64,000 nucleotides of DNA from Muricea muricata. Taxonomy: Eukaryota > Cnidaria > Anthozoa > Malacalcyonacea > Plexauridae. Positions 1 through 64,000 of this stretch are shown piece after piece. Location: the NCBI GenBank assembly GCA_963855995.1, contig OY979729.1:7396115-7460114 (forward strand), given 5' to 3'. How positions within the stretch are numbered: the first letter of the stretch is position 1; the number at the start of each line of letters is the position of its first letter. Under the pieces are notes generated by a model. That model saw nothing but the letters and a program-made list of their open reading frames with translations. It did not search any database and had not been told where the DNA came from. The translations under genes and the position numbers were made by a program.

Positions 1-608
1 CAATCTTAGTAAAAGTGGCTACGAATATTGTTCACAATTTAAATCCTGTATGACTGGATGTTTGTGTTAACATGCATTAAAATCAACCGCTAAAATTAAA
101 TGTACAATGTTTTATAACAATTAACAAAACAGAAGCGATAGGTTTTAGCTTCATTTCCAAGTATTTTATTTGTATTATTTTGTCACAAATAGTTAGAAGT
201 CCCTCGCGTACATATAAGGCCCCACCTGCATATATTTCTCGGACCACAGCAGACACTAGCATTCATAACCGTATTCTTTTGTCAAACTCAAAAATTGTTG
301 CATGACAGGACTTATATAGTATACCCAAATGACAATACAGTTGTTAATACTATACTTTATAAATTATGTAAACCAACAAAAGAAACTGCACAACTGCACA
401 AGGTAATTTTTGAAAGTTTGAGATTACCCCTCAAACGCTTCAGTTGTAAAGGAAAATGTCGGATAATCTTACATCCTGATTTATACTCTAAAAGGGACTG
501 TTTTGTTTTGTCAGGAATGTTGGACTGTTTCGTTTTGTTGCAATAATTTTCTTAAATTGTTATTACAAATTCGTTATTCGCGTTTTTTAACACATTTTTA
601 CTCTTACT
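1..608. other. Upstream flank of the YWTD-propeller gene
   Basis: This AT-rich stretch lies 5' of the first recognisable coding exon. The only long open frame (295-546, +) has no recognisable domain, starts at a non-ATG codon and has ordinary AT-rich composition, so it is not called a gene. The end of the stretch is a pyrimidine-rich tract running into CATGCAG at 609-615, which could be a splice acceptor. If so, this region would be a 5' UTR intron or an outron rather than a promoter. Confidence 0.5.
209..218 (+). promoter_or_regulatory. Possible TATA-like box
   Basis: TACATATAAG sits in a locally GC-richer patch followed by TATATTTCTCGG about 20 bases downstream. It would place a start site near 240-250, about 400 bases before the coding start at 652. 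This is motif resemblance only. AT-rich DNA produces many such strings. Confidence 0.2.
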
Positions 609-615
609 CATGCAG
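609..615 (+). promoter_or_regulatory. Possible splice acceptor before exon 1
   Basis: A pyrimidine-rich stretch (595-608) ends in CATGCAG directly before ATGATG at 616. This could be the acceptor of a 5' UTR intron, or a spliced-leader trans-splice site if the organism uses one, as some cnidarians do. The sequence alone cannot separate these from chance. Confidence 0.3.
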
Positions 616-651
616 ATGATGTTCACATTCGAGCATGCCAGTTACCACGAG

Positions 652-913
652 ATGAAAAAATTGGTTTTCATTTCGACAAAGATCACTGTTGGCCTTCTTA
701 TCTTGATATGCTTTGGGGCAAGTTTGGTCACCTGTAATGAAAGTATACCTTTCTGTGAAGAGCAATTGCAACGACTCAAACAGGACGTGGAAGTTTGGAA
801 TGAAAGATGCTGGAACAATACTGATCAAGGAACTAGTACACCCTACTGTGAAGCAGAGAAAGAATACAATCAAGAGAGGATGAAAATGCATGTTGAGATG
901 TGCTTTTATTCAG
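652..913 (+). CDS. Exon 1 of YWTD-propeller gene: signal peptide and Cys-containing ectodomain
   Basis: The product starts MKKLVFISTK, followed by a hydrophobic run (ITVGLLILICFGASLVT), a clear signal peptide. After it comes a polar, helix-prone segment with four or five cysteines and two N-glycosylation sequons (NES, NNT). The reading frame ends at CAG|GTTAGA; the donor GT is at 914-915, and one base (G at 913) is left over, giving phase 1. Exon 2 begins in the complementary phase, which recreates a glycine codon. Met652 is preferred because it begins the signal sequence and has G at -3. In-frame ATGs at 610, 616 and 619 would add 11-14 residues before it. The short Cys domain is not a family I recognise. 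Secretion or surface display is inferred from the signal peptide. Confidence 0.72.
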
Positions 914-1869
914 GTTAGAGTTTTATTATGAAAACAAATTGGGGGTTAAGGGTCTTTATCACTCACTTGCAGTTTTATCAGGATTAATGAAGATCTGTTT
1001 TATGTTTAAAAACATACTCAACACCATTGATTCAACATCATTATAAGTGTTGTTTGGCGCAACATGTATGTACATGTTTGCCTCGTTTGTAGAATGTGCT
1101 GAATGATGTTGAATCGATTTTGAACAAACTTCAATGTATGCTAGCCATCCCCGCATATTTTGTTGTAGCATAATTTGACTCATAACAGGTTTCCGTGGGT
1201 GGGGTTAGTGCAAAAAGAGTACTGCCCGGGACTGAGGACATGAGTTGCCTTGCTAATTTATGCAAGGAAGCTACCACGAGTTTTTTCATAATGTATTACC
1301 GTGATGTGACTGACGATTATGATTGACGTTTTTTAAGCATTATGTCATTAGAAACGTAGACAAATACAAGATAAAACATATTCTGAAGAAATACATCTTG
1401 CAAACTCAATCCTCGAGTTAAAATAATGTTTCTCAATTTTCTTAATTTTTCAATTGATGTATTGATGATTTTGAAATAAAACCGAAATATTAGTCTCAAC
1501 CCTTTCTTGTTTTTACCTCAAGTATTGAGTTTACCAGATGTATTTCTTCGGAACATGTTTTATTTTGTATTTAAATACATCGCATTAAAGTTCATTAGTT
1601 TTCTGTTCGGAAAGAAATAATACGGACAGGCATGTTTTCTGGTGTTATAGTTTAACAAAATCCTTTAAGCGAACACATTGTTTCTGTGTGTCAGTTTTCT
1701 CAATTTTGCAATTGATGTATTGCCAGGGCGGGGTGGTGTTTTCTGTGTCCCCAGAGTAGGCATATTCACTAACAATTTTTCTCCTACCATTGAGAATTAT
1801 AAATTGACTGATTCATCATGCATGCCATGTTCCACAATGGTAAAATCATGCTGCTGCAGTAACAGTGAC
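914..1869. other. Intron 1, left part: no gene seen
   Basis: This is AT-rich intron sequence with scattered stops in all frames. A short imperfect inverted pair around 1010-1125 (ATTGATTCAACATCATT and AATGATGTTGAATCG) with GGCGCAACATG between looks like a small MITE remnant. No domain was recognised in any frame. Confidence 0.4.
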
Positions 1870-2470
1870 GCGCAACGAGACGACTGTTAGGATCTTTTAT
1901 TGACATAAGCCACCACTTGAGAGAGTAATTGTGATCTATGTGAATTGTGAATTTGTTACCATAGAGGTTGTTTCGAGACATTCTGATGTCAGAAACTATT
2001 GCTAAGGCCTCCCGTTCAGTTGGACTATAATTTGTTTCACTGGGACTCAGATCTCGACCACCATAAGCAATTGCACGTTCACGCCTCTCCTGGATTTGGT
2101 CCAACGAAAAGCCAATGTCCGTTGCAGATGCATCAGTATATATGCATTTCAAACTGCAAAGAAAAATCGAGATAGGCAAGTATAGGGGCTGAAACGAGCG
2201 CGGATTTAAGAAAGTTAAATGCAACGTCGCAGGCTTGATCGCAAGTATAGGGAACATTCTTCTGTGTCAAACCACAGTCAAACGGTGAGCGGCGATGCGG
2301 TGTGTGCGAAATCTTGAATGAACCGGTGAGCAACTATGTGGCCAAGGTGTTCAACATGTGGCCTAGCGAACGAGCATTTCTGTGGTTTTAGTTTGATGTT
2401 TGCTGTACGTAGACAAGCGAAGATTTTTAAGACATCGTTTTTCAGACCATCGTGAGTGACAAATGTAGTT
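1870..2470 (-). pseudogene. Ty3/gypsy pol fragment: end of RT and RNase H
   Basis: Read on the minus strand, the right part (about 2340-2460) encodes the end of a gypsy reverse transcriptase with motifs like IKLKPQKCSF and HLGHIV. The left part encodes an RNase H domain with YTDASATDIG, the SPTEREALAIV motif and FTIHIDH. The two lie in different frames (around 2133-2330 and 1784-2257), so at least one frameshift has broken the gene. No LTRs were found near it, so it is a decayed internal fragment, antisense to the host gene within intron 1. Confidence 0.82.
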
Positions 2471-3289
2471 TTTGGTTTTGAGTGGTCATTGACTTGTCAT
2501 CGAAGATCCAATATGAAGTGGTAGTAAGTTCCTATGCGTCTTGTACTCGAGAAAAGAAATGAGAATCAAGACGACCTACCTTGTTCTGATCGAGATAGTC
2601 GACGCAATCAGTGTCTCCTTTTCTCGTCACGATATCACCAAGGGCAGCCCATGGACTGAGCGATGGTTGTATGACGCCTGGTTTAAGCTACGTTTTTACG
2701 TGTGCATCAGTTTTTTCCACGGATCGGAGGAGAAACATGGCATGGAGGCTTTCTAATTGGACGCTCATTGCCTGTACCATTGCGATGCTGAACTAAAGTT
2801 GTATGACCCAATTCTTGATCGTTCACAGCAAACACGTCACGGTTTACTTCAACGAGCGGAGTTAGATGCTCGTCTTCATTTAAATCATTGTCACAGAGAT
2901 CGGCAAAAAATCGTTAGACTGGGAGCTCCCGTAAGTGCACAGTGTCTGTAACGGCAACTGTAAATTATTCAGAGGCACCAAATTGATCCAAAATCGTCTG
3001 TCGATAAATGGTGATAGGCTGAGATGTAGGGCTACAGACGTGGTAATAGAAACGCTCTGGGAAAAAAATTGACCAATTTATTTCCTCAAATTTAGCATTC
3101 CTCTAATCAATTTTGAAAAGTTCGTTTAAAGGTTCACGGCTTCCTGATTGTTGAAAAATCAGAATGCACACCAATAAGATATAGCATTCTGACTAGTCAA
3201 TTAACATGAGGTCAGTTGTAAATCTTTCAGGAAACGTTTCAAAATTTTGAGGAATTGATCAGAGCAATTGCTAAGCTTGAGGAAATGAA
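2471..3289. other. Intron 1: no gene seen
   Basis: Short open frames at 2541-2951 overlap each other, carry no recognisable domain and are treated as chance. The stretch at 3080-3290 is AT-rich, with repeated TTGATCAGAG-like words but no clear repeat structure. Confidence 0.35.
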
Positions 3290-3292
3290 TTA

Positions 3293-3424
3293 GCCCCCGT
3301 TTAATACGTAGCATTTCAGTCGCCTCGAATGTAATTCAAGCAATAGATAATGAGATGGCTAAATTTATTATCTATTGTTTGAGTTGCGTTCGACGCGACT
3401 GAAATTCGACGTATAAACCAGGCC
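3293..3424. mobile_element. Tourist-like (PIF/Harbinger-type) hairpin MITE with TTA duplication
   Basis: This is a 132-bp near-palindrome. The left arm from GCCCCCGTTTAATACGT through AAGCAATAGATAAT is mirrored by the right arm from ATTATCTATTGTTTGAG to ACGTATAAACCAGGCC, with about 60-bp arms and a short loop. Direct TTA copies flank it at 3290-3292 and 3425-3427. A 3-bp TTA/TAA duplication with GGC-type ends is the hallmark of PIF/Harbinger MITEs. A Harbinger transposase pseudogene lies at 33.6 kb in the same window, but its termini were not compared. Confidence 0.8.
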
Positions 3425-3427
3425 TTA

Positions 3428-4424
3428 GTCAACTTGCCTATTGCGGTGACTGTAAGCAATTGAAATAGGACGGAATTTTCGTCTGCTAGTTTGACAAGAA
3501 TGGCTGCCCTGCAAAGGCCATGGCGTTCTGGCGTGCGCAGTAACTAAACCAGTCGTGTTATGGGATGAAACACCAGTGGGTATTCCCCTGCGTTCATCTA
3601 AAATTACAGAAAATGGCGGTAGTACCCATGTAAGAGAGTACAAAGCAGATTTTGTTGAGGAAAAGGAGCTGGCTTATCCACTGTTTGTGGGGGCAGGGAA
3701 AGGTGACCAGGGAAGTTAACTGACAATGCGACAAAAAGTCAGCGCACTGTATGGCGTGGAACATTAGGACCAGAAATACTGCCGTGGATCACAAGAGAAT
3801 TGTCACAGCAGGAAACACAAGCCCATCTAAATCTGAATTTATTAAAACATCTATGTATATCTATCTAAAAAATAGTGGGACAACATCAAAATGCTATTTG
3901 GTTTATCACTGAAGTTAGTCGAGCAAGCTTGTGAACGGTTCTATACTAGTAGACAAACAGCTCGCAGATGTTATTCTAGACTTGGATCAAGTCCGTCCCT
4001 TTTTAGGTCAAACGGGTCAAAAAAGTGGCCAGCCAAGTGAACGATTACAGGGAGAGACGGATTTGGCTCACCTGCAGTGTTTCAAAAATATATTTTTGGC
4101 AGGAAATAAAATAAATAGACTTGATGTTATTTTAAACGGTTTCAGTAAGCAAACCCAGCAACCTCGTTTTAACAAGTTATGACGTGTTACCAACCGAAAA
4201 ATAGGTCAGTAAAGTTGGCGCGCTTGCAGGTTAGCCAAGACCGTCCCTCCCTCAAAAGTTCCTGCGTAATTTCGACTCCTCGGACTCTACAGAGAGATGA
4301 ACTTGATCCAAGTCTAAGGCCATTGGACAATGCTTTTATTGTGTGTCGAGCGCGATATTACCCCTCTGCACGTCCAATCTATTCCAGTTATAAGCGTTCC
4401 AGATTCGTATACGATTTCCCCTGA
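3428..4424. other. Intron 1: no clear gene; possible BEL/Pao upstream remnant at the right end
   Basis: Open frames at 3931-4182 and 4179-4424 (+) abut the BEL/Pao integrase scrap that begins near 4425 and may be decayed pol upstream of it, but no motif was recognised in them. The rest shows nothing. Confidence 0.3.
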
Positions 4425-4933
4425 GCACAGAACGTGTGGATACGTGAAACTCAAGGCCAAGTTTGCTCTAATGAGCTTGCAAACATGAAGACCAAGACGA
4501 CGATTCGAATCACCTTAGCTCGACAACTCCGGCTTTTTCTCCTAGATGAAAATATCACTCCTTGCGGAGGAAGAATTCGCAACGCACCTTTGCAGTTTTC
4601 ATCAAATTTTCCAGTTTTGCTCCCTCCGAACCACCTTTTCACCACGTTAGTGGTTAAACCACACCCTAACCCACGTAGGCCAGCACTACTGGATTCCGAA
4701 AGCTCGTCAGTTTCTCAAGAAGTTGCCACGTCGCTGCGTAACGCGTCGCAAAGTTAATAGAAAACCGTACAAGGCGCCTGACCCACCACCATTTCCCTAC
4801 CTTCGACTGCTCGACTTGCTCCCATTTACTGTCACTAGAGTAGATTTTACCGGCGCAGTTTACGTGAAAACCTCGAATGCGTAGCTGATCTGACAGTTCC
4901 AGGCTTTGTCGCAGCGTTTCGACTTGTTAGTAA
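4425..4933 (+). pseudogene. BEL/Pao integrase fragment (zinc-binding region and start of core)
   Basis: In the plus frames one reads QVCSNELANMKTK, CGGRIRNAPL and LLPPNHLFTTLVV, the typical lead-in to the H2C2 zinc-binding region of BEL/Pao integrases. After a frameshift near 4700 come PDPPPFPYLR and VTRVDFTGAVYV, the start of the integrase core including the first catalytic Asp (VDFTGA). The frame then decays and is cut by the MITE at 4934. The remaining DDE residues are not visible downstream. This is a third BEL/Pao lineage in the window, in the opposite orientation to the two at the right end. Confidence 0.72.
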
Positions 4934-5147
4934 GACTATGTGAACACGAGGTCGTTTCCGAGCGTTTTCACATAAGATAAATTCAAATTAATCTCAACTA
5001 TGAAAACTTTTCATCGCATGAAGTGTTTAGCTTTTGCCCAAAGACGAGGTTCATGCTCGTTTTCATTAAATTTTGTCAACAAGCCTTGAGGTTCCTGAAA
5101 TAATTCGGAATGAAAACGCTCGGAAACGACACCGTGTGCACGTAGCC
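4934..5147. mobile_element. MITE with about 40-bp terminal inverted repeats
   Basis: The left end GACTATGTGAACACGAGG continues to GTCGTTTCCGAGCGTTTTCA. The right end is the reverse complement of GGCTACGTGCACACGGTG followed by the same GTCGTTTCCGAGCGTTTTCA. The flanks are TAA on the left and TTA on the right, which is suggestive of a PIF/Harbinger-like target but is not an exact direct duplication. It interrupts the BEL/Pao integrase remnant. The interior is AT-rich and non-coding. Confidence 0.75.
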
Positions 5148-5447
5148 TTAGTCGCCAATTCCTAACCTCTTCACGAAGATGATTCCTGTGATGACCCCAC
5201 CTTTATGTCTAAAGCTGCTTGTCAAATCGAACATCAAGCGTAGCAAAAAGACTAGTTAGTGCAACACTTTCGGAACCACTGGCGTCAAGAAAACTTAACT
5301 TCCTTATGTGAATTTTTAAAGTCTGTGGAAAGAACGAAGTAGAAATTAAAGTCAGTGATATTAGTACAATTGTGGCCACGTTAACACGAAATGCGTCAAA
5401 TGGATACTTGCGGCTGTAGAACGTCTCATTGAAAACGAACAAGCAAC

Positions 5448-5464
5448 GGGGGGGGGGGGGGGGG
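5448..5464. repeat. Poly-G tract (17 G)
   Basis: An uninterrupted run of 17 G in AT-rich intron DNA. It is one of eight G or C homopolymer runs of at least 10 in the window. Confidence 0.95.
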
Positions 5465-6060
5465 CATTATTGCTGCACAAACGATGCCCTGCAAGCATAT
5501 CCACTGGAAAAAGTCACTGGCAAAGAATCGGAGAAAAGGAGAATCCAATCTGCCCTTGTATATATGACAGTTTCATGTTTGCTCATATGACAATGTGAAC
5601 CTATGATTTAGAAGAAATAATCTATGGGGAAATGTTCAAACGTTCTAGCTACTACGAATATTTCATGTTTTTGGGCAACAGTTGTTGGTTATGCATGTTT
5701 GTCGGATGTAGTTGTTTTCCACAGTTATATCTTACATAAATTCTATCTACGCTGTTTAAACACACTGATCTCATAGTAAGTGGTTCAAACATGGCAGAAA
5801 TATAGGGAATAATATACAGATTACATAATTATACATTCGCAAGATCCTGCCTGTTCCAAAATTTATACACGTCAGGGCAAATGAGAACACTTTGGAAACT
5901 ATGTAATTGATAATATGAAAATAGTGGTGAATTTTTGTTTACAATTTTTGAATCTATGGGCTGGAAGGTAGAAAAATAACCAAATGATTTGGATGCTGAT
6001 CTGTAATCAATAATCACTACTTATTGTTTTATTTGAACGTGTATGAAAAATGACCCGGTT
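5465..6060. other. Intron 1: no gene seen
   Basis: AT-rich, with stops in all frames. No repeat or domain was recognised. Confidence 0.4.
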
Positions 6061-6330
6061 GGCAGTTTATTGTGATAGACTATCTCTTTTAGTTGCAAAA
6101 ATGTGCAATGTATAAATTGCTGAGTCAGCAAAAGTTGCGACGTCACTGGTTGGGTTAAGTTTGTTTAATAAGTACAACAGCGAGCATAGCTCAGTTATCA
6201 TTAACTCAGACACTACATGATAAGACGCATTGAAGAACATTTTCAATTTGCTGTCAAGGTAACACTGTCGTCCACTGCTCCCTCGCATTGTTTTTGTAAA
6301 ACAGCTGTATACTGGAAACTTAGGATAACA
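6061..6330 (-). repeat. Interspersed repeat X, copy 1 (reverse orientation)
   Basis: It shares AATTGCTGAGTCAGCAA, GCGACGTCAC, GAGCATAGCTCAGTTA and CAGCTGTATACTGGAA with the copies at 8.66, 9.34 and 27.1 kb. It is non-coding and looks like a short non-autonomous element. Its ends could not be fixed because the copies are diverged and mutually nested. Confidence 0.65.
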
Positions 6331-6419
6331 TAACATCAGAAATGGGTCTACTGCATATCTATACCTGTACATGACTAATTGTCCCTGAGAGGATAATAAT
6401 TTTAAAAAAATCCTACGAG

Positions 6420-7260
6420 TAGAAAGTTATAGAAATTCCTTTACAAGGGCTTCGAGACGACAGTGTTATATTACCAGCAAAATTTAATATCGTCTTCAAT
6501 GCGTCTTGTCATGTAGTATCTGTGTGTAAAATTTTGTTGAGTTAGACGACATTTACGGATCCGCATAGTCACGATATCAAATTGGAGAGTTTCAAGACGA
6601 GTTTAGCTCTTAAATATATGATAATATGACAGAATTTAATAACAACTACTGACAGAAAAAATGGTAAGAGTAAATATAACCACAAACTGCCCGAGCTCGA
6701 TGTCATGACCATACGGATCAGGTATCGTGTAAATGGCATCTTCGAGTTAATAATAACTGAACTATGCTCTGTTTAGCCTGTGCACAGACCTAAATGGAAA
6801 TGATTAAGGTCTGTAAATACTTGAAAGATTTCTTGTCCATGCATGAATTAAATCTCAAGTATTAAAGAATTAGAACGTTATAAAACATTAATTGATGTGT
6901 TTAAAATGGCGTTTTTTGGCAGAAAATTTTCAATTTGCTTTAAAGTTTAGCATGCCCATTTTTTCCTGTAAAAAAATCTTTACGATAAATTGCACTAGAC
7001 GCAAATATTTGCAATGTAAACCTAGAATAATATTAAGCATATTTAACTTAATTTGGTTCTCATTCTCTCGGCCAGGACAAGCAATTCTTCAAGTCTTAAT
7101 AAACCTTACTCTTTTAGAGTTCGGTCTGTGAACAGGCTATGCTCTGTTTTGTTTTCGTTAAACATGCTTACCCAATAGCAACTAGTGACGTCACAGCTTG
7201 TGATGAATTGGTAATTTATATTTTGCTCATTTTTGCGAATAATTTGGAAACAAATGCAGT
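6420..7260 (+). repeat. Interspersed repeat X, copy 2 (forward, interrupted)
   Basis: Segments at 6425-6545 (GTTATAGAAATTCC, CGACAGTG, CTTGTCATGTAGTA) and 7140-7250 (TTAAACATGCTTACCCAA, GACGTCACA, TTTTTGCGAATAA) correspond to the two ends of the intact-looking copy at 27.1-27.35 kb. They are separated here by about 600 bp of unrelated AT-rich DNA, probably an insertion. Confidence 0.55.
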
Positions 7261-7631
7261 GAACTGAAATAATAAGAATATTGTAAAATAAAATAATAAG
7301 AAGATTGTCAATACTACAATATTGTAATAAGAATATTGGCAGAATATTTAGATATTACAATTGTTATCGTCACATGATGTCATATAAGAAACTTTAATTT
7401 TGGTCTACGAAATGAAGAATAGTGAAAAATAATGCTAGCTAATCGCGCCGTAAAGGTCCGGCTCATTTCACCGAGCAAGATTGTTATTGCGATTTTTAGT
7501 GACTCTTTTTGTATCTACACTAGTTGCACTTACAGCCCATAAGCATACTGAATTCACTGTCAACACACAATTATAACATTTTAAAGTGTTTCTAAAAAAT
7601 AATCCGTGTTGATTTATCATTATTTCTGCAG

Positions 7632-8013
7632 GTCCATATCCCGAACCTTACTTGTTAATCAGATCGTGGAATGAAATCCGGGCGATTGATTTGTTAACTC
7701 TGGATACGACTGTCGTCATCAGTGGACTTACAGGTCGGGCGATGGATATTGACACTGTTGACAAGAAATTATACTTTCGCAAGGGAAACAATATATCCAG
7801 AGCAAACTATGATGGCAGCAGCGAGGAAGTTATTGTACAGAATGCTGAACCTTGGAGAGTAAGGGTGGACTGGAAAGGACGTCGCATATTCTGGACAAAA
7901 GGTCCTTTTGCTAATAAAGATATTTCCATGGCGACTTTAAATGGGCAGGAAAGAAGATTGCTTAAAACAACAGAGAACTGGGCTTTGGATTTGGCAGTAG
8001 ACTCGAACGCAGG
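7632..8013 (+). CDS. Exon 2: first half of a YWTD (LDL-receptor class B) beta-propeller
   Basis: The acceptor is TTTCTGCAG at 7623-7631 and the donor is AGG|GTGAGT with GT at 8014-8015. The 382-bp exon enters in phase 1 and leaves in phase 2. The product has three blade-like repeats, each with the LDLR-B pattern: LIRSWNEIRAIDLLT (blade 1); MDIDTVDKKLYF then ISRANYDGSSEE (blade 2); RVDWKGRRIFW then ISMATLNGQERR (blade 3). It ends LDLAVDSNAG, the opening strand of blade 4. Such propellers act in extracellular ligand binding and endosomal release in LDLR, LRP and nidogen. The ligand here cannot be inferred. Confidence 0.88.
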
Positions 8014-8019
8014 GTGAGT

Positions 8020-8655
8020 TTTATTGACTTGTAAAGGTTAAATTTTATCACTTTCTATTTCATTAATGATAAAATATTCAGTCGCTTGCGTGTAAAAAGC
8101 TCTCGTCGACTTCACTAGTGCGACCAGGTAACACATGTCCCGTACATACACACACTATGTGACGTAATACGTATTGTACTATCTACTGAATGATTATGCA
8201 GCTCATCGCCTAAAATTTTAAAATAAATTTATATTTCTACAATTTCTGCAGAATTACAAGTAAAATCAATTTACTACTGTTTAGAATAAAAAGTTACTTC
8301 TAATACGTGGTTCAAACACCACATTCTGTACGAGCTGAATTAGATAATTAAGTTTTATGCATGTAACATACACCCAGAGCGGACCAGAGACATGCGCATC
8401 CCTGGCAAAGATTCACCTGCACTAAATTGAGTCCTGGCAAAGTTTCATGTTCCATCCTGTAGTGGTATAGTAGTTTAGAAGGGTCCGGGAGCGTATGAAA
8501 TCCGAGGTCACAGCAACGTGAATGCAACGTCTAAATGAATTAGAATTGGCAGGTATTATGCAGCCACATGAATTTACAACTGAACAAGTTCGACAACACT
8601 CCATGCATTAAAGGTGTTAGCAATATTTTTTTATTCTTTATGTGAAAGAGCAAGG
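8020..8655. other. Intron 2, left edge: no gene seen
   Basis: AT-rich intron sequence after the exon 2 donor. The short minus-strand frames around 8422-8734 have no recognisable content. Confidence 0.4.
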
Positions 8656-8659
8656 CCGT

Positions 8660-9536
8660 AAAAATTGTACCTTTCTCTTTTAGTCGCGAAGTTATTCGCA
8701 AAAGTCTAAAACCGGAAAATTGCTGATTCAGCAAAAAAATTGTGACGTCATTACTTACATTTTATATTTTACACGCTTTGTCACATCACATTACGAGCAA
8801 ACCAAAAATACAAAAGACATTACGTGACAGGGTTATCACAACAGCTTTTGGTCTATTACTGTGATCCCAAAGAGACATTAGTGATTGCAAAGACATGCAC
8901 GAGACACGTATACAAAGTACATGCAGGATACATACAGAATACATACATGAACGCATACAGAACGATTTAACCCCGTTCCCAAAACCACGCGAGCGAGCTG
9001 AAAAAATATATAATGTTGCAAATGTCATGTTTCTATCACGTGAAATGGCATAAAATAGAAAAGATGAAACCTAGACAGAATATATTAGAATATTTTAAAA
9101 TATGCGAATAAATGTTATAAAAAACAATCAGAAATTACTTATTGGAGAGAAAGCATATACAATGATAGAGAAACACAAAATTCAAAAACTTTAAAAAATT
9201 TGAGCTGCGTGAGCGTAAGACACGTCTGTCTTGCACCCCTGCCTCGGTCTCGCAATTTCGTAAACCGTCGCAAATGTAATCAATTTATGTTTTCAATTCG
9301 GTCACTTGTATGATTAAATCTATCCAGTTCTAAACTTCTAACCATCTAACAGCCCTATACTAGTTGGGCAAGTATGTTATAATGAAGGAAAAACCAAGCA
9401 TAGCTCAGTTACTATTACCTCAATCACAATGACATTTTGCCCACAGATCAGGTCCCGCGCACGGTTTTTATAGCGCAGCTGTATACTGGAACTGGTTATG
9501 ATAACATAATATCAGAATGTGTCCGCTATATCTATG
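8660..9536 (-). repeat. Interspersed repeat X, copy 3 (reverse, split)
   Basis: The segment at 8680-8760 (GAAGTTATTCGCAAA, TTGCTGATTCAGCAA, GTGACGTCAT) and the segment at 9355-9536 (TAGTTGGGCAAGTATG, GCATAGCTCAGTTA, CAGCTGTATACTGGAA) match contiguous parts of copies 1 and 4. About 590 bp of other DNA has been inserted between them. The 3' LTR of the gypsy element at 9537 interrupts this copy, so repeat X was here first. Confidence 0.55.
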
Positions 9537-9737
9537 TGTAACGTACTGAGACACTCTAAATAACACTCTCAACTTTTAACAATTTATTCAGTACCGTTCA
9601 AACATGGACAACCATTCTCTCCGGGTGCACAGTCACTCTCCCTCGATTACATGAATCCCTACTGCTTAAATCCTTAATGTTAATTATTTATAATATTCTG
9701 TCATAACAGTGTCAAGCAATTACAACATCATGTTACA
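9537..9737 (-). repeat. Gypsy element 3' LTR
   Basis: The plus strand reads TGTAACGTACTGAGACAC through ATCATGTTACA, so the LTR has TG...CA ends on either strand. It aligns along its full length with 24430-24632 at roughly 90 percent by eye, including CTCTCCGGGTGCACAGTCAC and CCTCGATTACATGAA. The flanking 4 bp TATG is matched at the far end of the other LTR. Confidence 0.85.
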
Positions 9738-10061
9738 CTATCCCTCAACAATAGCACCCATGCCTATGCACAAATAACAATAGTACAAATATGTCTGCCC
9801 CCCACGAAAGCCGTACTGATCAGGCGCATGAACATTTTGCCTGAGATTCCTGGGCCTAACCCCTGGGATATGTGGAGCATTGTCGCAGTGAGGTTGAACG
9901 TTGTCTGTGGGAATAGTGTAAATCACCTGGTCGCTCCCAAGTTCTAGAGCAGGGCAGACAACCTTGCCCTTATCCGCTGGTGCGTAGCCAAGTTTCAACC
10001 AATCTTGATGAACCACCGTAATCTTACTTGTGCTCGATCTTATTTTGTTGTCGACACCCAT
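9738..10061 (-). pseudogene. Gypsy pol 3' end (integrase C-terminal region)
   Basis: The minus frame carries KIRSSTSKITVVHQDWLKL, the conserved end of Ty3/gypsy integrase that is usually written VVHxDRLKPY. It is followed by an acidic, Pro-rich tail that runs to a stop at the LTR border. The upstream integrase is absent. The usual Arg of DRLK is replaced by Trp. Confidence 0.75.
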
Positions 10062-10079
10062 CCTCTAAACGATTTCAAA

Positions 10080-11530
10080 TGGCAACATATAACACTCCTT
10101 GCTATCGCGTGCTCACTGGAGGATGCACGCCCCAAGAGTACAAAGAAAGCAAGGTGAAATGCAGGGCATTTCTTGGGCATGACCATCCTTTAATTAGCTA
10201 CGAAGGGCATAAATACCCGCTATAAACATAAGTTGACTTATATTTGATAAGATTAAATATATATACACTTGAGACGGTTTTCCACACAGTTGAGCAGTCA
10301 TACCCTTTACAGGTTAAAGTCAACTCGCAGAGCTAACATGCGAAATGTTAAGTCTTGGTTTCCAAGAATGCTGCCACAGTTACCAGGGCAAAATGCGTTT
10401 ATATAAGGCGGTAAAAGTCCATACAATCTAGCACAAATTCTCGAAAGACATTATATTCGCCGCAAATCAACGGCCAAAACGGAGCTGAATACCAAAGTGG
10501 AATAATGAGTGTTCCCTGAGCTTTGCAATTGGACATATGTAAAAGAACGCGGGGTATAAGACAAATAGGAGGACAAACGTAATTGTTCTCCCCGCTCCAA
10601 ACCATGCTCAAAAACTTTGCGGACGACTGGACAGCAACATGCAATGGATTACAAAATTCCGGATAATTTGCAAATTTTTCGCACACATCCTCTGGCCAAC
10701 AATTCCGAAATGGCTTCGCGAACAAAACTGTCTCTGAGGGTGGCTGAAGAGCGATTTTCAATTTAATATGGCGGGGGAGTAATTTGAAAGGGAATTTTGT
10801 AGCCATGCTAGCTCTATGATATCTAAAACAAATTCTGAAGCACAAATAGTGTCACGCCAAAACGACGCACAAGCGCGAAGTTTACCATGAAAAATTTCGG
10901 AATAATGCACTCCTTGTTCGATTTCCCAACAATATTCAGCTGCAGGAATGTTAGGCTTTTGACTTGTTCCTGACAGAACAGGAACTAGCCCAATGTCCTC
11001 GTTTGCCCCATCGAAAACACAAGTCGAGAGTTTTGAAGGAGTGGGCACAATGTCACGAGTATCTACCTTGGAGCCGAAAATACGCGAAATTAGGTGGGAG
11101 GGGCCCATGTGCAACACTGTAACGAGTAGAGACAAACAGACAATGGCAACTGAGCTTGTGCTGTCAACAGATTTGTTTGAAGATCCTGTATTTGAGAATT
11201 CACGGCTAAAAGAATAGCGTGCTTTTGAGCCTCTAATATATCGCCCAAATCAGTCGGGATGGGCGCTGCTGAGGAAGGTTGTCCCGATAGTATAGAATGA
11301 CTGCTTCTTTCCTGTTGTTCTTCCGCCATGAACGACGCAAATGTATTTCAATTTTGTGGGATGCTGGAGTTTAGAGATGATAATTTTTGAGTGAACCTCC
11401 AGCGAAGACACCAAGATGAATAATACCATGCAACGCGACCTTATATACTCTTACCAAATCCCTTGGGTATGCATACCCATAAGAGCATATTTTTCCGCTA
11501 ATTAGCAAACGCGGAAAAATACATGACTTT
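10080..11530 (-). mobile_element. DIRS-type (tyrosine-recombinase) retrotransposon remnant
   Basis: ORF1 begins at 11329 on the minus strand (MAEEQQERSS..., then a helix-forming LGDILEAQKHAILLAVNSQ). Further on is the DIRS reverse transcriptase start: GKLRACASFWRD, SEFVLDIIE, then after a frameshift FPFKLLPRHIKLK. Then the sequence jumps to the DIRS RNase H end, WSGENNYVCPP, CKAQGTLIIPLW and FWPLIC, so the catalytic RT core is deleted. No tyrosine recombinase was seen. The right flank contains the palindrome GGGTATGCATACCC (11465-11478), and GGGCATAAATACCC near 10207 may be the matching inverted end. Confidence 0.68.
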
Positions 11531-12395
11531 AAATTACCCTGAAAAAGGTTTGAAAAATCTATACCGTACCATAGGCATAGATATAGATACAGTATTAAAG
11601 CATTGTTAAATGAGCGTAAAACTGATTGTCAGACTGAGGTCTTTTGAGGTAAAACATTTCGTAGTTTTCGTTTATCGTCCAAGATATGGAAACCGGTTCA
11701 AATACGGATTTTTACAGGCGGCATTTGACGGAACCGTTAAGATAATGCCTCGAATTAATCTTTTGGCTTTTCGTGGATTTTTTAGGTAGTTTTAGTGACA
11801 TTTAGGGATTTTTTAGGTGTACGAGACTGTTTTAAGTAGACATACACGGTCTTCGGAGCATTTTTATTTTTTAAGAAAATTGTAGCAGTAGCAACTCTTA
11901 TGAAGACTAGTAGCAACTCTGATCAAGTTTACAAAGATGCATGTAACGCTGCTGCGAAAATTGTCAATTCGCCAACATTCAGCAAGACGTGTGAAGAAGT
12001 TTGATGTCCGTGCCATGCAAAACGTTCTCGCAAAAATGTTATAATTATAATATTAGCGATATGAATAGGCTATGAAAAATCTAAAATGCAAAAATGTACC
12101 GGTAACTTGTAAACTGATGTGATTACAACTCTCAAACTTCCTTAACGACTCTTGTCCAAATTTGTCGCCAAGTTTTATATAACGATTTAGCTATGATTTT
12201 GTCTGCCTCGGTTTTGTGATGCGTCTTGACTTTACACCACTGGACGCAAGCATATCGGGCTGTTGGTCACCTCATCTTACATTTCCTTTCTCTTGCAACA
12301 CGCGCATTGGGAAAATCTGTCTCCTAATCTAAAACAAGCTTTTACAACTTATGAATTGGAAAAAGCTTGTTTCTGTTTAAAACATATATGGATGA
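11531..12395. other. No gene seen
   Basis: AT-rich stretch between the DIRS remnant and possible coding scraps at 12.4 kb. Words such as GGGATTTTTTAGG recur around 11770-11815. No domain was recognised. Confidence 0.35.
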
Positions 12396-12400
12396 ACCAA

Positions 12401-12716
12401 CATGGCATATTCTGAGGTTGCTAGTTCGAGCAGGAATGAAACAGATCGATCAATGTCTCCCACGGTAAGCGCAAAACTGGCAAAACATGGCTTGGTTAAC
12501 TAGCTAAACGATTACCAGGAGGAAGATGAGCACGTTGCTCTCAAGAATCAAGGCTTTGTATTTAAGCAAGGTACGCTGACTTGAAGTACTTTTTCGAAAA
12601 CAGAATAAGGGTTAATATATAGTTCTACTTCAAAGGATTCTTTTGCGACTGATGATACAGTTGATGATGTGATCGTACAGCCCAGTGATAAAGCACTTAG
12701 AATCTCAAAGGTATTA
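12401..12716 (+). pseudogene. Possible small exons of a transposon-associated or captured gene
   Basis: An ATG at 12401 opens MAYSEVASSR..., continuing through MSPTVSAKLAKHG and, after an in-frame TAG, NDYQEEDEHVALKNQ. An intron-like break (GTACGC to TATAG) leads to a second block, SFATDDTVDDVIVQPSDKA, that ends at a GTATTA donor-like site. A diverged relative of the first block lies at 15.18-15.30 kb (MSPAASPTVS, then GAAGAAGAAGAG and ACGTTGCACA at nucleotide level). The product is unknown. The paired copies around the foldback element suggest a duplicated N-terminal region of the Mutator-like gene. Confidence 0.35.
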
Positions 12717-13479
12717 TGATATATATCTGATACTATTTTAAACAATATGGCTTATGAGCTTTTGGGCTAAACCGCAATGAATAATTAAATCATAAGCAAA
12801 GCCCTGCCATAACATACTATGAATAATTGAATTTAAATTTTACTACCTAAGTATATAGTCATATGCATAATTGTCTGCATGTTTGGATACAACAATATTC
12901 TTTGTTAATGAATGAATTCACAGTAAATTTAGTATGTTTACTTATCCGCAGCTGATTTTTGGTACAACCAATCCCTGATGTTTGAAAATGTGTGTATAAC
13001 GTATATACCCGATAATGCTATGACGTATAAGTTTATTAAATGCCATGTTAATTTCTAAAATTTTTTTTTACTCTCAGTACCATCTCAAAAAATTGAAATT
13101 GTGTTTCCGCAGTTGAGTTTTATATTTCTTAACTGTGAAATAAAATTGCGGAGTCACATGAAGATTCATTTGCAGCGAAAGAAGATATTCATATATATTC
13201 ATAGGCCTTGCTGCCTTGGCCACGCGCTATAATTAATGCTTTTTTGCACGGCAAAAACGAGTCGAGTAATTCGCGTACGCACTGTACTGCAGGGTATTTT
13301 TTGTGTTTTCGACTGTCCGATACTGTATTTCGATGCATTTTTTTCAAATATTTATGTTATATCAATAAACGAAATCTTATGCGTCACATTGCTTGCAGTG
13401 GAAAGTTCAAACAAACTAAAATGTCTCAAAGTTAAAAAAAATGAAAGACTGCAAAAGAAGTTGTTATACAGTTTTAAAA

Positions 13480-13745
13480 GGCATGTTGTAAAACGCGGAG
13501 TGGAGTGGACTTGTAAAACGCGAAGTGGAGTGGATTTGTAAAACGCGGAGTCAAAAATATGTAAAACGCGGAGTCAAAATTTGTAAAACGCGGAGTCAAA
13601 ATTTGTAAAACGCGGAGTCAAAATTTGTAAAACGCGGAGTCAAAAATTTGTAAAACGCGGAGTCAAAATTTGTAAAACGCGGAGTCAAAATTTGTAAAAC
13701 GCGGAGTCAAAATTTGTAAAACGCGGGGTCAAAATTTGTAAAACA
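13480..13745 (+). repeat. Tandem-repeat left arm of the foldback element
   Basis: Two outer units end in GAGTGGAGTGGA. They are followed by near-identical GTAAAACGCGGAGTCAAAA units with a single T/A length wobble and one G variant (GCGGGGTC). The homogeneity of the inner units compared with the rest of the window suggests recent expansion or conversion. Confidence 0.92.
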
Positions 13746-14349
13746 ACTAATGTCATTCTATTATAGTATACTACTTTATATGGCTGAAGACCAGCAATGC
13801 AACCCGTCGAGGTTCCCATCCCGTAATAAAAAAGATGGCGACATGTCGATTTTACCAAAATGCATTGCGGTTATCAAGTATGAATAGCTGAAAAAGGACG
13901 ACACGAAGCAAAGCAAATGGATTCAAATTTTAGGACAAGTAAGAAAATAACCTATTGTGTCCTGTCTGTTCTTCAAAAGGCGTGAATTCGCCTTTTTAAA
14001 CGATTTCAGACGGCAATGCATTATGGAAAAATCGACATCCGCTATCTTTTTTGTTATGGCAGATTGCGTTATATCATACATCTTTAATTAGTTCTATTTT
14101 ACAAACATAACGAAACAAAACACAACAATGGAAAGAATTAAGACTATCATTCCTAGACTAAGATTGTCCGTAGCCGGGAAACGTGCTTTTAAGAGGACGT
14201 TTTCGATTTTCCTAATTGTCAGTCTTTTTAAAATTAAATTTCACTATATAATTTTACATCACATGCACTCATTGATTTATCCTTAAGATGCCCATCAAAT
14301 GTTTTAGTATTCTACGTCTAAACTCACGATTGGCATTATAGAATATTGT

Positions 14350-14784
14350 CTACAAGTTCTGTGCAAAGTTGAGTCCTAATTTTGCATATATTAGATTGTA
14401 GTGTTCCGTTTGAAGAAATGGAACGAAATCGTTGGGTAAGTGGCACGATGCCAGTGTGAAGTCTGGTTGGCCTGCTCGTGCACAATAGGAGTTGACATGG
14501 AGATAGACTGACGAGATGGTTGGTGATATTTGTAACTGCCCATCCTTATAGTATTTCCTGTGCAACCTAGTAGTCATTACTACATCATTTGGTGGAGGAG
14601 GCAAAACACCTCCTGGCTTTAAACCGAAGTCTGGTTTCTGTCTTGCTGGACTGGACTGCTGGGCTTGGTAGGTTAGAGGGTTGGCTTGGGTCTGATATAT
14701 TGGATCAATTGGTGATCGCTGGCTATGGCTAATATATGTTGGTGTGAAACCACGTTGAAGGGCGTCGCTTGTCGACGGTGTCAT
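14350..14784 (-). pseudogene. C-terminal domain of a Mutator-like transposase family, inside the foldback element
   Basis: The 144-residue minus-strand frame has a Pro/Gln-rich N-terminal half and then GLKPGGVLPPPPNDVVMTT, RKYYKDGQLQ, VYLHVNSYC and AKLGLNF. The same layout (Cys-rich start, Pro patch, basic-aromatic block, histidine/cysteine block) recurs at 19.69-20.1 kb behind the transposase-like exons. I place it as the conserved C-terminal domain of that family from memory of related predicted proteins. It has no catalytic domain here. Confidence 0.5.
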
Positions 14785-14849
14785 ACCACGTTGGAAGGCG
14801 CTGGTTGTTGCCTAGGCCTGTTGGTGTCACACCACGTTGGTGTCACACC

Positions 14850-15054
14850 ACCGCGTTTTACAAATTTTTGACTCCGCGTTTTACAAATTTTTGACTCCGC
14901 GTTTTACAAATTTTGACTCCGCGTTTTACAAATTTTGACTCCGCGTTTTACAAATTTTTGACTCCGCGTTTTACAAATTTTGACTCCGCGTTTTACAAAT
15001 CCACTCCACTCCGCGTTTTACAAGTCCACTCCACTCCGCGTTTTACAACATGCC
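14850..15054 (-). repeat. Tandem-repeat right arm of the foldback element
   Basis: This is the inverted version of the left arm: eight to nine CCGCGTTTTACAAA units, with the two CCACTCCACT outer units again at the outer edge. Unit order is therefore mirror-symmetric between the arms. Confidence 0.92.
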
Positions 15055-16369
15055 GTTTTAAAATAACTTTCCAAATAGGGAATAAAAAATTTCGTGTTAT
15101 ATACACTTTAACAAATTTAATTGTAGAATGGTGATGGTCGGTTACATTCGGATGTTGTGAGTGGGGATGATAAGGACTGATCAAATGTCTCCTGCCGCGT
15201 CTCCTACGGTAAGCCCCATACTGTGGTTTAACATATACTGGCTGAAGGATTACCGTAGGAAGAAGAAGAGTACGTTGCACATCAGAAGGCTAAAGCCAAG
15301 GAAAAATAACGTAACTGACGAAACTAATGATCAGAATCAGAAAAACTTTATTTTGTCAAGTTAGCTCACTCACTGTACAATATACTGTTATCCTTGCGGG
15401 TCCTGGGGAGGTGTAAGTTGAAAAATAACCAACAGAGCGAAACGAGGAAACGTTGATATTTTCTTTAAAGGTTGAAGTTATAGATTAAACAGCTACAAAC
15501 GATTCGCCAGTGAGGTAATTAGTGCCAAATCTAATACACGGACTTTTAATTCTAACTCGAAAATTTGGAACAAGTTTAGGTGTGAAGCACAAACAACCGA
15601 ATAATCAACTCGCTTTATAGTTCATTATTTCGAGAACTTTATTTTACGGCAGTGGCTCTTCTGGCAACTAATAGAAAATAACACATAGCCATGGTAATTA
15701 TTTCAGGAGCCCTTCAGTGTATGATCTTACTTCTGACAAAGAATGTTCATCGGATGATAAATAAGGTACAAGAGATCTAACTGCTTATATTTAGTTGAGT
15801 AACTGCAAATTTGTGGCATGGCTTTCGGCAGTGACGATGTAAAGTCAAATATAGAACGTTTTCTATACAACAGTAAGTACTTCAGAGTTGGACTTCGAAA
15901 TGCAACGCAACCAAGTAACATCCCGTCTGCAGTGTCGTAAAAGCTCCAAAGTTTTATCAACGAAAAGCAATTTAAGAAAACACCAGAGATCAATACGGTG
16001 TGATAAGAAGCAGAGGTATGCAATGAAGCTTGCAATTTCAAGCGAATTTATATATATATCCAAGTATTATAGCAGTACTTCATTATATCTCTTCAATCAT
16101 AATCATGAAGTTATAATCAAACAGGAAGACAAAAAAGTGAATTTGGACTTTCGGTTAGTATCCTACGATTTACGGTCAAAAAAATGAATTTTTTAAATAT
16201 TCTATAATATAGTCTTTCTGTATATGTATGCATTGACCATGTTATTTAGAAATCAACGGAGGCTCATGCCATCACTATGGAGCGGGTGTAAAGTCCAAAA
16301 GCGAGATAGCCTTCCACATAACATTGATGGAGATTGTGTGTCCGAGTTGCCATACGACAACGATAAACT

Positions 16370-16707
16370 CAGGCTCGGACTGGCCTATGTGCCACTGTGC
16401 CATGGCACATGGGCCCCTACTGGAACATCAAATGGGCCCTTGACAATTGTTGTTTTATTTCCGTATTTGTAAACATTCAAAGATGTTTAAAACAGACTAT
16501 CAGGCAGTACAAAACGAAAATAAAAGGGACCAGATGGGAATGATTTGGAATTTTTGAACTCTTCAGGAAAGCGGTTAAATAATTCATCATGTTCTCTCCA
16601 GAATACCATAAAATCTTCACCCAAAACATTCAGGACAGCAAAAATTTTCAGGGCTCCTCTCAGTGCTAGAATGGCAAGGCCCCTTAATTGGGGCCAGTCC
16701 GAATCTG
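16370..16707. mobile_element. hAT-type MITE (338 bp) with 8-bp target duplication
   Basis: It begins CAGGCTCGGACTGGCC and ends GGCCAGTCCGAATCTG, which are inverted ends. Both sides carry the direct 8 bp GATAAACT (16362-16369 and 16708-16715). The 8-bp duplication and CAG...CTG ends define hAT. It splits the PYDNDKL-coding region of the transposase pseudogene, so removing it and one copy of the duplication joins the frame. Confidence 0.92.
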
Positions 16708-18383
16708 GATAAACTTATGGGAAGTAGTTCAGATAGGAGACCGTGGTAGCAGTCGTGTACGTCTAAGAGACAGGGCTTTCAGGGAATTAGGAGAGTAGCA
16801 TCTTGTGACGGTACTTACGTGTGCAAAAATACACGTTGCCCCTACCTTCACTCATGTGGCAAAGAGAACAAGGTGGCAGAGAACGAGGTAGTGTGCTCGT
16901 GTTGTGGGTACGAAGCTCAAGGAATGTCATGCGAAGCAAGGAAAATCAGAACTCGAAGATGACAAAGTAACCGTATTTCATTGCGGGGAGCACAAGTGTA
17001 GGGCAAAGGAGCAAAGTCCTGACAAACGGTCGTCGAACAAGAGAACCCTGTGGCACAGTCTTTTCAAGCTTTAGCGGCAATAAAAGAGTCCACAGATGTC
17101 AAAGATAAGTACCTCTTGTGGAGTGTTAAGGACTATCGTGTTAACGACATTACTGCTATGTTTCGAATAACAAGAAACGACTAAAGATTGCGAGGCGGAT
17201 GCAACGAAATGCAAGCACACATCCTCTAGCAACTGAGTTCTGTTTCGTAGATGCAGAACATGATAAAGTAAAAGGCTTGCAAACGATCAACGTGTCGGTT
17301 CAGCACCCACTATTAAAGGAGATGGTAGCAATCGCAAGCATGGATTGCCTCACAGAGTCCACTGAGACACTCTGCGAGTTTTGGCAGCAATTAAACGCAG
17401 TAAGTATGTCTTTTGTTCGATGAAAACTGCAGATCGTTACAATTATAAATCAAAACAGAACCAACGTACGGCTAGCTTATACACTTATACGAGGGGGCGT
17501 TGTACGTCTAAGTACAGGCTTTAGTTTATAAAGTCGATTGGTTTTCAAGAATACTTTAAATTAAATCGTGTGTCTATTATAAAAAAGCACTTTTTTATCA
17601 TTTAGGTTTATTTTTGTTTTGGTGGTAAGATAACACGTTATCTTCCCTTACACGGTAAGAAATTGCACCTGCGTCTGTATGTTGAAATTTTACTTTTCAT
17701 TATAGGCGCTTGCAGATTATACTGGTGAGGCAAATTTTATATTTGACCCTGAAGGCATTGTTACGGATGAGCATGGAGGCAATCGGGAAAGTATAAGGTG
17801 AGTGTTAAAGGAGGGGATGGTGGAACGCACACAGTCGTGTGAGATGCATTTCTACGACTACGCCCACAGGGTAGCGAAAGCAACATGGAGTTCTCGATCC
17901 AGAAAGAAGTTCCCTACCATAATCCCCGGTATTTATACGGCCGAAACTTCTGGAAGCTATGAGCAAAACTCCGTGTTCTGTTCGAATGGGCCGCGAATAA
18001 ACCCAAGAGAGCCCATGTAAAAACATGGTTTAATAACTTCTGGCGTGTTAGCAAGTGAGTCATGTCTTGAAAGTGGCGTATGTATACTGCAAAGGGGGCT
18101 TGTGGGAAAGTTTCTAACATCCCATTTTTGCAAATAGCTTCTTTTCACTGGAATAAGTCAATACTGTTTGTTCTAAATTGTATGCATTTTTTGTTGCAGG
18201 TTTCAAATACACACATGGCGGAGGTTGGTCATTCCAGGAATGTGACAAGAGGGGCCAAGAATGACACTTTAGCCCGCGTGGCTGAAGACCATGTTGTTGA
18301 AAGTGCTATCCTTCAAGCAAAACTTCAAAAGTAAGTACAAAAGCTGATTTAGATGATGTTACGTGTCGTATACAACCGGCTTT

Positions 18384-18423
18384 CAGGCGTTTGCAATATT
18401 GTGCAGGCGTTTGCAATATTGTG
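18384..18423. repeat. 20-bp tandem duplication
   Basis: Two exact copies of CAGGCGTTTGCAATATTGTG, followed by a third truncated start (CAGGCGGG). It lies in an intron of the transposase pseudogene. Confidence 0.95.
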
Positions 18424-18429
18424 CAGGCG

Positions 18430-19020
18430 GGTAGGCGTAAAATGTCGATTTTCGATTTAAAAAAAGCGAAGAGTTTTTGGCACTCATTATTCTGTACTCC
18501 AGAAATTTTAGGTAAAACTTTCATTTTCATCTATGCGGCAAATTTTTCGTGATGCCATGAATAAATAATGAATAAAAGATTAATAGCACTAAAAGAACAA
18601 AGTTACCGACATTGGTGATGATGTCAAAAACACAGCTTATGTTTTTGCATTTTTCAATTTTTTTGTCACAATCAGTATTAGCAGTATAAAAACAACCCAA
18701 AGTATATTAAAAAACATTTTATTGCTTTTAAAGCACAGTTTTTAAGGTAATGCTGCACGTCTTTGTTTCAAATTATGTGTACTAATCAAACGGGCCTTCA
18801 TCGTCAAAAAAACTAGTAGAATTTGTGGTGCGTTTTTCACTGTCTGATGTTTGATAGATTTCAGTTAAACTAAGAATAATATTTACAGACAATGCACAGT
18901 AGTATTTTTAAGTTTATTATACAACGTACGCAGGCTTTGAGGGATTTTGTGGAGTCGTAAATGTGACATGCAATTAGGTCTTAACACCAATATCCTATAC
19001 AAAAATCAACGCCTAAACGT
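18430..19020. other. No gene seen (intron-like part of the transposase region)
   Basis: AT-rich, with stops in all frames, between the GTAAGT donor at 18332 and the basic-rich coding block starting near 19025. Confidence 0.4.
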
Positions 19021-20269
19021 TTAGCTTAAAAAGTGTGTAAATGATTCAGTATCGTTATTTTAAATTGTTTAGCTTTCTTAACGGAACATACCAAGGTGGG
19101 CGGTGTCCATACCGAAAGAAAAAGGATCAGCTGTCTTTGCGACGAAAACTCGATAGAGCTACGCACTTTGCAAACTACTTCAGAAATGGCTCCATTAACG
19201 CCAGCCAGTACGAAGCTAGTCCGTTTATGCGTGAACGTTCGAGTCATAAGGCCAGAAATGAAGATATTTGAAGCTCATCGGCAGAAGACGAAACGTTCAG
19301 CACAAAAACGCAAAGAAAGCTCATCGTGAAAGACGTACGAGAAGTAAAAAATTTGAGGGGTCTTTAAAGATAGCCAAACAAGCCAAAATTGCACTTATTG
19401 CAACTCATGACATGAGTGCAACAAAGAAAATTTTCGAGCTCAACCATGGCGGCAAACACGTCTCACGGAAATATCAGAGACGGTCTCGTGTAACTGTTGT
19501 TTTGCTAGAGGCAGTGATCTTAGCCTACATGTTATATGGGTATTGATGAATGTGCTTCAAGTTAATAAACATGATAAAATGCTTCATCAGAAGGCACATT
19601 CTGCAGAGAATGTTTTAAAACTGTTTTCTAAATGTCAGCCAAACAACTAGCTAGTACCGTCTCATCCAATATACGTCACATCCATCATTGCCAGGCAAAA
19701 CGCAGACAGGATCAGCTGTCGTGTCTACTGCTAGTGCTACAAGAACTGCACCACGCCCACCATCACTAACATCGTCGCAGTACTGCCACCCAAACGTGGA
19801 GAAGTGCTTTGGCTGCCAAGGTCAGTTAACAAGTCGAAATGGAACACACACCCCTCCCACCGGAAGATCTGGTTGTCGTTGGCATGATGCCCCGCCAATA
19901 TGTAGTGGCAGGTACAACCAAACTGAAAATGAACGATGCATGTTTTCATGCGAATGAAGGATGTATCAAGTGCAGGTTACCCAATTTTTCCCACACTCTT
20001 GTTGATATCTAGCCAGGACTTCCCCCATTAAGCCATGCACTCAGATAAAACATTCCTCCTTGGCAACGAGTGACGGGACGAGCATAATGACTTACAGATT
20101 TTTTTGTATGCACAGTAACAATGGGAATACTAAAATATAATATATTTATTCGTCATGCTAATTCACAGTTATTACATTAGATTTTGATTATTATTATTGG
20201 TAGTATTATTATTATTAGAGTATCATATCTCAATTATAAATGCATCATAACTCATAATTATAAAGTCTT

Positions 20270-20900
20270 TCATAATGTCATTCCTTTATCTTATCGATTC
20301 CGAGCTCGAATCTGAACCTACGGTAATCCATACAGAGACGCAGTTCGCCTGACCTTTTGAGGACTAAGACTATGGCCTGGTACTACGACGAATGATACCT
20401 TTATCTAACATGTCATCAATCTGCTTTTTAGATTCATAGCAGAAAGCATGTGGGATTCGCCTGGCACGCCCTAATCGGCTGGGGCCGGTTGTTCAACGCT
20501 GGGTTAGCACTAACTCTGGGTTAAAGTTTAACCCAATGTTTCAGTTTCGGTATTTCTACATATCCGTTTATTTCCAAACTTTACAAACCAAAACTACTAC
20601 TGCTCCAGACAAGATTTCTTAAGAAATATGTCGCAGTGCTATCAACAAGCTACTGGAAAGTTTGGAAAGAAATTTTACGTTAACCCAGGGTTAAGCTAAC
20701 CGGCTTTTGAACAACTGGCCCCGGGTATATATAAATTTTATGACGTGCAATATGCGTTTGGCCAATGGTGTCGCTAAATAGTTCTTCAAATTCGCCCAAT
20801 ACTCGTTTTACCTGTTGTTTTTCGTAATTTCTTAGACTAGCATCTAAACAAGAATCAACATTCTCCTCGAGATCTTTTGTTTTCACGGCATTACAATTGA
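20270..20900 (-). pseudogene. Gypsy reverse transcriptase start, split by a MITE
   Basis: On the minus strand the upstream part (20723-20886) reads EFEELFSDTIGQTHIARHKI, the conserved lead-in to Ty3/gypsy RT. After the MITE (20481-20722) comes RRIPHAFCYESKKQIDDML and DKGIIRRSTRP, then stops. This is the first RT motif block only. The catalytic YxDD region is missing, since the sequence passes into other material below 20270. Confidence 0.75.
20481..20722. mobile_element. MITE (242 bp) inside the gypsy RT
   Basis: The terminal inverted repeats are GGGGCCGGTTGTTCAA at the left and TTGAACAACTGGCCCC at the right, followed inward by CTGGGTTAGC and its inverted partner GCTAACC...AACCCAGG. The interior is non-coding. 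No clean direct duplication was found because the junctions are G/C-rich on both sides. Confidence 0.82.
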
Positions 20901-21100
20901 ATGGTTACTTATTGTTAGCGATAGCGTCCTGCTTAGACTTAATCCGGGGACGAAATTCCGCCCATTTACAACCCTTTAGTTACGAGAGCCACCCAGTATT
21001 TTTAATATACTATTCTTTTGTATTTTATTGCAACCCGTTGGCACCTCAATTTCATTCGCTGTAGTATTAGCTATTCAGACTGGTAACGTTTAAGGCATAC

Positions 21101-23373
21101 TGCGAAACCCGGACTCGAGAAAAAACCGGACTCGACGCTCGGACTCAACATTGAAAAAAGCCGGACTTGCCTTCACACTACCCGGACTCGATTAATAAAA
21201 CTGAATTCAAAACTGGAATCATTGAGACTAGTTGCGCGTAAATCTGTAATATACTATTTATTTAATTTCTGCATGAATTGGCCTAAAAATTTACACACCA
21301 AGTTTAAAGCATTATAGTTAAAGCCGGAGTTTACCTTGAACTAACGTTAACTTGCCACCCAGTCTACCGACTTTGCGTTCAAAAGTGCAGAAAAACATTG
21401 GATTGTTTCACTATCTTAAACAAAATTCGACGTTTTGAGCGAAAACTCTTCGTCGGGAAGTTGCAATTATGATTTTGATGCAAGCTTCACCGGTTTTAAA
21501 CGTTGTGCGGCTGCCGCATAAAATGTGTAGCCATCGCCTATCTTCTGATGTATTGTTAAAAACAATCCCAAACGATTTCCGTTATGAGTATGTCAATGAT
21601 ATTCATCCAACTAATCACAAAATAATGTAATGTGTCGCAGCTTTTGCGAACAGGCACTTAGTGGCAAACTCGGCGAAATACATATTGGAGAACGTAAATC
21701 ACACCTGGGTTTCTGTTTGTTATAAAGGCAACTGCATAGCATCTCTGCTTTAATCATACTATGACAAGCAGATAAAACCCCCATGCAAATGGACTACAGA
21801 TTCCAAGGATTGGCATCTTGGACACAATTTTGCAAAGGGAATGTGGTCCGGTGCACTCGTTTTGTTGCTCTTTGTCTTTTCAATACCTGTACAGTCAACT
21901 GAGTTAAGTATTGGAAACATTAACCTACGGACAGTCCTACTGAAAACACAGGCATCAGCGCTAACTTCCTGACGAAGGGCCTTCGCTAGAAACGTCAAAT
22001 TCTGTTTATATCGTTTAAGATAGTGAAAAATCCTTTGCTTTTTTGTACTTTTGAATGCACTTTCGGTAGACTGAGTGGCAAGTCAGTTCGTGGTAAACGC
22101 CAGCGTTTATAATGCTTTAACTTGTTAAGTAAAGGTCGGAGTGAACCCACTCATGAATGTTTAGGTCAATTCAGGAATTAATAAATATTATACTAGGTTA
22201 CCCGCAAGGTAGGTAATTCTGCGGAGCCTTAATTGTTTTATAGGTTTTTGAAAAATGACATTTATGCAACCCAAAATTCAGTGTGATAGTGTGCATTACT
22301 AGCCTGCCAGTACATTACTCGGCCTTGACTCAGTTTGTCTGCCAGAATATATTATGTTTCCGGCTGGCTTAAGCATAAGGGGTCAAAAAGGGTCAACAAG
22401 TCAAAAGCAAATGCCTTATGGATAAGGAATAATACGCTAACGATTTTCTTACAGCTACAGTAAACTCTGAAATACTTTGTTGTTGTATAATTATGTTTGT
22501 TGGAAATATTTGCTAGATCACAAACACACGAACTTTAAAACTGTCATAATTCCACTGCAAATAATGTCGCGTGAACAGCAAATGCGTTTTAGAACATAAG
22601 TACATAACATGAATATATTATGCAGCGTCTCTGTTCAACTGTGGTTTGTTAACTTCGAATATAGTTGACTATTAGCACAAATGGTAATGTTGGAAAATTA
22701 TTATCGACATTCGACAAAACAAACGCGCTTTAATACAATTTCACAGACGCGATACTATCAAATAGAATGTATATTAAAATTCCACTGCAATTTAATACGA
22801 GATTTAATATTGTCGTGTGAATAACAAACTCGTCTTAAATTGTAGTATACTTGACTAGTACCGCAAACAGCAGACTTCAAAAATGAATATATTCAGAAAA
22901 ACAAATTGTCTTCCTCTCGCATATGTAATTTAACCTTGATAAGGCATTTGCTTTTGACTAACTATGATTTAAACAGCCAGCCTGAAACATGATATCTTCT
23001 GAACACAAGACTTAATTGGTGGCGAAACGCAAGTGAGGAAAGGTGTTCTGCGCATTTCCGAACGCGCATGACCACAATGCACTGCTTTAAACATGGTTTG
23101 AGATAAATTCTCCCCTACATACACAAATTAGGTCTGCTGCTTCGCTCGCTCGCTTCAGGCTCGCTCGCTCCGCAGCAATTACAGATTATTACGCGCAAAG
23201 CTTTTAAACCTCGTTTTTAATGAGTCCAGTTTTGAATTCAGTTTCTTTATGAATCGAGTCCGGGTATTGCGAGGACAAGTCCGGCTTTTTTCAAAGGTAA
23301 GTGCGACTGTCGAGTCCGGGTTTTATACAGGTCCGAGTCCTGATCCGAGTCCGAGTCCGGCCCGGGTTTCGCA
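21101..23373. mobile_element. Non-autonomous DNA transposon (2.27 kb) with long imperfect TIRs
   Basis: Ends TGCGAAACCCGG and CCGGGTTTCGCA. Each arm (about 120-155 bp) is packed with CGGACTCG or CGAGTCCGG words and ends in a shared GAATTCAAAACTGGA segment. The interior has a second inverted pair (GTCAAAAGCAAATGCCTTAT near 22400 and its complement near 22945) and no coding capacity. No convincing target duplication was found. It lies between the gypsy protease region and the RT start. Confidence 0.75.
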
Positions 23374-24417
23374 TTTTAGCGACAGGGGTTACAACCAAAT
23401 AGGCTACGTGTAGTCCTTGTAAATGTCTAACACTATATCTGCATGACCAGCGGATATCATACCAACCTGCGAAGTATCTTTCGCCTGTATCTTACCTTGG
23501 ATTAGTATTTCCAATCGCGCCGGAATTGCCACTACTTCAGATACGGTTATTTTGTACACCTTTCAACATATAGATTGCACAAGTACTGCATTGGTTTCAC
23601 CACCGGTTTAGCACGCTCTGCCTGGCGGTGAGTTAGCCGCTGTAATCACAACTCCGTTCGACAACGACGATCTTAGCGTCTGCCTGAATTGCGACAATGT
23701 GGCCTGGTTTTCCGCAACGAAAAAACTTAACTTTTGATCGTGAACGTTCTTGTTGCTTGATTTCTGTGGCATTTAACTGCTGCGAAATGCTCACTTGCTT
23801 TCGGGCGTTTTCTGTCGAGTTGCTAGCTCGGTCATTAGACCCACGAGTTGGTCGACATCCGCTGTCGGTTTTTGTGTCGCTGTGCTTGCGCTCGTGTTTG
23901 CACAATGTGGGGCAGGTGCGTCGTGATCAGCGATTGCTCGAACGTTGTGCCAAGGTTAGCATGTCGTTTAAGTTTGGTGTAGGATTGTGAGCCAAAAGTT
24001 CTCCTCGTATTAAACTCAGCAGACCATGCGCATGATTTGAGAAGTCTAAAGAGCCGATTTGGCGTCTTCAGCGAGTTTGAGGTCGACTGGTTGGGGTCCA
24101 GCTCTCATTTTTAAACCATCCGGTCTTCATCAGTACGAAGCATTCGGGTTTCAAATTTTGCATAGTAGTTACCCCTCTCAATTGTTGGACACAGAGCTTG
24201 CTTTAGCTTTTTTTTGCTGCGGTGGTCTAGGTAGCTCTTTCTTCGGCAGGAGTGGCGTAGAAATGCGTAGCTGCTTGTCTCTGTAGGAACGCAGGCAATT
24301 TCTTAATCTTATCGTCTTCTTTCCAACCACATGCGTATCGTCTTCGTCGAACTTTGATGGAAGAATGCTCGTATAGCTTTTGAAATAGCGTGAAGATTTT
24401 CTTTGGTCCAGTTTTAC
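23374..24417 (-). pseudogene. Gypsy gag and protease region, decayed
   Basis: Just inside the 5' LTR, the minus strand carries a gag-like stretch: YEHSSIKVRRRRYACGWKE, IKKLPAFLQ and RQAATHFYATP, capsid-type motifs of Ty3/gypsy gag. Near 23660-23720 is a degenerate zinc knuckle, FFRCGKPGHIVA, whose first and last metal-binding cysteines are lost. The frames change at least twice. The 5' leader between LTR and gag is very short. Confidence 0.65.
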
Positions 24418-24429
24418 CGCTGTCACCAG
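24418..24429 (-). promoter_or_regulatory. Probable gypsy primer-binding site
   Basis: On the minus strand the 5' LTR end (GTTACCA) is followed after one base by TGGTGACAGCGG. A TGG start directly at the LTR border is the expected position and form of a tRNA primer-binding site. The tRNA was not identified. Confidence 0.5.
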
Positions 24430-24632
24430 TGGTAACGTATCGAGACAATCTAAAAAACACTCTCAACGTTTAACAATTTATTCAGTATCGTTCTTACATG
24501 CATAGCCCATTCTCTCCGGGTGCACAGTCACTCTCCCTCGATTACATGAAACCCTACTTCTTAAATCCTTAATGCTAATTTTTTACAATATTCTGTCATA
24601 ACAATGTCAAGCAATTACAATATCATGTTACA
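24430..24632 (-). repeat. Gypsy element 5' LTR
   Basis: Full-length match to 9537-9737, with about 17-20 differences and small indels by eye. Its outer end ATCATGTTACA is followed by TATG, the same 4 bases that precede the other LTR. Confidence 0.85.
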
Positions 24633-25389
24633 TATGTATGAATAACGTTTAATGGAAAGGTGATTGCTCCAAAATAATGCCTACATGGATAAATACTAGG
24701 GTACCTGCGAGGTAGGGAATGCTGCGGAGGTTTTAAAGGCTAAAAGTGGTTGGAAATTTTTGTTTACATTTTGTTCAATCTTTCTCCAGCTCGGGGCAGC
24801 CTTGCTTCCAGAAATGTTAACTGTGGGTACGAAATTTATTCAATAATATCAATGTGTGTACTACGACTTTGGGTCTGATCAAAATAGAGATTAATGAGAA
24901 TAAGTTATTAGAAAAAAGAAATCACACATATTTAGTTTAAATAACAATGCATAGTTTAGTTTTGCGGTATAATTATTGCGTAGACATGTGTGTCTATGCT
25001 AAGCAATATCCAGCCATTTATTTATATTCCATTCTTTACTTGGACAACATTGGTCGAGTCTTCCATTTCAAAATTATATCGGTGAAGTTTTGAAGCTATT
25101 TCAAAATGTGGAAAGACCCTCCAATGCAAACAGTGCACCATCAAAGTAATTAGTATACATTGACAAAATTATAGTTTCACCCTCACTTGCAGTAGTTGTA
25201 ACTTTTATAAACCAACAAGATTGCTACGATATGAATCTCTCAATCTAATAAATATTTTGGGGTTTTCTATTATTTTGGCGGTCCTTCTCAAGGGCCAAAT
25301 TTGGGGGAAGGGATATTGCATGAAAGTCGGTCCTCAAATAATTGTGCAATTACAATTAAATTAAAACGATTAAATTGTCATCAATCGCA
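24633..25389. other. Intron 2: no gene seen
   Basis: AT-rich. GGGTACCTGCGAGGTAGGG near 24700 resembles GGTTACCCGCAAGGTAGG at 22196 inside the long-TIR element, so a short repeat is shared. Nothing else was recognised. Confidence 0.4.
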
Positions 25390-25734
25390 ATGGACCATTC
25401 CCCAATTAGACAAACTTTTAAATTCGAAAACAATTTTAGCGCAGTTGGAAAGAGCTTCCTAAATTTAGTGAAATTGTGAGATTTGGTTCTAAAATATTGT
25501 AAAATGTCGAAAATATAGTAGTGCAAAGTTTGCGAATATTGTATACTTTTGTATTACGCGGGAAAAAGTGTTATCAAATGTTACCACATTTCCACATAGT
25601 GGTAACGCTTTTCCCTGCGTAATACAAAAGTATACAAAATTCGCAAACTTTACAGGGCAATTTAGGATGCTCATTCCAGCTGTGCTAATTGATTTTCCGA
25701 ATTCAAAAGTTTGTCTAATAGGGGAATGGTCCAT
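25390..25734. mobile_element. Hairpin MITE, family H, copy 1
   Basis: The outer inverted ends are ATGGACCATTCCCC and GGGGAATGGTCCAT, each followed inward by AATTAGACAAACTTTT or its complement. A second nested palindrome (about 25520-25655) pairs GCAAAGTTTGCGAATATTG with AATTCGCAAACTTTAC around GTGGTAACG. The inner part is shared with copy 2 at 28.45 kb. Confidence 0.82.
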
Positions 25735-26300
25735 TTTCTTCTAAAATATCATAAATTTGCAAAGATTGTGGCAGAAGATCAATGCTCGAACCACGGGAAA
25801 TGGCCTTTTCCAGCTCAAGATTTTAAAATGTTCCAGGGCCCATTCCCCGGACCCCCTATAAAGCACGATTATGTATTATGAGCGTCCCCACCATCACAAG
25901 TATGTACATAATTAAGAAGTCGGTCCCAGAATCGAGTACCTTCTCCAATTTTTTTGAATTTGCGCCTCTGATCCATCTAGATATCCCTCTAATGTCTTTC
26001 TTCAGTATGAATAGTTTACTGCATATATAATCGTACAATCAAGATAACTCTAGCAAACAAAAACAACTGACCAACTCTTTATTGAGCAATAATTTCCCAA
26101 ATTGGCAATATATGGTGACGAGTGACCAATAGGCTAATACAGTACATTCGCTGAGAACGACAGAAACTTCACCCAGAAACTGCAAAGTTTCTTTTAACGA
26201 GCCATTATGGCCATAAAATATCAACATTTCCACAACATTAGCAAAGTAAAGTCCTTTATTTAAATCCTATCTCAGAGCATGATGATTTTATGCACACAAC
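25735..26300. other. Intron 2: no gene seen
   Basis: Short minus-strand frames have no recognisable content. Confidence 0.35.
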
Positions 26301-26302
26301 AA

Positions 26303-26512
26303 GGCCATTTACACGAGAAACAAAAAGTCGTGACTTATCCAAGACGCGTTTTATTTGGGTCGCGAGCCGACTAGCCTAAGAACATGGGTAACTACTGTCC
26401 CAAAATAAGTCGCGACTTAACAGAACGTAACAGAAATTGACTTAGTAGACATAGCTAAATAAGACGCAACTTAATTAAGACGCGACTTATAAACTCTTGT
26501 TTAAACTCGGTA
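26303..26512. repeat. Possible MITE with AAGTCGCGACTTA-type palindromes
   Basis: GGCCATTTACACGAGAAAC and AAGTCGTGACTTA at the left face AAGACGCGACTTATAAACTC and TTGTTTAAACTCGG at the right, with AATAAGTCGCGACTTAA inside. The inverted ends are weak and no target duplication is clear. Confidence 0.4.
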
Positions 26513-27060
26513 TAAATTGCCCTAACGCATGGTTCTTAAGTACACGGCTTAAGTACACGGCTGGTATTGAAATTTAGAATTAAATTTAAAAGTGTAACTA
26601 TTTTAAAACTAATAGTGGAGAACTTTAATGTCAAATCTACAGCTGAAATATGTTATTACAATAAACAGGAAACAGTCTGGTCAGTATACTCAGGTCGCGT
26701 GGAATGTAAATGCCGTATATGCGCAAAACATGATGATTCAATAAAGTAGATATGCTACATAATATACGTCTTTACACGATAACATGATGTAAGGTATGCA
26801 TGTGTAGTCAAAATGTTTTCTCAGTACACGGGCAAGTTGTAGTTTCATACTGTCTATAGACGTCCGTACACTATGATCAGCCACTATTTCTTTGCGAGTT
26901 AAAAGTTTGAGATAAAGCGGCAAAACGTACAATGGTAAAACCACGAGTATTACTGACCACGAAACTGCAGTTTTAAGGTTTCACCGCAGGCAATATAACT
27001 GACAATTCTCGCTGAAGCCCCCTTTGAAACTTTATCCACTGGGGAAGCTTTACACTCGTT
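26513..27060. other. Intron 2: no gene seen
   Basis: AT-rich with a direct 17-bp duplication TTAAGTACACGGCT at about 26535-26563. The open frame at 26567-26749 has no recognisable domain. Confidence 0.35.
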
Positions 27061-27094
27061 TGCTTAATTAACGCTCGCTCGCTCCACAGCAATA

Positions 27095-27350
27095 ACAAGT
27101 TATAGAAATTCCGTATCCGGGGACTGGAAACGACAGTGACCTTGGCCGCAAAATTGCTTTTCAATACGTCTTGTCGTGTACTATGCAAAATTTAATGAGT
27201 TTGAAATAAGAATAACTTAGCTATGCTTGCGGTTTTATATTCATTAAACATACTTGCCCAACTAGCGACGTCACAACTTTTCATTGCTGAATCAGCAATT
27301 TATATTTTGTACTTTTTTTGCGAATAACTTCGCAAATGGAAGCAATAGTC
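27095..27350 (+). repeat. Interspersed repeat X, copy 4 (forward)
   Basis: It contains, in order, TTATAGAAATTCCG, GACAGTG, GTCTTGTCGTGTA, TAGCTATGCTTG, CATACTTGCCCAACTAG, GACGTCACAA, TTGCTGAATCAGCAA and GCGAATAACTTCGCAAA. This is the least interrupted copy and the reference for the family. No protein is encoded. Confidence 0.65.
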
Positions 27351-28440
27351 TACTATAGTTAACGGCCAGTTAGCTTTTTATGCTCTTTTACATCAAGCAA
27401 TAGAAAATATTGCCAGCATTCTATAATCAAACATGTTATTTTACGTGCTCGAAATTGCATAAATTGGGCACGGAATTGTACGAATTATGAATTTATGATA
27501 AAATTTTGCTATCGATATTGTTCGCCACATTTCATAGAACTTCGCGCCATCTAGCGGGAATTTGAAATTTTGACGTTTAAATCAGATTGGGAACAGAAAA
27601 TTTGGAACATGTACCCATAGATGAAAAAATAGAAGGCAGATTTGGAGAGCACTTGCAACAGACACTAGATGGGGTCGGGGGTGCTTTAAATCTGAAAAAG
27701 CTACACGAACTGCTGATGTTTTTAATAGCTTAAAGTCGAATTCACTTTCTTTCTGCGCAGCTGGTTACGAACATTGATTGCATAGGCTTGTTTGTTTGTA
27801 TACCGTATTTTACTCTTAATGCATACCAGTTTTTATTCCGTTTAATCCCTGAAATTTAACCGCTTTCTTCGTAACGAGGTAATTTCTGAAATATCCTATC
27901 GAAATTTAGAGCTAAATAATCTAATTATATGGGCTATCTTTCAGTTCTTTTTTATGTATGACGCATGACATAATAACATTAAATTCCAACGCTGGACTTT
28001 ACAGCAGGAATTCAAATTTAATTATCAATTGTTTAAAACGAAATATGTAAACAAAAACACCAAGCAACTTTTACGCCCACAAAATGTACACTGAGCGGAT
28101 TTGACTTCTACTTTAGAAAACAAGTTATCTAATCAGTTAATTAATTCACGAAGTTATTTTGAAAACCTCCACTACGTTGTGATTTTTTTTCTCTTTTCTC
28201 ATGAATTATTAATGAGTTTTTTCAGAAAAAACGGTCAACTGACCCATCTCTACCACTGTGCATAATCTATTCTACTGTACACTTTATTAATTGCTTCTTT
28301 TTTACGTAAATGCTACAAAGCGAGAAAATTTGAATTAAGTCTATAATGACATAGCCACGATAGACTATTTGCAATTTGCATTAGAGACTAAAGGTCGAAC
28401 TGAGTAGGAAGAACGAAATATTTTACAACAGTTAGAAAGA
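27351..28440. other. Intron 2: no gene seen
   Basis: AT-rich with stops in all frames. No repeat, TIR or domain was recognised. Confidence 0.4.
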
Positions 28441-28454
28441 ATATTTTCAAGTAC

Positions 28455-28675
28455 AGTTGTAAAGTTTGGTGGCGAAATGTTTTAAAATACGGAAAATATA
28501 GCCCTGCGAAGTTTGCAATATTTGTATATATTTGTATTGCGCGTGGAAAAAGTTACTATTTTTGAGACGAAATTGCCGTGAAAATGGTGACTTTTTCCTG
28601 CGTGCTAGGAATATACAAGAAATTTGCAAACGTGGCAGGGCTGTAATTTCCGTATTTTACAACATTTCGCTTGAA
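28455..28675. mobile_element. Hairpin MITE, family H, copy 2
   Basis: GGCGAAATGTTTTAAAATAC at the left pairs with GTATTTTACAACATTTCGC at the right. The inner segments AAGTTTGCAATATTTGTAT, GCGTGGAAAAAGT and TAGCCCTGC have inverted partners. The core matches the inner palindrome of copy 1 at 25.5 kb, but the outer arms differ. Confidence 0.75.
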
Positions 28676-28865
28676 ACTTAGCAATTCTACTAATCTTCAC
28701 GATTAATATTCACGATTACACTATTTAACAGTGCAGTAAATGCAAATTTGTTCCAAAACATGTCAAGAAAAACGTTGGCATGATCATAGACATGAATGTA
28801 AGACTTCGTCCTATCCAAGTTAATAACCCAACTAAGCACCCAATTAGGTTGCGAAAAAAGAACCC

Positions 28866-28900
28866 TACTGGGTGGAATTCTGGGTGGAATTCTGGGTGGA
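28866..28900. repeat. 12-bp tandem repeat TGGGTGGAATTC
   Basis: About 2.7 copies directly upstream of the second gypsy remnant. Confidence 0.9.
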
Positions 28901-30251
28901 AACAAGTACAGGAAATTGAGCAAGCGCGTAAAAATAACTGCGAAAGAGGAAATTAAGAAACACGAAGCACGTAGAGACGACAGTGACAGTGTATCTGGTT
29001 ACATTTCAAATGTTAACTCCATGGACTATCGGCCCGACCAAAGGATAGTTCAAAAGATGTTACAAGAGGAATCGGAATCATTTTCACGGGCAAAAACATA
29101 TACAGCCGTGCCCCGACCTCTTTACCCCGAGGTAAAACAGTACGTAGAAGACCCTTTGAACAGAGGATGGGTACAGAGGTCACGATCAGCGTATTCATCA
29201 CCAGTTGTCTGTGTGCGAAAGAAGGATAGAACGCTTAGGCTGCGTATTGATTATTGACAGTCAAATCAGAAAACGGTTCCCGATCGACATCCCTTACCCC
29301 ATGTTCAGGCCTTCCAGGACAGTCTTGGTGGTAATAACTGGTTTTCTTTGTTTGACTAGGGTAAGGCTTACCATCAAGGCTATATAACGCCTGAAAGTCG
29401 GCATAAAACAGCATTTATTACTCCTTGGGGATTATTCGAATGGGTACGCATCCCATTGGTCTGATTAACGCACCAGGAGAATTCCAGTGGCTCATGGAAG
29501 ATTGTTTACATAGCTTTAGAGACGATATCTGTACCCCTTATCTCGATGATGGGACTGTTTTCAGCAAGTCATTCGAAGATTATGTAGACCATGTTCGACA
29601 AGTACTGCAACGACTTCTGGCGAATGGAATCAAACTCAAACCAGAAAAATGTAAGCTTTTTCAGAAGGAAGTGAACTATCTCGGTCAGATTGTTTCATCA
29701 GAAGGTTATAGGCCAGACCCCTCGAAGATTAATGCAGTAACGGCGTTAAAACACTCCATTTCAGCTAATGTAGGGGAAGTAAATAAAACTGCTTGGACTA
29801 CAAGGACCGCCTTCTAATATTTCCAAAACGACCAGTAAGACTGATAAATCTAATAAAGCTGGATTTCTATCATCATAAAAACAATATGTATGGCGAAAAG
29901 AACGTCAAGATAACCTTAAGGAACTATTAAATCATTTAACGAGTCCACCAAGTACGGGATACCCTAATTAGAATGACCCATTTGTTTTAAATACAGACGC
30001 CTCACTACAAGGACTGGGGACTCACCCTCAGTCAAGCAGAAAAAAATACCATTCTGGAAAACTAGAGATCCCAAAACTTAAATGGGCAGAGTGTGAACAT
30101 TTTAGCGATTACCTATATTACCCCCGCCCCCCTCCCCCAATTTACCGTGTACACCGATAATAACCCACTTACATATGTTTTAACCACGGCCAGATAGACC
30201 AGATTGGTTGACTTTAACTTTAATATAAGGTACAGTCAGACTAGAAGCCGG

Positions 30252-30388
30252 TTGTAGAAAACTCTTAATCACTTTTTAATCACTGTTTTGTAGTTAATTA
30301 GTGATTAAGTACAAAATATGTGGTTCTGATTGGTTGATGTTTCCCCTAGTCATAGTTAACTTTAATCACTTTTTTATACAACCAACCC
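30252..30388. mobile_element. Small MITE inside gypsy remnant 2
   Basis: It starts GGTTGTAGAAAACTCTTAATC and ends with the reverse complement of GGTTGTATAAAAAAGTGATT. TTAATCAC-type words repeat within it. It interrupts the RNase H to integrase interval. Confidence 0.6.
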
Positions 30389-31731
30389 TAGGACGTTCAA
30401 ACACAGATGCAAATGTGCTCTCTAGAATGCCAGTGGATTTCTAGACGTGCATGAGAGTGTGGAAGATGTCTCCCTTAAAATATAAAAGCAAGTATTCATA
30501 ATCAGCGACACTGTTTGGGTTTCCGCATTTACACACGATCTTTTGGATATGGACAGAGAATTCCTTGCCGAGAAGCAACCTGCCATTCCTACGCATACAA
30601 TTCTACAGGCCTAAAAACAACACGCCATTATTGGCCGAGTACTATCCTTTTAACTCGAAAGACGACGCCCATCTCTTCAGAACAGGAAGCGAGAACTAGC
30701 TGGTGCAAAATCATTGTCGCGACAATGGCACAGACTCAAAATTGATAAAGACGGTTTGTTACGACGTGAAAGTGGTCCTCGAAAACAGTTAGTGTTACCG
30801 AGTAAGTTCAACCGGACCATTTTCAAGGAACTTCACCAAAACATGGGGCACTTAGGTGCTAAAAGAGTGACCCGTAGCTAGAGAACGTTTCTACTGGCCT
30901 AATATGAGAAAAGATATTGCCCACTTCGTCACCAATATTTGTAGATGTCTGAAACAACGGAAACCTACTTTGGAACATAACGACCTCATCTCCTTGAGAG
31001 ATGTTATATTTTCTGGTTATCGTGGACCATTTTACCCGTTTTGCGCAAGCGTACCCCACTGAAAACAGGTCAAGCACAACAGCGGCTGAAAATTTCTATA
31101 ACGATTTCGTACTCCAGTTTGATTTCCCAGCAAAAACTCTGCATGACCAACGAAGAGAATTTGAAAACAACTTGTATCATCAACTAGAGAAACTTAGTGG
31201 AGTTCACCCTTACCATTTACAGACAAACAGGAAGGATGAACGGTTTAACAGGGCATTGTCGTCGATGTTACGTACGCTGCCCGAGGATAGAATGAGCAAA
31301 TGGAAGGCGCCGTGAACAAAATAGTACACGCATACAATTGCACTCTCAACGAAGTAACTGGGTTTTCGCAATTTTCCCTAATATTCGGTCGGTCACCAAG
31401 GTTACCAGTAGACCTATTGTTTGGAACATCATCTGATGTGGCGAAAGGGAATCATACGGATTATGTAAAATAATGGAAGAGCGCTATGAAAGACGCCTAC
31501 GCTAAAGTTATCAGCGACATCAGTAAAGCTGCAACAGCGGGAAAAACTATACGAACATTGGCAGCGAAAGGTGCTTGAGCTAAAGTCATTTCCTGAACGT
31601 ACGCAAATACGAAACATTTCCAAAATAATGCAAATGCCAACATAGAGACAGATTTATAATTTATGATCGCAAATTCCGTTTCACACTGTTAAGGCCAAGT
31701 GATCGCGTGTTGGTCCGGAACTTATTGGAGC

Positions 31732-31742
31732 GGGGGGGGGGG
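31732..31742. repeat. Poly-G tract (11 G)
   Basis: It lies within the decayed integrase C-terminal coding region, where the original frame would have encoded glycines. Confidence 0.95.
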
Positions 31743-31954
31743 CGTGGAAAGCTCAGATTGTACTGTGAATAACCAACTTTACGAAGTAGTGGAATAGAAT
31801 GGAGAGTTACCTATCAACCTGAAAGGTAACGCGAAGGGAGGATCTCGACTACTACACGGAAATCCTCTTCTCTCCAGTTACTTTTTACCACCAGATAATC
31901 CTGAAAGCATCGAACCAGTCGCCCAACAGCAAGAAAGAAAGAGTAAGGCTGAAG

Positions 31955-32019
31955 TGTCCACACCTAAACTGTAAACACCTAAACTTGTCCACACCTAAAC
32001 TTGTCCACACCTAAACTGG
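31955..32019. repeat. 16-bp tandem repeat GTCCACACCTAAACTT
   Basis: Four units with one variant (GTAAACACCTAAACTT), located in the 3' tail of gypsy remnant 2. Confidence 0.93.
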
Positions 32020-32510
32020 AAGTACAAGACGCGGTCACAATGTTAGAAGGGAAAGAACCGCCTGTCAACAACGTGTTAACCCATGAAGATGCTGACGAAA
32101 ATGCCGTGGAACCCCACCACCAGTTCAAGACACACAACCAGAGCAACAACGGATAGACATGATGGCTCAACCTCCAGTGCGGAATGGGCGTCCAGCCTCG
32201 ACGTGCACTTGCTCCATCGCCATGGTTCTGGCCCTTACCTCCCATTTCTTTTTTGGACTTCACCTTTATTCCACCAGCAGAGTTACATGTACCACGGAAC
32301 ACCATACCTACCTTTTTAAGTAACAAACGTTTTATATTGTGCTACCCGATGCATGAAGAAAAACAACTTGTTGGGTTTTCTAAGTATTAACATAAAGAAG
32401 ATAAATGTGTATCATCTTAGTAATAAGCCTTAGGTAAAGACGATAAGGACAGAACCAGAACACGGAACAAAGCCGAGTTTTAAATACAAGTTGCAATACT
32501 ATAAAAGTTG

Positions 32511-32640
32511 AAATATAATTTTGTGGAAATACCACGTAAGTTAATTATCGCAGTGTGCTTACTTGACTCACCACCTGACGTCTCATCTGTTCGTTTGTGC
32601 CATAATAAACTTACGTGGTGTTTCCACAAAATTATATTTT
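32511..32640. mobile_element. Hairpin MITE (130 bp)
   Basis: The left arm AAATATAATTTTGTGGAAAT plus ACCACGTAAGTT pairs with the right arm AACTTACGTGGTG plus TTTCCACAAAATTATATTTT. The arms are nearly perfect at about 38 bp around a 50-bp loop. Both junctions are AT-rich, so a target duplication cannot be read. Confidence 0.8.
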
Positions 32641-33276
32641 AATTTGATATTCACCATGCAAACATACAAGGAACTATAAAAGATACTGGATATTGTTCTT
32701 TTTACGTTGGTAACACATGGGTTCGTTTTTGCATACCACATCGTCCAATATTTTGAAGGAAGTAAACAAGTTTATTCTGGTTAAACCGCTATTTGATACG
32801 CGCGATTGCTATTTGTCGGTTAATCGTTGACTAAATGTGAGCCCACGATGTAAACAAAAGGTTGGTAGTATTCATGAATAATTACGACAATTCTTTAACA
32901 ATGCTCTAAGTTTTTCATTGTTTTAGTTTTTGTTTTCTTAGGTTCCTTGACGAAACTAATGATGGTTTGGCCTAATTATTCATCAAAACTACCAGCACAA
33001 AATAAAATAATTTTTTGAGGCATGAAACATATATTCTGATTTATTGATTGTTTCCGTAATTAAGTCCTTGTAATTGGTGCAAAAGATGTTCGCATTTATG
33101 TACAGTGAAAGTACTTTTGAATCATTAATTCTGATTTCGAACCGAACAATTGCACAAAATAATTCGCCTCGGAAGAGGAATTTGGATGTAACCAAGAAAC
33201 CAAATGCAGAACGTGCGCAATGAAAGAGGAATGTAAATACTGCAGAGCCTTATTTTCTTGTTTCCGTATCATAAGT

Positions 33277-33295
33277 GGGGGGGGGGGGAGGGGGG
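33277..33295. repeat. G-rich tract (12 G, A, 6 G)
   Basis: A G-run interrupted once by A, in otherwise featureless intron DNA. Confidence 0.93.
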
Positions 33296-33631
33296 TCGGA
33301 AGAGTGGGCATCATATTTCCTAGGAAATATCTTTGGGGACAAATTTCCTTGTACACGAAACACGGCCCGCTTAAAATGTGCGTCCCAAAAAACAAATGTT
33401 AGTGGCTAACAAATTACAAATTCGTGGGTTTTTTAAGCATGGCTGATATAATGTAAAAATTGCTTTTGCTTGCATTGGTATATGCATGTTAGGAAACGAC
33501 AAATTATTCGAGCAAGGTACAAATGCAGCTTCCGAACAAGAATATCGTTTCATAGGCTAAATAAACCACGAGTTGCCTTAGTTGAAGCATTTTAAGCCTA
33601 TTTCATCAATCAACGAGAAAGATTTTTATGG

Positions 33632-34713
33632 ATGCATCCACGTTCGCAAATTATGTTCCACATAGTCGATCAACAACACAACGATGAACTGTGGTACGTA
33701 AATTTTCGAGTGAGAAAAAGAACGTTTCAATTTATTTTAGACAAAATTCACCAAGAAATATCTCGTAAAAGTAATCCATGCGTGACCCAGTTACAGGAAA
33801 ACGACCTCTGGCTCTAACGTTGTGCTATTTACCCCCTATCGCGAGCATCGAACAGTTACAAATCTGTTTGGCGTGTCTCGGTTTGTGTGTCAGTGCGTAC
33901 GAGAAGTAAGCCGTGTGATAATAAAGCGCTTTCCAAAGCCCACCACCTTCCCTAAGGGAGACGACCTTCTTAATGTTCTCCAAGATTACGAAGAAAAGTG
34001 AGGATTTCTTATGTGCACTGGTGCAATAGATGGCACACACGGTCACACGTACCAATAATAGCACCAGCTGATCGATAGCAACATAGAATACGTGAATCGT
34101 AAAGGCTGTCATAGTATTGTCATGCAAGCAGTAACTGACTGCAATTACATGTTCCGGGATGTAGTGATAGGATGCCCTGGTAGCGTCCAACTATGATGCA
34201 CGGGTTCTTTCTAACTCTACAATTCTCACAAAGGGACGTGAGAAACGTCTTTTTCCTAATGATCTCGTTAACAAAAATTGGCGGAGTCAAAATAGCACCT
34301 TAACCCTTGGGCGAACCAGCTTACCCTCTCTTACCATAATTGATCGAGGGATATCCCAGTAAGGAAACCACTGAAAGGCGGAAGACGTTTAACTACAACC
34401 TGGTGCGAGAATGACAGTCGAAGATACCTTCAGAAGATGGAAAGGGAGATACACAAGGTTCAGAAACAGATTAGATAAGGAACTAGCTTCTGCAGTTGAT
34501 GTTATCCACGCGTCATGTGTTTTGCATAATATTTGCAAACTTCAGAAAAAGAAATTTATGCCGAACTGGCAGGCGGCGGACGCTCTTCAAGACGCTGTTA
34601 TCGCAGAGCCAATGAATGAAATTGAAGCACAACATGCCGACAATATTCTCGATGCTCTGACAGAGTATTTTTCTTATAACAGTTTTCAGTCCGAATGTTT
34701 AATGGTCAAGTAG
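33632..34713 (+). pseudogene. PIF/Harbinger transposase (DDE_Tnp_4 type), inactivated
   Basis: Plus-strand blocks across several frames: an N-terminal helix region (RVRKRTFQFILDKIHQEI); after frameshifts, TGAIDGTH around 34015 (first catalytic Asp); the NYMFRDVVIG region near 34145, after which the second Asp is in YDARV; FLMISLTKIGG and YPLLP; and finally TVEDTFRRWKGRYTRF, with the catalytic Glu, and VIHASCVLHNICKLQ (34411-34713). The order and spacing fit Harbinger transposases. At least four frame changes are needed. The partner MADF/Myb-like protein of Harbinger elements was not seen. Confidence 0.82.
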
Positions 34714-37335
34714 TACGAGCGATGCTGTCACGTTGTTGTGGATTGGAGTTAAGAACTGTAGACAGTATGGTAATTATATTGCTGCATGGTAACCAGTGAT
34801 CACAACAGGAGACTGTTACGCCTATGTTGATAACATCATACGTAGCTTGCTGAGCTCATGTATTATTTTCAACCGAAAATAAGTTTGCTATCGTATATTA
34901 TTGCGCGTTGTCTTGTTGTAAATGATAATAGATATAGATCACATACAACCCATGCAGTGCAAAGTAATGTATTAAACAACTATTGAAATTTGGTATAGCA
35001 ACGCCCATCTTGGACTTCAAATGTAGTCAACGGAGAAATACTAAGTTCTTTCATTAGTTGAGGTTAAATAATGACTTTTCTTGTCAATGACTTTACCATT
35101 GTCTATTTACTTGTTATTTCAGTAGGGACCTTACTGTCAGAGTTACTAATACTACTCTAAAAAATTATTGATGCTGTGAAGAAATGTGGTTTATTAGATA
35201 GATGTAATTTTATTCTCATAATTATTGAGTTTTCAAGCATTATTTGTACATAAAATGAAATTGACAATAAATTTGTTCATTTTTTTATAAATATATGGGT
35301 GTTAACCTGCGACCTAGAGAATGAGGCAAAGGCTCAGGGTAAGACAGGAGAACATCTCCAATGAATGAAGTCTAGGTTAAACTTGTCTAGGCAAGCTCTG
35401 TATGGTGGCCTTAACTTTAAATTGCCAAATTATTTACTCGATTTCCTAACAAAGGTTAGCTATAGCTATCTGTAGCAAATATCATCATGATGCACACGTG
35501 CAAACATTCTGCTGCTGGTCGAGGGAAGGAACACGATGTTTAAGAGATGTGATTTCCATTACTCAACGTAATATACATTTGCAAACCTGACTGAAAAAAT
35601 TCACCAGCAGTTACAAATAATATATTTTGCAGATGGTCATATGACCACAAACACTAGAAAAACTATTGTCTTCCAAAATGAATCACAACTATAGCTGTTA
35701 AGATTTAGGCAGGTTGCAACATAAGCTGTTGAGTTTCATTTGTTATGTTTTTTCATGCATGAAGTATACAGAACTCATTGATGTAAAATCTTTATGAATT
35801 ATATTTTAAACGCATTGCACGGTAAAAATATTGACTTAATTGGCTCCATAAGGCATAAGTACTCAAGCCCGTATTTGATCTTTAAATACCATCGTTCCAC
35901 CATTGCCGATTTGACGGCATGTGAGCATCACACCGGGCGCGCGTCGTACTATATGCATAAATATCTAAAGTTGTTGATTTTTTTAGAGAAAACACCGTGT
36001 GGAAAATGTAATTAGTACCTTACAACTACAATCACTGAATAGAAAAATATGTAATACTAATAGTGATTCAATAAAGCAGTTGGATTGCTCGAGCAGTACC
36101 CATTTAACACTTGTATAATCTGTTTGTTGAGATTATAAGGTTGTGGAGATCAAAATAATTTATGTCCGGTTGAACGCAGTGAATTAGAACGTAAATATTT
36201 TCACAAGCCATCTCTTGTATTAACTATGGTCACTGGTATTGTGGCTGTGAGATGTTTCAACATGTTTTGATTTCGGATGCGTGCCAGATTATGGTTTTCA
36301 TGTCAGAATGCATTTTGTTGCTACGGAGATATCTATACAATATAATGTAAAGTAGGTACCATACAATCATGGCAAAGATTGTCAGTTGTGTTGAAAACAA
36401 GTGGGAAGCTAAATTTTATATCTCACATGCAAATCTTGACATGTTTTAAACCATCGCACTCCCACACAATGTTGAATGGATAACACATTTCACAAAGCTT
36501 TGCTGCGAGTGATCTATCAGTGAAAAAAATTCTTGGCAGCGCGGGTATTATATACGATAACTTTTGCCATGATTATACAATAGTTGAAATAAACCGCGCA
36601 AAGAATACCACGTATCGATGTGTAGAACAATTTGAGAAATGCACAGAAACCTGCCTTACGATATGTACATAATGTATCAAAATGGGAACGATTAACAAAC
36701 CAAAAATGTTTTCACTTCAAAGTAACAAAGAACGAAAAATAAATACGTACTTAATAATTGTTTCCATTTTTTGTTGGAAACCCTCAGTACATAGGATAGT
36801 ATTTGTTTGTTTTTGGGCAGCTGAAGTATTTTGACGTCATAAAATTTAACAAGACGCCTGCTAAGGCGTTCACTCCGCCTGCCAAACGAAAATGGGCACA
36901 AAACCAGGCAGGGCTGTAACTAGAGCGTTCATTGGGGGTGGGGTATATTCACTTATTTCTGTTCTGCCCAACTAATTCCTTTTTAAATCAATTATTATTA
37001 GGGTACCTTCCAAGGCATCTTAAGACATTGCTAGCTCATCTTATGTAATCACTAAGATAACCAAAAATCAATGTCTGAGTGACCTGCCAGGCACTCTGTC
37101 CAGAGTCCTAGTAGGATTGCAGTTTTTAGAATTTAATTTAAATTAAAGACTTTCATAGTACATATGTTAAACAAGATTCTTTTGCCATAATACCACCAAC
37201 ATATAGCTGTTTTATTTTGCAAGTAAAGAAAATTTTACTAAAAGTGTATACAATACATCAATCTATTAAATCCATCAATTTATTAAATCTATTCTGTAGC
37301 ACACTGCCTGAAGTCTCCACGATATAATTTGTTGG
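34714..37335. other. Intron 2: no gene seen
   Basis: Open frames at 35794-36015 and 36692-36901 have no recognisable domain. CAGGGCTGTAACTAGAGCG at 36910 looks like a hAT-type terminus, but its partner was not found. Confidence 0.35.
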
Positions 37336-37339
37336 GAAA

Positions 37340-37870
37340 ATGTTGGCTAGCCTTTTGATATATTGACAAGCTTTGAATTAGATATTTGATGTGTTGATAA
37401 GGTGTCAGGTAAATATTTGGCCTGTTTATTAAATGTTGGTAAGGATTTTGACTAGTTGACAAGTTTTCGACCAGACTTTTCACATGTTGATAAGATCTGA
37501 GTTAGTCTTTTGATATGTGGACAAGCTTTGAAATGGACTTTTGACATGTTGATATGCTCCTAGTTAGACTTTTGGCATGTTGACAACATGTCGGTTAGGT
37601 TTTTGGCTTGTTGACAAGATGTCAGTTAGGCTTTTGGCTTGTTGACAAGATGTTGGTTAGGCTTTTGGCTTGTTGACAAGATGTCGGTAATGCTTTTCGC
37701 TTGTTGACAAGATGTCGGTTAGGCTTTTGGCTTGGTGACAAGATGTCGGTTAGGCTTTTGGCTTGTTGACAAGATGTCGGTTAGGCTTTTGGCTTGTTGA
37801 CAAGATGTCGGTTAGACTTTGACCTGTACATGCCCACAAGTTGTCAGTTAGACTTTCGACATGCTGACAA
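37340..37870. repeat. 31-bp minisatellite
   Basis: A tandem array of a 31-bp unit starting TGACAAGATGTCGGTTAGGC and ending TTTTGGCTTGT. About eight copies between 37570 and 37820 are nearly identical. Copies grow progressively more diverged outward on both sides, as expected of an array homogenised at its centre. There are no spacers, so it is not CRISPR-like. Confidence 0.95.
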
Positions 37871-40425
37871 AGTATTTACTTCCAGAAAGCTTCAGGTGTC
37901 AGTTAAAACATTGGTATATAGGCAGGGTGTCTGATAAAGTTTTGGCAAATTGAGAAAGTGCCAGTTGAAATTTTACTAAATTTAAGTTAGAATTTAAGTT
38001 AAATTTTGTTCCTTTTTTTATTTTGCATTTTTGAGTTTTTTTCTTGCTATATTAATAATTATAGCAACAATCTTTGCTGTAATCGACTTAAAAGTATTTC
38101 TGTGATCTGTATTTTCTGTGATATCCAATTTGAAATCCTTTCTCTGAGTCAACTATTCAACAATAAACATGTCAATTTTTTTATAAAGAAAGTTATTATA
38201 AATACTATAGGTAAAGACTAAAATGCCGCACTCAGCTATGACTGTTGACGTTCTAACAAAACAAGTATTAAAATCGCTCATAAAAAAAAACAAAAATTAA
38301 AAAAAATACTGAGCTATTAAGTTTGAAGTCTGAAGTATCCACGATATAATTTGTTGGGAACTTTAGACTAACATAATATTATGTATTTCTGGAACTGGAT
38401 TGTAAAATGTCTCTTACCTTTTATAATTACATGAGATCCTACAAGCAAATAAATCATTTTGCACGAAATATTAGCATCTCAACATAGGTAGAAATAGAAC
38501 ACCAAGGAAAGCAATCACAACGTGTTTAGAATTAGGAACACATTTCCTAGACTCACTCCTTAATCATGGAATGATGGAGTTTATCAAAATTTGCCGTTTT
38601 AAAACATTTCTGGAGCAATGTTTTGATAAAGAACCTTCCTGTCCCTTTTTGTTAACTATTACATGTTAAAAAAAGTGTTTTGTATGTAGATATTTCAGTA
38701 GAATTTGCGTTTGATTCTTGTGTAGAAATTTCTAAATTTCCTTAAAAGTAGGAATAAACCAGAAAATGACGGAAACACGCTCTCAAAACTTCACCGCGAC
38801 ACATCGCTGGAATATGTCGTTTTAAAGCATTTTGCATGAGAATCTTTGCACGTAAAACCTTCTTGCGGTTTAGATGTTCTAGCATGCATGTTTAAATGCG
38901 TGTTTTGTTGACACATTTCGCTAGAAATTGAGTTTAAACGCCGTGTTTAGGTCGGCTCACGCGGTTTGTGCCAGCGGTATCACCCATGAGCGCTGCACCG
39001 ACTTCTGACACCGAAAAAAAATAAAAAAAAAAAAACAGAAACGGGGCGAATTTAAAACTCCGCCTCGCCTACGGCAGGCGGAGTAATTAAGCAGATCAAA
39101 AATACAAAGTATTTCAATAACGATACACTGCCCGGTGTCTCGGAGCGAGATGTAACTCTAAAAGTAACTATACTAAACGGGAGAAATTTGGCCATATGAC
39201 ATAAAAAATTTCCGTGTATATCGGCCGTAAAAACAGGCAATCAACTGCTGATTAAATGAATGTAGGTTGATGGGAAATGTGCCTATCATACTCTATTTAT
39301 TGGCGAACCCCTACATGATTCTCGTACCTTAATTGTTGAGAAATATTCTGTGAACTGGCTGAGGAGCGGCTCCTATTAACCTTTTTATGATCGGTTTGGG
39401 CGACTAGACGAAGTAAGCTTCTGTTCTCAAATTTTAAAAAATCTTTTCTGATGATTAAAATTTGGTATCTGATGGACCAAGGTGAAATTGGGCCTGTGCT
39501 TAACCATCTAGGGAAGGAAGTAAATCTGTTATTCCAAAGCAATTAGAAGACAGTATGCTTATGATTTTCGTGCAAAGAGTTTATTTTCGCAATAGATTTC
39601 CTTAATTAGAGCCTATGATTCTATGAGATTACACTGTAGCCTTAATTAAGATACCTAGAGCATCTACGCGTAGAGACAGAGTATTGAAGAATTTTCCTGC
39701 AAAGGAATGAGAATATTTAATATCCTATATCACTCCAATATTAAAGAATCGTTTGCATCGACAACATGGTGATGTAACTGAGAAAATCCTTAAGTAAATA
39801 TATTGTTATGGGTTGATGAAAAGTACTTGCCTAAAAAATGTTCTTGCTTGCAAAATTTAAAGTTCCAGTCAAACGCGCATTGCAGAGCTTCTGCATGAAG
39901 ATCAAAATCGGCGCATAGTTGTTTTAGCCTCAATGAAGAGTGGTGCTCACGACTAGTTTAGTAAACAATGTATTTGTTGCAATGACCGTAACAATTTATA
40001 AAATTTGATTAAAATACCGAACATTTTTTTACCTATTTCAGTTTTATGTGCATGAAAGAGTGCTTCTTAAGAGCACATTTGTAAAATAAGCTAAAAAACA
40101 AACTCCGCGGTTATGACAGAAGCCTATTGGCAAGTTATACTGATCTTTTCAAGTAAGTTAATCAGTGCATAAATATATGCAGCAGGTAAACTGATTAAAT
40201 CAGATCTGCCCAAACAGAATTAAGTTAGTAAATTGCATGAAGCAAAGAATCTTCGTCTTATATATTTTGAAATTTGTTTGTTCGCATTTAGCTCATGCAT
40301 TCCTAAATTTCCACACTTAGAGAAAACAAAGGGGTAATGACCAGGTTTTCACAAAACAGTCGTAGATGTTTCATTCTCAAAGTGTAAGGAGGCGATAGAG
40401 TACAAAATCTGACACGGTACGCCAC
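37871..40425. other. Intron 2: no gene seen
   Basis: AT-rich. Contains an A-rich run at 39015-39035 and a small inverted pair CTCCGCCT...AGGCGGAG at 39060-39083. Open frames up to 81 codons have no recognisable domain. Confidence 0.4.
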
Positions 40426-40429
40426 ACCG

Positions 40430-41267
40430 CCTCTAAATGGTGAAAGAAATAAAAAAATTAGCATGCATTACCAACGAAGTGAAATGGCTGGAACAAATCA
40501 TTGGAAACCATACTTTGTCTATCAAACAGATGGCACAAAATATTAACAATTATTTTGCAAATGTATCAGTAAAAATTATCGATTAGAGGCGGTTCCCATT
40601 AATCAACCATTTAATGTTTCGACCTTTTTTGCTTAAAAGGTTTTGACCTGGTCAACCACGCTGATTACACAGGGTGGGCATTTGTAATTCACGTGCCCTT
40701 ATTCCTAGTACAAGTAGGAGTCTAGCCAGGCCTAAACCAATCAATGAGGGGGCGGGCGGCAATCATCCTACACGATGAAGAAACTAATCATTTTCACGCT
40801 GCCCCCCCCCCCCCCTGTATTTCTACCCGGTTTGAAACAAATTACAAATCTGGTATACGGTGCTTGTAAACCGATTGATCTAAGACTGGAAGCAGACTAT
40901 TATGATAACTATGCTGACGATTTGGCAAATATAAAATTATTCTGAGATGTTAACCTGCCCTATAACGCCGCTATAATTGGTCAATGATGCACACACGATG
41001 AAGCCAGAGCATGCGTTTTATAAAATGTGTGAGAAAAGGTTGAGAGAATTTCTTCAATACAGACTACCATTTAAGGCTACATTCGCAAGCACGCAATTGA
41101 AAGAGTATCTTCCTACAAAACTAATTAGGGATCTCTCTTGGAACACAAAGATTAAAGATATTATAAAAAAAGCTAAGCAAAGATTATACATCCTGTCTAC
41201 GCTACTAAAAACAAGGATCAAACTTTCGGAGCTAGTAACGGTCTACTCGAGGATCCAATTGCGCTGA
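40430..41267 (+). pseudogene. LINE-type (non-LTR) retrotransposon pol fragment
   Basis: At 40440-40590 the frame reads VKEIKKLACITNEVKW and NINNYFANVS, the linker between endonuclease and RT in many LINE pol proteins. At 40977-41265 it reads MKPEHAFYKMC and then LIRDLSWNTKIKDIIKKAKQ and RLYILSTLLKTRI with SELVTVYSRIQL, the RT C-terminal thumb region. The catalytic RT centre between them is deleted or decayed, and a poly-C run lies in the middle (40802-40815). The clade is not determined. Confidence 0.7.
40802..40815. repeat. Poly-C tract (14 C)
   Basis: It lies within the decayed LINE fragment. Confidence 0.95.
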
Positions 41268-43635
41268 TGTCATAATCCTTGAGTTGCGTTTCAGATTGTT
41301 AGTTAGATACTTTTAATTAAAATATTTTTTTATTCAAAGTTTCTAAGTCATATAGAGTCAAAGTTTACGAGTATGTTTGAATGACACAGAATTAATCACT
41401 CTTACATTTGTGTTGCCATAGTAACTTAAGAATTACTTCCAATCAGGAAAATGTGTTTGCGCACTTTAACATGCACAAAACATGCACGTAATATCAAACG
41501 CAGGATAGAAAATATTATACGAATATATATAAATGTATACTAATAGTAAACTTTACTAAGTTGTACTTTTTGCCGGCTGTAATACCTGTGCAGAACTGTT
41601 TTATAGCTATCATCATAGTATCATGGATATTGCCGTGATATATAACAACATTAAAAATTTAGAATTCATTCGGTATTAAATTCAGAAGAATTTTTGTGAA
41701 GGTGAACGAGAAGCTATTGAAGAAAACAAACTGTTTGCAATCATTAAAATAACTTAATAAATAGAGAAATATATATGCCATTGAAACGCACAAAATAGAG
41801 TAAACCAATTGCATACCATTATTTGCTCTCGGTGAAGTCATGGTTTATCATGGCTGTTCTACATTGAACTCGATTTCTTGGGTTTTAATAATTATATCTT
41901 AGTGTTTTAAAACCATGCGCTTGTTTGAGCAAATGGTGTAAGCACCCGATCTTTCTAAAATTAGCAAAGGTTGAAAAATTATTTTATAAGTCTACCTTAA
42001 AAGCTTATATGATTGAAATGGAGCAATCGGAGTGAGGACCTTTTCGACTAATGTTGTCAATATTTCAACATTTTATCAAAATACACATTATTTAAATGTT
42101 TGTACAAATATATAGTTTGTGCACCAGACGCCCACTGTGACGGCATGGGTATGCAAAGAGCATATTAGAATCATCGCAGTTGTTGAATATGCTGTACTGG
42201 TGTGGTTATCCAGCCATCCATTGGTTTTTCGGCCAATAATTTTCCGGGTGTAGTCGGCAACTTACCTGACTGTCGTGAAAATTGCCCAAGTTTAGTTTGT
42301 TACTGATAGTCATATATAAACGTCATTTCAATGGACTCGAAGTGCTGCCTTTTCTGTTGTACAAGATTACTTTTGTCCTCCATGTTTCTCAGATGGCACT
42401 ATAATTCATTGTTCGACACTGGCAATGTGTAAATACTTCAAAGGTGAAGCAAATACTACAAAAGAAAAGTTGTTATAGAAAACAACATTATCAGTTCTAT
42501 ATACACCGATGTGAAAAACTGCACGTGAAAAACCAACAAGCAAGGTCTTAAAATAAACAATAATGAGAAAATGTGTCCTGTTTATTTTTCTATTACACCC
42601 GGCGTTTTAGCCGTCTGGCTTTAGCCATCCAGTCAATAAGGGCACCTAAGAAATGATGCAGATGCAGTGCATAAGGCAGCGACATCTCGAGAAATACTTC
42701 GTCGCAATGGTTTAATGTAGGTTTTAAACATCTAGTTTCTATCCAGGAAGGCACAGGAAGTACTCGAAGGATCTAAGACATCATGACGTCAGAAAGTTTT
42801 TTAACAAGGCTAAAAATGTTTGAAAACGTTAAGAGGTCTTGGATATTTTTAAGAGTTCTGGGTCCTCAGTCTTATCGTTGCGCCACTGCACTTTTTCTAG
42901 TACACTTTTAACCTAGTTAGTACAGTACTTTGACAACTATTCCCCCGACTGTGAAGAGAATATACACCCTGCCCGGTACGCCCAGGAATCAGTCCCAGAA
43001 TATCTAGATATTACCTTGGAAAGAGTAAAAGATGGCACTGACGATAATAAGGGGCTCAGGGTCTCTTATAACGAGTTATTGAAAAGAACCGACCTAGAAA
43101 AAACACATTAGAAAGCAAATAACATTCTGTAAAAGGTTTGCAAATGAGCAACAAATTATTAGGACCTCCCAGATGTGTGTTAAAGAAATGAAAGCTATAG
43201 TATTGGGCACAACTGATAGGCTTTTAAATTCAAGTATTAATAGATTATAATCAGACTTGTAACCTTTAAAACTCTATGTTAATCAAGTGCTAACTTAACT
43301 TAGGACAGGCTGCAAGCATTTTAATAAATATTTAATAAATCAGGGACGTGTCGAGCGTGCTGAGTGAGGGAGATTACACCTCAACGAGTTTTCGATTCGG
43401 ATAGTCAAGAGTTTTTCGAAAGCCTATGTCTAAAAATGTGGAGGCTCTCAAATTCAAATAATCGGAGAATAAATTCTTACATAATTAATTTCACAGCTTT
43501 GAACTGCTTCATGTTAATTAAGGAATGTCTGTAAAAAAGAAACACTAGGAAGAATTCAAAGAAAGAAGAAAACAACAAAATGTTGCATGCTAGCGTATCT
43601 TATCAATGTTATCATGTTCTTTTTTGTCTCTGTTT
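41268..43635. other. Intron 2: no gene seen
   Basis: AT-rich. One 60-codon frame (41659-41841, minus) is hydrophobic by chance composition. No TIR, repeat or domain was recognised. Confidence 0.4.
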
Positions 43636-43639
43636 TTGC

Positions 43640-43985
43640 TGTCAAGTTTACCTGGCTTATCCAAGCATACAACCACAGGCACACCGACTTTGCGATTGAT
43701 GCTGAATTATTTTCCCACTCAGTCTAGGATCTGCATATGATTTAATTAGCATTCCATTTAGGACAGAGTATTCAACTGTTTTAGGAGAAGTTCACCATGA
43801 CCGTCAACATAGTAAGGCTGCCTGAGAATCAATCTGGGACGAAACATCAAACTTACCACACCAAAAAACAACGCTTTTGCAACAGTGGTATCTACCAAAG
43901 CATAAAAGCTTAAGTCATTCTGAAGTTCTTACCCAGATCGAACAGATATCACGTTTTTAGCGGTGATCATTGGGAAGTATGAAGT
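43640..43985 (+). repeat. Diverged relative of the 45-48 kb foldback arm
   Basis: GTCTAGGATCTG, GCATTCCATTTAGGACAGAG, CAACTGTTTTAGG, AGTTCACCATGA and GGGACGAAACATC occur in the same order and spacing as in the left arm at 45.56-45.67 kb. AAAGCATAAAAGCTTAAGTC and TCTGAAGTTCTTACCC continue the likeness. It is an older single-arm remnant. Confidence 0.6.
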
Positions 43986-44770
43986 TCCTAGCATTGATAC
44001 TTAAAGAAATAGCCATGCAATACCCGTGGCACAGTATAGGGAATGAACATTTGGACCACTCAGCAGTGCAACATGTCCCCCTATTTTTATGCAATTAATT
44101 GTTCCAATCACAGATAATGGCCAGACAGCCAGTTCAGCGTTTTTATTGGTCAGAAAATGCGTCAAAAAAACGTCCGCGGAAAAACGTCTGCGTATGCGTC
44201 AATTTAATTGACATTGGTGCTGCGAACATATTATTGAAGCTATAAAAGTGTTCTGAATATTTAAAATGGAAGCCTAAAGGAGTGACCCAGATGGTAGCCT
44301 ATTATAATATAGCTATGATGAATCCTGAACACTCATTGCTTGAGAGCCCTGTTGATATATTAAACTGTATGCCAACAAGGAAAATTTCTCGTCGCATGCG
44401 TTCAAGTTATTTTATATTTTTGTTGCTATACTGTTTCGGACGTAGTAGCTAAGACAATCATTATTTTATTCTGTTAATTAATACGAGTAATTTATGCATG
44501 TTGATTTACATATTTAATCTGATTACCCGCTGATTCATTGATGATTCGCACGCCGTAATTCGATATAGGATAAGAATAGCTTTGCGCAAAGTGTGCGACA
44601 ATAACAAAATGCGCTCAGACGTTTAGATAAAACTCGAACAGAGATAGTTCCAGGCTGTAGAGATCCACTCTTCAGAATGATAGGATATATAATGTCCAAT
44701 TTCAAATATAATTACTGAAAAATCTCTACGGTTTGAGTATGATTTCGTTCATTGGCAACATATACAATTA
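43986..44770. other. Intron 2: no gene seen
   Basis: AT-rich sequence between two repeats. Nothing was recognised. Confidence 0.35.
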
Positions 44771-44966
44771 AAGAAATATAAAACTTTTCTCCCTGTTGAT
44801 ATGCAGTTATATCAACCCTCCTAATTGAAAAAACTTGAAATTTTGTGAAGACACTCCGCCCTGCGGCCGTACGTTGTGTTTCCATCAAATTTCTCGTTTT
44901 TCCAATTTCTACTCGTGTTGATATAACTGTATATGAACACAGAAAATGTTTTATATTTATAGAGAA
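44771..44966. repeat. Inverted-repeat hairpin, possible MITE
   Basis: AAGAAATATAAAACTTTTCT and GATATGCAGTTATATCAA at the left pair with TTGATATAACTGTATATG and ACAGAAAATGTTTTATATT at the right (arms about 45 bp). The loop contains GCCCTGCGGCCGTACG. Confidence 0.6.
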
Positions 44967-46468
44967 AGACAAAGACAAGAAATATAAAACATTTCCACCA
45001 CTTAAATAATATAGTATTCACCATATTTTAAAACAGTTTTGACCAGATTTTCCTGGTTTAACCATCGATAAATAATGACAGAGCCGTGGCCTTGACATTT
45101 TTACGACGATACATGAAGGCTGATTAGTGAATAGAGACTAAAAATTGAACTTGTATTCCAAGCTTAACACACATCCTAATCTACAGCATTATTTGCTAAA
45201 TTCTAGTTCCAGCACAACCCGTCTACTAATAATTTTCTATTACAGGGACCACAGAGCAATTTTTGGATTGAGGGGGCCGAATGCTTAGCTTCCCAGGGGC
45301 GGAAGGGGGCCAGGGCAACAATCAAGTCCCCATTCTTGCTTCGTTCTTTTTCAACTTTTTTCCGTTTTTTTCATTTTTTAAGTTTTTTCCTTAAACTATC
45401 TTGCAGTTGCGACGTGTTCATGTTTCTTGTTTGGGTTCTTTATTAGTAAATACTGGAAAAAATATATGTATGTTATTTCGACGCCAATCCTTTTGCTCGA
45501 TGTCAGAGTGCGTCTTCCCAAAATCACAGCCAAAATGTTAATGAGGTGCTCTTGATCTGTAGTCTAGGACCTGTCAAGGACTTTGCATGCGTTTCATTTA
45601 CCCCACATAATCTCAACTGTTTTGGGGTGAGTTCACCATGACGAACAAGGACGGGACGAAATATCCGAAAACGACACCTGCAGAAATAACCCTCTCGTTA
45701 GGACTACAACTTCTGAATCATTAGAGATACATTTGTTTTTAAGCTTTTATGGTGTTCAGAGTGGTCACATTAGGGGTGGTTGTTAGGAAGCAAAAAATCT
45801 CTAGCTTTAATATATTCCAAGAATATGGTCATACCTTATCATGGGAAAATTGCTGAATATGCATAATTTAAGTTACAACATTGGCAAAGTGGATTATTTA
45901 TATTTTTTACGAAAATTTTTTCACTGTTGTCAAACTTCACACTTGTTTAAACATAATTCTCGTATTCTACATAACAGAGCATGCAAACCTGCCGATATAT
46001 AGTGCCGATAAATTTACTCACCGACGCCATTTTGCGAATTCGGCCTTGTGTTGCAGATTCCTTAGCTTTTCACGGTCGTATACTTCACACGAGTTTTAAC
46101 TGTAGCACACGAACAAACGGTAATGTGGTAAACTTTGGAAGCAAAAATTAAACAATTCGACTCGCAGGTTTTGATGCAAACCACTCTGAAGAAATTCCAT
46201 CACGGGGCAACCGGTCGCCAATTTCAAAACACACACGAACTGCACGAAAAGAACGCGCGAACTTGATGACAGGGGGGATTGCACATTTTCACGATCGACG
46301 CTCGTGCGAGGACCTGAATATAACCAAGAAAGTAATGTTGTTTAGCACAAGATACTTGTTTTTGAATTGTTTCTCAAAAATATTTTTGACATGTTTATGT
46401 TGAAAATAGCGATCTGAAGAGCTTGCTTTCATTCGACTCATGGGTTTGCTGTGGTCCTCGCACGAAAA

Positions 46469-46478
46469 CCCCCCCCCC
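46469..46478. repeat. Poly-C tract (10 C)
   Basis: It lies near the centre of the foldback palindrome. The mirrored position on the left arm (46271-46277) is a G-run. Confidence 0.93.
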
Positions 46479-47159
46479 GTCATCAAGTTCGCGTGTTCTA
46501 GATCTTTTCGTGCAGTTCGTGAGTGTTTTGAAATTGGCGACCGGCTGCCTCGTGCTGGAATTTCTTCGGAGTGGTTTACATCAAACCTGCGAGTCGAATT
46601 GTTTAATTTTTGCTTCCAAAGTTTACCACATTTATACCGTTTGTTCGTGTGCTACAGTTAAAACTCGTGTGAAGTGTGTTACATGCTATATTTCGAGAAG
46701 ACAAGTGACATGACCCAAAGTTGAAGCTATAATTCGCCAAAACAACACTTCGACAACATCGAAGATTTTAAATTCACAGAAGCAACGGGATTCGTTCAAA
46801 GCCATTAAGGATGTTCTTCTAATAGTACCTAGCAAAACCAATGGCATTTTGCGGATCATCAAAGCAAAGTACGACGGTGAAAAGCGAAGGAATCTGCAAC
46901 ACACGGCCGAATTCGCAAAATGGCGTCGGTGAGTAAATTTATCGGCACTATATATCGGCAGGTTTGCATGCTCTGTTATGTAGAATACGAGAATTATGTT
47001 TAAACAAGTGTGAAGTTTGACTAAAGCGAAAAAATTTTCGTAAAAAATACAAATAATCCATATTGCCGATGTTGTAACATAAATAATAATATACAAGGAA
47101 ATGTTTCTGGGCTGTGATTGGTTGATTCGAGTGCAGTTAATCCCAAACATCACCCAGAA

Positions 47160-47243
47160 CAGTGCAAAAATCTGTAACAACAGTGCAAAAATCTGTAACA
47201 ACAGTGCAAAAATCTGTAACAACAGTGCAAAAATCTGTAATAA
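47160..47243. repeat. 21-bp tandem repeat
   Basis: Four copies of a unit AACAGTGCAAAAATCTGTAA plus C. Found only in the right arm of the foldback element, within its extra segment. Confidence 0.96.
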
Positions 47244-47540
47244 GCTCTTTGAGCGATGGAATTTACTCGCAGAAAAAACAAAAATATGGCGGCCGAATTT
47301 TCACGTTTGCTTAAAGATTTCGTCGAAATTTCAACACAATTTGGAATTCTTCTCTGACAATTATGATCACAAAACAAACTCTAAAGTATGCTGGAACTTT
47401 GTACATAAAATTTTTAGCCATGGCTTTTATAAACATGAATTTTTTAAGCGAAGAAATTCGAGAATGAGTGCACTTGCATAATGCGAAGTTGTAAGTACAA
47501 AATGCTTGTTTGAACATTTCCTTTTCATATTATTAATAAG

Positions 47541-47697
47541 TAATAGTATAATTTCTCGTGCAATTACGGAAAACAAGCACTCGTGAGTTTTTAAAAACCG
47601 CAAATAGCGCTCGTCCTTCGGACTCGCACTATTTTGCAGTTTTTAAAAACTCACTCGTGCTTGTTTATCCGTAATTGCACTCGAAATTATACTATTA
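47541..47697. mobile_element. Nested hairpin MITE (157 bp)
   Basis: TAATAGTATAATTTC, CGTGCAATTACGG, AACAAGCAC and GTTTTTAAAAACCGCAAA at the left are mirrored by GCAGTTTTTAAAAAC, GTGCTTGTT, CCGTAATTGCAC and GAAATTATACTATTA at the right, giving a nearly perfect 70-bp stem. It lies in the right arm of the larger foldback and is absent from the left arm, so it is younger. Confidence 0.85.
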
Positions 47698-48121
47698 CCT
47701 ATACTTATGCATATTCAGCAATTTTCCCATAATAAGGTATGACCATATTCTTGGAATATATTGAAGCTAGAGATTTTTGCTTCCTAACAACCACCCCTAA
47801 TGTGACCACTCTGAACACCATAAAAGCTTAAAAACAAATGTATCTCTAATGATTCAGAAGTTGTAGTCCTAAGAAGAGGGTTATTTCTGTGGGTGCTCAT
47901 TTTCGGACATTTCGTCCCGGATTCAGGTTTGGGCAAATATGCCATCTTGTTCATCATGGTGAATTCACCCCAAAACAGTTGAGATTATCTGGGGTAAATG
48001 AAACAGATACAAAGTCCTTGACAGGTCCTAGACTACTGAGCTGTAACGCTACTTATTGGAAAAACGTCAAGTAGCACTGGTTATAATTAACCGCCATTCA
48101 ATCAATCACAGGAAAATTATT

Positions 48122-48131
48122 GGGGGGGGGG
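48122..48131. repeat. Poly-G tract (10 G)
   Basis: Located just inside the right end of the foldback element. Confidence 0.93.
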
Positions 48132-48171
48132 CAAGGCCTTTGGGCCCCCCTCCTCCGCGGTCCCTGTATTA

Positions 48172-49787
48172 GCGTTTACACAACTGCCGGGTCAACCCTT
48201 TTACACTTCGCCAACCTGGGGCGCCCTTCTCGAGACCTGGGTTGACCCAGGTTGACGAGGTACGTGTGAAAGCATGAAGATTGTGCGTAAATCTTAATGT
48301 AAACCTGGGTTGACCTAAAAACTACAAAATATCGACGCACATTCATATCGAATGAAGTTATATTCATGATTATAAATGTCAGAATTCAACGTCTTTCGGG
48401 ATATAACTGAATGACTGAAAGTGAAGATTCATCACAAAAATAATGATGTTTCTTGTCCTGTTGCCTCTAGAAGCTTTAGGATAATCAGAATAACAGTAAT
48501 ATGTTTTATTTAAAAAGTCGACCTTTTATTTACGTGCTGCACAAGTACAATATGTCAGGCTATAAAATAAGGACCATGATCAAAAGGTCTAAGGCAAAAT
48601 AGAATAGGATATGGGTACAAAATTGCCGTAACTTACCAACCTGGGTTGGCGCAACCTGACCCGGGTTGAAAACAAAGACCGGCGTTTTTACCATCCCGGG
48701 CTCGTGTAAACCGAGAAATTAATGTTTTTAATCTTTGCCGACCTGGACTCAAACGGGTGAGGCCGACAAATTATTTAACGCGTTTCAACGTGCATGTATG
48801 GCCATCATTTCTGACGGTACAGAGTTTTTGCTGGGTTTTACAAGAATTTGCAAGTACAACTGAAATTTTAAAAAGACAAATAGTCGGAATGGGGTTTTAC
48901 AGATAAATTTTGGCTTTATTTGTTTCTGCTATTTTTACATCAAGGAGATGACCTTTTTAACATTAGTCTAGAGGGAAACAATGTGCTTTTATGTGTTTGT
49001 CTGCGCTACTTCTAACTGTGCAAAATAATCCTTTGACAACCTATAGTCCAAAATTACAATTGATGTCTTGCTGCAAGGTGATCAAAATTATTGAAACGCT
49101 TTATATAGCGGCTTTATAGTTCTCAACTCATTTGTGGAATATTTGTCTGTAGATATATACCAAAGGTTATTAATGTTTTTCTGATAGAAACATGTTTTTC
49201 TTATAAGATATGCATTGACATAATACAGTATATGTGGACAATAATGTAGTGGTTGCACAAATTCTTATCAAGAGTAGACCATGTTTTAATTGAAACACTA
49301 TCTCTGCCAGGCTACTTAAATTAGTTTAAGTCATTAAATACAAATACACCATTATTTGTCTTCATTGTCTCAAGCTGCTATAAATTAAATAATTTGGTGT
49401 TTTGTCATGACTTTGTTTTCAGATGACTGTGGACAATTTTCCAAAGATTTGACTAGATGGCCTCATTTCATGTTTCTTAATGGCTCATTTTCATACTACC
49501 CTAGGCTATACCTTGCAAAATTAAATTATGGTGTTTTTTAGTTTCTTAATAATATATACAATATTATACATCCCTAAAAACTCCATCACTGAAAAGAAAT
49601 GGTGTGGTAAAATACATTATTACAAAAGCATCATGTTTTTGATGTGGTAAGTTTCTAATGTTTCATCCAGGATGAGGGTTCAGGGCAGCATTACATTACT
49701 ATGTTGACAGTCATTGTCAATTTGCTCTGAATCAGATGAGATTATCTGCCCCAAATAAAATGTATGCAAACTTGTACACAAGTCTTA
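48172..49787. other. Intron 2: no gene seen
   Basis: AT-rich. AACCTGGGTTGAC or similar words recur at 48215-48315 and 48640-48670, with CCCAGGTTGAC in inverse, suggesting a decayed TIR element of about 480 bp between 48180 and 48710. No coding content. Confidence 0.35.
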
Positions 49788-50155
49788 CACTAACTCCAAC
49801 AGTTTACAATTGTACATTTGGATATGTCAACAGTGGCTTACTGCAAATATCAAATGTAATACACAATGTAATAAACACAATGTGATATTCAGACTTGTAT
49901 TTTGTGTACTTTAGTTTTGCTATATACTTTGACTGCTTTTGTGAAGACAACTATCCTCTTCGACTATCTTACATTAACTGGGACAGTTTACAATTGTACA
50001 TTTAGACATGTCAACAGTGGCTTAGCCGGCTTACTGCAAATGTCAAATGTTAATAACACAATGTAATATTTAGGTCTTATATTTTGCGTACTTCAATTTT
50101 GCCTTATACTTTGACTGCTCTTGTAAAGACAACAATCCTCTTCGACTACATACTT
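49788..50155. repeat. 184-bp tandem duplication
   Basis: Two copies with a 184-bp period. ACAGTTTACAATTGTACATTT is at 49800 and 49984, GTCAACAGTGGCTTA occurs in both, and both end GACAACNATCCTCTTCGACTA. Copy 2 has a small insertion (GCCGGCTTA). It lies about 320 bp upstream of exon 3. Confidence 0.88.
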
Positions 50156-50478
50156 ACAACTACGTATGTTCATTTGCATCTGTCAATCACTTCTGACGTC
50201 AACATGCAGTTAATATGTTAAATGTCCATTATTATACCTAACTCAGTCAAGTTAAACATCAAGCAATTATGGTATTGAGTTCGGATAATCAGCGGAAAAA
50301 GTGAAAACTTACACCTAATCATATTGACTTCGACCAATTTGGTATTTTGGCTTTTGACTCTGCCTTGCTCAAAAGTGGTTTATCATTTAACAGTTATACT
50401 TGTTTTGAAACGTTAAAATTAAGTTTTCATTGTACTGGTAAATATTTAAGATTTATCTTATCCATTCTTGGTTTATAG
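50156..50478. other. Intron 2, right edge before exon 3
   Basis: AT-rich. The acceptor region TATCCATTCTTGGTTTATAG ends at 50478. No other feature. Confidence 0.5.
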
Positions 50479-50867
50479 GTATTTATTTTGGCAAGAAGGT
50501 GGAGGGTTTTTACGACGTATCAGTTTGGCTACTCACGAGATGCTGACTTTGGAAATGAGGGTTATTGTTGGTTCAATTATTAAACTTGACTGCGTCAAGA
50601 AACAAGTGTATGGTTTCAAGCAAAAATCCGGTAATGAGTATATATCTGCAAGTGATTATGATGGCGGAAATCAGAGGAAGATCACTAGTGGAGCATTTAG
50701 GTATTATATACTCGGTGTATTTAATGGTTCGCTGTACTTCATGAATAACGATAGATCACAGATAAAGGAAATGGATGCATCAAACGAGACTGTTATTCGA
50801 AGAATTGCAGTGGACAGAAATGACTACGGGGACCTGATTGTTGTACACAACTCTCTGCAACCATTAG
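50479..50867 (+). CDS. Exon 3: second half of the YWTD beta-propeller
   Basis: The acceptor is GGTTTATAG and the donor is TTAG|GTAAGT with GT at 50868-50869. The exon enters in phase 2 and leaves in phase 1. Joining to exon 2 across 42.5 kb restores the blade 4 motif: exon 2 ends AVDSNAG and exon 3 opens YLFWQE, the YWTD position. Blade 5 follows (IIKLDCVKKQVYGF, SASDYDGGNQRKI), then blade 6 (LGVFNGSLYFMNN, IKEMDASNETV), then DLIVVHNSLQP. With exon 2 this makes six blades and about 256 residues, the usual size of the domain. A phase-1 end is typical where an EGF-like exon follows, as in LDLR and LRP, but no such exon was seen before the window ends. Confidence 0.87.
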
Positions 50868-52170
50868 GTAAGTTATAATAATATGTATCCTTAGGCTTAA
50901 AAAATTACCTTTGGTTCCAGTTTCATGTCATGAAAAAAATTAGGGTTGGTAGGTCAGAAAAAAATGTTTTCAATGATTTTTTCATGGTTTTGACGGTTTT
51001 GAATAAACTAGAGATGAATTTAAGCAATTTATTGTTGTTTCGTTTGCGCGTCTAAACCGTGAAGATTCCGGAACACAAAACGCGTCATGTAATTGCGTTC
51101 CTTGCACGAACAATTTCGTCTTGAATTAAAGAACAAAACAGGATAAAGCTCGGTTAATCAGGTTGAAAAAATAATAGGGTCGCCAAAAAAATAGTGTTTG
51201 TTGGGCAACAGAATCTTACAATTAGAACTGCAAAAAGCCAAATTTTTGCATGCGTAATCGAGTCACCACCATTTACATTCCGTCTGTTCGAAACATAATG
51301 TAGTTAGGGATAGACAGTTCAAAATCATAATAATCTGAGCTGAAATGGCTTTCTGTCGCACAAATTATATCAGGGTCTCAATCTCAAACCAAAATAAATA
51401 ACACTATCATTTTGTTTCTCAAACAGTTGGCATTGGTACAAGTCAGCTTAAATTTGTTTTCTTCCCTGTCGACTTCTACTCAGCTTGACTGGGCTTGTTT
51501 TCCTTTCTCTGTTTGGCCTCGTGTAGGAAATTTGCTTCCCTCTGCATCTTCGATAGATCAGGATTTATCCAATAACTATCTTTAGATTTTACTCATTTCC
51601 TATGATACCAACTGGACATTTCAGATTTCTCGAAGGACACGAGAAGATATCTCACTATTACTCTCGTATCTTGAATTTCGAGAATATCTTGCACTTTCGC
51701 GATATCGTAATCTCCTTTGCATACTTGATTCGTAATTGCACTTACATTGCGAATAATTTACTTACATTATACTTTTAAAATAACATTATACTTACAGCGA
51801 TCTTGTTCAACAATGTCATCCTCAATTTTCTGCATACCCTTCACTCCCACTACTGCAGACGATTTCTCAAACATTCTCGTCCTAGAGACTCTTGTGCCTC
51901 CTCTGTAACCGATGTGTAAGTTCTAGTAGACTGTTCTTCGGCTTCCTTGACTACTGTGGTGAGCAAGGCTGGCAATATGTACATTACTTCTTCCAACGTA
52001 AAATCTTTCACTTGACAAACTGATTCTTTCAGTTACAAGACATAGCACTTTGGACACTGCCATTCTTGTGTGACTCCTGCCACATTGAATACCGCGACAC
52101 ATAACCGCTTACTTCGAACACTGTAAACACGCCACATTGAATATTTTCTTTCTTGTAGTGATGGTTTTCT
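50868..52170. other. Intron 3, left part: no gene seen
   Basis: Non-coding. From 51450 the sequence becomes pyrimidine-rich and could be flank, or the 3' LTR region of the BEL/Pao element whose coding part starts at 57.8 kb, if the intact BEL/Pao element at 52.2 kb landed inside it. That was not provable here. Confidence 0.4.
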
Positions 52171-52175
52171 GACTG

Positions 52176-52314
52176 TGTAACCGCCTCGACTTATTCAATC
52201 GAACTAAAATACCTTTTATTCAAAGCACACCTTAAATACTGATTACACCTAATCTACATATATTAATGTACATATTTACGTAGGAACACACCCCCCCCCC
52301 CTTACGTGCCTACA
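52176..52314 (-). repeat. BEL/Pao element 1, 3' LTR
   Basis: 139 bp. The plus strand reads TGTAACCGCCTCGAC through CTTACGTGCCTACA. It contains an 11-C run (52291-52301) that is ACACACCCC in the other LTR. The purine tract for plus-strand priming abuts it on the right. Confidence 0.93.
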
Positions 52315-52410
52315 TACTCCCCACCGATGGGGAGTAATTTAACGACTCCATCTCTACTTGAGACACGTCGGTATTGTTACACACGAATATTCGCGTCAAT
52401 ATCCTTCACA

Positions 52411-52755
52411 CTATCTTTCACACTCTTCTAGTAAGCTAATGTTCACGACTGGTCGCGATAAAACAGTATCTTTTGTTTTTATTTCTACTGTTCTTACTTT
52501 AGCATCCCGACCGGGGTTCGCCTTCTTTGCAACAGCAGTAGGCCAAAGTCCTCTTGGTATTCTTTTTTCATGCACCAAAACTAAATCTCCGACGCGAACG
52601 TCACGCTGAGGCTTTATCCATTTTTGGCGTAAATGTAGCGTAGTTAAATATTCTTGAATCCATCGAGACCAAAAATGGTTTGAAAGGATTTGAGCTTGCT
52701 TCCATCTTCTTCGACTCAAGATTGTATCGTTTGCTGAAATCCCCCATAGGTACAA
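52411..52755 (-). pseudogene. BEL/Pao 1 C-terminal domain (DUF5641-like)
   Basis: RRRWKQAQILSNHFWSRW and EYLTTLHLRQKW are followed by VRVGDLVLVHEKRIPRGLWP, the conserved post-integrase domain of BEL/Pao pol. It ends 97 bases before the LTR. It is the end of the same polyprotein as the upstream blocks, in a shifted frame. Confidence 0.85.
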
Positions 52756-52888
52756 CTACAGCAGGCTTCTGCAGTAAAAAATGAGCAGGAGTAATCGCGG
52801 TTGCATCGGCTGCGTCTTCACTCGATCTTGTTAAAGGACGAGAGTTTAGTATTGACTCGACCTCGCAGAAGACTGTCCGTAATACATG

Positions 52889-53392
52889 CTATTTTACCAG
52901 GGCGCCCTTTAGGATAGCTTTCAGGGAACGCTTTATTTCTTTAATTAACCTTTCCCACACTCCCGCGAAATGTGGAGCATTTGGTGGATGGAATATCCAA
53001 TTAATTCCTCGATCAGATAATCGTTGTTTGAGGTTCTCATCACTCCAGGTTTTCGCTGCGTTCTTCAATTCTATATCAGCTCCTCGGAAGTTACTTCCGC
53101 AGTCTGATCGTATCTCTTTCGGAGTGCCACGTCGAGCAATAAACTGTCGCAAAGTATTAATATAATCATCAGTTTCCAACGAAGGCGTAACTTCCAGGTG
53201 TATCGCACGTGTTACCATACAAGAGAAAATGCATCCCCATCTCTTTCGCGTGGACCGACCTTGCTTTATTAACAGTGGGCCGAGCATATCGATTCCTACG
53301 CAGGTGAAGGGGTTCGTACGCAGCGACTCGACATTTAGGAAGAGGAGCCATTTGTTGATGGAGTTTTGGAGCGTGCCCTTTCCTACCCACAA
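52889..53392 (-). pseudogene. BEL/Pao 1 integrase core
   Basis: DDE core with the triad visible: Asp35 in VGIDMLGPL, Asp97 in EIRSDCGSNF and Glu147 in AGVWERLIKE, with TRAIHLEVTPSL between, typical of BEL/Pao. The N-terminal start overlaps the zinc-binding block in another frame, so a frameshift lies near 53.35-53.39 kb. The frame ends GALVK just before a stop. The catalytic residues are intact. Confidence 0.88.
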
Positions 53393-53963
53393 AACACTTG
53401 TTAATTATTTTTCTAACCAGCGACCGGGCCTTACAGATCCAGAATCTTTCACGTAGGAGATTTAAAGTGTGTTCTTGCCCAATATTGCCATTGTCACAGT
53501 GGATGTGTCTTGCTAATAGCTGTGATACCCAGTGGTGTTTCGGCAGCACTGGTGGAAACTTTGCATCATAGCTTAAAGGTGCAAGCTCCAATCTGCTCCC
53601 CACTCGGATCACACCGTCGTCGCCAACAAAAGGATTCAGCCTTGCGATATTGCTTGTCACTTTAACACTCTTCTTCTTATTGAGATCAGTGTACTCTTCG
53701 GAGTACACTTGTATCAGCAGATTCTTAAACCTTGTTAGCCACACGATCTTTGCTTTGAGTACGTTCCAAGATAAATATCGTTCTAATAGTTCGTATATAG
53801 CCGGTTTTTTTACCTCGACTAACGAATTGGATTGGATTAGAACGTCACGGTCTTCTTCTAGTACTTGTGGTAGACTCGTCTGTGGCCAGTTCGCCTCTGG
53901 GGTTTTCAGAAACGATGGACCAACTAACCATCGACATTGGGATGTCATATCAGATGGTTTCAT
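53393..53963 (-). pseudogene. BEL/Pao 1 integrase zinc-binding region and preceding connection
   Basis: The frame contains QCRWLVGPSFLK and WPQTSLPQV, then LNPFVGDDGVIRVGSRL and the H2C2-like block ARHIHCDNGNIG...LNLLRERFWI...VRKIINKC. It runs on to 53169 in a frame that does not match the integrase core after about 53390. The usual CxxC is represented by a single Cys (NKCFVGRKG). Confidence 0.82.
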
Positions 53964-54208
53964 TCCACGAAAGGCGTCATCGCCTGGATTCTCTTTGCTT
54001 GGTCAGTATTTCCATTGTTGTACCTTAGATTTCTTTCTGATTTCCGCTATGCGATTGCCAACGTAAACACAGAATCTTTTTTCTTCGTTTCGAATATACT
54101 TAAGTACAACTTCGGAATCGGTTCAGTAATAAATCTTACTGAATGACATCTCGATTTCGTGCTGTACTAGTTCACAGACTCGAGCAGACAAAACCGCGGC
54201 TTGAAGCT

Positions 54209-54541
54209 CTAGACGAGGTATAGATATTTTTCGTAGAGGTGCAGCTCGAGATTTTCCAACACACGAGCGCACATCACTCTCCTATCGGTAAATTCAGTCG
54301 GAATGTACGACGCCGCTCCATACCCTATTTCACTGGCATCAGAGAAGTTGTGTAGCTGGATTTCTTTGACACACTTTCTCGTATCACCGTGACTCGTCTG
54401 GCTGGGTTTCTTTTCTTTGGATTTATAACAGCGTGGAATTTTAACCTTTGTAAGGGCTAAGAGATCGTTTTTCCATTGTCTCCAGTCTCCTAGCTCCGCT
54501 TCAGGAAGTCGTTCGTCCCATTCAGCTTTCGTTCGCCACAA
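54209..54541 (-). pseudogene. BEL/Pao 1 RNase H region (partial)
   Basis: WDERLPEAELGDWRQWKNDL is the linker motif between RT and RNase H. It is followed by VKEIQLHNFSDASEIGYGAA, the RNase H DAS motif with its catalytic Asp. The block breaks near 54200, and 53964-54208 carries decayed continuation with stops. Confidence 0.82.
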
Positions 54542-54556
54542 CTTCTGTAGAAATAT

Positions 54557-55633
54557 TTAAGCTAACAGTGTTACTGGCGCGGCGAAGCCCAGTGGATCGT
54601 ATAACGAGGCAACTGTAGACAAAATCCCTCTCTTCGTCTCCGGTTTGTCTACGTCGACAATCTTGAATTGGAAAACATCTTCTTCAACATTCCATTGAAG
54701 GGCCAGCGCTCGTGATATTGGAAGTTTATCTATGCTCAAGTTCAGCATTGGATCTGCTCGTTCTGACTCCGGAATAGTAGCTAGAACTTGCTTGCTTGAG
54801 CTAATCCATTTGGTCAAGCAGAATCCTCTCCTTCGGAGAAGTGCCATTAAATCGCTGGCGAGTTGTATTGCGTCGTTATCATCAGGAACCGACTTCAATA
54901 GATCGTCCACGTAGAAATCCTTTTCCACGGCATTCACAGTCATTTTATTGAAATCACAGCTGTTATCTCTTGCTGTTTTCTTTAATGCATAATTAGCAAT
55001 AGAGGGGGAATCTTTGGCACCAAATATGTGAACGTTCATGCAGTATTCGTCTGGGTTATCATGGACACCATTTGTAGACCACAGAAACCCCAAGGAATCT
55101 CGGTCCTTTTCGGGTACTTTCACCTGGTGGAACATCTCTTGGACATCGGCGGCAATTGCTACTTGTTCTTTGCGAAATCTAAAAAGCACTTCGACTATCT
55201 CGTTAGCCAAGTTAGGGCCATGTATGAGGTTTCCATTTAATGATGTGCCTTTAAATTTAGCTGCAGCATCAAATACTATACGGATCTTTCCAGGCTTGGC
55301 TTGGTGATACACGGGATGGTGGGGAAGATACCAAATTGTCGGAGAAGTTTTATTGATTTCTTCGGGTCGTAACTTGCTTGCGTATCCCTTTTCGACGTAT
55401 TCTTCTATTTCGGATTGGTACTTCTTGTTTAAATCTTCGTCCCTTTTCAGTCGGGTTTTGAGGTGCTGATAACGCTTGAGGGCAACGTCACGGTTGTTTG
55501 GTAGTTGAGGGTTGTCAACTTTCCACAGCATGCCAATTTCATAATGTCCATTGACAACTCTAGTAGATCCTTCCATCATCTTTTCTGCTTTCTTACCTTC
55601 ATTAGACATAACTCTTTTAATACTGGTGACCAC
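54557..55633 (-). pseudogene. BEL/Pao 1 reverse transcriptase
   Basis: A 358-residue frame with the BEL/Pao RT signature: YVEKGYASKLRPEE, TIWYLPHHPVYHQAKPGK, RIVFDAAAKFKGTSLN (91-132), the first catalytic Asp in IAADVQEMFHQV (Asp163), FGAKDSPSIANYAL (204-217) and the catalytic YVDDLL at 241-246. The last part (LSTVASLYDPLGFAAPVTLL) leads into the RNase H block in another frame. This is the best-preserved part of the element. Confidence 0.92.
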
Positions 55634-56165
55634 GCTAAGACCATCGTCATGGAAAACCGCTTTACTTTATTAAAAACCATTTCTTCTATAGCTGTGTTTG
55701 AATGCTGTAACAGGTTAACCTCAACTTGACTTGTCCGAAGTTTGTTCGTTGGTCCCATTAAGGCCCAACCTAATTTGTATTTAAATCCCCAGGGTTCTTC
55801 TACGCCGCCTGTCTTAACTTGTTCAGTTATGAACATCTCGGGATTATCAGCTCCGATTAGAATGAGGATATCATCCAGTTCTACTTGGGGAAAGTCGATG
55901 TCTGGCTGTACGTCATCCTTGGTTGGCGCAACTTTCAGCTGTACATCTAGACTATCAGTCACGATGACGTTTCGGACCAACAACTTCGCGCCGTCTGTCA
56001 CCAAGTCAGCAGATTCCCTAGATGACGTCAACCTTCTCGGCTTCAATCGAGGTCGTTCCAGTCAATGACTTTACGGACAATGTGCCTTTCTGACCCTCAA
56101 GACTGAGTTTCTTTGCCAGGTTGGTATGGATAAACGAAGCTTCACTTGCTTGATTCAAGAGAGCA
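55576..56165 (-). pseudogene. BEL/Pao 1 protease and linker region
   Basis: ILIGADNPEMFITEQVK and KYKLGWALMGP, conserved between protease and RT in BEL/Pao, lie in 55576-56046. Upstream, in another frame, the stretch TYALLNQASEASFI marks the aspartic protease active site. The expected catalytic Asp (LLD) is Asn (AAT), so the protease is probably dead. A stop separates it from the linker frame near 56030. Confidence 0.78.
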
Positions 56166-57297
56166 TACGTAGTTGTCTCCAGCCCATCAGACCATGGACT
56201 TTTACAGCCACTACTGGAAGCGCGGTTGTGCCTCTTATAGGATCGCCAGAAAACTTTATTATTTCAATTGGTGGTGTATGTGATAAACTAGCAAGCGTTT
56301 CAGCAAGCTGGTGTATTACGTTCGTGCCTGTCTCTCTATCGCTATTGTTGACGACAGAATAGTTCTGTAAACCTCGTTTCGGGTCAGCAAAGTTAAACTG
56401 TCCCTTTGTTCTCGCAGATTCGGTCGGCAAATTATAGTATTCAAATTTAGGCGCTTCAGTAGGCTTACTGAAATCTGCATAATTGTATAATTTCTCGTCG
56501 ATATATAACAATTGTTCGTCCTCGGCAGCGTGTCGCTCTTCTAACTTAGCGATTTCAATTTCGTCCTTTAGCTTTTGTCGTTCTAAAAGCTGGCGCATTT
56601 CTAAATTCCGAAGTTCAACGGTTTTCTCAATTTCTTGTTGATCATGTAGATGATTTAAGCATAGTTCCACCTTTTCACGCTTCAGTTGAGCCTTACGGGA
56701 TTTTGAGCTTGCTGCTGATTTTGCACTGGACGTTAGTGAACTAAAAGAGCCTACACTAACGCAACTTCTTGTCTCGAAATCATCTCGAGTAACCTTTTCG
56801 TCAACGCGCGATTGAAGATATTGACTAACTTTAGCTAATAGTTCCGGTTTTTTTGCTACTTGCTGTTCGTATACCTCCGTGGCGCTCGCTACGCTTAACT
56901 GATTGTGATTAGCAAATAACAATATTTCATGATGTACTAGACTGAATCGTTCCCATTGTATATTAAATAACTGGACTAGTTCCTTCACTGCATCTTCGTT
57001 TTTAGCATCAAATAAAAGTACACTTATCTTATTATTGAGCTCAGTTAGATGTCCCTGATGTTCACTTCTTGATCTCTGCAACTTTAACATTTTTTCGTGG
57101 TTAACAGCGTCTTGATCCAAACGCACATTCGGCCTTCTTTCCCGTCTATCAATCCGATATACGTCCTGACGAACTGCTCCATACTGGACATCGTCAACTT
57201 TATCTCCCGCCTTCGAACTTGCTCGTCTTAACTGTTCATTTACGAGCTCATCGGTTCTCGCTTCTAGTACGCCATCCTCGAGTGACCCAAGTCCCAA
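56155..57297 (-). pseudogene. BEL/Pao 1 Gag, internally deleted
   Basis: A 380-residue frame opening MGLGSLEDGV. It has a long charged, helix-rich middle (about residues 60-270, coiled coil, including EIEKTVELRNLEMRQLLE) and then EIIKFSGDP, the entry to the BEL/Pao capsid domain. Immediately after FSGDP the sequence continues RGTTALPVVAVKVHG, which belongs to the protease entry. The capsid domain and zinc knuckles are therefore missing, removed by a deletion at about 56240. The last residues are out of frame with the protease motif. Confidence 0.85.
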
Positions 57298-57396
57298 AGC
57301 GTCGCTATATATTTCTAATCTGTCACGTTCTGCAATTTCTCACCGAGGTCTACAACACTCGGGTCAACTGAAAACAACTGAGAAACGTCTATATCC

Positions 57397-57412
57397 GGCT
57401 CGAAGGACCATT
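57397..57412 (-). promoter_or_regulatory. BEL/Pao 1 primer-binding site (tRNA-Tyr type)
   Basis: On the minus strand, TGGTCCTTCGAGCCGG lies two bases after the 5' LTR. It is the complement of CCGGCTCGAAGGACCA, which matches the 3' end of animal tRNA-Tyr with CCA as I recall it. Confidence 0.8.
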
Positions 57413-57548
57413 TGTAACCGCCTCGACTTATTCACTCGAACTAAAATACCTTTTATTCAAAGCACATCTTAAATACCGATTACACCTAATCTACATATAT
57501 TAATGTACATATTGACATAGGAACACACACACCCCTTACGTGTCTACA
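57413..57548 (-). repeat. BEL/Pao element 1, 5' LTR
   Basis: 136 bp. The plus strand reads TGTAACCGCCTCGAC through CTTACGTGTCTACA. It is followed by the GACTG duplication at 57549-57553. Confidence 0.93.
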
Positions 57549-57553
57549 GACTG

Positions 57554-57795
57554 TTCGACTTTAAAACCCGCACAACAACGAATTATTTACGCACAAACGT
57601 AGCAGTTTAAACAATAAACATAACGCGTGTCTCTCCGTTTTCCTACTTCGGATTTGTCCTTCCCCCAGTCGATCGCGCGCATCGGCGCATTTCAATCAAT
57701 TATGTAACAACTAAACATCAACTAGAACCGGTAGCTACACCGGCCCCCTATGTATGACAACATTTTGTTTAGCAACTTCTCAATAAAGCTACATG
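57554..57795. other. Non-coding junction between the two BEL/Pao elements
   Basis: GC-richer than the introns (GTCGATCGCGCGCATCGGCG at 57668). This may be the 3' LTR or 3' UTR of BEL/Pao element 2 into which element 1 inserted, but no matching 5' LTR is in the window. Confidence 0.35.
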
Positions 57796-57799
57796 TTCT

Positions 57800-58240
57800 T
57801 TAAAATAACAACAATTGTTTCACTGTTCTCCTCAGTGTATACCGACAACTTATCTTCAGTATCTTCTTCATCCATCTCCAACAGACAACTTTACAATTGG
57901 ACGTGTGAGAATAACTACTCACACTCGTTTCCTCTTTCCGCTTTCTTCTCGAACGTGTAGCCACGGTCGATGTCGTCCTCACTGTGGCAGAACAAGCCAA
58001 ACCATCACTTCCAGTTACGACTTTAACGACTCGGACAAGTGGCCACGTTCCTCTTGGATAATTTTCATCCGCTATCAGGATCACATTGCCCACTCGAAGA
58101 TTTCTTTTCTTCGCATTCCACTTTTTCTGCTCTAATAACGTAGGGAGATACCCTTTCGTCCAGCGACGCCGAAATACAGGTATGTCAGCCAAATACTGGG
58201 CTTGTGTCCAAGCTCGTGTGCACAGACCTAGACCCCCCCC
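57800..58240 (-). pseudogene. BEL/Pao 2 C-terminal domain
   Basis: WTQAQYLADIPVFRRRWTKG and LPTLLEQKKWNAKKRNLRVG with NVILIADENYPRGTWPLVRV, the DUF5641-like end of pol. The frame enters from a poly-C run (58233-58245), where the integrase core has been deleted. Confidence 0.82.
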
Positions 58241-58245
58241 CCCCC
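58233..58245. repeat. Poly-C tract (13 C) at a deletion junction
   Basis: Thirteen C followed by four G, exactly where the integrase core of BEL/Pao 2 has been lost. Confidence 0.95.
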
Positions 58246-58755
58246 GGGGCGCCACATATGGCTTGCCGCTGGCGGATTAAATATCCATTTGGTATCTCTT
58301 TGTAGACAAAACTTGTTGACTTTGTGTTCGTCTATATCGCTTATGATTCCTTTCATTTCCTTGCTAGCAATTGTGAAATTCGTACCTTGATCACTCCCCC
58401 AAAACATCTACCTCCACATAAGTGAAGGGTGGTTTACTTGGCGTGATTCTATCGCGAGGATGATTGGCCATAAGCTGCTCCCCTGGAAGAGCATTCTTTC
58501 TTGCACATTCCTTGCATGCTCTGATCGTACGTCTCGAAATTTGTTCCTCAGACAAGAAAGAACCGATTCCTACCCGATGTGTCCAACGTCTTGGTGGTAA
58601 CTTTGAACAACAAGGTCCGTAACATGATGGTTATACGGCAAGATAACCGGATGTTTCATATTCTCCTGGACTTGGGCGTGAACCAACCGACCACCGACAA
58701 TTAACAGACCGTTCTTGAGTTGTGGATTCAATCTATAGATCGAAAATCGAGCCTA
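58241..58755 (-). pseudogene. BEL/Pao 2 integrase scraps, core deleted
   Basis: Minus-strand frames give MKHPVILPYNHHVTDLV (zinc-binding lead-in), EQISRRTIRACKECARKNAL (CxxC motif, 58500-58550) and FTYVEVDVLG (first Asp, about 58425). They are followed by decayed FTIASKEMKGI and, at the poly-C junction, a truncated end. The Glu-containing part of the DDE core is missing. Several stops and frame changes are present. Confidence 0.7.
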
Positions 58756-59690
58756 TTAAATCGATTTTTTTCCTGCCTTGCTGCTTCCATCCCCATTTGC
58801 TGATAATAGAATCTTTATCACTTCAGGGAAGGTGGATCGTTGCACATGACAAATTATTTCGTGTTCTGCCTTTCGAATATCATTGATCTTCAGGTAACGA
58901 GTGGTTCTTCCCACTTCCCGCGAATATACTGTTTGTATCGCAACAGCCACGCAACACACCGTCTCAATTTCCACCAGGACAAATGGTATCCAATCACTTT
59001 CTCTAGCGCATTCACATTGACGACAATGGAATAGTTTTGAGCTTCCTTTCTCACTGCAGGGTCTTCATCTTTTAGCTCAGGAATTTCCACCATCTTCGGC
59101 TAGGAACTCTCGTCTTTCTCTAAGAACTGCGGACCTCTTATCCATCGGTCATCCTTCAAAAAGGCATCCAGCTTTAATCCCTTTGAACCGTCATCAGCCG
59201 GATTCACGTCTCTATCTACATATCTCCACTCCTTCAGGTATGATTCACTATGGATGATCATCAAGCGATTTGATTCAAACGTTTGGAAATGCTTATTGTT
59301 GATACAACACGGACGTTGAGTCCGTTCGATCCCGAACCCAACATGGATTCTGCCGTGGACGTCGACCGACCGAAGGTAGGCTACCGCCGAATATCCTGGC
59401 GTAAAGCATCAGAGAAGAGATGCAGCTCTCTCGTCTTGATCTCGCCAAACGTTTCTGGGTTGAAACATCGACTGAATTTCACCTCAACAAGCTTGGGCAA
59501 ATCTTCTCTCTAGCGTGTCCACTGATTTTGTTCGTCCTCACCAAGTTGATCGTCCCATCCACACTTTCTACTACATAACAGCTGCAGTAACAACTTGGCT
59601 TTCATGATGTAAGGAGCGATGAACCCCAAAGGAACGAACATGGAATAAATGACTGATAATACTCCTCTGCGAGTTAATGGTTTACTGATC
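58756..59690 (-). pseudogene. BEL/Pao 2 RNase H and connection region
   Basis: LTRRGVLSVIYSMFVPLGFI (59640-59690) is the motif that follows the BEL/Pao RT, with DDQLGEDEQNQW after it. Further blocks at 58756-59093 (SIVVNVNALEKVIGYHLSWW) continue the connection. Frames shift repeatedly and no intact RNase H active site was located. Confidence 0.7.
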
Positions 59691-59746
59691 ACCGCCGTTA
59701 ACCTTTCATCCGAGACTTCCCATACACACTTGTCCTCTTCTATGTT

Positions 59747-60470
59747 CTATTTCATGCCAAGAGCAATCTCTGCCCGTAGTTGTTCGATCTCGAGATTAGC
59801 TACAGACTTAGCTGATTCAGATTCGGGTATTGCCGCTCTAACTTCTCGTTTATTACTGTACCACTTCGTTAACCGAAACCTTCCTCTCGATAACAACTCA
59901 CGAGCCTGTCCCATCAATTTGATAGCCTTCTGTATCGTACCCGTGGACTTTATTAGGTCATCTACATGCGTATTCTTCTTGACCGATTCCACCGCTTCGG
60001 GATCAATGCCTTCTTTCTCGAGATCGGCTGTTTCATCTAAACAAAAGTTAGCGATACTTGGAGATGATCTTGCCCCGAACAAGTGTTTCACCATACGATA
60101 GTCAACGAGATCCTTCGACAGATTTCCCTTGGGCCACCACGGAAACCTGAGGATATCACAGTCACTCGGTGCTACCAAGACTTAGTGGAACATCGCCTCT
60201 ATGTATGTCCGCTACTAAACCAACTGGCTCTTGTCTGAACCGACTCAAGACATCTGCAAGCTGATTCTTTTCGTTTGGACCTTGTAATAACTGTTCGTTT
60301 AAAGATACCTGCTTGTACTTGGCAGCACAGTCGTACACAACTCTTACCTTCCCTGGTTTTAAAGAATGTACCACTGGATGGTGCAGCAGATACCACACCG
60401 GGTTAATCTTTTGATTTACCTCCTCTGCTGGGACCTTCTCGGCGTGCCCTTTTTCGATATAATCGCCCAT
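59747..60470 (-). pseudogene. BEL/Pao 2 reverse transcriptase
   Basis: The upstream frame has YIEKGHAEKVPAEEVNQ, VWYLLHHPVVHSLKPGK, RVVYDCAAKYKQVSLNE and LVADIHRGD. The downstream frame has FGARSSPSIANFCLDETADL and the active-site box HVDDLIKS, with His in place of the usual Tyr. The frames change near 60165. The first Asp block is present but altered (ADIHRGDVP in place of ADIEAMF). Confidence 0.87.
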
Positions 60471-60520
60471 GGTTGTTTTTTACTTTAGCAACAAATCTTC
60501 ATCCTTCAAGAGTCGTCTCT

Positions 60521-61445
60521 TCAAATTTGACATCGCCGTTCCGCCATCTCTCTGTTATTTGATAAAGATGCTGGGTAAGACTTCCAAGGCAAGGCTACCT
60601 GAAAGTGCTCGTTAACCTTCCTCAAAGATCTTTCCATTAAGTCCACCGCGTTCTTGTCTTCTGCAGATCGACAAGGTTTCAATGGTACCACAGAATCACC
60701 GAAATCTGTTTTCCACAGACGTTCTAGCTGTCTCTTAAGTAAACCATCTTCGTCTAAACGACCTGGATCCTTGGCATTTACTACGTTTCCTTTTGTTGTT
60801 CCTTCTCTATTCCCTTGCCAAGTTCGATTGCTCGTCGCCACCGTTTGCAGAAGATTAACAGTACAACGCTCGCTTTCTTCACCGCCACTAACGGGTCCCA
60901 TGATTGCCCAACCCAAGCTATAACAAACTGGCACTGTCCCACTCTATAATCCAGAGCAAGAAGCAACTGTGGACTTTAATGATGTCAAATCTCTAAATCT
61001 TCTCTTCTTGGAATGCATCCTTCTGAAATCAAAATATTTCGCACGGTCCTAATATTTTCTAGCACAACTGAAGTCGATCCATCTATAGATTCTACCACTA
61101 GGTGTACAACTTGACTCTCGGCTTTTTTTTATCCCGTCATCCCAGTCAATGTAAAATTCAGCTTCTCGCTACAAATTTCCAGTTTAGTCGACAGCTCTTC
61201 ATGACAAAGCGTCACTTTTCAACCACTATCCATCAATGCGTGTGTTTCAAACTTACTTTTCCCATCTTTAGGTTTCCCATCTTTTGTTCCAAACTTCCTT
61301 TTCTCACCGGCCCCAGCTGCAGCACTGACATTATTGCCACCGTCCTTAGAATCAGAGCTCTCCCCGACTACTTGCTCTTCTTTAGTACCATGTTTTAGTT
61401 CAGTCGAATCCTGATTTTCTTGTTTTGATTTCGTTGTCTGCTGAG
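60521..61445 (-). pseudogene. BEL/Pao 2 protease and linker
   Basis: At 61225-61250 on the minus strand the protease active site reads ETHALMDSG, followed at once by a stop and then KVTLCHEELSTKLE. The catalytic DSG is kept and only the next codon is lost. Downstream are YSLGWAIMGPVSGGEE and LLKRQLERLWKTDFGDSVV, conserved linker motifs. Before the protease is a Lys/Gln-rich linker (KSKQENQDSTELKHG). Confidence 0.8.
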
Positions 61446-62753
61446 GGTGTAACCAGGGCGCTTATATACCGGGCGGGGGATTATAAACGCGCTCACAAAG
61501 CGCTGATCGATGTGTGATACGCCAGAGAACTGGTGCCAGCGTGTTTTTTGTGCTGTTTTTACTCCGGTTTTATGTGTAGTTTTATGCAAGAAATTCTTAA
61601 CTTGAAGTTTCGGAACAATGTTTCCTTTACGTCTGAGAGCTTTTTGTGTTCATTGGACTGTTCTTGCTTTGTTCTGTTGTGGATAAATGGCTTGAAAAGT
61701 ATGGGTATAATAGGAGACAAGATATTCAACAAAGAAATACAAGTCAAAATGCTACCCCACGTAATAGTATTTCAGGTATTTCGAGCTTATTATTGTCTGT
61801 TTGTATATGGAGATACTCATAGAAATCGGAGTTGATGTTTTTTAGCTGCTTTGGTCTGAATTCGTGTAACATTTTCGCTATATCTTCGTCTGTTTCAAAG
61901 CATCGTGTGGTTACAATAACCGATTTAAATGTCTTCCGTCAACATTTATCAAGTATCTATAAAACTACTGTATCAATCACTTTTCAACAATTTCTTCACG
62001 GTGTAAAGGTAACAAAATAATTGTGAACGTTTTTCATATACGTTTAAGATTTTGCCAAAACCAGTTAATTTATTTTAACTGACGCGCGTTTAGCGTTAAA
62101 ATGCTTTCCAGACCTAGCAAATTTGTACATTTCAAGTTAAGATAAACATCTTGTATCGATCGATTTTGTCACCTTTACACCGTGAAGAAATTGTTGAAAA
62201 GTGATTGATATTTTATAGATACTTGATAAATGTTGACGGTAGACATTTAAATTGGTTATTGTAACCACACGATGCATCGAAACAGACGAAGATATAGCGA
62301 AAATGTTACACGAATTCAGACCAAAGCAGCTAAAAAACATCAACTCCGATTTCTGTGAGTATGTCCTTATACAAAGAGACGATAATAAGCTCGACATACC
62401 TGAAATACTATTACGTGGGGCAGCATTTTGACTTGTATTTCCTTGTTGAATATCTTGTCTCCTATTATACCCATACTTTTCAAGCCATTTATCCACAACA
62501 GCAAGCAGTCCAATAAACACAAAAAAAGCTCTCAGACGTAAAGGAAACATTGTTTCGAAACTTCAAGTTAAGAATTTCTTGAAACTTCGCATAAAACCGG
62601 AGTAAAAACCGTACAAAGACAAGGCTACAAAATCACGCTCCTTCCGAATTCGTTCAAAAAACACGCTCGCACCACTCCTCTGCCGCATCACACATCGATC
62701 AGCGCTTTGTGAGCGCGTTTCCCCTCCCGGTATATAAACGCCCTGGGTGTAAC
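61446..62753. mobile_element. hAT foldback element (1292 bp) with 8-bp duplication
   Basis: The element proper is 61454-62745. It starts CAGGGCGCTTATATACCGGG and ends CCCGGTATATAAACGCCCTG. Direct 8-bp copies GGTGTAAC flank it (61446-61453, 62746-62753). The arms are about 565 and 585 bp and are mirror copies that are highly similar but not identical, around a spacer of about 140 bp. Each arm carries ATGTTTCCTTTACGTCTGAG in the same position. It splits BEL/Pao 2 between the zinc knuckles and protease. Confidence 0.92.
62137..62550 (-). other. Open frame in the right arm of the hAT foldback
   Basis: This 137-codon frame begins MFPLRLRAFFVFIGLLAVV, a signal-peptide-like or membrane-anchor start, followed by DKWLEKYGYNRRQDI and a Cys/Ser-rich part. 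The mirror copy in the left arm (from 61619, plus) starts at the same ATG but is broken by indels after about ten codons. It may be captured gene sequence carried by the arms, or chance. I do not recognise it. Confidence 0.3.
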
Positions 62754-63060
62754 AACGTGTGATGTTCCTTTCCACACCCCTGAATCTGACACCGAAAATA
62801 TTTCTTTAAACAAGTCCGTGCATGATAACCAGCTCCAAGGCAGTTAAAGCAAAGCGCCTTTTCCGACACCACTTTCTTTCTCTCTGGTTGTGACAACGCC
62901 CGAAATTTATCACACTTCCACGTTCCATGTATCCTCTTACATAACGAACAGCCTCGTTGTCCAGTTTTCTGATTTTCTTCGTCATTTCTTGAAGGATTTT
63001 TTGACTGTCTATTTAACTCTATACCAGTTCCGCCGGTGAATGAGATTTTGCCTCTTGATC
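62754..63060 (-). pseudogene. BEL/Pao 2 Gag zinc-knuckle region
   Basis: CSLCKRIHGTWKCDKF (62930-62970), ALCFNCLGAGYHARTC and then FRCQIQGCGKEHHTLLHP. These are the paired CCHC-type knuckles of BEL/Pao Gag. The frame is interrupted right after LLHP by the hAT insertion. Confidence 0.85.
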
Positions 63061-63940
63061 TACTGTTGTCATTCCCACTGAAATTCCCCTTGTCGCTTTC
63101 CTTTACACTATTCGAGCTAAGATCATCGCCGAACTCATTATTAATTAAGATTGCTTTCTTCTTGATGAATTTGATGAAGTCTTCAAACCTTGGCCTTAAA
63201 CCGGACTCGAAGATTTTGCCAGCTTCTTTAGTCCACTTTGCTCTCCGAAAGTAGGCAGCTTCTGATTGAGTTCCCTTAGAGTGTTCATATTATTCAAATC
63301 GCTGACGTATTCCGGGCCCATTCCCTTTAGCGTCTGATTGGTCGAATCAAGATTCTAATTAGTAAGCTCGAGCAATGTCAACCCATCAGCCTTCTTTAAG
63401 TTCAGTAAGTCCACAAGTTTCTTAATGTGAGTCCTTGCTATAATGTGAGGCTTAGCAAAGTTCTCGCTCAGAGTTTCCGTTGCTACACGGTACCCTTGTT
63501 CTGCAGACAAATTTACACACGATGGCTTCTTTCGCTTTACCATGTTCTTGAATTAACAATTGTAACTTCGAAGCCTCGTTATTATTGTTCTTTTCCAAAC
63601 ATGTTTGAAAGTTATGCATAAATGAAGTGAATTTAACCGGATTCCTATCAAAGAACATATATTCTACCTTCGGAGATGCCACGACCTGCTTCAGAGCCTT
63701 CTCTGTCTTTGACAAGTTCGAAACTGATGTACTGATTTGAGGACACCAGGTTGGATTCCACAATCCGGTGTGGTCGATTGTACTCTGGTTAGATAATCCT
63801 TGCTGATTCATATCACTGTCATCAGTATTCACTCTCGTTCGGAGTACAGGACTGCTTTCAATAGCTGGCCTTAGTGATGCTACTGCATGAATTATTGGCA
63901 TACCTGACGTCGCTACAGTTCCAGAACTTTCTCGCACAAT
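63061..63940 (-). pseudogene. BEL/Pao 2 Gag capsid region
   Basis: VEYMFFDRNPVKFTSFMHNF and NEASKLQLLIQ (63570-63660) are the capsid entry motif, the equivalent of FSGDP in element 1. EQGYRVATETLSENFAKPHI and THIKKLVDLLNLKKADGLTL follow in another frame. A long N-terminal leader (MRESSGTVATSGM...) lies up to 63937. Frameshifts occur near 63540 and a stop near 63355. Confidence 0.8.
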
Positions 63941-64000
63941 TACTAGACGTAAAGATCTAGGTGCATGCTGTCCATGTTCATAAATATTACCGTTGAATTT

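Follow-up and report, generated by a model that had tools for sequence, protein, structure and literature searches.

The 64-kb window, by which we mean the whole stretch of DNA that was analyzed and within which all positions are numbered, contains three exons on the forward strand. Their presence is confirmed; they lie where the sequence-only reading had placed them, with GT-AG borders throughout and matching phases of 1/1 and 2/2 at the two junctions, and the 42.5-kb intron it had described is also found. The exons are 262, 382 and 389 nt in length. Joined, they give 1033 bases without a stop, i.e. 344 codons plus one base. The coordinates of these exons, and of the features in and between them, are summarized in Table 1.

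Table 1. The three exons, their introns and the sequence features that they contain, in window numbering
Feature	Position	Strand	Description
Exon 1	652..913	+	Start codon, signal-peptide-like N-terminus, Cys-rich segment; phase-1 donor CAG|GTTAGA
Signal-peptide-like segment, residues 1-28	652..735	+	Hydrophobic stretch; putative end at Cys28
C35-x17-C53-x12-C66-x17-C84 segment	754..903	+	Defined by Cys spacing; proposed helical hairpin with two disulphides
Intron 1	914..7631	+	6718 bp
Retrotransposon RNase H remnant	1784-2263	-	Within intron 1; Pfam
Exon 2	7632..8013	+	First half of YWTD propeller; starts in phase 1, ends in phase 2
Intron 2	8014..50478	+	42465 bp
Foldback element	13472-15063		Intron 2; each arm an array of 22-nt units with TTGTAAAACGCGGAGTC, the arms ~97% alike
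Reverse-transcriptase fragment	29407-29814		Within intron 2; Pfam
Minisatellite	about 37321-37870		Intron 2; 31-bp unit, higher-order periods of 62 and 93 bp
Large imperfect palindrome/foldback	45556-48039		Intron 2; arm pieces 88 to 97% alike; a smaller one nested
Exon 3	50479..50867	+	Second half of YWTD propeller; starts in phase 2, ends in phase 1; donor TAG|GTAAGT

Splice sites were scored with a generic matrix. Each site used is the top-scoring one in the short surrounding stretch listed. Among the 3695 GT sites the donor of exon 2 (8013) comes 8th, that of exon 3 (50867) 6th and that of exon 1 (913) 79th, while the acceptors of exons 2 and 3 are 136th and 225th among the 3407 AG sites.

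The joined product was compared with the sequences of the PDB. Its residues 90-342 align to residues 9-267 of LRP6 (3s8v), corresponding to one whole propeller, with E = 4.8e-21 for the two-propeller chain. A six-bladed YWTD domain can be aligned over its full length in this way, and with coding parts of 382 and 389 nt the division of one such domain into near-equal halves by exons 2 and 3 is upheld. At E ≤ 10 there are matches to 31 distinct sequences. Most rows are LRP6, and 29 of the 31 sequences are LRP2, LRP4, LRP6, LRP8, VLDLR or nidogen; the other two are ATG10 (E = 0.82 and 0.89). The best E values summed over repeats are those of LRP2 (1e-44) and LRP4 (4.2e-36), and the LDLR structure 1ijq is also matched with E = 5.4e-4. 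Exon 2 alone gives the first half of the propeller, its best match being LRP4 (8s9p, E = 4.6e-34 summed over repeats); it has 33 PDB rows at E ≤ 1, four of them ATG18 (E = 0.84 to 0.89). The matches of exon 3 alone are weak, with six rows at E ≤ 10. LRP2 accounts for four of these, with E values starting at 4.3e-5 and a short matching stretch, and the other two are LRP8 420-515 (E = 9.1e-4) and VLDLR (E = 2.1). The joined product covers LRP8 251-515, and the propeller halves are therefore in order. Across the exon 2-3 junction the alignment with LRP6 8ctg is gapless, with avdsnaGylfwqeggg set against ALDPSSGFMYWTDWGE. The homology of exons 2 and 3 rules out chance open reading frames.

In the Pfam search that the sequence-only reading had proposed for the joined product, Ldl_recept_b passes the cut-off, but just once and barely, with 21.8 bits against a cut-off of 21; DUF5050 scores 28 against 27 bits. 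The six motif positions read YFRK, FWTK, FWQE, YGFK and YFMN plus an N-terminal LIRS, such that the Asp of YWTD is conserved in none of the six and the Trp in two. Judged from its sequence this is surely a YWTD propeller domain, yet a divergent one, because the PDB homology is far above chance while the Pfam score is marginal and the motifs are degenerate. The loss of the Asp from all six positions, together with the weak score of exon 3, might instead suggest an LRP gene duplicate in decay. We consider such a pseudogene very unlikely, given 1033 bases without a stop, intact borders at every exon and a product that, while divergent, still aligns to a whole propeller. Other searches for relatives were negative. 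In tblastn the joined protein found, besides its own three exons, five matches in the window at E = 1.1 to 9.1, none of them convincing. A strict YWTD pattern had no match in the six frames of the window, but this is no test since exons 2 and 3 are themselves missed. Scans with a pattern for relatives of exon 2 matched 4 stretches in viral contigs and 34 in prokaryote contigs; none was confirmed, and this says little because these collections are not animal genomes.

The position of the 42.5-kb intron can be given to the base. It is in phase 2 and divides the codon of Gly215, with two bases before and one after, and is followed by Tyr216-Leu-Phe-Trp219. The Gly codon immediately precedes the third YWTD core motif, and so the junction is not inside the YWTD motif of blade 4, as had been proposed. 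In human LDLR intron 10 follows c.1586, the reported second base of codon 529, also Gly, with Phe530 next and Trp533 in exon 11 (PMC9291778, PMC3152176). The distance from Gly to Trp is thus four residues in both (Gly215/Trp219 and Gly529/Trp533). LDLR intron 8 is given as ending before c.1187, and the splice variants c.1987+1 and c.1988-2 mark the exon 13/14 border (PMC9917940). As reported, the LDLR borders after c.1186, c.1586 and c.1987 have phases 1/2/1 and spacings of 400 and 401 nt; here the phases are 1/2/1 and the spacings 382 and 389 nt. The phases at the propeller ends agree with those of LDLR introns 8 and 13; for these outer borders the agreement extends to phase and domain edge and no further. 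For the middle border, the register is shown against LRP6, and against LDLR it is taken from the Gly-Trp distance, the near-equal end spacing and the match to 1ijq, whose alignment was not printed. By our own arithmetic a random border would exactly meet one of the four internal LDLR introns over the 771 bases with a chance of ~1/190. Since position and phase agree with LDLR intron 10, and the phases at the ends agree as well, intron 2 appears to lie at the position of human LDLR intron 10, and the split into two halves looks like an old inherited border of the family.

In LRP5 the exact base of the exon 2/3 border is c.488. A table in PMC10133070 places this border between c.461 and c.509, which brackets the corresponding Gly codon, and in that paper the first propeller is assigned to exons 2-4. 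R266C is assigned to LRP5 exon 2 and G171V to exon 3 in PMC10474981, whereas R266C is in exon 4 according to PMC10133070. The former placement of R266C runs against the bracket and is taken as a slip. The sequence-only reading did not match the arrangement of the present gene to LDLR or LRP; the view that it is foreign to these genes is not supported, because the split agrees with LDLR intron 10 and the first LRP5 propeller is encoded by exons 2-4 in the source cited; by analogy, the order of signal peptide and then propeller also fits LRP5. That exons 2 and 3 come from different genes is rejected, since no gap opens at their junction in the LRP6 alignment and the junction agrees with an LDLR border.

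Exon 1 begins with the expected signal-peptide-like start, seen in its hydropathy, and continues with an unrecognized Cys-bearing segment having four cysteines in mirror spacing. Further in-frame ATG codons occur at 610, 616 and 619. There is no significant match to exon 1 in Pfam (best COA8, E = 0.34) or in the PDB (two rows, E = 0.34 and 1.3). From the cysteine spacing we infer that the segment folds as a helical hairpin with two disulphides. Exon 1 is linked to exon 2 because the phases match and because it is the only forward-strand candidate of its kind, by rules (ATG, signal-like hydropathy and phase-1 donor) that were chosen after seeing exon 1. With donors of at least 3 bits it is the sole candidate on the forward strand of the window and the reverse strand has four; at 7 bits the numbers are one and three, and at 7 bits with a length of at least 200 nt they are one and none. 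Exon 1 is weaker than the remaining exons. It lies 6.7 kb from exon 2 and resembles nothing in Pfam or the PDB at a significant level, and might therefore belong to another gene, with exons 2 and 3 lying within a larger LRP that has unrecognized upstream exons. That is quite unlikely in our view. Its phase 1 matches that of exon 2, under these post hoc rules exon 1 is alone on the forward strand in combining a signal-like start and a phase-1 donor, and the forward strand has no EGF or LDL-A pattern in 914-7631.

The phase-1 donor at 50867 leads us to predict more exons, and the gene may continue beyond 64 kb. In the LDLR/LRP family an EGF module habitually follows the propeller. No further YWTD, EGF or LDL-A exon was recognized in the six frames up to 64000; the patterns used, which had no positive-control trial, found no EGF on the forward strand of the 64-kb window and no LDL-A in its six frames. 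Reading past exon 3 gives ...QPL-G-K-L-stop, with the stop at 50876-50878, and polyadenylation-like hexamers occur at 51002, 51125 and 51393. Because the stop comes three residues into intron 3, a lone-propeller form would be possible, i.e. a secreted protein ending here with intron 3 unused or retained. The absence of a downstream EGF pattern in the window scan is in keeping with such a protein, and a protein carrying five YWTD repeats has been reported from coral skeleton (PMC7853314). Yet the donor at 50867, placed 6th among all 3695 GT sites, stands in phase 1 at the domain end, like the reported LDLR border after c.1987, and we regard termination at this point as unlikely.

The exons are far apart because the introns, which carry remains of mobile elements, are long. 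Mean intron lengths of 0.8 to 3.7 kb are reported for cnidarians (PMC7642931, PMC9112765), against which intron 2 is long, with the reservation that means say little about the tail of the length distribution; PMC13327316 gives a total intron length. Self-repeats within the window make up about 12% of intron 2, and for that reason the contribution of mobile elements to its growth has been shown only in part.

The probable explanation of these data is that the locus holds the 5' portion of an ordinary animal gene belonging to the LDL-receptor/LRP superfamily, comprising a start exon, a divergent propeller on two exons and further exons, with an exported product and a second intron lengthened by elements. 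A start exon in matching phase is followed in the sequence by one complete divergent six-bladed propeller on two exons. The protein is probably exported, as its N-terminus suggests, and would lose its signal peptide and fold into a small disulphide-tied helical hairpin plus the propeller. LRP propellers bind other extracellular proteins. That of the present protein may likewise bind an extracellular protein ligand, as a component of the matrix or the cell surface. Past the propeller, the phase-1 donor would lead on to more exons, where the custom of the family predicts an EGF module. The length of intron 2 most likely reflects mobile elements and repeats that built up in an old intron, and its splicing would be normal. 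This explanation is weakened by the single marginal Ldl_recept_b repeat, the weak exon 3, the lack of EGF or LDL-A patterns on the forward strand and an exon 1 without a known relative. The unusual features are modest, namely the unrecognized segment with its two C-x17-C arms, the YWTD Asp in none of six positions and the long intron. A bolder reading, which we think distinctly improbable, would make the exon-1 segment an undescribed domain, a two-disulphide helical hairpin closed between the C-x17-C arms and fused to a single propeller, giving a secreted adaptor or decoy with an LRP-type binding face but no receptor tail. Among the literature matches listed, on intron position in the LDLR/LRP family and on cnidarian YWTD proteins, there is no report of such a segment with a propeller, which is not proof of absence; none of those listed on intron position carries the term LDL receptor.

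Human LDLR, in its EGF-precursor region (exons 9-13), is similar in having a YWTD propeller, a phase-2 border in a Gly codon four residues before Trp and domain ends in phase 1. In LDLR, LDL-A and EGF modules precede the propeller, whereas here it directly follows exon 1. LRP4, the top match of exon 2 (8s9p), is a large receptor with several propellers. LRP5 has its signal peptide in exon 1 and nothing else before the propeller. LRP5 and LRP6 differ from the present gene in having an additional intron (exon 3/4) within the propeller; they have four propellers, EGF modules and a Wnt-signaling tail. The first propeller of LRP5 resembles that studied here in directly following the signal exon, on exons 2-4 (PMC10133070). 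LDLR has extra borders after c.1358, c.1705 and c.1845, unlike the two-exon propeller here (PMC3152176, PMC9291778). Amongst cnidarian proteins, CR_7 is an LRP4-like protein from the skeleton of the red coral Corallium rubrum and has a homolog in a stony coral. The five YWTD (LY) repeats of CR_7, compared by description only, equal the number of core motifs in the present propeller (PMC7853314). An LRP8-like protein is reported from the skeleton of Stylophora (PMC7115838), and the YWTD repeat is named in a figure legend on pedal disc genes of Exaiptasia (PMC6626399). Known by description, these three serve as leads for function only. An Acropora skeleton protein with MAM and LDL-receptor domains (PMC4890752) was rejected as a relative by the YWTD domain, because the matching protein is called class A in PMC7115838.

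If the preferred explanation is true, the central propeller intron shared with LDLR has persisted here while reaching 42.5 kb. Its position would then be a landmark by which widely spaced exons of LRP-family genes could be found and joined in repeat-rich animal genomes. The gene leaves the picture of the LDLR/LRP family unchanged.

The window contains a number of other elements. The Pfam scan covered 20 of the 34 listed open reading frames plus the coding parts of the three exons. No Rfam family at gathering score and no tRNA was found in the window. An isolated EGF-like match lies at 31534-31650 on the reverse strand. At 52176-57535, on the same strand, there is a BEL/Pao-like retrotransposon with DUF5641, Peptidase_A17 and reverse transcriptase above the Pfam cut-offs and two integrase matches below them. 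Its LTRs may be represented in part by two direct repeats of 123 nt, 94% alike, at 52176-52298 and 57413-57535. In the region 57800-63289 a DUF5641 match at 57800-58273 (reverse strand) suggests a second, broken BEL/Pao-like element; the other four of the five reverse-strand reading frames scanned there have no Pfam match at E = 0.01. A further foldback lies at 61485-62720, with arm pieces 92 to 97% alike.
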